The position numbers and the translations under genes are program-made. Positions 1 to 64,000 of a DNA stretch of 64,000 nt are shown in pieces; positions within the stretch are counted from its first letter, which is position 1; every line of letters starts with the position of its first letter. The stretch is from Tanypteryx hageni (lineage: Eukaryota > Arthropoda > Insecta > Odonata > Petaluridae). Below the pieces are notes generated by a model, which did not search any database, was not told the DNA's origin, and saw nothing but the letters and a program-made list of their open reading frames with translations. The stretch lies in the NCBI GenBank assembly GCA_028673005.1, contig CM054120.1, positions 58,340,057 through 58,404,056 on the forward strand, given 5' to 3'.

Positions 1-456
1 TGAACAGTCCTATAGCTGAAGGACTGAAGTTTGCATTTTTATACAACAGAATTAACATCTGTGTTGAATGAGAGCGAACAATTGTTTTATCCAAAAAGGA
101 GGGAAAATATTCTGCACCGTACTGTAAATGAAAGAATGAAGTTATTTTTCTCGATGAAAAACTTCATATCCATGCTGAATTCGATTTTAATCATAAAATT
201 ATGAAAAGTTTTTCGGTTTTCAACGGTGAAAATTATTAACTACCATAGCAATGACTCCAATGTCTTTCAATGGGAATTAATTTCAAGAACATTGATTTTA
301 GGTTTGGACTGCATTATAATCCATTTGATTTCAGCCAACGACGTATACATATGTTGACGACAATTTTAAATTAATTTTTTTATCCGGATATGTAGGTACT
401 AAAAGGCACGGATGGTGATACCATAATCATTGCGCTTCTTCTATACACTTGGCCAG
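1..456. other. AT-rich non-coding stretch
   Basis: I see no gene, RNA or mobile element here. The last 25 bases form a good pyrimidine-rich splice-acceptor context for the candidate exon that follows. Confidence 0.4.
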
Positions 457-545
457 ATCCGATAATCCCTACGTACTTGGGACTTCATTTACCAACAAGT
501 CGGGAGACGTCTATGGCGAAATGAAAGGTTTCCCCGTACTGAAAA
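457..545 (+). CDS. Candidate internal coding exon of an unidentified host gene
   Basis: An 89-nt block is bounded by a pyrimidine-rich tract ending in CAG (455-456) and by a strong donor, GTGAGT (546-551). One frame is open throughout: one leading base, 29 codons, one trailing base. It reads SDNPYVLGTSFTNKSG and then DVYGEMKGFPVLK. The block is richer in CpG and in G/C-ending codons than the surrounding AT-rich DNA, as a genuine exon would be. An in-frame TGA sits just upstream, before the acceptor, so the frame is open only within the proposed splice borders. I do not recognise the protein family. No neighbouring exon was found in the window, so the rest of the gene would lie outside it, in large introns, or not exist. 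The alternative is a chance open frame, since 89 nt is short. Confidence 0.35.
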
Positions 546-1714
546 GTGAGTATAGGTCGTCAGATGGCCTTATGGTATTTCTAAAATCACCTTCCATAAA
601 ATTAATATAATCCATCTGAGAGAGTGTCTCTCGTGCTTAGTTTCTTTTACGTTGCTGTCGAAGGAGCTTCGTCCCATATACGCACTCGGGGACTTTTTTC
701 CGCATTCATAGTCGTTTGTTACCCAACAAGATTATATATTTTTTATCAAAATATTCATTCATACATTAGGTTGTGCATTATATTCAAGCCACACTAATTT
801 TCTCACTAATGATCACGGTTTCGCGAATGAGGAGCGCAAATTAACGAGTCTACTTTCTGATTTATTGCGAAAAATTAACTTCTAGGGTGGTGGCCGAAGT
901 CAACAACAACACATTCACCATAATGTACATAACAGCAAACAAAGCAGCATGGAAGAAGCCTTATTTTTAGTTATACACTTTAAGTCAGTGCTATTTTTCC
1001 AACATAAAAGGTGCCTGAACGCAAAAGAGGTGAATGGGGACAAAAATATTAACTGAATGTAAATTATATATACGTGTAATTGTACAATATGAGTAAAACG
1101 TCATTGCATTGCAAATAACTTCATGTCATATGTTGCAAGTTATGCAAATTAGTATTATTTGCATTGAAGGTTCCGTAATGGCGTTCTGGTGCGTTCCGCC
1201 AGAAAAAAGCACTGCTTTTAGTTATATTTAAGTGGAAGGAATTCAATTTATAACAGTTTTATGGATAAAAATTGATTAAATTAATTGAAATATACGCCGA
1301 TATTAGATACCACTTTCTAAGAAATATACACTTCGAAAACTAAAAATCCTACTTAAATGTATAAAAATAAAAGTTGATGGACATTGTCGATTTTTGGGAA
1401 AAATAAGCAATGGTAGTGGTCGGTTTTTAAGAAATATTAACGCCTAGTAAAAAATGAAAAAAATTGTTACATAAATTATATTCCTTCCATAAAATGTCCA
1501 ATAAAACAGCTTGCATTGCAAAACATTACCTGCATAAAAACGGGATAATATTGGTCGCGTGGTGAGCGAATCCCTCACCCCAAGAATAAACATGCTTTCA
1601 TTATTTTTATACAAGTTACGACTTTCGGGATCAGTAAACTTTCCCAAAAGTATTCGAATTTACATCACATGTTATCCCAGATTATTTAACCTACTTTCCA
1701 GAATGGAAATATGC
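546..1714. other. AT-rich non-coding stretch
   Basis: No supported gene or repeat. Short overlapping open frames near 1444-1756 run on both strands, have no exon-like borders and look like chance. Confidence 0.35.
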
Positions 1715-1900
1715 TTATACTTTCGTCGTTGTATCTGTTTGTCTGCCCCCTGTTAACGTTTGAACCAATAAACCGATTTTCATGACACTTGGTAGAAATA
1801 CCTTGCTAATGGAGGTCCCTAGAATAATTTTTGTTACGAAGATTGAAAGCCCTGGGTTCGATTCTAGGAACAATCTTACCTATTTGATTTACATGGGAGA
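1715..1900 (+). repeat. Possible decayed interspersed repeat with a tRNA B-box-like motif
   Basis: The stretch begins with a phrase of the type common in arthropod repeats (CGTTGTATCTGTTTGTCTG followed by a CGATTTTCATGACACTTGG-like segment). At about 1854-1868 it contains GGGTTCGATTCTAGG, which matches the Pol III B-box pattern of tRNA-derived elements. I see no clear A box or target-site duplication, so the assignment to a SINE relic is tentative. Confidence 0.28.
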
Positions 1901-2851
1901 TCTGAAATCCACAGTGCAGGGTAATTTTCCCTCGCACATTAAAATATCTTAGAATTGTAATATCGGAGCGAGATTTCTACTATTCTCTGAAAAAGGGATG
2001 GAGATTCTTATTTTTATCGTACAATTGTGCTTTTCGATCGTATTTCTTCGAATTTCGCGTAAAAACATGTTTTTGCAATTTTTATCACATTACGGGTGTT
2101 GCCATTGCAACGACTATTGCTGGACTTGTATTCGCTATAACCTAGTATAATGCTCACACACACAACGTTATTTTTGCCACACAAATACGCGTGGTTAATT
2201 TAGTTTTCCGTTCGAATGTATTTTTAATATTTTATAACGCTAAATTATGAAATTTGGGAGCACCGAGCAACTCATCCGCGGAGATTTTAACGCTATTTAA
2301 GTCAATAAAAGCAATTGATGCACCACAGTTAATTTAAGAAGGAAATTATGCATCATAAGTTCCATTTGGATCAACTTGTTTGTTCATGGGTAGCAAAAAT
2401 AGGGATGCATACGATTGAGAGGATACTGCCGTTTTGCCCACCGTCGAGAGTGTTACATTTGTTATGTGCATACCAGTCTCCTCATCATATTGAAATTGTA
2501 CAATTAAATTTTTAGCCTTATTTTACTTTTATAGCAATTTCCACATTTCTTTCTGGTGTTTTATTTTTGAGAACTTTGCATTAGAGTATTTTACATTATT
2601 ATCGAAAATTAATAAAATCTTTATGAAAATCATGTTAAAGCGTTTTTTAATTTATATTTTTACTTAAACATTTATTAAGGATACGAAATTGGAGAAGATA
2701 TATCAATGCAAGAGAACTCACCTGTGTTTAATATCTCTGAAGCCTAAGGCAATGATAAATGATCGCCTCATTTTCTCAAGTCTCTTATTTATCTAGAATT
2801 ATTTTTAGACCAAGAGGGGTTTATTATTCTAGACGGTGGAAAGTAAAGCAA
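1901..2851. other. AT-rich non-coding stretch
   Basis: Nothing recognisable up to the TTAA that precedes the piggyBac element. Confidence 0.35.
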
Positions 2852-2870
2852 TTAACCCTATATCGCCTAG

Positions 2871-3232
2871 TGTGACGATTTCGTAACGCTTGAATAAAAC
2901 GTAAATTTTTTGAGTTACGTGCCAATTTTCGAGCAACAACTGATACTATCGAATTCGCTATTCGATTCTCTATAGAATTAGAGCTAGCAACACTGCATAC
3001 TTCCGATAGCGTCCCATCTATTTGGCCATGTGCTTCACAACTGAACTAGCAACACCGTAGTTTACGTTGACTGTTGTTGGAGCATCTATATTTCATTTCC
3101 TAGGTAAGGATTTAGCTTGATATTTTTTTATTGTGAGACCTATGTATAGTAATACTCTTTATAAATAGATTAATGATAAATTTGATCGAATAAACATAAA
3201 TTTTTCATTTTTTCAAATGTGATGATTTCGTA
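2871..3232 (+). repeat. Repeated 15-bp motif at the 5' side of the piggyBac element
   Basis: TGTGACGATTTCGTA (2871-2885) and TGTGATGATTTCGTA (3218-3232) differ at one base. The second copy overlaps the transposase start codon at 3222. A variant extends over about 5529-5550 in the same orientation. Subterminal repeats bound by the transposase are known in piggyBac elements; that role here is inference. Confidence 0.45.
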
Positions 3233-5253
3233 CACTTCGTCCGTAGGACCAAAGAAAAGCGTTTCAGCAGACACGGATTCTTTTCGTTTCTATGGATTGA
3301 AACGTATTTTTAATCGTTTTTCTAAGATTGAAGAGGACCTGGCCGATGAAAACGAGGAAGGTAATGAGTTAGATGATGAAATTGACGACTTGGGTATGGA
3401 TATTTCGCTTGCATTTTATATAATTTTTAGATATTTTTATTTTATAAAAATACCATATTTTGTTTCAATTCGTAGTTATTTGATTGCTCCTTTTACTGTG
3501 CGTATTTCCTATTTATGTACTATGCATAATTTCAATGTTTTTCATATCCCTTCAAATAATAGGTAGCGAGTATATGCCTGATGAAGATGAGTTGAACGAA
3601 ATTCTAAATGTCGTCACCGAGCCTGTAGATAGTAGACAACCTGAACCTTTAGCTCATAGTTCAGCCATACCTCAAGGCAAGCCAAAGTTCCAGTCAAGGA
3701 AACGAGGTGAAATTCTTCAATGGAAAACTGTAACAGGTGTAAATACTGCACGTGAGACACCTGAATGGTTAGGGGAACAAGTAAGTTGTGAGTCTGAACT
3801 ACAACCCATTGAATATTTTAGGGAATTTTTTACTGACGACATACTCTAGTATGTTGTTGAACAATCCAACTTATATTCAGTTCAGCAAAATCCAAATAAA
3901 TGTCTGAATTTGAGTCAGTCTGAAATGGAACAATTTTTGGGTACTCTATTAGCCATGTCCATGGTAAAACTGTCAAACTCACGTTTGTATTGGAAAGGGA
4001 AAATCCATTGTCCTATGGTTTCTGAGGTAATGAGTAGGGATAGGTGGGAAGAAATAAAGTCCAAACTCCATTTTAATGATAACTCAAAGTCAAAAAACGA
4101 TGATAAATTATTTCAAGTCAGGCCACTACTTGAGCATTTGCGTAAAAAGTTTTCCAAACTTCCCATGCCTCAAATCCTGTGTGTTGATGAACAAATTATC
4201 CCTTTCAAGGGTTTATCAGTTCTAAAACAGTACATTCCCAGCAAACCCCATAAGTGGGGTTATAAAGTATTTGTGTTGTCGGATGTGAGTGGAATTATGT
4301 ATGATTTTTTCGTATATACGGGAAAATTGAGCCAGAACAAAATGAGCCTGACTTGGGGGCTAGTTCTAATGTTGTCCTAAAATTATCTAAATCTATTCCA
4401 GTGGGTTTAAATCATTTACTGTATTTTGACAATTGGTTTAGCTCAATATCACTCATGACCACACTTGCTAAGAAGCAGATTTATTGTTTGGGGACAGTCA
4501 GGGTAAATAGATTGCTGGGGATTTCCTTGGAGAATGATAAGGAATTACAAAAGAGAGGGAGAGGTTCATATCAAGAGATGAGTGCTGTGGTAAATAATGT
4601 GGAAGTAAGAGTAGTGAAGTAGATGGACAACAGAGCAGTCACACTGATGTCCACATTTGCATCTGCAAACCACATGGATGAGTGCATCCGCTGGGACAAA
4701 AAGTTAAAGGTATATTTAAGGATTCCCTGCCCTTCCATTGTGAAAACCTACAACAGGTTTATGGGGGGTTTGGACTTACTTGATTCTCTTCTTGCTCTCT
4801 ACAGAATCCACACAAGATCTAAGAAGTATTACCACAAACTCTTTTTTCACTTCTTAGATGTTGTTGTAAATTCTTGGTTGCTTTACGGAAGGGACTGTAA
4901 GGAACTGGGAAATGAAAATAATAAGGTGCTAATGCTCCAAGACTTTAAAATGTCCATTGCAGAATCTCTGTTAATTGGAAGAAAAAACACCCCTCCTAGA
5001 AAGAGGTCGACCCTCTTTTAACACAACTGAGAGTGAGTTTCTCAAGAAAAAAACAAATGGGCATGCTACAAAAGATATTCCAGGGATAGAAATCCGCACG
5101 GATGGATATCATCACTATCCCATTGTTACAAATAGAGGAAGATGTAAATATCCTCAATGTTCCAGTGCTCCAGTATTTTATTGTAGCAAATGCAAGGTGC
5201 ACCTGTGTATCACTAAAACAAAAAATTGTTTTTTAGATTTTCATACTAAATAA
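3222..5253 (+). pseudogene. piggyBac-like transposase, one intron, disrupted
   Basis: This is the relic of a cut-and-paste transposase acting at TTAA sites. I start it at ATG 3222; the reading frame opens with MISYTSSVGPKK. An acidic N-terminal region ends at an intron of 169 nt (3394-3562, GT...AG), after which the frame continues SEYMPDEDELNEI. The catalytic core keeps the expected aspartates: D in CVDEQ (4186-4188), D in YFDNWFSS (4428-4430), and the pair in GGLDLLD (4773-4775 and 4782-4784). The C-terminus has a cysteine-rich zinc-binding motif (CKYPQC, FYCSKC, HLC, NCF), as is usual for the family. Breaks: TAG at 3847-3849; a frameshift after FFVYTGK near 4325; TAG at 4620-4622, where a Trp before MDNR would be expected; and a frameshift near 5005 within the basic RKRGRP-like segment. 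The frames join well otherwise, so the family call is firm and the copy is dead. Confidence 0.88.
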
Positions 5254-5282
5254 TTTAATTATGTAATACATTTAAATTTTTT

Positions 5283-5288
5283 AATAAA
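5283..5288 (+). terminator. Polyadenylation signal of the piggyBac transposase relic
   Basis: AATAAA lies 30 nt after the end of the transposase frame, within T-rich sequence, as expected for its mRNA 3' end. Confidence 0.5.
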
Positions 5289-5766
5289 ACTTAGTAAATT
5301 TCTCTTTTTATTATACAGTACATGATGTTAATTTATGAATTTTTTAATTGTGCTGAAAAGTTTTTTAATTTTAATTTTGTCTTTTTTGTAAATATTAATT
5401 ATAGTTCACTTTAATAAAATGTTATTACCTTTGTATAATCAATTGCTGACAATAATAATGTATAAACTCTTGTTAATTAACTGTATGTCTTTTTTACCAC
5501 TTTTTGTAATTGTGTGCCTTTGGACGAATGTGACTTTTTAGTCACGTTTGAAAAAATAATAATAATAATTTGATTTTTATACAATCTTTTCCATTTTTAA
5601 TTTACTTACTATATTAAAGCAACAGAAATAGCCAGCAATAAATTAAATTTCCCGCTGATCAAAATTCAGGCATTATAGGGATATAAGGTCCGAGTGAGAG
5701 GGGAGAAAAATTATGGTTTTGTTTGGGAATATAACTTAGTGAACATTAAGTGAGTGACAAATTATT

Positions 5767-5885
5767 CTAACCATATAGCTCAATTGCTTAGAGTGGCCAC
5801 ATGATAAGTGGAAGTCCTAGGTTCAATTCCTAATCAAGAATAGAATTTTTCTCCGTCCCTCTCTTGTATTTGATTGTACTAAAGA
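5767..5885 (+). mobile_element. tRNA-derived SINE-like element (tRNA-Ile-like head)
   Basis: The head resembles a tRNA. An A-box/D-arm TAGCTCAATTGCTTAGAG lies at 5776-5793. A perfect 4-bp anticodon stem CCAC/GTGG (5797-5800, 5808-5811) encloses a 7-nt loop ATGATAA, giving anticodon GAT. The B box AGGTTCAATTCCT is at 5819-5831 with a four-pair T stem. A pyrimidine-rich tail, not a closed acceptor stem, follows, so this is a SINE or tRNA pseudogene and not a working tRNA gene. The body end near 5885 is a guess. Confidence 0.6.
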
Positions 5886-6701
5886 TTATTAATGATGGCT
5901 GAAAGAGTGCTAAAATGTTGCGTAAGTTTTGTACATTTTATTGTTTGGTTATTTATGTTTTTAAAATTTTATTTCATTTATCCAATGTTTTTCCTAAGGA
6001 TGTGTGGAAGATTTAACCTTTATCGTCTGTGCATTCCCAAATGGGGTCAGGCTTTTTGTTCACTGCCTTGTGACCTCATATGGATATGCAATGTAATGCA
6101 ATATTGAAACCTTTATTTATTGTCTCATGATAATCAATCTTATCCTAAAGATACATAGGAAGTACTGAAAGAGCTTTTCTCCAGAGTACACAAAAAAATT
6201 TAATAAATACAGCCATCAGTGGTGATGTGGGGAATTAAATTATTGACGATAAAGGTTAATGGTTTGCATGTAAATTTGTTCAAACAATTTGACCTTTTCA
6301 AAGGGAATGCATGTATAGGAAGTACTAATTTATAATTAAGAAAGCTTATTTTCAATTTAAAAAGTAGTAAGTGTATATTTATGTTTTAGTTTAGCATGTG
6401 TTACCAATAGTCATTGTATTAGGACAAAGTTTGGCTGTATTTTAAGTGTTTAATTTTTGGGCACTATTTAGATTTATAATTTAGATAGCTCTTTGAAAAC
6501 TAAGGAAGACTAAATGCACATTTGTCTAGAAATTTTCTGTACATAGTGGCCTGTCAAATGCTTCATTTTAGAATCTGTTATAGATGAATCACCAGTGAGT
6601 GCTTTCTAGCCAAAGTGCTTCATAAAACATTTTGGCGGCTATTGAGGCTATCTAAATTTTCGATGGATGCAGCCTTGATGTGGTGGAACTCCATATTCAG
6701 G
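5886..6701. other. AT-rich non-coding stretch
   Basis: No supported gene. A 71-codon open frame at 5892 has no exon features and is treated as chance. Confidence 0.35.
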
Positions 6702-6788
6702 AAAATGAATAAAATGTTTAGTAAAGAATCCACTTTAATGTGTGAGAGTTATTAAAGTGGATTCTTTACTAAACATTTTATTCATTTT
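6702..6788. repeat. Perfect inverted repeat, 38-bp arms, 11-nt loop
   Basis: The left arm 6702-6739 and the right arm 6751-6788 are exact reverse complements; the spacer is GTGTGAGAGTT (6740-6750). Transcription of either strand would give a fully paired hairpin. Sequence beyond the arms loses pairing quickly after one mismatch. It may be a small palindromic transposon, a fold-back created by replication, or a hairpin small-RNA source. Confidence 0.85.
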
Positions 6789-7481
6789 ACTGTATCTAAA
6801 TTTTCTTTTGTATTCCAGCCATAAGGAAGTTTTTCTTGATAATTCTTTTCTGAATTGGCATTTTCATGAAAAATGAGCAATTTTTACATTTGGTCATATT
6901 GTTATCCATGAACTTGATTAAAATATAGTATTTTATAAGCTTATGTAGTTTTTACTTTCCTGAGGATTATAGGACACATGAGAACCACTTCTTTCACTTT
7001 TGTATATTCAACTGTTTAATTAACAAAGTTATTTAAAAATCATTTTATTTTATATTAATAATATCATATTAGTTTCAAAGTAATCTCAGTGCATTGAATT
7101 CCTTCAATTTTTTTATTTCCATTCCAAATTATTATTTGTATTTTCATTGTTTTAATTTAATATAGGAAATTTATCTTATTTGCTTTTAGGAGTCATACAT
7201 AGCTGGGTAGTATGACCTTTGGAAGTTCTAGCTCCCCCTCAGCATATAGTGAAGGTATGTAGTTAATAAAAATGCAAGTTGCACCTTCCCAGCTTAAGGA
7301 GAAAAATAGTACTGTATTTTAGGTCAGATTGCTCCTTCAAAAAATTAATCAAACAATCTAATCTTTCTGATGAAGAATTTAATTTTCAAGATAGCTTATT
7401 ATGTTATTTATATTTATACATTCTCATAATTTAGTCTTGTTAAATAAAACTGGCAGTGCTATTTTGGAAATTCCCTTAAAG
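6789..7481. other. AT-rich non-coding stretch
   Basis: I see no gene, RNA or repeat that I can support. Confidence 0.35.
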
Positions 7482-7659
7482 TTAACAGGTTGACTGCTCT
7501 GGCAAAAACTAGTTGACCTATGCATTGACTACCTGGAAACATGAAGCCTTCAACCCAGAAACACCACAAAAGCTTTCACGCGAACTTTAAATCTCCTTTT
7601 ATCACTATTGTTGGCTCCAAGACAGGTTTAAAAATTACATTTGGCAGTCAATTTGTTAA
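7482..7659. mobile_element. piggyBac-type MITE, 170 bp, flanked by TTAA
   Basis: TTAA occurs at 7482-7485 and 7656-7659. Between them the ends are CAGGTTGACTGC (left) and, read inward from the right, CAAATTGACTGC: 10 of 12 bases match as inverted repeats. The interior is non-coding. TTAA target plus short inverted termini fits a non-autonomous piggyBac-family element. Its termini differ from those of the element at 2852, so a different family member would have moved it. Confidence 0.6.
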
Positions 7660-9552
7660 ATTAATATGTAGGAGCTCAAAACCCTCTTTCTAGGTCTTTT
7701 TCATTTTGTCCTATATGCGGATTTTTTAGTTTATTTATGTTTATATCCTCTTAATGAAAAATGGTCAAGTTTAATATACCTTTTTAATAAATGTTGCAGA
7801 AATTGGACAGATTTTCTTATTTTTCAAGTTGACCAGAAAAGCAACGAAGAGATTTCATGGTACTTTGCTGTGGTTCATTGAATTTAATTTTCATGAAAAC
7901 CCGTTTTCACATATAAATGTTAGTTATAGTTATGTATTCTTTTACCCTTCTTCCTTTACTAATGCTTTCCAATCAAGGATACTATTAGTTGATAATCTTG
8001 TATAAGCAACAAGTCTTGTCTCTGAACCAGCATAAAACTGGGTAATATGTTAGCACATAGATTATTGTTAATGTCTTAATCTAATAGACAGGAGTTTTAC
8101 TTGTGATTCTATTTTCCTTCTTAAAAATGTATGAATGTTCTTCATCAGATAAAAGGATATATGAAGTGATAAATTTTATTTTTGTCATTAAGTTGTGCTC
8201 ATGAAAATTTGATCAATAAATAATTTTTGCATGAAAATGATGATACTTTGATGCAAGGTGGGTTTTCTGGGTTGGTTTTGGCATTTGGTCCTATATTAGT
8301 GATTATTATTTTTTGTTGACAATTTCCATTTTCTTTTATTTTGTTTTCTGCTTTAATGTTTTATCAAGTATTTTTTCACTGAGCATATAAATTCTTTTCT
8401 GAGGTTGTTACCTTCTAGAGTAATTGTTAACTCTTCAAGTTTTATTATAATTAGTTATATTGAAAGTTATAATTATGTTCCATGAACTTAAATACTAGAT
8501 ACTTCATTTAATGTTTCCACTTAACATTTTGCATTATGTTTTGTACTTAGCATTTTGTATGCGTTTTAACTAATACTGTTCTGAAATACCTGCTTTTGCA
8601 GTTGATTTCCGATGAAGATATTTATTATGGCAAATAAATAATAAAGGAATTTCAGTACATATTTTTTCTTTATCCCTGCCAGCTAGGCATTTAAATAACA
8701 AAAGCACCACCATTTGTCACAGTCATTTGGTTAAATCTGAAAAAAAACAAACATTTCATTGAGTAGAATCACACAGTTTTGGTAGTATATTAAGGTCTGT
8801 CACGCAAACTTTATTACATGTTAAATGTAAAAGTTTTTAAAAATTACCTTCATTCATGATTTCATAAAAGATTGGTGTTTTTAGCACTTCATTATGCCAG
8901 CAATACATTTGAGTATCTGGTTTCTTAATGATACTTTACAGCAAAATAAGAGCTAAAAGAACTTATTTGTGCTGAAGTCATTGGTTTACCTATAAAAACT
9001 CAAAATCACTTATTTAGCACATCAGTATCAATATACTGCGCAGTGCAATGGTTTGCTTTAATCACAAACATGTCAACCAAAACTTCTTTGAAAAAGTAAC
9101 TCTTAAAGTCTATGGTATTGTTTATATTGTTGATGAAAATTAAAATTCCTATCATTCTTCTAAAAAAATGATGATTGTTGACTTTTCATATTTTTCTCCA
9201 TCAATCATCTTTAGGTCTCTCAATTTTTGACTAATTGTGACATCTTCATCCTCACTTGCCTCAATATCACTGAAGGATAAATAATCTTCACTGTCATGGA
9301 TGTTACCTAATCAATATTCCCTTTCACTTCTAATTTCAATAATAATTTCATGATTGAAGACGTAACATCTTAAAATCATAATCTCTATGGCACAAGTCTC
9401 CCAATTACATCCTGTGGGGCATATCCCACCTATGCGGGGATTTCACCTGGCCCATCTTACCTGAACTTCTGAGACATACAAATTTGTATATTTGTCCACA
9501 GGAAGTGTCATTAGAAAATCTAAATGATTTTTTCTAGTACCTCAATGCAATA
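7660..9552. other. AT-rich non-coding stretch
   Basis: No gene, RNA or mobile element that I can support. Confidence 0.35.
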
Positions 9553-9554
9553 TA

Positions 9555-10666
9555 CTGTATTTTTTGTCATATAAGATGCATCGGGGTATATGACACACCC
9601 CGGTTTTAAAAAAGTTTTTTCAGGAAAAAAAGTATTTTGGTTCACCAAGGACTTGAGGAAGGGCCGCATCATGTATCATTTCCACCCCTGATTAAGTTCA
9701 TATCTTGCAACATTTACAGAAAATATTATGGTGTGATAGCAGTTAAATATAATATTTTAGATAAACTTAATTTGTAAAAGAAATAGGGATGATCTAAAAC
9801 AAATAATTGCTCAAGACTGGTATAGCTAAATGTGACCTGTGTGAACTCTGCAGTCATATTAATTAAGCTGTTGGAGTGCACTATGCTTAATGCAAAATGA
9901 TATTTTAATTAATTGGATAAATAACAAATGGGATGCATATTTAATAATGATACATAAGTTCAACTAGTGCTTTTTCTTCTGCATCTCTTTTTGCCTCGTA
10001 CATACCGATTTTTATCGGTATAGCAATACCAAACTTCTTTTCTACTATCCATCACTTTCTCCTCTAGTTGTAGCCATTTAAGACCAACCTTATGAATACT
10101 ATGTTTCTCTTATTCTGTCAGCTTCAGTTTTTCCTCGTTTACTCCATTCATGGAACATTTTTTATTTGGGATGTGGACCAAAATGACATGCTGCTGCTTG
10201 GTTTTCATGTGTTTTTGCATATTGAATCACCTGAAGCTTATAGGTAATAGTTTAGGCATATCTTTTCATTCTTGTAGCCATTGCGATCTCAATGTATGTA
10301 ACATTATTTATCCACAAATTCGACTGTTCCGTGGCATTAATTGCACTATTCAATGGGCTTATTAGGAACTAAAGCATCGCAAACACAGAAATTGTAATCT
10401 CTGTGAGTGGACATGTATTAAAGCACAATAATGAAAATGCGTCATTGGAATGCACGTTGCATAGGGTATTACTGAATGTGTTAACAGTTTTTTCACCAAT
10501 AATTAGTAATAATGTTTTATGTTTATGGTGATGAATGACTGCCAATTATTCCATTTTGAGGATGAGTGTGTTCGTTAGTGTCAGTATTAACCTTCGGCGT
10601 ATAAGATGCAGGCTGATTTTGGGAGTGATTTTCTGGAAAAAGTGTCTTATATGGTGATAAATATGG
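9555..10666. mobile_element. Candidate 1.1-kb DNA transposon with inverted termini and TA target
   Basis: The left end CTGTATTTTTTGTCATATAA (9555-9574) resembles the reverse complement of the right end, which begins CCATATTTATCACCATATAA. Each is bordered by TA (9553-9554, 10667-10668). Matches are concentrated in the TATTT and CATATAAGA blocks. A CGTATAAGATGCAGG motif near 10598 repeats the terminal theme internally. The inside carries no recognisable transposase, so it would be non-autonomous or badly decayed. Confidence 0.45.
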
Positions 10667-10668
10667 TA

Positions 10669-12306
10669 CTTTTAATATAAATGTATGACTCATTAAACAA
10701 TAAAAAATTCTCATCTAGCTCTTTCAACTCCACACACAGCCTGATCAGTCATTTGAGAGCTATTATGTGGCCTATGCAGTGGTATATAAAGCCTCATATG
10801 GGCCTTTTTAATAAAAGGTTTGGTGACCCCTACTCCACAGTATAGTATGTTAAAAAGCATTTTACTGCAATGGGACACAATTGATAAAACCTGTCTTGGG
10901 TATTAAACATCCAGTTATACTACTATTTGTTGGTATGTTGTTTTTAAATAACATACGTAATAAACCATTTTAGGCATCATTTCTCACATATGTTTACTGT
11001 GTACCTAGGAAGAAAGAAAGTTTTTATCTGTACCAATGAAATTATTTCGGTAAAGGTCTTTTATATTTTTTTAAGTTAATATGGGAGGCAAATGTGAAGA
11101 GATGAAAAATGAGTTGGTTAAATATCATTGCTTAAAAATTAAATTACGTGTGGTATCTCAAGAGAATGTAGAACGTTACATAAATTAGCATTATATCCAT
11201 GGCCATGCCATGCTGATGGATAGGGCAGCTCAGTGACCAATTCAGATGCCTCTCGAAAGAGGTTCCAAATAAAAATTTATTTCCATAAATATCCATAATT
11301 TTTCAACATCATTTATTTTTAGAATACCTACCAACAAAGTTGCAATGAATCATCTTTTAAGTGTTTATACCAAATTGACCTTGGGCTACATAGTAGTCTT
11401 ATTGTAGCAGAATTCTTCGGTGTGTATACAAGAGGCAGAGAAACCAGTACACTTATATTAACATTCTTGTATATAGTGTAACAAGGAATATACAACAGCT
11501 TATTTTTTAATTTTATTTGGCTACACTATACCCACTCTCTGTGTTTATTTATATTAAAAACTCGGGTAATTTTCATTTTACTTCTACTTTTCATTTTTGA
11601 CAACTGGGGTGCATTAAGAAAAAAAATTTAAAAGAGCATCATATTTTATCTCACCTCAGGTGGCAAACTGTCTGGGTACAGCCCTGATTTTTTCTCAACC
11701 TCTGTGGCTATGCCTTATTTTCATATTCAACAAATATCAGGTATTAGTGACTCGTAGAAATTCTGCAGCTTAGAAAATGCCCGATAATCAACTTGGAAAT
11801 ATTCACGTACCATTGTTTGGAGGAAATAGAGGTAAAAATTCATTAGCATTTAAAGAACATGTTTATGCATCCTGTCTGAAAAATATTGTAGTAAAATTCA
11901 AAATATATTCTATTTAATCTATAAAAGGCTATTTTGTCATGTTTGTATGCATATATTTTATTGTTTGTGTGCTATTGTACTTCTTTGCACAATGCATGTT
12001 ACTTTAATAATGACCTTAAAACTTGCTTCTGCATTACTGTTGGAACTACATATATTGCCTCTTGCTCTCTTCACATTTGTCTCTCAGATATTCATTGGTA
12101 TTTCACTGTCAGCAAAGATAAAATGTAATTTTTTAACTAGTTTATCATTTTATGTTTCCTATATAATAATTGTTGAGGCTCAAAATGAAAAACACTCATT
12201 ATAAATCTTCCTGTTTCTAATTAATGCAGTATTTTACTTAATGCTGTCTGATTTCTTAAGTTACTTAGTTTCTTGTTGAAAACACTTCTTACAAATGAAA
12301 ACTAAA
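10669..12306. other. AT-rich non-coding stretch
   Basis: No supported gene. Around 11220-11275 there are weak tRNA-promoter-like words (CAGCTCAGTG and AGGTTCCAAAT) that could be a very old SINE fragment, but the match is too poor to call. Open frames at 11934-12204 are AT-rich and overlap one another. Confidence 0.35.
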
Positions 12307-12314
12307 CTCCTCGT

Positions 12315-12571
12315 CAGTGGCAGACTTGGAAATTTCCTTCCCCCTAAGGCAAATTATTTTTGGCCCCCTTTATGGCACTTTTTTCCTAAAAATTCACTCA
12401 TCCATTTTGCTTGTCTGTCCATATGCAGATCATAATAGTGCAATTCATTTTGTCTCAGTATCATTAACTTTCTTTTCATTCCCTTCATGAAGTCTCATTT
12501 TTATGACCACCTTGAAGTCTCGCCACCTCTAGGCCATTGCCTACTTTGGCCTTGTTGCAGGTCCACTAATA
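12315..12571. mobile_element. Possible hAT-type MITE, 257 bp
   Basis: The left end starts CAGTGGCAGACTTGG and the right end reads, inverted, roughly TTAGTGGACCTGC, sharing the AGTGG core. The flanks CTCCTCGT (12307-12314) and CTCCTCAT (12572-12579) match at 7 of 8 positions, as an 8-bp hAT target duplication would. Terminal similarity is short, so confidence is limited. Confidence 0.42.
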
Positions 12572-12579
12572 CTCCTCAT

Positions 12580-13665
12580 GCATTTAATGACATGTTATGT
12601 GGATGATATTGGCCTGTTGAGAATTACTGACAGAACATATACTACATATATACCTATCTAAAACTAATAATATCATCAAATTCCATGTTCAACCTTGCGT
12701 ATTAATGTACCCTATTCCAGTGTTAATAGGAGAAGCATTTTTGTTGCGATCCATTTTGGTTACGGTGCTGCTTGTGACTGTCCCAAGGCAATTTTACTCA
12801 GTGGAAAAGCATTTAGAAAGCAATAAAGAATAAAATAAAATGCAGTAATCATGCATTTTGAGCAGCTAGAGATTTGTGACCATTAAATAATTAATTATAT
12901 CATGAAAATTCGTCTATATTTGTTTTGAGTTTTTATTTATTCATAATCACTATGAGAATGCTATATACTGAGTTGATTTATTTTACAGGTGATTTCAGGT
13001 ATTCTTCCCTGCCAACAGATTACACTTAATATATTTAGTGTTCTACTCAGAGGAAGGAGGGAATTGAAATACCTTGGAGGAAATAAACATCTCAACAGTG
13101 CTCTCTCTAAATGAATGGGTCAAAAGTTCCTAAATGGTGGACAACCTTTGTTGCAGTTCCAACAACAATATATGAATTTGCTTTGTTTTCAATTTTAGCG
13201 AATCCAAGTTGATGAATTGATTCTCTGTTATCAAAAGTTATTAAAAATTGTATACACTGTAAAATATTTTTATTATTCCTTTACCTTAAATAGCTATAGA
13301 AATTTTATGTTAAATAAATCATAAGCTATTAGATGTGTAATCACAAACTATCTATAGTTTTGCAAAGAATTTAATTTGTTAAAAGAAACATGGAATGATT
13401 AATAATAAGAATGAACTGTATACCTTTATATAGAGACATTTTTAACCTAAGTGGACTATGGAATTAAATCATAATAATAAATTCCAAAAAGTGAGGGTGA
13501 AGAAATCCTCCCTTATAGAATCATTCCATCTAATTTTAAAGAATTGTTCTGATGATATGAGGAAATGAGAGAAATTTTGACGATTGAAAACTTTGCATTC
13601 CTGTGTTGTGTTGAAATTGACATAGCTTTTGATTGCTTGAGATCCTATTGTTATGCTTATTATGT
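12580..13665. other. AT-rich non-coding stretch
   Basis: No gene or element that I can support. Confidence 0.35.
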
Positions 13666-13673
13666 TAGAGTCA

Positions 13674-13810
13674 AACTCGTTTATAACGAGCACGGTTGTA
13701 ACAAGTTCACGGCTATAGTGAGCAAATGCTACCTCCAAGATAAGTTTACAAGCATTTACATACAAATATTTCACGTATATAATGAGCACGCTTCACGGAT
13801 ATATCGAGCA
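13674..13810 (+). repeat. Subterminal short repeats at the left end of the Tigger-like element
   Basis: Variants of a motif around ACGGCTATAGTGAGCAAA recur about every 30-50 bases: ATAACGAGCACGG near 13683, CACGGCTATAGTGAGCAAA near 13709, CACGTATATAATGAGCAC near 13771 and CACGGATATATCGAGCAAA near 13794. Similar copies lie at the right end (about 15860-15925). They are probably transposase binding sites, an inference from position. Confidence 0.5.
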
Positions 13811-14279
13811 AACTTTGACCACTTCTCACTGTCTCAAACGCGGCGGCGGTCAGCCCCTTCAATCCTCATAGTGACTCAAAATATGTGTTCTCGAGTCTAG
13901 CCTCTACACCCTATCCCTCGGGGAGGTTAAAGACCGCGGAATTGTTGTTAAAAAATAATCCCTTTGTCCAAACCAAGAATTCCCAACTTGCAGGTACAGT
14001 GGCACTCGCAGAGGTCCATTGTCCTCTCCTTCCAACCCCAGCTCTTTTACAACCAGGAGGTTGTGTTTGGAAGGGGGTAAGGGCATGTACAATGGCGCCC
14101 ACCCCCGTCGCTCAGCCAAATGCACCCAACACCCTTTCCCACATAAAGATGGGAAATCCCACGTTTAATCCGTCTCCTCATTAACTCTTCCTGGAATTGG
14201 TATGCTCACAGTTTGCAAAGAAAGTTCGTAGCATTGATCACAAAAATCAGTTGAGATTTTGCCCTTGAACGAGTAACAT

Positions 14280-15693
14280 GTCCGTACATAAAAGGAAGTG
14301 TTTGTCTATTCGTGAAAAGGTTGATATTATTCGAGAGTTAGAACGTGGTAAAATGTTGAAGTGTGTAAAAAATTTAATTTATCGTTGTCTACGGTTTCAA
14401 CCTTATGGCAAAACAAAGAAGCGATTTTATCTGCACTAGAGAACAACCTAACAATGAACAAGAAAATGAGGAAGTGTGACTTGGGTACTGTTGATCAAGC
14501 ACTTCTGGAGTGGTTTAAGAGGCAGAGAAATGCTGGTTTCCCCATCAAGGTACAGGCAGATAAATTTGCAAAACAGTTAGGACATGAGAACTTCACATGC
14601 AATAACATTGTTTATGCGAAAGGCCCTGTCAGCAGATTCAAAAACGGCAAGTGAATGGGTGAAAAGTGTTTGGGAGGAGTGTCGAAAAGGTTACAGAGAA
14701 GAAGACATCTACAATGCCGACGAAACTGGACTGTTTTACAACATGATGCCTGATGCAACGTTTAAATTCAAAGGTGACAAATGTGTTGGTGGCAAAAGAC
14801 CTAATAATCGTTTAACAGTTTTAATGTGCGCAAACATGAATGGGACTGACAAAAAAAAAACTTTTTGTTATTGGTAAGTCACAAAAACCATGTTGTTTCA
14901 AAAATGTAAAGAAGCTTCCCGTTGAATATGCAGCTAATAAAAAGGCATGGATGACTTCCAATATTTTTCAGAAATATGTAAGTCAGTGGAACAACGAGTT
15001 ACGGAGGAAAAATAAAAACATTCTACTCCTTGTCGATAACTGTCCTGCGCACCCACATATGCAGGAGTTATCCAATGTAAAACTGGTGTTTTGCCTCCAA
15101 ATGCGACTTCTATTTTGCAGCCAATGGACATGGGGATAATTTAAAATTTTAAATGCCATTTCAAGTGATTTTTTGTTCTATAGTTGATTGAAAGTAGGGA
15201 AAGAGGTTTAGATGGCAACGAGTCTGTATTGAATGCAATTCATTTGATGACAGATGCATGTTTCAACTACAACGATCATAAACAGTTTTCGAAAGTCTGG
15301 TTTAATATCGGGAGAATTTTCGATTGATAACCATAACGTTGATGAAGATCAGAATGGCTTAAAGAAAATGGCATTGCGAATTTTGACCATGTAAATGACA
15401 TTGACAATTTTGTTCATGTTGATGATGATTTGATTACCAGTGGAATTCCTATGGAGAGTGAAATGATAGAGATAGTATAAAGCACAGCAGACAGTGATGA
15501 AGACAATGTTGAATGTGTCGAAAACACAATCCATACTCAGGATGCCGTGGAAACATTAAATGATTTTTTTGAAAACATTGACATTTCCGATGGTTTTTTT
15601 AGTGCACTAAGTGTAATAAGAGGAAACTTCAAAGTGAAATCTATGAAACAGGCTACTATTCAAAGTTATTTTTGTAAAAAGGGGAGTGATTAA
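14280..15693 (+). pseudogene. Tigger/pogo-like DDE transposase, frameshifted
   Basis: Translation from ATG 14280 gives MSVHKRKCLSIREKVDIIRE, the first helix-turn-helix of a CENP-B-type DNA-binding domain. A frameshift near 14355 leads to EVCKKFNLSLSTVSTLW in another frame. Around 14605-14625 the second DNA-binding motif appears to have lost roughly 20 residues, judged against the usual family layout. The DDE domain follows: D in NADETGLF (14719-14721), D in LLLVDNCPAHPH (15035-15037) and D in LQPMDMGI (15127-15129). Further frameshifts lie near 14855 and 15090, with stops after 15135 and near 15478. The tail ends in MKQATIQSYFCKKGSD, stop at 15691-15693. Known relatives share the ADETGLF and VDNCPAH motifs, so the family call is firm; the copy is non-functional. 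Confidence 0.88.
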
Positions 15694-16013
15694 GGATACA
15701 GCTGTGAGTAAATTTTATATGTACGTATGTTTACTTTAAATTTTCTAGTTTATTCTCATTTTTAGGTTTTTTCATAAATTTACTAAATAACCTTTCTGTT
15801 TATATATTCACTTTTACTTCTTATGTCTTATTTCACCATATGCATGCATGCTTTTGCCTTCACGGATATTAAGTTTAACGGCTATAACGAGCAAAACTAA
15901 ACGGTCCCGTGGCATTCGTTATAGCCGAGTTTGACTGTAGTTACCTGAAAAGAGGTGAACTCCTCCTAAAACATTAACGATAAAATTTCACCAGTGCCAA
16001 TAATACCCTAAGG

Positions 16014-16339
16014 CAGTGTTGCCCAAACTTTTCTAGTGGTGAGCCACATCAGTGGTTGTGAATCCCTTGGCGGGCCCCATTTGAAGTTGCCAATTCTTCG
16101 GTGGGCCGGATTGAGTTTAAATCGGAAGTTTTCTATATATTCTGAGGTGCCATATAAGTGAAACTCAAGTCTAAATAAGGTTTTCATGGCTAACATTTCA
16201 TTATTTAAAAGTTTTATTATAAAAATGTATGAATTTGTGTTAAATTTTTTTAATTGCTTTTTTGCCATAGCTTCGCAGGCCACACAAAAACCCTTTGTGG
16301 GCTGCATTTGGCCCATGGGCCGTAGTTTGGGTGCCCTTG
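16014..16339. mobile_element. hAT-type MITE, 326 bp
   Basis: The left end CAGTGTTGCCCAAACTTTT and the right end AGTTTGGGTGCCCTTG are inverted matches over AAACT...GGGC. Flanks CCCTAAGG (16006-16013) and CCATAAGG (16340-16347) agree at 7 of 8 bases, the size of a hAT target duplication. Internal GGGCCGG and GCCCATGGGCCG words near the ends are typical of this class. Open frames inside are chance. Confidence 0.72.
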
Positions 16340-16347
16340 CCATAAGG

Positions 16348-17042
16348 AATTCAAAATACTTTCTTCATTTGAATTGCATACAGCAGTTATTCTATATTTT
16401 AGGACGTTCACTTTGATAATGCTGATTTTTATGGTGCAGCTACTTGGCAACTTGATATAAAAACATTAGATTTACTTAGTATATACTTATATTAGATGAA
16501 TCTTGGCTTTCCAAATGTTAAAATAGAAAAAAAACTTATATTCAGATAATTGCAGTATGTATACTAAGCGTTTTACTGCCAAGCCTACAGCTGTATACCA
16601 TGCTAGAAATGCCTGACTGACTTTTCTAATAATATAATCAATTGGTAATTTATCCATATTAAAGCTATTTTTGAAGCTAAGGGGTTGAAAACATTGAGAA
16701 TCATTCAGAATAAATGATTAATCAATCTGTCACCAAAAAAGAAGTTGGGTGAAAACAAAAAAGTCCACATTGGGTAGGCTAAATCGGCTTGTGGCAGTCT
16801 TAGCATGGTGTGCTGATTCAGCTCACTGGCAGCAAAAGGGTAAATCAACATGATACCTGTCTCTAATTGGTATTGAAATTTATCAGTATCATTGATATTA
16901 ACATTTTCAATTTTAACTTATCAATTCTCTGTAAAAAAAAGTTTAATTAATCCTATATGATAAGAGTAAGTCCTTGATTTATGTAGTAGGTGAATTCTCA
17001 GAAAACATGACATTAAACCAAATGACAAAACAAAACCTGTTT
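16348..17042. other. Non-coding stretch between two MITEs
   Basis: I see nothing supportable here. Confidence 0.35.
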
Positions 17043-17050
17043 CCATAGAC

Positions 17051-17373
17051 CAGGGGCATGCAACATATAGCCCATAAACTTCATTAAGCCCACGAAAGCA
17101 TTCTTTATGGCCTATGAAGTTTTGATGAAGATGATGTTTACTACAAATAATTTTGTATATTTTAATTGCTCTTGTTGCCATTAGATCTTGCCTGCTCAAG
17201 TTTTATGCAAAGAAATGGTTTAGACTTGATTTTCCATTTTAGTGTCATATATGATCTCTCATAAACTCTGATGTAAACTCTCATCTGGCCTACCAAGGCA
17301 CTCGTGACTTCAAATGCCAAAGTGTTTGGATCTACGAATGCAGCCCGCCATATATAAAGGTTGCACATCCCTG
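17051..17373. mobile_element. hAT-type MITE, 323 bp
   Basis: The left end CAGGGGCATGCAAC and the inverted right end CAGGGATGTGCAAC match at 11 of 14 positions. Flanks CCATAGAC (17043-17050) and CCATAGGC (17374-17381) match at 7 of 8. It is nearly the same length as the element at 16014 but has different termini, so a separate hAT family is likely. Confidence 0.72.
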
Positions 17374-17381
17374 CCATAGGC

Positions 17382-20300
17382 TTAATGATATACATCAAGG
17401 ATATATCCTGGCCAGCAAGCTGCAATGACAATGACATGTTTAGTGGCATGAACATTATCAGTCAAATAATTTTCAAATTCGAGGAACAATACCTTTGGTC
17501 ACACTTTCAGCACTGACATTTACTTTTTCTCTATTCACCTAAAATATCCTCTCAGTTGCAGAAGATACACACTATGCTCATTGTATGTCCACTGCATGTT
17601 ACGCTGCTCTAAAACACATAAGTATATCTAATTTCATCTCCAGCTTTATAGCTTACTCTTATTCTTTGATTTGAATGGTGAGTTGAACAAATTGAGGTAT
17701 TTTTTTAAAGACAGCCTTATATCAGAATGGCATAGTATATATGATGTTTGTTCCCTGATGTGATAGTAGTGTTATATCAAAACAATGCAAGTTGGTTCAA
17801 CGGAATTATTGAACTAGTCTTATGGCATGATGCATTCTTAAATTCATTCATATTACATTAAGCATTGGCTCTTCAGAAATCCAAGAAACGTGGGAAGAAC
17901 ATTCTTCTGTGCCTAAATTATTCAGGGTTCTTATAAATGGGAATGACCAATAAACCAAGTTTACTCAACCTTTATAGAGTTTCTGGGATGGGATTGTCTT
18001 GAAAACATGAAAAATATGTGTATTATATGGAAATTGGGTTGGGTTAGGTTGGTTGGGTTGGGTTGATTGCAGCACACACTTGGTGGCCAAATATATTAAC
18101 AGAATTGGCCAGAATTGTTACTATGACTAGTCTTTAACTGTTTCCAATACAACCTGTCCCAGAAACTCGTCAAAGGTTGGTATTCCTGGGCATCAAGATT
18201 ACATATGAGCATGAATATCATATTATTTATCACAGAATTATGTTTAAAAGATGCTCATAATCTGCACATTTATCAAGATTCGATTCTGAGTTACTTTCTC
18301 ATTAATTTAACATCATGAAATAGTTAAAATTTTATTGAAAATGATTTGATCCATTAGAGATCCCCTGCTGCGAGGGGGCAGGAACCTGAGCTCAGTTTCA
18401 GGATGAATCCTTGAGATTTGAACAGCTAATCTAAGTTAATGACGGACATGAGGTCTAAGCAGCGGTCAGTTTTCAATGTGGTTCCAGCATTTTAACATGA
18501 GCCAATAATGTTACTGATGACCAGTTTTGCTCAAATGATATCTTAAGAAAACAAAAGTAATTTCATCAATGGAATATGAAAGAATGGAGAAAGAAAGACA
18601 GTAGGGATTAAGCAAGGAAGGAATTTGGACCATTATTTGACAAATGGTCTGTGCTTATAGGATAAACTGGGTACTCCTTGTTGCCCTGTCCTACACAACC
18701 CTCAATTTCTTCATAACTTTTTCCTTTTAAGTGATCTTCATTCAATGTTATCCTTATTCATAAGGTCTCCTCTCAAGAAATTATGAGTCATTAGGTTTCT
18801 TTTTTCCTATCACTTATGTTATCCTCCTTTCCTATCCCTATCAATTATTTCTCATTTATTACTTTATCAATCTATTTTATTTATTGCATTCTTCTCTACA
18901 TGGGCATTTTAAATCATTTCAAGTATTTCCAATAAATTTAATTTAGTCTCAATATTTCTGCTTTAGGAGGAAATTTAAATTATAGGTGTAATAATGAAAA
19001 TGTTCATATTATGGTCATTTGTATATTTTGTTGGAAGGTTGTGTGGGAGGGCAAATTTGAAGAGATGAAATAATAATCAACTGAAAATGAAAATGAATGC
19101 CTGTGATGCCTCAAGAGAATTCATGCCATGTTTCAAAGGAGTATTGTTGGATAAAAATATCCCTTCAGCTTTAAATTTCTGGCTGTGGTTTACAACTTTT
19201 CTTTTATAAAAGGTTTGTGATTATAGACAAAACCAGGCTCTCCAAATGATCCATTTATTCACAGATTTTTTCATAATTCTCTCCTTTTCTAGCGATTCAA
19301 ATGTTGAAACCCTCCAGACAAACCAATATTCCATACACAACATTTCACCAACTTCTTCCTTAGCTCTTCATTCTTGCTTACATATTGAAATACATCTCTT
19401 TCATCTGCACCTAATGTTTGCTTTGGTTATTCATGGCCCATTTTCATTTGAGAGTTATGCATCTCTTGTTATAATGTTTCTAAGATTTTTATGCCATTCA
19501 ATTTCATTTAGTTGCTTACAATTCAAGTCCTCTTCTTTTTTGTCACTCAATAACCTTTGATTTTTCTACTTTTACTTCTATCCTATATGCTCTCATGTTA
19601 TTCAAAGGTGGGTATGAACGTTTAATTGCTTGAGAAACAATTTTGGGAACTATTTGTGGAAGAACCTTTGTTGCTGCCAAGTAATATATACATACTGATT
19701 GGTCCCATACATCAAACTTTCAGACTTTCTCTCCCCCAACTTTGGCCATCATTTCTTTAAATAATAGTTTCTAGCTCTTTAATACTCCATTGCTATAATT
19801 GAAAGTACACTTAATTTTCATTGTGTTTATGTTCTCCTTAAATAATTTTTAATGAAGTGAAGTTTTGAAAAAGAAAATTCTTAACTTTATGCATTAGTGG
19901 GAATTATTAGTAACGATGTAATTATCGTAAAATCTTTGATGAAAAAAATTTTTTCTTTCATTATAATCCAAGAAGTAAAAACGATAATAATTTTGCTAGC
20001 AATCAACACAGTTCACAGTAGGAACTATCTAGCTAAAATGAATAACACTGCTAAGTTTCGATGTGGCATCTATAGAGTTTAGAATAATTAATTGTTGAAA
20101 TAATAAATTGTTGGAGAGAAAAGCAGTTGGAATCTTGAGGATATTACGATGAGCATTTGCTTAAAATATGAAAACAGGATGTTTTACTAAAATAAGTTTG
20201 GTTAGAGAGTTGAATATAAGTTGCCTTTGGCAAGAAAAAGTGATAGGATTGAAAGGAGGAAAGCATTACAATTTTTCTCTATCCTGCTCTGTCTCTTTTT

Positions 20301-21060
20301 AAAAAATCAGCCAATGGAACTCATTCTATAACCTGATGATGCAATGGCAGGAAAAAATAAGCAGTCAATGAATCCTCGATTGGGTGAGAATTTTCTCAAT
20401 TGTCTTTATAACTCAAATGATTAAGTTAAGAATCTCAAAATTTATTAAACTATTGAGAGCCATAATTTTTTGTTTTTGCATATCAATTTATTCTTCATTT
20501 ATGCGGTCAGTTACGAATATGCATTAACAGGTAGTGGACTAAACTCCCATAACATGTGGAAGCTCGAACAGTATAAGCATTCAGTGAAATTGCAGTACTT
20601 ATTTTAGTTGCTAAGGCATTTATTTTTCGCAACTTTAATGAAATTCAATTACAATGAGATGATAGGTGAAGGATTTTCGAAGCTACTATGATAGAAAAAA
20701 TTTCTTTTTTGAAAATTATACTTGCAATAACATACGATGTTGTTTTAAAAGGTGATGGCTGGGAAATTGTACCATCTTGATTATAAAGACAAACGTTGCT
20801 ATATAGCGTTAGGGAATCCCGCCGTAACATCTTACTTCAAATATTATCATGGCCAATTATTTTTATTATGTTTTTTGGTCTAACTATTTTTTTCCTCTCC
20901 GAGTCCGGTAGAATTCAAATGAGCAATTGTAACTCAAATAATTACAACAATATTATTAAAATTGAATTGCAGCTAGTATAACATTATTTTTATGCTCCTT
21001 TGTTGCTCCCTTACTTAGTTATGCGTCATTCAAAAATAACTGCTTCATTCATTCATTTCT
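17382..21060. other. AT-rich non-coding stretch
   Basis: No supported gene, RNA or element apart from a short GGTTG-type simple repeat at 18034-18066. A 104-codon open frame at 19246 is Phe/Leu/Ser-rich, AT-rich and without exon borders. Confidence 0.35.
18034..18066 (+). repeat. Short GGTTGGG-type simple repeat
   Basis: About 33 bases consist of GGTTGGG and GGTTAGG variants. It contains the insect telomere word TTAGG only once. Confidence 0.5.
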
Positions 21061-21350
21061 GAGACGAAAACTGAAGTGCCTTGGAATATTTGAACGATGC
21101 CGGCATCTTTGAGGTTGGGCGATGCTCGGATTTCGGAGCGAGGGGAGGCCCCTAGCTTTCGTCCGTGGCAACACCGCAGAGAGGTCGTAAATTTACTTAC
21201 GGTGAAGGAGCTAGTGGAACGAAGGCCCCTGTGCCTAGAAGTGTGGTCGACTTAACAGTTCTCCATTATAACTAAAAGTGTAAAAGCCGCAGATGAGCAT
21301 GGAAATCAACTGCAGGATCAACAGGTGTGAGAAAACTCGTCTTAACTGAC
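21061..21350. other. CpG-richer island, possible promoter or 5' exon region
   Basis: CpG dinucleotides are clearly denser here than in the flanking AT-rich DNA. It includes the perfect 12-bp palindrome GATGCCGGCATC (21096-21107). On the minus strand CACCGTAAGTAAAT near 21195-21205 would be an excellent splice donor. No open coding frame accompanies it, so a 5'-untranslated exon of a minus-strand gene is possible but unproven. Confidence 0.25.
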
Positions 21351-21794
21351 CTCATCCCCGCAACTACTGCGCATCTTACCCTCCTTCACCAGGAAATAGT
21401 GAGTCAAAAATTCAAACATTTCCACACTGCCTTTTGGAGAGAGTTGTTTATCCTATGTATTCGTTACTTGTTGGAAATCTGTTCCATGTTAAATGTTAAC
21501 TTGCGTATAATTTACTGACGCTCGAGGTATTGTGTGTACGTTGGAATGAAAGGTTTATTGCCATTGTTCGGAGAATATCTACTGCGACACCAAGCGTCAC
21601 CTGATCGCTCGAAAAGAGAATGATGAAGTATACGGGGAGAGTGATTTGGAAGATTTTTATGCCTCGGTTATCCTGGTCGGAATATTTTATGAATTATTCT
21701 TTAACGGGTGGCGTTTAAATTTCCCATAGCCCGTGGTGACATGAAGTCAAAGCCCAGAGTTTTGCTAAATTGTTCGTATAAATACGCATTACAC

Positions 21795-21900
21795 CAGCGT
21801 TTCTCAACCTTTTTGGTAATACGGCCCACCTAAGCTACAGGAAATTATCCGCGGCACACTTAAATTCCAAGAAATTTTCTGCGGACTACCAACATATATA
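21795..21900 (+). mobile_element. Truncated hAT-like element end
   Basis: CAGCGTTTCTCAACCTTTTT followed by words such as GGCCCACC and GCGGCACAC is the usual opening of a class of hAT-related elements. No matching right end is visible before the gap. Confidence 0.45.
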
Positions 21901-21924
21901 TTAATATGCGGCAACCGAAAAATA

Positions 21925-22015
21925 TGTCCCTGGACAAAATGTCCTCTTGCATAATGGCCCAGGTCAAAATGCTCCCGAACACAAGGTAGGACTAAATGCC
22001 CCTACGCACCAGAAT
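21925..22015 (+). repeat. Degenerate short tandem repeat built on CAAAATG.CC
   Basis: Four to five decayed copies of a word like GGACAAAATGTCC are spaced about 15-20 bases apart, e.g. GGACAAAATGTCC, CATAATGGCC, GTCAAAATGCTCC and GACTAAATGCCC. Confidence 0.45.
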
Positions 22016-22154
22016 ACGTATTAATTATTCCCTCTCCGATATTGGTAAATTTTAAAATCGGTCAGATGCTTAATTATAACGCCTTTATCAGTTTTGGTAT
22101 TTATTTTGTTCTGAAAATATAAATTAGTGAAATTATCCTCCATGTAGACGTTTT

Positions 22155-22654
22155 NNNNNNNNNNNNNNNNNNNNNNNNNNNNNNNNNNNNNNNNNNNNNN
22201 NNNNNNNNNNNNNNNNNNNNNNNNNNNNNNNNNNNNNNNNNNNNNNNNNNNNNNNNNNNNNNNNNNNNNNNNNNNNNNNNNNNNNNNNNNNNNNNNNNNN
22301 NNNNNNNNNNNNNNNNNNNNNNNNNNNNNNNNNNNNNNNNNNNNNNNNNNNNNNNNNNNNNNNNNNNNNNNNNNNNNNNNNNNNNNNNNNNNNNNNNNNN
22401 NNNNNNNNNNNNNNNNNNNNNNNNNNNNNNNNNNNNNNNNNNNNNNNNNNNNNNNNNNNNNNNNNNNNNNNNNNNNNNNNNNNNNNNNNNNNNNNNNNNN
22501 NNNNNNNNNNNNNNNNNNNNNNNNNNNNNNNNNNNNNNNNNNNNNNNNNNNNNNNNNNNNNNNNNNNNNNNNNNNNNNNNNNNNNNNNNNNNNNNNNNNN
22601 NNNNNNNNNNNNNNNNNNNNNNNNNNNNNNNNNNNNNNNNNNNNNNNNNNNNNN
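22155..22654. other. Assembly gap of exactly 500 N
   Basis: The round number suggests a default gap of unknown true size. Unique-looking sequence lies on its left and tandem-array sequence, beginning inside coding exon 2, on its right. Minus-strand open frames spanning the N run are artefacts. Confidence 0.98.
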
Positions 22655-23562
22655 CAAAGAATCCGAATCACTTATCCGCAGAGGGGAAAGGTATGTAGAA
22701 ATTGAGAATAAGGAAATTTAATGCCTTGACCGAGATCGAACTCGTGGGATCCGCTTGTATGATTGGTATGCTATCACTGAACTATCGTGGAGAACGAAGT
22801 GAGTCGACGACTTAAAAGTATCCAAATATTAGCGCGAAAAGCGCCTGTTAAAAACATTTATTGCGAAAAAATTCCTAAAATGAAATTTTGCTTTTTAAGA
22901 TATCAGAATCAACAATTCTTGCAGAACATTCAACGTTTGTCGAGTCTCCTAAGAGACCCGGCGCGACGTGCGGGACAGCCGGGCGGATACCCGGGCCGTC
23001 CAGGTCTCGGGGTCGCTATCACGATCATCTACCTTTGCATTACTTGCAAGTGAACAAATATTGGATACCAATTTACAACGCGGAACAGGCTATAATCCCG
23101 ATATCATTCCTTTTATTTTTAATTTAAGTAGTTTTTACAGACTGTATAATTTATTATCATGTACTCATATCTCAAATAACTTTTACGGAGGGAGGCGATG
23201 GAGTGTTATCTCTCCCGGGGACACAAAATTCCTCGAGTTGCACGTGTTCTAGAATTGGAAAACGCTGATTTAGTTTTGAATTTATTTCTATATGCAACAT
23301 TACTGGATTAAAATTTTTTTATTGAATACCAATCGTGATGCATGAAAATAAAGAAGTTGAAATCACTTTTAGGTACTTGGAATCATTTGTAGAAATCCAA
23401 CCATAGGCTCTATTATTCATTATTTAAATGGTTTACATGGAGATTTTAGTAACCCTATGTGCCATATATCGATTTCTATATTTTAATTTTTCTTTATCTA
23501 TTTGTTGTGCAGATATCAAGCAGCTAGAGGTGGCCAAGGGGTCAAAGCAAAACAACCTCTAA
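22655..23562 (+). pseudogene. Array copy 0: partial 65-residue-protein gene, exon 3 frameshifted
   Basis: Only the last 36 nt of exon 2 (22655-22690) follow the gap; intron 22691-23512. In exon 3 one base is missing from the AAGGAGGTC word (here AAGGGGTC). The frame then ends in KGSKQNNL, with TAA at 23560-23562, instead of the usual KEVKAKQPLTRK. It also has the substitution P50L. Just after the normal stop, 21 bases present in all other copies are missing between two AATGAAGCT words, a deletion between short direct repeats. Confidence 0.7.
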
Positions 23563-25149
23563 CCCGCAAATGAAGCTCTTATAAAGGTTCCCTGATGTAG
23601 TTTATTTTGAAAAAAGTTAAATAAAATGTTTTTAAACTCTTATAAGCTCTTTTCTTATTTCAATCTAGTAAATTCGATCGATAATACTTATTACGCGCGA
23701 AAATATTTACTCGCGGTCTTCGGCGTATTTTTATTTGCATCATAAATGGAAATATTAACATCGAAGATAGTTGAAATTTGAATTAAAAACGTCTAAAAGA
23801 ATCTTATATCTTCTATGGATAGCTTCCGATTTTTTAATAACTGGCTACGAGTGTCAGTTTCAGGGTCAATATGCTTGGAGACTTTACCGAATATTGTAAA
23901 AAGGCTTTCGTATAAATTCTCATGGCGAACGATGTATATATCTAGATTTCTCAACTGAAAAAAGATATAAAGTATAAAAGTTTTATAATTTTAATTTCGG
24001 TATGCATGCAACGCCTCCGTGTTCAATAAGCAAATACTTTTTTCCATAAATAATTGACGGCAGAATACCAGCCGCTTATACGGGAGAAGTATACCGAGGA
24101 AATCGGTTGATAGGAACTATCCCGATTCAGGTAAAAAGCTTAAAAGGTAAATCCTAATAATAATAGGCGAATATATCTTACATTCTCAAACGAAGATAAT
24201 CTGATGTGGCAACCACATGAGCCGCTTTTGGGTGTTTTCACTGCTTTGTAGTCATTCCTACGTTTGGTTAAGTCGCACTGAGAACGAGGTACACATTCTC
24301 ACCCCTTTGTTTTCATCCCCTTCTCCTACAGTATTTCCTCCTCCCTGACATTTTGCATTGGTGACGTCGAAATAGAACAGTTTGCCCTCATTAGTTCCAA
24401 TACGTCCATCGTGTGGAAACTTCATTCGAGTGGTGTGCGTCTTTTAGAGTTTAACCTTAAATACCACTATGCCATGTAATCACAGTAACACTACTACCTA
24501 TTGAAAATTCACCCCAGTGCGTTTGGTCTAATTTTATTCATATGAAATCTAATTATCATTTTTAAATAAAAAAGAATGCCATTAACTTTACATTTTTATT
24601 AATTCAAATACATCTGAAAAACGCGCTAAAGTTCAAAATATCTCATATTTGGTCTTTTTTACTGCAAAAGACTAAGTTAAGTGAGAAATACTAAAATAGC
24701 ATTATAAGCTACTTGCAATTGTTACAAATTGTGCTTCTATGATGGCTACATATCAAATTGATGCAGATGGATCATCTGATGCTGAACTTTTTATCTGCAT
24801 TTCGTGGCCAAAGCTTACATCTCCCTTGTTTGGCAGCCTATGAATGGCCTACATTTATAGTACTGACCTTTCATTAAGTAGAATGGTTTTACCTACCCCT
24901 TTCTTATAACTACGATATATTACTTAGGGCATTATTTTGTTTTCATAATGACATATTATACGGTTCCCTTGCGTTAATTAAAATTTGACCTTTGATGAAA
25001 AATATTACGCTAACACTACATTGTGTGAAAATTCACCCGAGGGATTGCATTTTGGATATTTGCTGAAGAAAATTTTAAAAAGAAATACTTCAGAAAGGTA
25101 AATCTTGGCCTTAACTGAGAATACTTAAAATCAGAACTGCGGGAAGCAT

Positions 25150-25332
25150 GGTGAAGGTAGGTATGGAAGAGGGAGCTTAGGGAGGGAGGGGGGAGAGAGA
25201 AAGGATGGAGGGAGAGAGGAAGGATGGAGGGAAAGATAAAGGATGGAAGGCGTGGGGGAGGAAGGTTGGAGAGGAGATGAAGGAGGGAGAGAGGATTGGC
25301 GGACGGAAAAGAGAAAAGGAGGGTCGAGGGAA
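25150..25332 (+). repeat. Purine-rich (GGAGGGA/GAGAGA) tract upstream of candidate exon 1, copy 1
   Basis: About 180 bases on the plus strand are almost only G and A, with GAGAGA, GGAGGGAG and GGATGGA words. It precedes the candidate initiator by about 40 bases. Such tracts can bind GAGA-type factors or form triplex DNA; both roles are inference. Equivalent tracts start at 29036, 32922, 36937, 40823, 44722, 48736, 52635, 56649 and 60660. Open frames of 88-107 codons on the plus strand and 123 codons on the minus strand across it are low-complexity artefacts. Confidence 0.7.
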
Positions 25333-25373
25333 TCTTCAGATAGTTTTGTGTGTTTCCCCGAGCACTAGTGTGC

Positions 25374-25421
25374 AGTGTGGACTTCACTGCGGATTTTTAT
25401 CACGTCTTTGGCATCTAAAAG
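25374..25421 (+). promoter_or_regulatory. Candidate core promoter and non-coding exon 1 of the array gene, copy 1
   Basis: A GCAGTGTGG word (A at 25374) resembles the arthropod initiator TCAGT. In copies 6 and 8 the same site reads TCAGTGTGG, an exact match. A TCACGT word about 27 bases downstream resembles a downstream promoter element but is one base off the usual spacing. The stretch ends CTAAAAG followed by the donor GTTTGT at 25422. It contains no ATG, and spliced to exon 2 the first ATG is the 65-codon start. Donor-side ends in other copies: 29307, 33193, 37208, 41094, 44993, 49007, 52906, 56920 and 60931. Transcription start is inferred. Confidence 0.35.
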
Positions 25422-26419
25422 GTTTGTCACATTTTTTCCTAGTAGAAAGTGCTTTATTTCTCTCGCAATAATATCTGTTCATCTTTAAATTGCGTCTATA
25501 TCCTGAGAGCGATTAGAGATCAACGTATTTGTCCTGTGTACGGAATAGAAAAAAGATTGGCTTCGGTTCTAATACGGGTTCCACAATGATACTTTGTCGC
25601 GCTGAATCGTACTTTTTCTTCCGCATTATTTATGGCGAAGTGATGTATTTAAGCTTCCCGTTGTAAAATTTCCTAGAACGGGTCCCATTAAATAAGTGCG
25701 TACTCCGATGTTTGATAGGCGATTTATTAATCTTAAAGATTACATTAACATGCGATAAGGTGGAATCGGTTCTTTGGTATAATATTATAAAGTTGTATTC
25801 AAAATTAGTAATTGGTACTTGTAGGAATTATAGCATTTTCGACGCTGTGAAATGATTTACGCTACTCTAACAAGTTCGATAATCAGAGATTTAGCAGCAC
25901 GAATTGCACTTCATTACTAGTTTCTCTGCTCCTTATTCCAACTTCGTCTAACGGCACGCTTTGCTCGCCCATTTTTTATTAAATTAATTTATATTTCATT
26001 CATGAATTTAATAGGTAGGTATTTGAGTTATAAAAAACACCTTCACTTATTCAAATTTATTTTTTCGTTTCTAATACAGTGGGATACGATTAATGTGACA
26101 ATTACAATAAACAAAATATTCCAAACAAGATCTGCTTTTTGAATTCCGCAGATGATTGCAATAGACAGTTGATAACCATAAACAGTGATAGTAATAAGCT
26201 GCACCTAATGTATAAATCAATCTTCTTTTCACTTCATTCGCTTTTTTATAGTTTTAAGTGTTTCGGGTGTGCGGAATGTCGTTTTTTGATAATATATTCT
26301 AATAGGAATATGTGTCTTTTGGTCTGTATTTTATTGTATTATGTAGATGCTTCTTAATGATACTTCTAAATGTTTGATTTTATCAATTGCATATTTTTTT
26401 CTGAAATTTTAGTATCGTC

Positions 26420-27439
26420 ATGGATAAACAAAATAAACCCAAGTGCAATGGTGTACTACTAAAAGGAGCACCACAGCGCAATCCAAACCACGAAAAAGCA
26501 GTGGACAATAAACCTGACACAAAGAATCCGAATCACTTATCCGCAGAGGGGAAAGGTATGTAGAAATTGAGAATAAGGAAATTTAATGCCTTGACCGAGA
26601 TCGAACTCGTGTGATCCGCTTGTATGTTTGGTATACTATCACTGAACTATCTTAGAGAACGAAGTGAGTCGACGACTTAAAAGTATCCAAATATTAGCGC
26701 GAAAAGCGCCTGTTAAAAACATTTATTGCGAAAAAATTCCTAAAATGAAATTTTGCTTTTTAAGATATCAGAATCAACAATTCTTGCAGAACATTCAACG
26801 TTTGTCGAGTCTCCTAAGAGACCCGGCGCGACGTGCGGGACAGCCGGGCGGATACCCGGGCCGTCCAGGTCTCGGGGTCGCTATCACGATCATCTACCTT
26901 TGCATTACATGCAAGTGAACAAATATTGGATACCAATTTACAACGCGGAACAGGCTATAATCCCGATATCATTCCTTTTATTTTTAATTTAAGTAGTTTT
27001 TACAGACTGTATAATTTATTATCATGTACTCATATCTCAAATAACTTTTACGGAGGGAGGCGATGGAGTGTTATCTCTCCCGGGGACACAAAATTCCTCG
27101 AGTTGCACGTGTTCTAGAATTGGAAAACGCTGATTTAGTTTTGAATTTATTTCTATATGCAACATTACTGGATTAAAATTTTTTAATTGAATACCAATCG
27201 TGATGCATGAAAATAAAGAAGTTGAAATCACTTTTAGGTACTTGGAATCATTTGTAGAAATCCAACCATAGGCTCTATTATTCATTATTTAAATGGTTTA
27301 CATGGAGATTTTAGTAACCCTATGTGCCATATATCGATTTCTATACTTTAATTTTTCTTTATCTATTTGTTGTGCAGATATCAAGCAGCCAGAGGTGGCC
27401 AAGGAGGTCAAAGCAAAACAACCTCTAACCCGCAAATGA
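26420..27439 (+). CDS. Array gene copy 1: 65-residue Lys/Pro/Asn-rich protein, two coding exons
   Basis: I do not recognise this protein. Exon 2 is entered through a good acceptor (T-rich, TTTTAG) seven bases before ATG 26420 and runs to 26555 (136 nt). The intron is 26556-27377 (GTATGT...TGTGCAG, 822 nt). Exon 3 is 27378-27439 (62 nt), giving 65 codons plus TGA. The product starts MDKQNKPKCNGVLLKG and ends VKAKQPLTRK. It has 13 Lys, 2 Arg, 7 Pro, 7 Asn, few hydrophobics, one Cys (C9), and two NPNH motifs (residues 21-24 and 36-39). No signal peptide or membrane segment is visible; it is probably disordered and basic. Failure to splice would add only GM before a stop, giving 47 residues. AATAAA lies at 27506-27511. 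The form here (Leu13, Lys48) is shared by copies 1-4. Confidence 0.6.
26590..26662 (-). repeat. tRNA-like (SINE-type) sequence in intron 2, copy 1
   Basis: On the minus strand an A-box-like ATAGTTCAGTGATAG (26636-26650) and a B-box-like GAGTTCGATCTCG (about 26597-26609) lie at normal tRNA spacing, with a CGAG/CTCG T stem. The anticodon arm does not pair and the acceptor is not closed, so this is a tRNA-derived relic and not a tRNA gene. It sits at the same place in every unit: 22725, 30476, 34491, 38377, 42263, 46290, 50176, 54203, 58215 and 62226 (left ends). It therefore inserted before amplification. Confidence 0.6.
26809..26873 (+). other. GC-rich hairpin-forming block in intron 2, copy 1
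   Basis: This block is about 70% G+C in an otherwise AT-rich unit. GAGACC (26818-26823) can pair with GGTCTC (26868-26873), enclosing an ACG(T)GC/GCCGT stem and a CCGGG/CCCGG hairpin with loop CGGATA. Alternatively GTCTC (26809-26813) pairs with GAGAC (26818-26822) across a CTAA loop, which excludes the long stem. All copies keep it. Copies 5 and 7 have C-to-T giving a G-T pair; copies 6 and 8 carry a mismatch (CCAGG). Open frames of 84-94 codons across it have no other support. Confidence 0.45.
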
Positions 27440-27505
27440 AGCTACTGCTCCAATAATGAAGCTCTTATAAAAGTTCCCTGATGTAGTTTATTGTGAAAAA
27501 AGTAA

Positions 27506-27511
27506 AATAAA
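27506..27511 (+). terminator. Polyadenylation signal of array gene copy 1
   Basis: AATAAA sits 67 nt after the stop codon. It is followed by a T-rich stretch. The same word is found at the corresponding place in the other units. Confidence 0.5.
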
Positions 27512-29035
27512 ATGTTTTTAAACAGTTATAAGCTCTTTTCTTATTTCAATCTAGTAAATTCGATCGATAATACTTATTACGCGCGAAAATATTTACTCGC
27601 GGTCTTCTGCGTATTTTTATTTGCATCATAAATGGAAATATTAACATCGAAGATAGTTGAAATTTGAATTAAAAACGTTTAAAAGAATCTTATATCTTCT
27701 ATTGATAGCTTCCGATTTTTTAATAACTGGCTACGAGTGTCAGTTTCAGGGTCAATATGCTTGGAGACTTTACCGAATATTGTAAAAAGGCTTTCGTATA
27801 AATTCTCATGGAGAACGATGAATATATCTAGATTTCTCAACTGAAAAAAGATATAAAGTATAAAAGTTTTATAATTTTAATGTCGGTATGCATGCAACGC
27901 CTCCGTGTTCAATAAGCAAATACTTTTTTCCATAAATATTTGACGGCAGAATACCAGCCGCTTAAACGGGAGAAGTATACCGAGGAAATCGGTTGATAGG
28001 AACTATCCCGATTCAGGTAAAAAGCTTAAAAGGTAAATCCTAATAATAATAGGCGAATATATCTTACATTCTCAAACGAAGATAATCTGATGTGGCAGCC
28101 ACATGAGCCGCTTTTGGGTGTTTTCACTCCTTTGTAGTCATTCCTACGTTTGGTTAAGTCGCACTGAGAACGAGGTACACATTCTCACCCCTTTGTTTTC
28201 ATCCCCTTCTCCTTCAGTATTTCCTCCTCCCTGACATTTTGCATTGGTGACGTCGAAATAGAACAGTTTGCCCTCATTAGTTCCAATACGTCCATCGTGT
28301 GGAAACTTCATTCGAGTGGTGTGCGTCTTTTAGAGTTTAACCTTAAATACCACTATGCCATGTAATCACAGTAACACTACTACCTATTGAAAATTCACCC
28401 CAGTGCGTTTGGTCTAATTTTATTCATATGAAATCTAATTATCATTTTTAAATAAAAAAGAATGCCATTAACTTTACATTTTTATTAATTCAAATACATC
28501 TGAAAAACGCGCTAAAGTTCAAAATATCTCATATTTGGTCTTTTTTACTGCAAAAGACTAAGTTAAGTGAGAAATACTAAAATAGCATTATAAGCTACTT
28601 GCAATTGTTACAAATTGTGCTTCTATGATGGCTACATATCAAATTGATGCAGATGGATCATCTGATGCTGAACTTTTTATCTGCATTTCGTGGCCAAAGC
28701 TTACATCTCCCTTGTTTGGCAGCCTATGAATGGCCTACATTTATAGTACTGACCTTTCATTAAGTAGAATGGTTTTACCTACCCCTTTCTTATAACTACG
28801 ATATATTACTTAGGGCATTATTTTGTTTTCATAATGACATATTATACGGTTCCCTTGCGTTAATTAAAATTTGACCTTTGATGAAAAATATTACGCTAAC
28901 ACTACATTGTGTGAAAATTCACCCGAGGGATTGCATTTTGGATATTTGCTGAAGAAAATTTTAAAAAGAAATACTTCAGAAAGGTAAATCTTGGCCTTAA
29001 CTGAGAATACTTAAAATCAGAACTGCGGGAAGCAT
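27512..29035. other. Inter-gene spacer of the array unit (typical example)
   Basis: About 1.5 kb between the poly(A) signal of one copy and the purine tract of the next; I see no gene. Small inverted repeats are conserved across units: ACCGA/TCGGT around GGAAA and GATAG/CTATC around GAA (about 27977-28008), and ATGTGGC-A-GCCACAT near 28090. Copies 0, 6 and 8-10 have a variant centre in the last one. Confidence 0.45.
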
Positions 29036-30305
29036 GGTGAAGGTAGGTATGGAAGAGGGAGCTTAGGGAGGGAGGGGGGAGAGAGAAAGGATGGAGGGAG
29101 AGAGGAAGGATGGAGGGAAAGATAAAGGATGGAAGGCGTGGGGGAGGAAGGTTGGAGAGGAGATGAAGGAGGGAGAGAGGATTGGCGGACGGAAAAGAGA
29201 AAAGGAGGGTCGAGGGAATCTTCAGATAGTTTTGTGTGTTTCCCCGAGCACTAGTGTGCAGTGTGGACTTCACTGCGGATTTTTATCACGTCTTTGGCAT
29301 CTAAAAGGTTTGTCACATTTTTTCCTAGTAGAAAGTGCTTTATTTCTCTCGCAATAATATCTGTTCATCTTTAAATTGCGTCTATATCCTGAGAGCGATT
29401 AGAGATCAACGTATTTGTCTTGTGTACGGAATAGGATAAAGATTGGCTTCGGTTCTAATACGGGTTCCACAATGATACTTTGTCGCGCTGAATCGTACTT
29501 TTTCTTCCGCATTATTTATGGCGAAGTGATGTATTTAAGCTTCCCGTTGTAAAATTTCCTAGAACGGGTCCCATTAAATAAGTGCGTACTCCGATGTTTG
29601 ATAGGCGATTTATTAATCTTAAAGATTACATTAACATGCGATAAGGTGGAATCGGTTCTTTGGTATAATATTATAAAGTTGTATTCAAAATTAGTAATTG
29701 GTACTTGTAGGAATTATAGCATTTTCGACGCTGTGAAATGATTTACGCTACTCTAACAAGTTCGATAATCAGAGATTTAGCAGCACGAATTGCACTTCAT
29801 TACTAGTTTCTCTGCTCCTTATTCCAACTTCGTCTAACGGCACGCTTTGCTCGCCCATTTTTTATTAAATTAATTTATATTTCATTCATGAATTTAATAG
29901 GTAGGTATTTGAGTTATAAAAAACACCTTCACTTATTCAAATTTATTTTTTCGTTTCTAATACAGTGGGATACGATTAATGTGACAATTACAATAAACAA
30001 AATATTCCAAACAAGATCTGCTTTTTGAATTCCGCAGATGATTGCAATAGACAGTTGATAACCATAAACAGTGATAGTAATAAGCTGCACCTAATGTATA
30101 AATCAATCTTCTTTTCACTTCATTCGCTTTTTTATAGTTTTAAGTGTTTCGGGTGTGCGGAATGTCGTTTTTTGATAATATATTCTAATAGGAATATGTG
30201 TCTTTTGGTCTGTATTTTATTGTATTATGTAGATGCTTCTTAATGATACTTCTAAATGTTTGATTTTATCAATTGCATATTTTTTTCTGAAATTTTAGTA
30301 TCGTC

Positions 30306-31325
30306 ATGGATAAACAAAATAAACCCAAGTGCAATGGTGTACTACTAAAAGGAGCACCACAGCGCAATCCAAACCACGAAAAAGCAGTGGACAATAAACC
30401 TGACACAAAGAATCCGAATCACTTATCCGCAGAGGGGAAAGGTATGTAGAAATTGAGAATAAGGAAATTTAATGCCTTGACCGAGATCGAACTCGTGTGA
30501 TCCGCTTGTATGTTTGGTATACTATCACTGAACTATCTTAGAGAACGAAGTGAGTCGACGACTTAAAAGTATCCAAATATTAGCGCGAAAAGCGCCTGTT
30601 AAAAACATTTATTGCGAAAAAATTCCTAAAATGAAATTTTGCTTTTTAAGATATCAGAATCAACAATTCTTGCAGAACATTCAACGTTTGTCGAGTCTCC
30701 TAAGAGACCCGGCGCGACGTGCGGGACAGCCGGGCGGATACCCGGGCCGTCCAGGTCTCGGGGTCGCTATCACGATCATCTACCTTTGCATTACATGCAA
30801 GTGAACAAATATTGGATACCAATTTACAACGCGGAACAGGCTATAATCCCGATATCATTCCTTTTATTTTTAATTTAAGTAGTTTTTACAGACTGTATAA
30901 TTTATTATCATGTACTCATATCTCAAATAACTTTTACGGAGGGAGGCGATGGAGTGTTATCTCTCCCGGGGACACAAAATTCCTCGAGTTGCACGTGTTC
31001 TAGAATTGGAAAACGCTGATTTAGTTTTGAATTTATTTCTATATGCAACATTACTGGATTAAAATTTTTTAATTGAATACCAATCGTGATGCATGAAAAT
31101 AAAGAAGTTGAAATCACTTTTAGGTACTTGGAATCATTTGTAGAAATCCAACCATAGGCTCTATTATTCATTATTTAAATGGTTTACATGGAGATTTTAG
31201 TAACCCTATGTGCCATATATCGATTTCTATACTTTAATTTTTCTTTATCTATTTGTTGTGCAGATATCAAGCAGCCAGAGGTGGCCAAGGAGGTCAAAGC
31301 AAAACAACCTCTAACCCGCAAATGA
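30306..31325 (+). CDS. Array gene copy 2, intact
   Basis: Exon 2 is 30306-30441, intron 30442-31263, exon 3 31264-31325. The protein is identical to copy 1. The candidate exon 1 is 29260-29307. The unit is nearly identical to that of copy 1; one visible difference lies near 29420-29440 (CTTGTGTACGGAATAGGAT). Confidence 0.6.
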
Positions 31326-33397
31326 AGCTACTGCTCCAATAATGAAGCTCTTATAAAAGTTCCCTGATGTAGTTTATTGTGAAAAAAGTAAAATAAAATG
31401 TTTTTAAACAGTTATAAGCTCTTTTCTTATTTCAATCTAGTAAATTCGATCGATAATACTTATTACGCGCGAAAATATTTACTCGCGGTCTTCTGCGTAT
31501 TTTTATTTGCATCATAAATGGAAATATTAACATCGAAGATAGTTGAAATTTGAATTAAAAACGTTTAAAAGAATCTTATATCTTCTATTGATAGCTTCCG
31601 ATTTTTTAATAACTGGTTACGAGTGTCAGTTTCAGGGTCAATATGCTTGGAGACTTTACCGAATATTGTAAAAAGGCTTTCGTATAAATTCTCATGGAGA
31701 ACGATGAATATATCTAGATTTCTCAACTGAAAAAAGATATAAAGTATAAAAGTTTTATAATTTTAATGTCGGTATGCATGCAACGCCTCCGTGTTCAATA
31801 AGCAAATACTTTTTTCCATAAATATTTGACGGCAGAATACCAGCCGCTTAAACGGGAGAAGTATACCGAGGAAATCGGTTGATAGGAACTATCCCGATTC
31901 AGGTAAAAAGCTTAAAAGGTAAATCCTAATAATAATAGGCGAATATATCTTACATTCTCAAACGAAGATAATCTGATGTGGCAGCCACATGAGCCGCTTT
32001 TGGGTGTTTTCACTCCTTTGTAGTCATTCCTACGTTTGGTTAAGTCGCACTGAGAACGAGGTACACATTCTCACCCCTTTGTTTTCATCCCCTTCTCCTT
32101 CAGTATTTCCTCCTCCCTGACATTTTGCATTGGTGACGTCGAAATAGAACAGTTTGCCCTCATTAGTTCCAATACGTCCATCGTGTGGAAACTTCATTCG
32201 AGTGGTGTGCGTCTTTTAGAGTTTAACCTTAAATACCACTATGCCATGTAATCACAGTAACACTACTACCTATTGAAAATTCACCCCAGTGCGTTTGGTC
32301 TAATTTTATTCATATGAAATCTAATTATCATTTTTAAATAAAAAAGAATGCCATTAACTTTACATTTTTATTAATTCAAATACATCTGAAAAACGCGCTA
32401 AAGTTCAAAATATCTCATATTTGGTCTTTTTTACTGCAAAAGACTAAGTTAAGTGAGAAATACTAAAATAGCATTATAAGCTACTTGCAATTGTTACAAA
32501 TTGTGCTTCTATGATGGCTACATATCAAATTGATGCAGATGGATCTACTGATGCTGAACTTTTTATCTGCATTTCGTGGCCAAAGCTTACATCTCCCTTG
32601 TTTGGCAGCCTATGAATGGCCTACATTTATAGTACTGACCTTTCATTAAGTAGAATGGTTTTACCTACCCCTTTCTTATAACTACGATATATTACTTAGG
32701 GCATTATTTTGTTTTCATAATGACATATTATACGGTTCCCTTGCGTTAATTAAAATTTGACCTTTGATGAAAAATATTACGCTAACACTACATTGTGTGA
32801 AAATTCACCCGAGGGATTGCATTTTGGATATTTGCTGAAGAAAATTTTAAAAAGAAATACTTCAGAAAGGTAAATCTTGGCCTTAACTGAGAATACTTAA
32901 AATCAGAACTGCGGGAAGCATGGTGAAGGTAGGTATGGAAGAGGGAGCTTAGGGAGGGAGGGGGGAGAGAGAAAGGATGGAGGGAGAGAGGAAGGATGGA
33001 GGGAAAGATAAAGGATGGAAGGCGTGGGGGAGGAAGGTTGGAGAGGAGATGAAGGAGGGAGAGAGGATTGGCGGACGGAAAAGAGAAAAGGAGGGTCGAG
33101 GGAATCTTCAGATAGTTTTGTGTGTTTCCCCGAGCACTAGTGTGCAGTGTGGACTTCACTGCGGATTTTTATCACGTCTTTGGCATCTAAAAGGTTTGTC
33201 ACATTTTTTCCTAGTAGAAAGTGCTTTATTTCTCTCGCAATAATATCTGTTCATCTTTCCATTGCGTCTATTTCCTGAGAGCGATTAGAGATCGACGTAT
33301 CTGTCCTGTGTACGGAATAGAAAAAAGTTTGGCTTCGGTTCTAATACGGGTTCCATAATGATACTTAGTCGCGGTGAATCGTACTTTTTCTTCCGCA

Positions 33398-33526
33398 CTT
33401 ACACTGGCTGATAAGGAACGAATATATATTCCATTTAAATAGCAAGATTACATTGATTATTCGCGCATTTGACAGTGCAGTTATTATAGAGTGAAATCCC
33501 CCTAACGACAAATACCCTTAGGGGGA
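33398..33526 (+). repeat. 129-bp length-polymorphic segment with terminal hairpin in intron 1 (long units)
   Basis: Short units join TTCCGCA directly to TTATTTATGG. Long units carry 129 bases here, beginning CTTACACTGGCT. The last 32 bases, running one base past the segment (33496-33527), hold a 10-bp inverted repeat ATCCCCCTAA/TTAGGGGGAT. The same segment is at 45198-45326, 53111-53239, 57125-57253 and 61136-61264, i.e. before copies 3, 6, 8, 9 and 10. I cannot tell from one sequence whether it was inserted or deleted; no clear target duplication is visible. Confidence 0.8.
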
Positions 33527-34320
33527 TATTTATGGCGAAGTGATGTATTTAAGCTTCCCGTTGTAAAATTTCCTAGAACGTGTCCAATTAAATAAGTGCG
33601 TACTCCGATGTTTGATACGCGATTTATTAATCTTAAAGATTACATTAACTTGCAATAAGGTGGAATCGGTTCTTTGGTATAATATTATAAAGTTGTATTC
33701 AAAATTAGTAATTGGTACTTGTAGGAATTATAGCATTTTCGACGCTGTGAAATGATTTACGGCTACTCTAACAAGTTCGATAATCAGAGATATAGCAGCA
33801 CGAATTGCACTTCATTACTAGTTTCTCTGCTCCTTATTCCAACTTCGTCTAACGGCACGCTTTGCTCGCCCATTTTTTATTAAATTAATTTATATTTCAT
33901 TCATGAATTTAATAGGTAGGTATTTGAGTTATAAAACACACCTTCACTTATTCATATTTATTTCTTCGTTTCAAATACAGTGGCATACTATTAATGTGAC
34001 AATTACAATAAACAAAATATTCAAAATAAGATCTGCTTCTTGAATTCCGCGGATGATTGCAATAGACAGTTGATAACCATAAACAGTGATAGTAATAAGC
34101 TGCACCTAATGTATAAATCAATCTTCTTTTTACTTCATTCGCTTTTTTATAGTTTTAAGTGTTTCGGGTGTGCGGAATGTCGTTTTTTGATAATATATTC
34201 TAATAGGAATATGTGTCTTTTGGTCTGTATTTTATTGTATTATGTAGATGCTTCTTAATGATACTTCTAAATGTTTGATTTTATCAATTGCATATTTTTT
34301 TCTGAAATTTTAGTATCGTC

Positions 34321-35340
34321 ATGGATAAACAAAATAAACCCAAGTGCAATGGTGTACTACTAAAAGGAGCACCACAGCGCAATCCAAACCACGAAAAAGC
34401 AGTGGACAATAAACCTGACACAAAGAATCCGAATCACTTATCCGCAGAGGGGAAAGGTATGTAGAAATTGAGAATAAGGAAATTTAATGCCTTGACCGAG
34501 ATCGAACTCGTGTGATCCGCTTGTATGTTTGGTATACTATCACTGAACTATCTTAGAGAACGAAGTGAGTCGACGACTTAAAAGTATCCAAATATTAGCG
34601 CGAAAAGCGCCTGTTAAAAACATTTATTGCGAAAAAATTCCTAAAATGAAATTTTGCTTTTTAAGATATCAGAATCAACAATTCTTGCAGAACATTCAAC
34701 GTTTGTCGAGTCTCCTAAGAGACCCGGCGCGACGTGCGGGACAGCCGGGCGGATACCCGGGCCGTCCAGGTCTCGGGGTCGCTATCACGATCATCTACCT
34801 TTGCATTACATGCAAGTGAACAAATATTGGATACCAATTTACAACGCGGAACAGGCTATAATCCCGATATCATTCCTTTTATTTTTAATTTAAGTAGTTT
34901 TTACAGACTGTATAATTTATTATCATGTACTCATATCTCAAATAACTTTTACGGAGGGAGGCGATGGAGTGTTATCTCTCCCGGGGACACAAAATTCCTC
35001 GAGTTGCACGTGTTCTAGAATTGGAAAACGCTGATTTAGTTTTGAATTTATTTCTATATGCAACATTACTGGATTAAAATTTTTTAATTGAATACCAATC
35101 GTGATGCATGAAAATAAAGAAGTTGAAATCACTTTTAGGTACTTGGAATCATTTGTAGAAATCCAACCATAGGCTCTATTATTCATTATTTAAATGGTTT
35201 ACATGGAGATTTTAGTAACCCTATGTGCCATATATCGATTTCTATACTTTAATTTTTCTTTATCTATTTGTTGTGCAGATATCAAGCAGCCAGAGGTGGC
35301 CAAGGAGGTCAAAGCAAAACAACCTCTAACCCGCAAATGA
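34321..35340 (+). CDS. Array gene copy 3, intact, long unit
   Basis: Exon 2 is 34321-34456 and exon 3 35279-35340; the protein is identical to copy 1. Intron 1 is longer because it includes the 129-bp segment. Its flank from 33256 to about 34050 carries the long-type variants, while the sequence before and after is of the copy-1 type. This suggests a gene-conversion or unequal-exchange junction on each side. Confidence 0.6.
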
Positions 35341-38206
35341 AGCTACTGCTCCAATAATGAAGCTCTTATAAAAGTTCCCTGATGTAGTTTATTGTGAAAA
35401 AAGTAAAATAAAATGTTTTTAAACAGTTATAAGCTCTTTTCTTATTTCAATCTAGTAAATTCGATCGATAATACTTATTACGCGCGAAAATATTTACTCG
35501 CGGTCTTCTGCGTATTTTTATTTGCATCATAAATGGAAATATTAACATCGAAGATAGTTGAAATTTGAATTAAAAACGTTTAAAAGAATCTTATATCTTC
35601 TATTGATAGCTTCCGATTTTTTAATAACTGGTTACGAGTGTCAGTTTCAGGGTCAATATGCTTGGAGACTTTACCGAATATTGTAAAAAGGCTTTCGTAT
35701 AAATTCTCATGGAGAACGATGAATATATCTAGATTTCTCAACTGAAAAAAGATATAAAGTATAAAAGTTTTATAATTTTAATGTCGGTATGCATGCAACG
35801 CCTCCGTGTTCAATAAGCAAATACTTTTTTCCATAAATATTTGACGGCAGAATACCAGCCGCTTAAACGGGAGAAGTATACCGAGGAAATCGGTTGATAG
35901 GAACTATCCCGATTCAGGTAAAAAGCTTAAAAGGTAAATCCTAATAATAATAGGCGAATATATCTTACATTCTCAAACGAAGATAATCTGATGTGGCAGC
36001 CACATGAGCCGCTTTTGGGTGTTTTCACTCCTTTGTAGTCATTCCTACGTTTGGTTAAGTCGCACTGAGAACGAGGTACACATTCTCACCCCTTTGTTTT
36101 CATCCCCTTCTCCTTCAGTATTTCCTCCTCCCTGACATTTTGCATTGGTGACGTCGAAATAGAACAGTTTGCCCTCATTAGTTCCAATACGTCCATCGTG
36201 TGGAAACTTCATTCGAGTGGTGTGCGTCTTTTAGAGTTTAACCTTAAATACCACTATGCCATGTAATCACAGTAACACTACTACCTATTGAAAATTCACC
36301 CCAGTGCGTTTGGTCTAATTTTATTCATATGAAATCTAATTATCATTTTTAAATAAAAAAGAATGCCATTAACTTTACATTTTTATTAATTCAAATACAT
36401 CTGAAAAACGCGCTAAAGTTCAAAATATCTCATATTTGGTCTTTTTTACTGCAAAAGACTAAGTTAAGTGAGAAATACTAAAATAGCATTATAAGCTACT
36501 TGCAATTGTTACAAATTGTGCTTCTATGATGGCTACATATCAAATTGATGCAGATGGATCATCTGATGCTGAACTTTTTATCTGCATTTCGTGGCCAAAG
36601 CTTACATCTCCCTTGTTTGGCAGCCTATGAATGGCCTACATTTATAGTACTGACCTTTCATTAAGTAGAATGGTTTTACCTACCCCTTTCTTATAACTAC
36701 GATATATTACTTAGGGCATTATTTTGTTTTCATAATGACATATTATACGGTTCCCTTGCGTTAATTAAAATTTGACCTTTGATGAAAAATATTACGCTAA
36801 CACTACATTGTGTGAAAATTCACCCGAGGGATTGCATTTTGGATATTTGCTGAAGAAAATTTTAAAAAGAAATACTTCAGAAAGGTAAATCTTGGCCTTA
36901 ACTGAGAATACTTAAAATCAGAACTGCGGGAAGCATGGTGAAGGTAGGTATGGAAGAGGGAGCTTAGGGAGGGAGGGGGGAGAGAGAAAGGATGGAGGGA
37001 GAGAGGAAGGATGGAGGGAAAGATAAAGGATGGAAGGCGTGGGGGAGGAAGGTTGGAGAGGAGATGAAGGAGGGAGAGAGGATTGGCGGACGGAAAAGAG
37101 AAAAGGAGGGTCGAGGGAATCTTCAGATAGTTTTGTGTGTTTCCCCGAGCACTAGTGTGCAGTGTGGACTTCACTGCGGATTTTTATCACGTCTTTGGCA
37201 TCTAAAAGGTTTGTCACATTTTTTCCTAGTAGAAAGTGCTTTATTTCTCTCGCAATAATATCTGTTCATCTTTAAATTGCGTCTATATCCTGAGAGCGAT
37301 TAGAGATCAACGTATCTGTCCTGTGTACGGAATAGAAAAAAGTTTGGCTTCGGTTCTAATACGGGTTCCACAATGATACTTTGTCGCGCTGAATCGTACT
37401 TTTTCTTCCGCATTATTTATAGCGAAGTGATGTATTTAAGCTTCCCGTTGTAAAATTTCCTAGAACGGGTCCAATTAAATAAGTGCGTACTCCGATGTTT
37501 GATACGCGATTTATTAATCTTAAAGATTACATTAACATGCGATAAGGTGGAATCGGTTCTTTGGTATAATATTATAAAGTTGTATTCAAAATTAGTAATT
37601 GGTACTTGTAGGAATTATAGCATTTTCGACGCTGTGAAATGATTTACGCTACTCTAACAAGTTCGATAATCAGAGATTTAGCAGCACGAATTGCACTTCA
37701 TTACTAGTTTCTCTGCTCCTTATTCCAACTTCGTCTAACGGCACGCTTTGCTCGCCCATTTTTTATTAAATTAATTTATATTTCATTCATGAATTTAATA
37801 GGTAGGTATTTGAGTTATAAAAAACACCTTCACTTATTCAAATTTATTTTTTCGTTTCTAATACAGTGGGATACGATTAATGTGACAATTACAATAAACA
37901 AAATATTCCAAACAAGATCTGCTTTTTGAATTCCGCAGATGATTGCAATAGACAGTTGATAACCATAAACAGTGATAGTAATAAGCTGCACCTAATGTAT
38001 AAATCAATCTTCTTTTCACTTCATTCGCTTTTTTATAGTTTTAAGTGTTTCGGGTGTGCGGAATGTCGTTTTTTGATAATATATTCTAATAGGAATATGT
38101 GTCTTTTGGTCTGTATTTTATTGTATTATGTAGATGCTTCTTAATGATACTTCTAAATGTTTGATTTTATCAATTGCATATTTTTTTCTGAAATTTTAGT
38201 ATCGTC

Positions 38207-39226
38207 ATGGATAAACAAAATAAACCCAAGTGCAATGGTGTACTACTAAAAGGAGCACCACAGCGCAATCCAAACCACGAAAAAGCAGTGGACAATAAAC
38301 CTGACACAAAGAATCCGAATCACTTATCCGCAGAGGGGAAAGGTATGTAGAAATTGAGAATAAGGAAATTTAATGCCTTGACCGAGATCGAACTCGTGTG
38401 ATCCGCTTGTATGTTTGGTATACTATCACTGAACTATCTTAGAGAACGAAGTGAGTCGACGACTTAAAAGTATCCAAATATTAGCGCGAAAAGCGCCTGT
38501 TAAAAACATTTATTGCGAAAAAATTCCTAAAATGAAATTTTGCTTTTTAAGATATCAGAATCAACAATTCTTGCAGAACATTCAACGTTTGTCGAGTCTC
38601 CTAAGAGACCCGGCGCGACGTGCGGGACAGCCGGGCGGATACCCGGGCCGTCCAGGTCTCGGGGTCGCTATCACGATCATCTACCTTTGCATTACATGCA
38701 AGTGAACAAATATTGGATACCAATTTACAACGCGGAACAGGCTATAATCCCGATATCATTCCTTTTATTTTTAATTTAAGTAGTTTTTACAGACTGTATA
38801 ATTTATTATCATGTACTCATATCTCAAATAACTTTTACGGAGGGAGGCGATGGAGTGTTATCTCTCCCGGGGACACAAAATTCCTCGAGTTGCACGTGTT
38901 CTAGAATTGGAAAACGCTGATTTAGTTTTGAATTTATTTCTATATGCAACATTACTGGATTAAAATTTTTTAATTGAATACCAATCGTGATGCATGAAAA
39001 TAAAGAAGTTGAAATCACTTTTAGGTACTTGGAATCATTTGTAGAAATCCAACCATAGGCTCTATTATTCATTATTTAAATGGTTTACATGGAGATTTTA
39101 GTAACCCTATGTGCCATATATCGATTTCTATACTTTAATTTTTCTTTATCTATTTGTTGTGCAGATATCAAGCAGCCAGAGGTGGCCAAGGAGGTCAAAG
39201 CAAAACAACCTCTAACCCGCAAATGA
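38207..39226 (+). CDS. Array gene copy 4, intact
   Basis: Exon 2 is 38207-38342, exon 3 39165-39226. The protein is identical to copy 1. It lies in a short unit of 3886 bp. Confidence 0.6.
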
Positions 39227-42092
39227 AGCTACTGCTCCAATAATGAAGCTCTTATAAAGGTTCCCTGATGTAGTTTATTGTGAAAAAAGTAAAATAAAAT
39301 GTTTTTAAACAGTTATAAGCTCTTTTCTTATTTCAATCTAGTAAATTCGATCGATAATACTTATTACGCGCGAAAATATTTACTCGCGGTCTTCTGCGTA
39401 TTTTAATTTGCATCATAAATGGAAATATTAACATCGAAGATAGATGAAATTTGAATTAAAAACGTTTAAAAGAATCTTATATCTTCTATTGATAGCTTCC
39501 GATTTTTTAATAACTGGCTACGAGTGTCAGTTTCAGGGTCAATATGCTTGGAGACTTTACCGAATATTGTAAAAAGGCTTTCGTATAAATTCTCACGGAG
39601 AACGATGAATATATCTAGATTTCTCAACTGAAAAAAGATATAAAGTATAAAAGTTTTATAATTTTAATGTCGGTATGCATGCAACGCCTCCGTGTTCAAT
39701 AAGCAAATACTTTTTTCCATAAATATTTGACGGCAGAATACCAGCCGCTTAAACGGGAGAAGTATACCGAGGAAATCGGTTGATAGGAACTATCCCGATT
39801 CAGGTAAAAAGCTTAAAAGGTAAATCCTAATAATAATAGGCGAATATATCTTACATTCTCAAACGAAGATAATCTGATGTGGCAGCCACATGAGCCGCTT
39901 TTGGGTGTTTTCACTCCTTTGTAGTCATTCCTACGTTTGGTTAAGTCGCACTGAGAACGAGGTACACATTCTCACCCCTTTGTTTTCATCCCCTTCTCCT
40001 TCAGTATTTCCTCCTCCCTGACATTTTGCATTGGTGACGTCGAAATAGAACAGTTTGCCCTCATTAGTTCCAATACGTCCATCGTGTGGAAACTTCATTC
40101 GAGTGGTGTGCGTCTTTTAGAGTTTAACCTTAAATACCACTATGCCATGTAATCACAGTAACACTACTACCTATTGAAAATTCACCCCAGTGCGTTTGGT
40201 CTAATTTTATTCATATGAAATCTAATTATCATTTTTAAATAAAAAAGAATGCCATTAACTTTACATTTTTATTAATTCAAATACATCTGAAAAACGCGCT
40301 AAAGTTCAAAATATCTCATATTTGGTCTTTTTTACTGCAAAAGACTAAGTTAAGTGAGAAATACTAAAATAGCATTATAAGCTACTTGCAATTGTTACAA
40401 ATTGTGCTTCTATGATGGCTACATATCAAATTGATGCAGATGGATCATCTGATGCTGAACTTTTTATCTGCATTTCGTGGCCAAAGCTTACATCTCCCTT
40501 GTTTGGCAGCCTATGAATGGCCTACATTTATAGTACTGACCTTTCATTAAGTAGAATGGTTTTACCTACCCCTTTCTTATAACTACGATATATTACTTAG
40601 GGCATTATTTTGTTTTCATAATGACATATTATACGGTTCCCTTGCGTTAATTAAAATTTGACCTTTGATGAAAAATATTACGCTAACACTACATTGTGTG
40701 AAAATTCACCCGAGGGATTGCATTTTGGATATTTGCTGAAGAAAATTTTAAAAAGAAATACTTCAGAAAGGTAAATCTTGGCCTTAACTGAGAATACTTA
40801 AAATCAGAACTGCGGGAAGCATGGTGAAGGTAGGTATGGAAGAGGGAGCTTAGGGAGGGAGGGGGGAGAGAGAAAGGATGGAGGGAGAGAGGAAGGATGG
40901 AGGGAAAGATAAAGGATGGAAGGCGTGGGGGAGGAAGGTTGGAGAGGAGATGAAGGAGGGAGAGAGGATTGGCGGACGGAAAAGAGAAAAGGAGGGTCGA
41001 GGGAATCTTCAGATAGTTTTGTGTGTTTCCCCGAGCACTAGTGTGCAGTGTGGACTTCACTGCGGATTTTTATCACGTCTTTGGCATCTAAAAGGTTTGT
41101 CACATTTTTTCCTAGTAGAAAGTGCTTTATTTCTCTCGCAATAATATCTGTTCATCTTTAAATTGCGTCTATATCCTGAGAGCGATTAGAGATCAACGTA
41201 TCTGTCCTGTGTACGGAATAGAAAAAAGTTTGGCTTCGGTTCTAATACGGGTTCCACAATGATACTTTGTCGCGCTGAATCGTACTTTTTCTTCCGCATT
41301 ATTTATAGCGAAGTGATGTATTTAAGCTTCCCGTTGTAAAATTTCCTAGAACGGGTCCAATTAAATAAGTGCGTACTCCGATGTTTGATACGCGATTTAT
41401 TAATCTTAAAGATTACATTAACATGCGATAAGGTGGAATCGGTTCTTTGGTATAATATTATAAAGTTGTATTCAAAATTAGTAATTGGTACTTGTAGGAA
41501 TTATAGCATTTTCGACGCTGTGAAATGATTTACGCTACTCTAACAAGTTCGATAATCAGAGATTTAGCAGCACGAATTGCACTTCATTACTAGTTTCTCT
41601 GCTCCTTATTCCAACTTCGTCTAACGGCACGCTTTGCTCGCCCATTTTTTATTAAATTAATTTATATTTCATTCATGAATTTAATAGGTAGGTATTTGAG
41701 TTATAAAAAACACCTTCACTTATTCAAATTTATTTTTTCGTTTCTAATACAGTGGGATACGATTAATGTGACAATTACAATAAACAAAATATTCCAAACA
41801 AGATCTGCTTTTTGAATTCCGCAGATGATTGCAATAGACAGTTGATAACCATAAACAGTGATAGTAATAAGCTGCACCTAATGTATAAAAAAATCTTCTT
41901 TTCACTTCATTCGCTTTTTTATAGTTTTAAGTGTTTCGGGTGTGCGGAATGTCGTTTTTTGATAATATATTCTAATAGGAATATGTGTCTTTTGGTCTGT
42001 ATTTTATTGTATTATGTAGATGCTTTTTAATGATACTTCTAAATGTTTGATTTTATCAATTGCATATTTTTTTCTGAAATTTTAGTATCGTC

Positions 42093-43112
42093 ATGGATAA
42101 ACAAAATAAACCCAAGTGCAATGGTGTACTACTAAAAGGAGCACCACAGCGCAATCCAAACCACGAAAAAGCAGTGGACAATAAACCTGACACAAAGAAT
42201 CCGAATCACTTATCCGCAGAGGGGAAAGGTATGTAGAAATTGAGAATAAGGAAATTTAATGCCTTGACCGAGATCGAACTCGTGTGATCCGCTTGTATGT
42301 TTGGTATACTATCACTGAACTATCTTGGAGAACGAAGTGAGTCGACGACTTAAAAGTATCCAAATATTAGCGCGAAAAGCGCCTGTTAAAAACATTTATT
42401 GCGAAAAAATTCCTAAAATGAAATTTTGCTTTTTAAGATATCAGAATCAACAATTCTTGCAGAACATTCAACGTTTGTCGAGTCTCCTAAGAGACCCGGC
42501 GCGACGTGCGGGACAGTCGGGCGGATACCCGGGCCGTCCAGGTCTCGGGGTCGCTATCACGATCATCTACCTTTGCATTACATGCAAGTGAACAAATATT
42601 GGATACCAATTTACAACGCGGAACAGGCTATAATCCCGATATCATTCCTTTTATTTTTAATTTAAGTAGTTTTTACAGACTGTATAATTTATTATCATGT
42701 ACTCATATCTCAAATAACTTTTACGGAGGGAGGCGATGGAGTGTTATCTCTCCCGGGGACACAAAATTCCTCGAGTTGCACGTGTTCTAGAATTGGAAAA
42801 CGCTGATTTAGTTTTGAATTTATTTCTATATGCAACATTACTGGATTAAAATTTTTTAATTGAATACCAATCGTGATGCATGAAAATAAAGAAGTTGAAA
42901 TCACTTTTAGGTACTTGGAATCATTTGTAGAAATCCAACCATAGGCTCTATTATTCATTATTTAAATGGTTTACATGGAGATTTTAGTAACCCTATGTGC
43001 CATATATCGATTTCTATACTTTAATTTTTCTTTATCTATTTGTTGTGCAGATATCAATCAGCCAGAGGTGGCCAAGGAGGTCAAAGCAAAACAACCTCTA
43101 ACCCGCAAATGA
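42093..43112 (+). CDS. Array gene copy 5, intact, K48N variant
   Basis: Exon 2 is 42093-42228, exon 3 43051-43112. Exon 3 begins ATATCAATCAG instead of ATATCAAGCAG, changing Lys48 to Asn. Otherwise as copy 1. Confidence 0.6.
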
Positions 43113-46100
43113 AGCTACTGCTCCAATAATGAAGCTCTTATAAAGGTTCCCTGATGTAGTTTATTGTGAAAAAAGTTAAATAAAATGTTTTTAAACAGTT
43201 ATAAGCTCTTTTCTTATTTCAATCTAGTAAATTCTATCGATAATACTTATTACGCGCGAAAATATTTACTCGCGGTCTTCGGCGTATTTTTATTTGCATC
43301 ATAAATGGAAATATTAACATCGAAGATAGTTGAAATTTGAATTAAAAACGTTTAAAAGAATCTTATATCTTCTATTGATAGCTTCCGATTTTTTAATAAC
43401 TGGCTACGAGTGTCAGTTTCAGGGTCAATATGCTTGGAGACTTTACCGAATATTGTAAAAAGGCTTTCGTATAAATTCTCATGGAGAACGATGAATATAT
43501 CTAGATTTCTCAACTGAAAAAAGATATAAAGTATAAAAGTTTTATAATTTTAATGTCGGTATGCATGCAACGCCTCCGTGTTCAATAAGAAAATACTTTT
43601 TTCCATAAATATTTGACGGCAGAATACCAGCCGCTTAAACGGGAGAAGTATACCGAGGAAATCGGTTGATAGGAACTATCCCGATTCAGGTAAAAAGCTT
43701 AAAAGGTAAATCCTAATAATAATAGGCGAATATATCTTACATTCTCAAACGAAGATAATCTGATGTGGCAGCCACATGAGCCGCTTTTGGGTGTTTTCAC
43801 TCCTTTGTAGTCATTCCTACGCTTGGTTCAGTCGCACTGAGAACGAGGTACACATTCTCACCCCTTTGTTTTCATCCCCTTCTCCTTCAGTATTTCCTCC
43901 TCCCTGACATTTTGCATTGGTGACGTCGAAATAGAACAGTTTGCCCTCATTAGTTCCAATACGTCCATCGTGTGGAAACTTCATTCGAGTGGTGTGCGTC
44001 TTTTAGAGTTTAACCTTAAATACCACTATGCCATGTAATCACAGTAACACTACTACCTATTGAAAATTCACCCCAGTGCGTTTGGTCTAATTTTATAAAT
44101 ATGAAATCTAATTATCATTCTTAAATAAAATAGAATGCCGTTAACATTACATTTTTATTAATTCAAATACATCTGAAAAACGCGCTAAAGATCAAAATAA
44201 CTCATATTTGGTCTTTTATACTACAAAAGACTAAGTTAAGTGAGAAATAATAAAATAGCATTATAAGTTACTTGCAATTGTTACAAATTGTGCTTCTATG
44301 ATGGCCACATATCAAATTGATGCAGATGGATCATCTGATGCTGAACTTTTTATCTGCATTTCGTGGCCAAAGCTTACATCTCCCTTGTTTGGCAGCCTAT
44401 GAATGGCCTACATTTATAGTACTGACCAAAGATACCGACCTTTCATTAAGTAGAATGGTTTTACCTACCCCTTCCTTATAACTACTATATATTACTTAGG
44501 GCATTATTTTGTTTTCATAATGACATATTATACGGTTCGCTTGCGTTAATTAAAATTTGACCTTTGATGAAAAATATTACGCTAACACTACATTGTGTGA
44601 AAATTCACCCGAGGGATTGCATTTTGGATATTTGCTGAAGAAAATTTTAAAAAGAAATACTTCAGAAAGGTAAATCTTGGCCTTAACTGAGAATACTTAA
44701 AATCAGAACTGCGGGAAGCATGGTGAAGGTAGGTATGGAAGAGGGAGCTGAGGGAGGGTGGGGGGAGAGAGAAAAGATAGAGGGAGAGAGGAAAGATGGA
44801 GGGAAAGATAAAGGATGGAAGGCGTGGGGGAGGAAGGTTGGAGAGGAGATGAAGGAGGGAGAAAGGATTGGCGGACGGAAAAGAGAAAAGGAGGGTCGAG
44901 GGAATCTTCAGATAATGTTGTGTGTTTATCCGAGCACTAGTGTTCAGTGTGGACTTCACTGCGGATTTTTATCACGTCTTTGGCATCTAAAAGGTTTGTC
45001 ACATTTTTTCCTAGTAGAAAGTGCTTTATTTCTCTCGCAATAATATCTGTTCATCTTTCCATTGCGTCTATATCCTGAGAGCGATTAGAGATCGACGTAT
45101 CTGTCCTGTGTACGGAATAGAAAAAAGTTTGGCTTCGGTTCTAATACAGGTTCCACAATGATACTTAGTCGCGGTGAATCGTACTTTTTCTTCCGCACTT
45201 ACACTGGCTAATAAGGAACGAATATATATTCCATTTAAATAGCAAGTTTACATTGATTATTCGCGCATTTGACAGTGCAGTTTTTATAGAGTGAAATCCC
45301 CCTAACGACGAATACCCTTAGGGGGATATTCATGGCCAAGAGATGTATTTAAGCTTCCCGTTGTAAAATTTCCTAAAACGGGTCCTATTAAATAAGTGCG
45401 TACTCCGATATTTGATACGCGATTTATTAATCTTAAAGATTACATTAACTTACAATAAGGTGGAATCGGTTCTTTGGTATAATAATATAAAGTTGTATTC
45501 AAAATTAGTAATTGGTACTTGTAGGAATTATAGCATTTTCGACGCTGTGAAATGATTTACGCTACTCTAACAAGTTCGATAATCAGAGATTTAGCAGCAC
45601 GAATTGCACTTCATTACTAGTTTCTCTGCTCCTTATTCCAACTTCGTCTAACGGCACGCTTTGCTCGCCCATTTTTTATTAAATTAATTTATATTTCATT
45701 CATGAATTTAATAGGTAGGTATTTGAGTTATAAAACACACCTTCACTTATTCAAATTTATTTCTTCGTTTCAAATACAGTGGCATACTATTAATGTGACA
45801 ATTACAATAAACAAAATATTCAAAATAAGATCTGCTTCTTGAATTCCGCGGATGATTGCAATAGACAGTTGATAACCATAAACAGTGATAGTAATAAGCT
45901 GCACCTAATGTATAAATCAATCTTCTTTTTACTTCATTCGCTTTTTTATAGTTTTAAGTGTTTCGGGTGTGCGGAATGTCGTTTTTTGATAATATATTCT
46001 AATAGGAATATGTGTCTTTTGGTCTGTATTTTATTGTATTATGTAGATGCTTCTTAATGATACTTCTAAATGTTTGATTTTATCAATTGCATATTTTTTT

Positions 46101-46119
46101 CTGAAATTTTAGTATCGTC

Positions 46120-47139
46120 ATGGATAAACAAAATAAACCCAAGTGCAATGGTGTACCACTAAAAGGAGCACCACAGCGCAATCCAAACCACGAAAAAGCA
46201 GTGGACAATAAACCTGACACAAAGAATCCGAATCACTTATCCGCAGAGGGGAAAGGTATGTAGAAATTGAGAATAAGGAAATTTAATGCCTTGACAGAGA
46301 TCGAACTCGTGTGATCCGCTTGTATGATTGGTATACTATCACTGAACTATCTTGGAGAACGAAGTGAGTCGACGACTTAAAAGTATCCAAATATTAGCGC
46401 GAAAAGCGCCTGTTAAAAACATTTATTGCGAAAAAATTCCTAAAATGAAATTTTGCTTTTTAAGATATCAGAATCAACAATTCTTGCAGAACATTCAACG
46501 TTTGTCGAGTCTCCTAAGAGACCCGGCGCGACGTGCGGGACAGCCAGGAGGATACCCGGGCCGTCCAGGTCTCGGGGTCGCTAACACGATCATCTACCTT
46601 TGCATTACTTGCAAGTGAACAAATATTGGATACCAATTTACAACGCGGAACAGGCTATAATCCCGATATCATCCCTTTTATTTTTAAGTTAAGTAGTTTT
46701 TACAGACTGTATAATTTATTATCATGTACTCATATCTCAAATAACTTTTACGGAGGGAGGCGATGGAGTGTTATCTCTCCCGGGGACACAAAATTCCTCG
46801 AGTTGCACGTGTTCTAGAATTGGAAAACGCTGATTTAGTTTTGAATTTATTTCTATATGCAACATTACTGTATTAAAATTTTTTAATTGTATACCAATCG
46901 TGATGCATGAAAATAAAGAAGTTGAAATCACTTTTAGGTACTTGGAATCATTTGTAGAAATCCAACCATAGGATATATTATTCATTATTTAAATGGTTTA
47001 CATGGAGATTTTAGTAACCCTATGTGCCATATATCGATTTCTATACCTTAATTTTTCTTTATCTATTTGTTGTGCAGATATCAAGCAGCCAGAGGTGGCC
47101 AAGGAGGTCAAAGCAAAACAACCTCTAACCCGCAAATGA
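46120..47139 (+). CDS. Array gene copy 6, intact, L13P variant
   Basis: Exon 2 is 46120-46255, exon 3 47078-47139. GTACTACTA is changed to GTACCACTA, so Leu13 becomes Pro. The candidate initiator upstream reads TCAGTGTGG (A at 44946). The unit has the 129-bp segment and a 13-bp insertion near 44428. Confidence 0.6.
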
Positions 47140-50005
47140 AGCTACTGCTCCAATAATGAAGCTCTTATAAAGGTTCCCTGATGTAGTTTATTGTGAAAAA
47201 AGTTAAATAAAATGTTTTTAAACAGTTATAAGCTCTTTTCTTATTTCAATCTAGTAAATTCTATCGATAATACTTATTACGCGCGAAAATATTTACTCGC
47301 GGTCTTCGGCGTATTTTTATTTGCATCATAAATGGAAATATTAACATCGAAGGTAGTTGAAATTTGAATTAAAAACGTTTAAAAGAATCTTATATCTTCT
47401 ATTGATAGCTTCCGATTTTTTAATAACTGGCTACGAGTGTCAGTTTCAGGGTCAATATGCTTGGAGACTTTACCGAATATTGTAAAAAGGCTTTCGTATA
47501 AATTCTCATGGAGAACGATGAATATATCTAGATTTCTCAACTGAAAAAAGATATAAAGTATAAAAGTTTTATAATTTTAATGTCGGTATGCATGCAACGC
47601 CTCCGTGTTCAATAAGCAAATACTTTTTTCCATAAATATTTGACGGCAGAATACCAGCCGCTTAAACGGGAGAAGTATACCGAGGAAATCGGTTGATAGG
47701 AACTATCCCGATTCAGGTAAAAAGCTTAAAAGGTAAATCCTAATAATAATAGGCGAATATATCTTACATTCTCAAACGAAGATAATCTGATGTGGCAACC
47801 ACATGAGCCGCTTTTGGGTGTTTTCACTGCTTTGTAGTCATTCCTACGCTTGGTTAAGTCGCACTGAGAACGAGGTACACATTCTCACCCCTTTTTTTTC
47901 ATCCCCTTCTCCTTCAGTATTTCCTCCTCCCTGACATTTTGCATTGGTGAAGTCGAAATAGAACAGTTTGCCCTCATTAGTTCCAATACGTCCATCGTGT
48001 GGAAACTTCATTCGAGTGGTGTGCGTCTTTTAGAGTTTAACCTTAAATACCACTATGCCATGTAATCACAGTACCGCTACAACCTATTGAAAATTCACCC
48101 CAGTGCGTTTGGTCTAATTTTATTCATATGAAATCTAATTATCATTTTTAAATAAAATAGAAGGCCATTAACTTTACATTTTTATTAATTCAAATACATC
48201 TGAAAAACGCGCTAAAGATCAAAATAACTCATATTTGGTCTTTTATACTGCAAAAGACTAAGTTAAGTGAAAAATACTAAAATAGCATTAAAAGCTACTT
48301 GCAATTGTTACAAATTGTGCTTCTATGATGGCCACATATCAAATTGATGCAGATGGATCATCTGATGCTGAACTTTTTATCTGCATTTCGTGGCCAAAGC
48401 TTACATCTCCCTTGTTTGGCAGCCTATGAATGGCCTACATTTATAGTACTGACCTTTCATTAAGTAGAATGGTTTTACCTAACCCTTCCTTATAACTACG
48501 ATATATTACTTAGTGCATTATTTTGTTTTCATAATGACATATTATACGGTTCGCTTGCGTTAATTAAAATTTGACCTTTGATGAAAAATATTACGCTAAC
48601 ACTACATTGTGTGAAAATTCACCCGAGGGATTGCATTTTGGATATTTGCTGAAGAAAATTTTAAAAAGAAATACTTCAGAAAGGTAAATCTTGGCCTTAA
48701 CTGAGAATACTTAAAATCAGAACTGCGGGAAGCATGGTGAAGGTAGGTATGGAAGAGGGAGCTTAGGGAGGGAGGGGGGAGAGAGAAAGGATGGAGGGAG
48801 AGAGGAAGGATGGAGGGAAAGATAAAGGATGGAAGGCGTGGGGGAGGAAGGTTGGAGAGGAGATGAAGGAGGGAGAGAGGATTGGCGGACGGAAAAGAGA
48901 AAAGGAGGGTCGAGGGAATCTTCAGATAGTTTTGTGTGTTTCCCCGAGCACTAGTGTGCAGTGTGGACTTCACTGCGGATTTTTATCACGTCTTTGGCAT
49001 CTAAAAGGTTTGTCACATTTTTTCCTAGTAGAAAGTGCTTTATTTCTCTCGCAATAATATCTGTTCATCTTTAAATTGCGTCTATATCCTGAGAGCGATT
49101 AGAGATCAACGTATCTGTCCTGTGTACGGAATAGAAAAAAGTTTGGCTTCGGTTCTAATACGGGTTCCACAATGATACTTTGTCGCGCTGAATCGTACTT
49201 TTTCTTCCGCATTATTTATAGCGAAGTGATGTATTTAAGCTTCCCGTTGTAAAATTTCCTAGAACGGGTCCAATTAAATAAGTGCGTACTCCGATGTTTG
49301 ATACGCGATTTATTAATCTTAAAGATTACATTAACATGCGATAAGGTGGAATCGGTTCTTTGGTATAATATTATAAAGTTGTATTCAAAATTAGTAATTG
49401 GTACTTGTAGGAATTATAGCATTTTCGACGCTGTGAAATGATTTACGCTACTCTAACAAGTTCGATAATCAGAGATTTAGCAGCACGAATTGCACTTCAT
49501 TACTAGTTTCTCTGCTCCTTATTCCAACTTCGTCTAACGGCACGCTTTGCTCGCCCATTTTTTATTAAATTAATTTATATTTCATTCATGAATTTAATAG
49601 GTAGGTATTTGAGTTATAAAAAACACCTTCACTTATTCAAATTTATTTTTTCGTTTCTAATACAGTGGGATACGATTAATGTGACAATTACAATAAACAA
49701 AATATTCCAAACAAGATCTGCTTTTTGAATTCCGCAGATGATTGCAATAGACAGTTGATAACCATAAACAGTGATAGTAATAAGCTGCACCTAATGTATA
49801 AAAAAATCTTCTTTTCACTTCATTCGCTTTTTTATAGTTTTAAGTGTTTCGGGTGTGCGGAATGTCGTTTTTTGATAATATATTCTAATAGGAATATGTG
49901 TCTTTTGGTCTGTATTTTATTGTATTATGTAGATGCTTTTTAATGATACTTCTAAATGTTTGATTTTATCAATTGCATATTTTTTTCTGAAATTTTAGTA
50001 TCGTC

Positions 50006-51025
50006 ATGGATAAACAAAATAAACCCAAGTGCAATGGTGTACTACTAAAAGGAGCACCACAGCGCAATCCAAACCACGAAAAAGCAGTGGACAATAAACC
50101 TGACACAAAGAATCCGAATCACTTATCCGCAGAGGGGAAAGGTATGTAGAAATTGAGAATAAGGAAATTTAATGCCTTGACCGAGATCGAACTCGTGTGA
50201 TCCGCTTGTATGTTTGGTATACTATCACTGAACTATCTTGGAGAACGAAGTGAGTCGACGACTTAAAAGTATCCAAATATTAGCGCGAAAAGCGCCTGTT
50301 AAAAACATTTATTGCGAAAAAATTCCTAAAATGAAATTTTGCTTTTTAAGATATCAGAATCAACAATTCTTGCAGAACATTCAACGTTTGTCGAGTCTCC
50401 TAAGAGACCCGGCGCGACGTGCGGGACAGTCGGGCGGATACCCGGGCCGTCCAGGTCTCGGGGTCGCTATCACGATCATCTACCTTTGCATTACATGCAA
50501 GTGAACAAATATTGGATACCAATTTACAACGCGGAACAGGCTATAATCCCGATATCATTCCTTTTATTTTTAATTTAAGTAGTTTTTACAGACTGTATAA
50601 TTTATTATCATGTACTCATATCTCAAATAACTTTTACGGAGGGAGGCGATGGAGTGTTATCTCTCCCGGGGACACAAAATTCCTCGAGTTGCACGTGTTC
50701 TAGAATTGGAAAACGCTGATTTAGTTTTGAATTTATTTCTATATGCAACATTACTGGATTAAAATTTTTTAATTGAATACCAATCGTGATGCATGAAAAT
50801 AAAGAAGTTGAAATCACTTTTAGGTACTTGGAATCATTTGTAGAAATCCAACCATAGGCTCTATTATTCATTATTTAAATGGTTTACATGGAGATTTTAG
50901 TAACCCTATGTGCCATATATCGATTTCTATACTTTAATTTTTCTTTATCTATTTGTTGTGCAGATATCAATCAGCCAGAGGTGGCCAAGGAGGTCAAAGC
51001 AAAACAACCTCTAACCCGCAAATGA
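50006..51025 (+). CDS. Array gene copy 7, intact, K48N variant
   Basis: Exon 2 is 50006-50141, exon 3 50964-51025. It has the same sequence as copy 5 and is the second member of the 7913-bp duplication. Confidence 0.6.
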
Positions 51026-54000
51026 AGCTACTGCTCCAATAATGAAGCTCTTATAAAGGTTCCCTGATGTAGTTTATTGTGAAAAAAGTTAAATAAAATG
51101 TTTTTAAACAGTTATAAGCTCTTTTCTTATTTCAATCTAGTAAATTCTATCGATAATACTTATTACGCGCGAAAATATTTACTCGCGGTCTTCGGCGTAT
51201 TTTTATTTGCATCATAAATGGAAATATTAACATCGAAGATAGTTGAAATTTGAATTAAAAACGTTTAAAAGAATCTTATATCTTCTATTGATAGCTTCCG
51301 ATTTTTTAATAACTGGCTACGAGTGTCAGTTTCAGGGTCAATATGCTTGGAGACTTTACCGAATATTGTAAAAAGGCTTTCGTATAAATTCTCATGGAGA
51401 ACGATGAATATATCTAGATTTCTCAACTGAAAAAAGATATAAAGTATAAAAGTTTTATAATTTTAATGTCGGTATGCATGCAACGCCTCCGTGTTCAATA
51501 AGAAAATACTTTTTTCCATAAATATTTGACGGCAGAATACCAGCCGCTTAAACGGGAGAAGTATACCGAGGAAATCGGTTGATAGGAACTATCCCGATTC
51601 AGGTAAAAAGCTTAAAAGGTAAATCCTAATAATAATAGGCGAATATATCTTACATTCTCAAACGAAGATAATCTGATGTGGCAGCCACATGAGCCGCTTT
51701 TGGGTGTTTTCACTCCTTTGTAGTCATTCCTACGCTTGGTTCAGTCGCACTGAGAACGAGGTACACATTCTCACCCCTTTGTTTTCATCCCCTTCTCCTT
51801 CAGTATTTCCTCCTCCCTGACATTTTGCATTGGTGACGTCGAAATAGAACAGTTTGCCCTCATTAGTTCCAATACGTCCATCGTGTGGAAACTTCATTCG
51901 AGTGGTGTGCGTCTTTTAGAGTTTAACCTTAAATACCACTATGCCATGTAATCACAGTAACACTACTACCTATTGAAAATTCACCCCAGTGCGTTTGGTC
52001 TAATTTTATAAATATGAAATCTAATTATCATTCTTAAATAAAATAGAATGCCGTTAACATTACATTTTTATTAATTCAAATACATCTGAAAAACGCGCTA
52101 AAGATCAAAATAACTCATATTTGGTCTTTTATACTACAAAAGACTAAGTTAAGTGAGAAATAATAAAATAGCATTATAAGTTACTTGCAATTGTTACAAA
52201 TTGTGCTTCTATGATGGCCACATATCAAATTGATGCAGATGGATCATCTGATGCTGAACTTTTTATCTGCATTTCGTGGCCAAAGCTTACATCTCCCTTG
52301 TTTGGCAGCCTATGAATGGCCTACATTTATAGTACTGACCAAAGATACCGACCTTTCATTAAGTAGAATGGTTTTACCTACCCCTTCCTTATAACTACTA
52401 TATATTACTTAGGGCATTATTTTGTTTTCATAATGACATATTATACGGTTCGCTTGCGTTAATTAAAATTTGACCTTTGATGAAAAATATTACGCTAACA
52501 CTACATTGTGTGAAAATTCACCCGAGGGATTGCATTTTGGATATTTGCTGAAGAAAATTTTAAAAAGAAATACTTCAGAAAGGTAAATCTTGGCCTTAAC
52601 TGAGAATACTTAAAATCAGAACTGCGGGAAGCATGGTGAAGGTAGGTATGGAAGAGGGAGCTGAGGGAGGGTGGGGGGAGAGAGAAAAGATAGAGGGAGA
52701 GAGGAAAGATGGAGGGAAAGATAAAGGATGGAAGGCGTGGGGGAGGAAGGTTGGAGAGGAGATGAAGGAGGGAGAAAGGATTGGCGGACGGAAAAGAGAA
52801 AAGGAGGGTCGAGGGAATCTTCAGATAATGTTGTGTGTTTATCCGAGCACTAGTGTTCAGTGTGGACTTCACTGCGGATTTTTATCACGTCTTTGGCATC
52901 TAAAAGGTTTGTCACATTTTTTCCTAGTAGAAAGTGCTTTATTTCTCTCGCAATAATATCTGTTCATCTTTCCATTGCGTCTATATCCTGAGAGCGATTA
53001 GAGATCGACGTATCTGTCCTGTGTACGGAATAGAAAAAAGTTTGGCTTCGGTTCTAATACAGGTTCCACAATGATACTTAGTCGCGGTGAATCGTACTTT
53101 TTCTTCCGCACTTACACTGGCTAATAAGGAACGAATATATATTCCATTTAAATAGCAAGTTTACATTGATTATTCGCGCATTTGACAGTGCAGTTTTTAT
53201 AGAGTGAAATCCCCCTAACGACGAATACCCTTAGGGGGATATTCATGGCCAAGAGATGTATTTAAGCTTCCCGTTGTAAAATTTCCTAAAACGGGTCCTA
53301 TTAAATAAGTGCGTACTCCGATATTTGATACGCGATTTATTAATCTTAAAGATTACATTAACTTACAATAAGGTGGAATCGGTTCTTTGGTATAATAATA
53401 TAAAGTTGTATTCAAAATTAGTAATTGGTACTTGTAGGAATTATAGCATTTTCGACGCTGTGAAATGATTTACGCTACTCTAACAAGTTCGATAATCAGA
53501 GATTTAGCAGCACGAATTGCACTTCATTACTAGTTTCTCTGCTCCTTATTCCAACTTCGTCTAACGGCACGCTTTGCTCGCCCATTTTTTATTAAATTAA
53601 TTTATATTTCATTCATGAATTTAATAGGTAGGTATTTGAGTTATAAAACACACCTTCACTTATTCAAATTTATTTCTTCGTTTCAAATACAGTGGCATAC
53701 TATTAATGTGACAATTACAATAAACAAAATATTCAAAATAAGATCTGCTTCTTGAATTCCGCGGATGATTGCAATAGACAGTTGATAACCATAAACAGTG
53801 ATAGTAATAAGCTGCACCTAATGTATAAATCAATCTTCTTTTTACTTCATTCGCTTTTTTATAGTTTTAAGTGTTTCGGGTGTGCGGAATGTCGTTTTTT
53901 GATAATATATTCTAATAGGAATATGTGTCTTTTGGTCTGTATTTTATTGTATTATGTAGATGCTTCTTAATGATACTTCTAAATGTTTGATTTTATCAAT

Positions 54001-54032
54001 TGCATATTTTTTTCTGAAATTTTAGTATCGTC

Positions 54033-55052
54033 ATGGATAAACAAAATAAACCCAAGTGCAATGGTGTACCACTAAAAGGAGCACCACAGCGCAATCCAAA
54101 CCACGAAAAAGCAGTGGACAATAAACCTGACACAAAGAATCCGAATCACTTATCCGCAGAGGGGAAAGGTATGTAGAAATTGAGAATAAGGAAATTTAAT
54201 GCCTTGACAGAGATCGAACTCGTGTGATCCGCTTGTATGATTGGTATACTATCACTGAACTATCTTGGAGAACGAAGTGAGTCGACGACTTAAAAGTATC
54301 CAAATATTAGCGCGAAAAGCGCCTGTTAAAAACATTTATTGCGAAAAAATTCCTAAAATGAAATTTTGCTTTTTAAGATATCAGAATCAACAATTCTTGC
54401 AGAACATTCAACGTTTGTCGAGTCTCCTAAGAGACCCGGCGCGACGTGCGGGACAGCCAGGAGGATACCCGGGCCGTCCAGGTCTCGGGGTCGCTAACAC
54501 GATCATCTACCTTTGCATTACTTGCAAGTGAACAAATATTGGATACCAATTTACAACGCGGAACAGGCTATAATCCCGATATCATCCCTTTTATTTTTAA
54601 GTTAAGTAGTTTTTACAGACTGTATAATTTATTATCATGTACTCATATCTCAAATAACTTTTACGGAGGGAGGCGATGGAGTGTTATCTCTCCCGGGGAC
54701 ACAAAATTCCTCGAGTTGCACGTGTTCTAGAATTGGAAAACGCTGATTTAGTTTTGAATTTATTTCTATATGCAACATTACTGTATTAAAATTTTTTAAT
54801 TGTATACCAATCGTGATGCATGAAAATAAAGAAGTTGAAATCACTTTTAGGTACTTGGAATCATTTGTAGAAATCCAACCATAGGATATATTATTCATTA
54901 TTTAAATGGTTTACATGGAGATTTTAGTAACCCTATGTGCCATATATCGATTTCTATACCTTAATTTTTCTTTATCTATTTGTTGTGCAGATATCAAGCA
55001 GCCAGAGGTGGCCAAGGAGGTCAAAGCAAAACAACCTCTAACCCGCAAATGA
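54033..55052 (+). CDS. Array gene copy 8, intact, L13P variant
   Basis: Exon 2 is 54033-54168, exon 3 54991-55052. It has the same sequence as copy 6, again through the 7913-bp duplication. The initiator-like TCAGTGTGG recurs at A 52859. Confidence 0.6.
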
Positions 55053-58045
55053 AGCTACTGCTCCAATAATGAAGCTCTTATAAAGGTTCCCTGATGTAGT
55101 TTATTGTGAAAAAAGTTAAATAAAATGTTTTTAAACAGTTATAAGCTCTTTTCTTATTTCAATCTAGTAAATTCTATCGATAATACTTATTACGCGCGAA
55201 AATATTTACTCGCGGTCTTCGGCGTATTTTTATTTGCATCATAAATGGAAATATTAACATCGAAGGTAGTTGAAATTTGAATTAAAAACGTTTAAAAGAA
55301 TCTTATATCTTCTATTGATAGCTTCCGATTTTTTAATAACTGGCTACGAGTGTCAGTTTCAGGGTCAATATGCTTGGAGACTTTACCGAATATTGTAAAA
55401 AGGCTTTCGTATAAATTCTCATGGAGAACGATGAATATATCTAGATTTCTCAACTGAAAAAAGATATAAAGTATAAAAGTTTTATAATTTTAATGTCGGT
55501 ATGCATGCAACGCCTCCGTGTTCAATAAGCAAATACTTTTTTCCATAAATATTTGACGGCAGAATACCAGCCGCTTAAACGGGAGAAGTATACCGAGGAA
55601 ATCGGTTGATAGGAACTATCCCGATTCAGGTAAAAAGCTTAAAAGGTAAATCCTAATAATAATAGGCGAATATATCTTACATTCTCAAACGAAGATAATC
55701 TGATGTGGCAACCACATGAGCCGCTTTTGGGTGTTTTCACTGCTTTGTAGTCATTCCTACGCTTGGTTAAGTCGCACTGAGAACGAGGTACACATTCTCA
55801 CCCCTTTTTTTTCATCCCCTTCTCCTTCAGTATTTCCTCCTCCCTGACATTTTGCATTGGTGAAGTCGAAATAGAACAGTTTGCCCTCATTAGTTCCAAT
55901 ACGTCCATCGTGTGGAAACTTCATTCGAGTGGTGTGCGTCTTTTAGAGTTTAACCTTAAATACCACTATGCCATGTAATCACAGTACCGCTACAACCTAT
56001 TGAAAATTCACCCCAGTGCGTTTGGTCTAATTTTATTCATATGAAATCTAATTATCATTTTTAAATAAAATAGAAGGCCATTAACTTTACATTTTTATTA
56101 ATTCAAATACATCTGAAAAACGCGCTAAAGATCAAAATAACTCATATTTGGTCTTTTATACTGCAAAAGACTAAGTTAAGTGAAAAATACTAAAATAGCA
56201 TTAAAAGCTACTTGCAATTGTTACAAATTGTGCTTCTATGATGGCCACATATCAAATTGATGCAGATGGATCATCTGATGCTGAACTTTTTATCTGCATT
56301 TCGTGGCCAAAGCTTACATCTCCCTTGTTTGGCAGCCTATGAATGGCCTACATTTATAGTACTGACCTTTCATTAAGTAGAATGGTTTTACCTAACCCTT
56401 CCTTATAACTACGATATATTACTTAGTGCATTATTTTGTTTTCATAATGACATATTATACGGTTCGCTTGCGTTAATTAAAATTTGACCTTTGATGAAAA
56501 ATATTACGCTAACACTACATTGTGTGAAAATTCACCCGAGGGATTGCATTTTGGATATTTGCTGAAGAAAATTTTAAAAAGAAATACTTCAGAAAGGTAA
56601 ATCTTGGCCTTAACTGAGAATACTTAAAATCAGAACTGCGGGAAGCATGGTGAAGGTAGGTATGGAAGAGGGAGCTGAGGGAGGGAGGGGGGAGAGAGAA
56701 AGGATAGAGGGAGAGAGGAAGGATGGAGGGAAAGATAAAGGATGGAAGGCGTGGGGGAGGAAGGTTGGAGAGAAGATGAAGGAGGGAGAGAGGATTGGCG
56801 GACGGAAAAGAGAAAAGGAGGGTCGAGGGAATCTTCAGATAATGTTGTGTGTTTCCCCGAGCACTAGTGTGCAGTGTGGACTTCACTGCAGATTTTTATC
56901 ACGTCTTTGGCATCTAAAAGGTTTGTCACATTTTTTCCTAGTAGAAAGTGCTTTATTTCTCTCGCAATAATATCTGTTCATCTTTCCATTGCGTCTATAT
57001 CCTGAGAGCGATTAGATATCGACGTATCTGTCCTGTGTACGGAATAGAAAAAAGTTTGGCTTCGGTTCTAATACGGGTTCCATAATGATACTTAGTCGCG
57101 GTGAATCGTACTTTTTCTTCCGCACTTACACTGGCTGATAAGGAACGAATATATATTCCATTTAAATAGCAAGTTTACATTGATTATTCGCGCATTCGAC
57201 AGTGCAGTTTTTATAGAGTGAAATCCCCCTAACGACGAATACCCTTAGGGGGATATTTATGGCGAAGAGATGTATTTAAGCTTCCCGTTGTAAAATTTCC
57301 TAGAACGGGTCCAATTAAATAAGTGCGTACTCCGATGTTTGATACGCGATTTTTAATCTTAAAGATTACATTAACTTGCAATAAGGTGGAATCGGTTCTT
57401 TGGAATAATATTATAAAGTTGTATTCAAAATTAGTAATTGGTACTTGTAGGAATTATAGCATTTTCGACGCTGTGAAATGATTTACGCTACTCTAACAAG
57501 TTCGATAATCAGAGATTTAGCAGCACGAATTGCACTTCATTACTAGTTTCTCTGCTCCTTATTCCAACTTCGTCTAACGGCACGCTTTGCTCGCCCATTT
57601 TTTATTAAATTAATTTATATTTCATTCATGAATTTAATAGGTAGGTATTTGAGTTATAAAACACACCTTCACTTATTCAAATTTATTTCTTCGTTTCAAA
57701 TACAGTGGCATACTATTAATGTGACAATTACAATAAACAAAATATTCAAAATAAGATCTGCTTCTTGAATTCCGCGGATGATTGCAATAGACAGTTGATA
57801 ACCATAAACAGTGATAGTAATAAGCTGCACCTAATGTATAAATCAATCTTCTTTTTACTTCATTCGCTTTTTTATAGTTTTAAGTGTTTCGGGTGTGCGG
57901 AATGTCGTTTTTTGATAATATATTCTAATAGGAATATGTGTCTTTTGGTCTGTATTTTATTGTATTATGTAGATGCTTTTTAATGATACTTCTAAATGTT
58001 TGATTTTATCAATTGCATATTTTTTTCTGAAATTTTAGTATCGTC

Positions 58046-59063
58046 ATGGATAAACAAATAAACCCAAGTGCAATGGTGTACCACTAAAAGGAGCACCACT
58101 GCGCAATCCAAACCACGAAAAAGCAGTGGACAATAAACCTGACACAAAGAATCCGAATCACTTATCCGCAGAGGGGAAAGGTATGTAGAAATTGAGAATA
58201 AGGAAATTTAATGCCTTGACCGAGATCGAACTCGTGTGATCCGCTTGTATGATTGGTATACTATCACTGAACTATCTTGGAGAACGAAGTGAGTCGACGA
58301 CTTAAAAGTATCCAAATATTAGCGCGAAAAGCGCCTGTTAAAAACATTTATTGCGAAAAAATTCCTAAAATGAAATTTTGCTTTTTAAGATATCAGAATC
58401 AACAATTCTTGCAGAACATTCAACGTTTGTCGAGTCTCCTAAGAGACCCGGCGCGACGTGCGGGACAGCCGGGCGGATACCCGGGCCGTCCAGGTCTCGG
58501 GGTCGCTATCACGATCATCTACCTTTGCATTACTTGCAAGTGAACAAATATTGGATACCAATTTACAACGCGGAACAGGCTATAATCCCGATATCATTCC
58601 TTTTATTTTTAATTTAAGTAGTTTTTACAGACTGTATAATTTATTATCATGTACTCATATCTCAAATAACTTTTACGGAGGGAGGCGATGGAGTGTTATC
58701 TCTCCCGGGAACACAAAATTCCTCGAGTTGCACGTGTTCTAGAATTGGAAAACGCTGATTTAGTTTTGAATTTATTTCTATATGCAACATTACCGGATTA
58801 AAATTTTTTAATTGAATACCAATCGTGATGCATGAAAATAAAGAAGTTGAAATCACTTTTAGGTACTTGGAATCATTTGTAGAAATCCAACCATAGGCTC
58901 TATTATTCATTATTTAAATGGTTTACATGGAGTTTTTAGTAACCCTATGTGCCATATATCGATTTCTATATTTTAATTTTTCTTTATCGATTTGTTGTGC
59001 AGATATCAAGCAGCCAGAGGTGGCCAAGGGGTCAAAGCAAAACAACCTCTAACCCGCAAATGA
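58046..59063 (+). pseudogene. Array gene copy 9, frameshifted in exons 2 and 3
   Basis: One A is missing after the fourth codon (CAAATAAAC for CAAAATAAAC), so translation ends after MDKQINPSAMVYH. Exon 2 is 58046-58180 (135 nt). Exon 3 starts at 59003 and carries the same one-base loss (AAGGGGTC) as copy 0. It also has CAG-to-CTG at codon 19. Splice sites remain intact. Confidence 0.75.
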
Positions 59064-62056
59064 AGCTACTGCTCCAATAATGAAGCTCTTATAAAGGTTC
59101 CCTGATGTAGTTTATTGTGAAAAAAGTTAAATAAAATGTTTTTAAACTCTTATAAGCTCTTTTCTTATTTCAATCTAGTAAATTCGATCGATAATACTTA
59201 TTACGCGCGAAAATATTTACTCGCGGTCTTCGGCGTATTTTTATTTGCATCATAAATGGAAATATTAACATCGAAGATAGTTGAAATTTGAATTAAAAAC
59301 GTCTAAAAGAATCTTATATCTTCTATTGATAGCTTCCGATTTTTTAATAACTGGCTACGAGTGTCAGTTTCAGGGTCAATATGCTTGGAGACTTTACCGA
59401 ATATTGTAAAAAGGCTTTCGTATAAATTCTCATGGAGAACGATGAATATATCTAGATTTCTCAACTGAAAAAAGATATAAAGTATAAAAGTTTTATAATT
59501 TTAATGTCGGTATGCATGCAACGCCTCCGTGTTCAATAAGCAAATACTTTTTTTCATAAATATTTGACGGCAGAATACCAGCCGCTTAAACGGGAGAAGT
59601 ATACCGAGGAAATCGGTTGATAGGAACTATCCCGATTCAGGTAAAAAGCTTAAAAGGTAAATCCTAATAATAATAGGCGAATATATCTTACATTCTCAAA
59701 CGAAGATAATCTGATGTGGCAACCACATGAGCCGCTTTTGGGTGTTTTCACTGCTTTGTAGTCATTCCTACGCTTGGTTAAGTCGCACTGAGAACGAGGT
59801 ACACATTCTCACCCCTTTGTTTTCATCCCCTTCTCCTTCAGTATTTCCTCCTCCCTGACATTTTGCACTGGTGACGTCGAAATAGAACAGTTTGCCCTCA
59901 TAAGTTCCAATACGTCCATCGTGTGGAAACTTCATTCGAGTGGTGTGCGTCTTTTAGAGTTTAACCTTAAATACCACTATGCCATGTAATCACAGTAACA
60001 CTACTACCTATTGAAAATTCACCCAAGTGCGTTTGGTCTAATTTTATTCATATGAAATCTAATTATCATTTTTAAATAAAATAGAAGGCCATTAACTTTA
60101 CATTTTTATTAATTCAAATACATCTGAAAAACGCGCTAAAGATCAAAATAACTCATATTTGGTCTTTTATACTGCAAAAGACTAAGTTAAGTGAAAAATA
60201 CTAAAATAGCATTAAAAGCTACTTGCAATTGTTACAAATTGTGCTTCTATGATGGCCACATATCAAATTGATGCAGATGGATCATCTGATGCTGAACTTT
60301 TTATCTGCATTTCGTGGCCAAAGCTTACATCTCCCTTGTTTGGCAGCCTATGAATGGCCTACATTTATAGTACTGACCTTTCATTAAGTAGAATGGTTTT
60401 ACCTAACCCTTCCTTATAACTACGATATATTACTTAGTGCATTATTTTGTTTTCATAATGACATATTATACGGTTCGCTTGCGTTAATTAAAATTTGACC
60501 TTTGATGAAAAATATTACGCTAACACTACATTGTGTGAAAATTCACCCGAGGGATTGCATTTTGGATATTTGCTGAAGAAAATTTTAAAAAGAAATACTT
60601 CAGAAAGGTAAATCTTGGCCTTAACTGAGAATACTTAAAATCAGAACTGCGGGAAGCATGGTGAAGGTAGGTATGGAAGAGGGAGCTGAGGGAGGGAGGG
60701 GGGAGAGAGAAAGGATAGAGGGAGAGAGGAAGGATGGAGGGAAAGATAAAGGATGGAAGGCGTGGGGGAGGAAGGTTGGAGAGAAGATGAAGGAGGGAGA
60801 GAGGATTGGCGGACGGAAAAGAGAAAAGGAGGGTCGAGGGAATCTTCAGATAATGTTGTGTGTTTCCCCGAGCACTAGTGTGCAGTGTGGACTTCACTGC
60901 AGATTTTTATCACGTCTTTGGCATCTAAAAGGTTTGTCACATTTTTTCCTAGTAGAAAGTGCTTTATTTCTCTCGCAATAATATCTGTTCATCTTTCCAT
61001 TGCGTCTATATCCTGAGAGCGATTAGATATCGACGTATCTGTCCTGTGTACGGAATAGAAAAAAGTTTGGCTTCGGTTCTAATACGGGTTCCATAATGAT
61101 ACTTAGTCGCGGTGAATCGTACTTTTTCTTCCGCACTTACACTGGCTGATAAGGAACGAATATATATTCCATTTAAATAGCAAGTTTACATTGATTATTC
61201 GCGCATTCGACAGTGCAGTTTTTATAGAGTGAAATCCCCCTAACGACGAATACCCTTAGGGGGATATTTATGGCGAAGAGATGTATTTAAGCTTCCCGTT
61301 GTAAAATTTCCTAGAACGGGTCCAATTAAATAAGTGCGTACTCCGATGTTTGATACGCGATTTTTAATCTTAAAGATTACATTAACTTGCAATAAGGTGG
61401 AATCGGTTCTTTGGAATAATATTATAAAGTTGTATTCAAAATTAGTAATTGGTACTTGTAGGAATTATAGCATTTTCGACGCTGTGAAATGATTTACGCT
61501 ACTCTAACAAGTTCGATAATCAGAGATTTAGCAGCACGAATTGCACTTCATTACTAGTTTCTCTGCTCCTTATTCCAACTTCGTCTAACGGCACGCTTTG
61601 CTCGCCCATTTTTTATTAAATTAATTTATATTTCATTCATGAATTTAATAGGTAGGTATTTGAGTTATAAAACACACCTTCACTTATTCAAATTTATTTC
61701 TTCGTTTCAAATACAGTGGCATACTATTAATGTGACAATTACAATAAACAAAATATTCAAAATAAGATCTGCTTCTTGAATTCCGCGGATGATTGCAATA
61801 GACAGTTGATAACCATAAACAGTGATAGTAATAAGCTGCACCTAATGTATAAATCAATCTTCTTTTTACTTCATTCGCTTTTTTATAGTTTTAAGTGTTT
61901 CGGGTGTGCGGAATGTCGTTTTTTGATAATATATTCTAATAGGAATATGTGTCTTTTGGTCTGTATTTTATTGTATTATGTAGATGCTTTTTAATGATAC
62001 TTCTAAATGTTTGATTTTATCAATTGCATATTTTTTTCTGAAATTTTAGTATCGTC

Positions 62057-63075
62057 ATGGATAAACAAATAAACCCAAGTGCAATGGTGTACCACTAAAA
62101 GGAGCACCACTGCGCAATCCAAACCACGAAAAAGCAGTGGACAATAAACCTGACACAAAGAATCCGAATCACTTATCCGCAGAGGGGAAAGGTATGTAGA
62201 AATTGAGAATAAGGAAATTTAATGCCTTGACCGAGATCGAACTCGTGTGATCCGCTTGTATGATTGGTATACTATCACTGAACTATCTTGGAGAACGAAG
62301 TGAGTCGACGACTTAAAAGTATCCAAATATTAGCGCGAAAAGCGCCTGTTAAAAACATTTATTGCGAAAAAATTCCTAAAATGAAATTTTGCTTTTTAAG
62401 ATATCAGAATCAACAATTCTTGCAGAACATTCAACGTTTGTCGAGTCTCCTAAGAGACCCGGCGCGACGTGCGGGACAGCCGGGCGGATACCCGGGCCGT
62501 CCAGGTCTCGGGGTCGCTATCACGATCATCTACCTTTGCATTACTTGCAAGTGAACAAATATTGGATACCAATTTACAACGCGGAACAGGCTATAATCCC
62601 GATATCATTCCTTTTATTTTTAATTTAAGTAGTTTTTACAGACTGTATAATTTATTATCATGTACTCATATCTCAAATAACTTTTACGGAGGGAGGCGAT
62701 GGAGTGTTATCTCTCCCGGGAACACAAAATTCCTCGAGTTGCACGTGTTCTAGAATTGGAAAACGCTGATTTAGTTTTGAATTTATTTCTATATGCAACA
62801 TTACCGGATTAAAATTTTTTAATTGAATACCAATCGTGATGCATGAAAATAAAGAAGTTGAAATCACTTTTAGGTACTTGGAATCATTTGTAGAAATCCA
62901 ACCATAGGCTCTATTATTCATTATTTAAATGGTTTACATGGAGTTTTTAGTAACCCTATGTGCCATATATCGATTTCTATATTTTAATTTTTCTTTATCG
63001 ATTTGTTGTGCAGATATCAAGCAGCCAGAGGTGGCCAAGGAGGTCAAAGCAAAACAACCTCTAACCCGCAAATGA
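62057..63075 (+). pseudogene. Array gene copy 10, frameshifted in exon 2 only
   Basis: Exon 2 (62057-62191) has the same missing A as copy 9, so the reading frame stops after 13 codons. Exon 3 (63014-63075) is intact, unlike copy 9, so the two broken neighbours differ by one restored or independently retained base. Sequence after the gene shares variants with copy 0 at the left end of the array. Confidence 0.75.
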
Positions 63076-64000
63076 AGCTACTGCTCCAATAATGAAGCTC
63101 TTATAAAGGTTCCCTGATGTAGTTTATTGTGAAAAAAGTTAAATAAAATGTTTTTAAACTCTTATAAGCTCTTTTCTTATTTCAATCTAGTAAATTCGAT
63201 CGATAATACTTATTACGCGCGAAAATATTTACTCGCGGTCTTCGGCGTATTTTTATTTGTATCATAAATGGAAATATTAACATCGAAGATAGTTGAAATT
63301 TGAATTAAAAACGTCTAAAAGAATCTTATATCTTCTATTGATAGCTTCCGATTTTTTAATAACTGGCTACGAGTGTCAGTTTCAGGGTCAATATGCTTGG
63401 AGACTTTACCGAATATTGTAAAAAGGCTTTCGTATAAATTCTCATGGAGAACGATGAATATATCTAGATTTCTCAACTGAAAAAAGATATAAAGTATAAA
63501 AGTTTTATAATTTTAATGTCGGTATGCATGCAACGCCTCCGTGTTCAATAAGCAAATACTTTTTTCCATAAATAATTGACGGCAGAATACCAGCCGCTTA
63601 AACGGGAGAAGTATACCGAGGAAATCGGTTGATAGGAACTATCCCGATTCAGGTAAAAAGCTTAAAAGGTAAATCCTAATAATAATAGGCGAATATATCT
63701 TACATTCTCAAACGAAGATAATCTGATGTGGCAACCACATGAGCCGCTTTTGGGTGTTTTCACTGCTTTGTAGTCATTCCTACGTTTGGTTAAGTCGCAC
63801 TGAGAACGAGGTACACATTCTCACCCCTTTGTTTTCATCCCCTTCTCCTACAGTATTTCCTCCTCCCTGACATTTTGCATTGGTGACGTCGAAATAGAAC
63901 ATTTTGCCCTCATTAGTTCCAATACGTCCATCGTGTGGAAACTTCATTCGAGTGGTGTGCGTCTTTTAGAGTTTAACCTTAAATACCACTATGCCATGTA

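Follow-up and report, generated by a model that had tools for sequence, protein, structure and literature searches.

Does the tandem repeat in the window, by which we mean the whole 64,000-nucleotide stretch of DNA that was analysed (C9:58340057-58404056, in a genome of 1.68 Gb), consist of copies of a gene, or is it a satellite whose unit happens to contain an open frame? The initial annotation had described an array of a small spliced gene, each unit carrying promoter-like sequence, three exons and a poly(A) signal, and had proposed a new dosage-amplified or selfish gene family. Our best reading of the locus is a lineage-specific tandem gene array, or a gene-bearing macrosatellite, that is under concerted evolution.

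The array itself was readily recovered. At least ten head-to-tail units had been claimed, and we found ten copies of exon 2 and eleven of exon 3, each exon 3 being followed by AATAAA; all units in the window run in the same direction. Unit sizes are 3886, 3899 and 4011-4015 bp, and exact 20-mers recur at distances of 3886, 4011-4015 and 4027 bases. Aligned window units are 97.9-100% identical in pairwise comparisons. Some units carry a 128-bp segment of intron 1 (33399-33526 in unit u3) that others do not, and the spacer of some contains an extra 13 bp. No long inverted repeat was found in the one unit tested. The features of the array within the window, including a duplicated dimer, are listed in the Table.

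Table. Positions of the array and of the features of its first full unit, in window coordinates
Feature	Position	Strand	Remarks
500-N scaffold gap	22155..22654	.	probable false join
Tandem array, part within the window	22655..64000	+	first and last units cut; extends past 64000 and, to the left of 22655, into C763 on its reverse strand
Purine-rich (GGGAGAGAGAAAGG-type) tract directly upstream of exon 1	25178..25330	+	found at all ten exon-1 anchors of the window
Putative non-coding exon 1, first full unit	25330..25421	+	start inferred and uncertain
Intron 1	25422..26412	+	
Exon 2	26413..26555	+	ATG at 26420
Starts of further exon-2 copies	30299, 34314, 38200, 42086, 46113, 49999, 54026, 58039 (frameshift), 62050 (frameshift)	+	
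Intron 2	26556..27377	+	822 bp in all ten full window units
Exon 3, coding part	27378..27439	+	TGA at 27437-27439
AATAAA poly(A) signal	27506..27511	+	read from the sequence
Duplicated 7.9-kb dimer	41072..56897	+	by alignment, u5 and u7 100% identical, u6 and u8 99.85%

A 65-residue frame in a consistent exon structure had also been claimed, and the two-exon coding frame with good splice sites was confirmed. Donor 2 ranked first among the 192 GT dinucleotides of the unit, and of its 208 AGs acceptor 1 came 8th and acceptor 2 came 6th; donor 1 (AAG/GTTTGT at 25422) is a weaker site that ranked 9th of the 192 GTs. An equally good spliced frame of at least 65 residues was obtained in 0 of 400 dinucleotide shuffles, scored on one strand, and when the thresholds were lowered by 2 bits 0.75% of the shuffles passed with a poly(A) signal and 1.5% without one; the thresholds were chosen post hoc on the real unit, such that these values are a guide rather than a test. 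The real unit contains a second possible frame of 90 residues that uses an alternative acceptor at 26997. Within the window the 65-residue frame is open in eight of the ten full units, but it is shifted in the units with exon 2 at 58039 and 62050 by a one-base deletion in exon 2. The partial first unit of the window has a one-base deletion in exon 3. The predicted protein, MDKQNKPKCNGVLLKGAPQRNPNHEKAVDNKPDTKNPNHLSAEGKDIKQPEVAKEVKAKQPLTRK, has a pI of 9.8 and a GRAVY value of -1.50. It is likely to be very hydrophilic and basic, with no recognised domain, and its composition suggests that it is probably disordered. The description of the upstream sequence as promoter-like fared less well: although the purine-rich tract is found at all ten full anchors, an initiator-like TTCAGT is present at just two of these, and no TATA box was seen upstream by eye.

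The array had been placed at 22655-64000. It is a true head-to-tail array over that interval, but it is not confined to it, as it extends rightward to C9:~58411622 and leftward into C763, a separate record of 250,000 bases. Read on its reverse strand, C763 ends in ...CCTGACA and the array in the window starts with CAAAGAATCC. Joined, the two give an uninterrupted exon 2 with a seam that is exact to the base at 22655, and the resulting seam unit of 3994 bp is near the ordinary length. Because C763 and position 22655 meet exactly within exon 2, we infer that a single contig was severed within the array and that the wrong flank was then joined to it. The 22-kb left flank in the window (1-22154) is probably a scaffolding artefact rather than the true neighbour of the array. 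The main array, composed of the array parts in C763, in the window and in the right continuation, is ~143 kb long and contains 36 exon-1 anchors. A genome search for exon 2 gave 96 candidate matches, 40 of which were scored, so that copy counts taken from this search are lower bounds; every placed copy found among those scored lies on one chromosome. A CpG contrast between the left flank of the window (0.57) and the array (1.08) was considered as a sign of foreign DNA, an idea that was abandoned once the flank proved unlikely to be the genuine neighbour. The CpG values are 0.68-0.95 in the flanks adjoining both arrays, 1.10 in the main array and 0.78 over the initial 25 kb of the second array described below.

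Several other features were observed in the left flank of the window. A piggyBac-type transposase relic lies in several frames at 3186-5021, two pieces of which match the Pfam family DDE_Tnp_1_7, and a pogo/Tigger-like DNA transposon relic lies at 13700-15900, with weak CENP-B_N and HTH_Tnp_Tc5 matches below the cutoff and end repeats seen by eye. The observed/expected CpG ratio is 0.19-0.70 in 2-kb windows over 4001-20000 compared to 1.06-1.14 over 1-4000; the former interval has the look of a transposon-rich stretch or of a gene body that is methylated. A tRNA-like match at 5775-5834 scored 31.1 bits (gathering score 29), was unconfirmed by ARAGORN and is perhaps a SINE, and a near-palindrome of 101 bp (87%) occupies 6695-6795.

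A second array was found 2.4 Mb from the main array at C9:55845083-56001028. It is ~156 kb long, of which ~66 kb was read, and its exon-2 copies are spaced 7335-7340 bp (~7.34 kb) apart where neighbours were read. Its unit corresponds to the main-array unit plus an extra 3.3 kb in intron 1 that carries pieces of a LINE endonuclease and reverse transcriptase, and the first unit is without the LINE. About 20 units were estimated from the length and spacing. The scored copies on either side of the unread interval C9:55870000-55935000 are not separated by an integral multiple of the unit, and an insertion, a deletion or a gap is therefore likely within 55.870-55.935 Mb.

The edges of the two arrays correspond. 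On the left, both arrays break off at one and the same position of the unit (~3758), and both right ends consist of exon 3, spacer up to 774 and then spacer 1412-1480. The right flanks are ~96% alike over at least 4.7 kb; similarity of the left flanks is patchy at 74-77%, except for 147 bp that are 98% alike. Both loci thus seem to derive from a single ancestral locus and to have re-expanded separately. The right flank also contains, at L010:4516-7173 on the minus strand, an open LINE frame of 885 residues that by eye is alike to the LINE of the second array.

Divergence between units of the main array increases with the distance that separates them, averaging 0.99% for neighbours (34 pairs), 1.97% for units 10 apart (25 pairs) and 2.69% for units 30 apart (5 pairs), which fits local unequal exchange. 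A comparison of nine full window units yielded 5050 informative site pairs, of which 612 conflict with a single tree. The mean divergence is 1.9% inside the main array (35 units) compared to 6.2% between these units and one aligned LINE-free unit of the second array. The locus therefore shows whole-gene units arranged head to tail, units that are closer within than between arrays and exchange between units, as would be expected of a tandem gene array under concerted evolution; its unit is of the kilobase scale of macrosatellites, which would also vary in copy number. The earlier proposal of a tandemly amplified, intron-containing gene unit is borne out by a gene model beyond what the shuffles gave, by the two arrays and by concerted evolution. 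As the introns were kept, amplification took place at the DNA level.

The main rival to a gene array is a macrosatellite, in which a long-unit repeat spreads by recombination and the frame is a relic or arose by chance, with no selected product. We consider this explanation unlikely. Of 44 gene models, one was cut by the N gap and the 43 complete ones were counted; two exon-2 matches without an exon 3 in the fetched stretch were left out, one of them being the seam unit, with 61 residues and a shifted end. The frame is intact in 26 of the 43 models and broken in 17. By place, it is intact in 10 of 23 models in C763, 8 of 10 in the window, 0 of 2 in the right continuation as modelled (one of these models is without the usual acceptor) and 8 of 8 in the second array. 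When the units of the main array were taken in order, the 12 leftmost stop after two residues, 18 of the next 20 are intact and the last 4 are broken. Thus, 0 of 16 copies are intact at the ends compared to 18 of 20 in the centre. The 12 units in C763 that share one early stop, which in the one inspected results from a K-to-stop change at codon 3, are an example of broken copies that were amplified as readily as intact ones, as would be expected of a macrosatellite.

Codon changes also match the neutral expectation. The variable codons among the 26 intact copies comprise 12 replacement and 4 silent changes, compared to 0.722:0.240 (~3:1) expected without selection, and no amino-acid constraint was detected by this comparison. 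Differences between the two arrays number 10 of 198 positions in coding sequence (9 of 136 in the exon 2 part and 1 of 62 in the exon 3 part), a share near those of intron 1 (75 of 1114), intron 2 (50 of 822) and the spacer (85 of 1613); the single difference in the exon 3 part speaks for a gene. The dN/dS values between arrays of 0.61 and 0.43 come from 10 and 8 changed codons, which are too few to decide. In the window, coding exons show no significant deficit of variable sites (4 of 201 versus 145 of 3814, p 0.25). The coding exons do not avoid indels either, as 3 of 7 indel events in the window fall in this 5% of the length (p 0.004); the number drops to 2 without a 20-bp deletion that does not remove the stop codon. 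Three observations argue against the macrosatellite reading. The first is that none of the 400 shuffles reproduced the spliced frame. The second is its codon periodicity: over the whole 65-residue frame, base composition by codon position is non-random to a modest extent (shuffle p 0.012), placing the frame in the top 1.5% of 1033 unit windows and the top 3.2% of 1060 left-flank windows, although the signal was not significant in the single exons (p 0.20 and 0.09). The third is that the frame is open in both arrays, including all eight complete models of the second array despite ~6% divergence; these eight count as about one event because the encoded protein is identical.

A homologue of the 65-residue protein was found in none of the collections searched. 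The frame had no match in Pfam and none in PDB at E values up to 10, and no relative was confirmed in viral and prokaryotic contigs, all of which would also suit a macrosatellite. At gathering scores no Rfam family was found in the array part of the window, lax thresholds gave nothing of note in the two stretches tried, and no tRNA was detected in the array. With no Rfam, tRNA or Pfam match (the last for the 65-residue frame alone), assignment to the histone, rDNA, 5S, snRNA or tRNA arrays failed. The product of Stellate is casein-kinase-2-beta-like, and the lack of a Pfam match for our frame gave no sign of a product of this type. A tRNA-like stretch noted by eye in intron 2 was unsupported by ARAGORN or Rfam. 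The specific proposal of a new lineage-specific dosage-amplified or selfish family, with some 55 copies in two sister arrays and a basic, probably disordered 65-residue putative product without known relative, is in our judgement doubtful.

Alternatively, the RNA rather than the frame could be what matters. Su(Ste) is a model of an array that serves as a source of small RNAs, and a spliced non-coding RNA or small-RNA source of this kind would account for units that have splice sites and a poly(A) signal but in which no constraint on codons was detected. We regard this as improbable. Structured RNA has little support, as the mean folding z was -0.1 over 190 windows of one unit and the GC-rich stretch of intron 2 gave z -0.16; the best-folding of these windows (z -3.4), which lies over exon 2, is the one result in the other direction. 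The Rfam results, the single orientation of the window units and the lack of a long inverted repeat in the unit tested also argue against a non-coding RNA array. Multiplication of copies by the assembler is very improbable, since the identity of u5 and u7, the 500-N gap and the contig cut at the array are outweighed by the graded divergence among 36 exon-1 anchors, by array edges that pass into different sequence and by the second array, whose unit bears a LINE of its own.

We return to the gene array. It is probable, though by no means assured, that a lineage-specific gene was duplicated, introns included, and that unequal exchange then amplified it, that the central copies still encode the frame and that the dosage of the product is the likely benefit. 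A small polymerase-II-type gene, with a non-coding exon 1, two coding exons and a poly(A) signal, would have been duplicated in tandem as a genomic segment that included the introns and the upstream tract, with a breakpoint near spacer 1481. Repeated unequal exchange would then have grown the array to ~36 units and homogenised it locally. A copy of the locus with its right flank lies ~2.4 Mb away, where a unit with the LINE in intron 1 would have been re-amplified to ~20 units. The open frame would have been kept in the central units while the edge units decayed, and the benefit would lie in product dosage in a restricted tissue or stage. The anatomy and boundaries of the arrays, the pattern of exchange and the broken copies were observed; beyond these, the scheme presumes that the units are transcribed, spliced and translated and that the product has a dosage function; dosage action is suggested by analogy with array genes in general.

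Whole-gene arrays of such size usually mark a need for very high expression or genetic conflict. Among known systems, mammalian macrosatellites of the D4Z4/DUX4 type contain a gene inside a 3-5 kb tandem unit, and Sdic has a chimeric origin. Unlike D4Z4/DUX4, the frame described here matched neither a homeobox nor any other Pfam domain. For the histone cluster of Drosophila, divergence rises from 0.12% between adjacent units to 0.43% between units ~30 apart (PMC12400953). That cluster and our array have a 4-5 kb head-to-tail unit and a divergence that approximately triples over 30 units; however, no histone gene was recognised here (neither Pfam for the frame nor Rfam for the array gave a match), our units are six to eight times more divergent and many copies are broken. 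The euchromatic Stellate cluster of Drosophila melanogaster has 11, 198 and 1 copies in three strains (PMC12400953). Our array resembles it as a species-limited tandem and putatively protein-coding unit with partly degenerate copies, but our unit is about three times longer and its predicted product has no known relation. Sdic of Drosophila melanogaster, present in 3-7 copies in ~90% of individuals with coding potential in 31 of 31 annotated copies, is likewise a young family of tandem genes that undergo gene conversion (PMC7475035), whereas the present array has tens of copies, many of them broken. A study of crayfish satellites applies the term macrosatellite to units above 100 bp and gave us no parallel (PMC13130569), and conflict and multigene families are treated in PMC10618873. 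A literature search, which carries little weight, recognised no paper on such an array, and within the literature on GA-repeat regulation of histone loci no paper that combined all points was found.

The case probably also illustrates how an assembly may break a contig within an array and attach a false flank to it. Should the product be made, the locus would add one more orphan gene to the short list of array-amplified genes. Even if it is not made, the sister arrays, with their shared edges, datable LINE and graded divergence, are a natural record of unequal exchange spreading working and broken copies alike.
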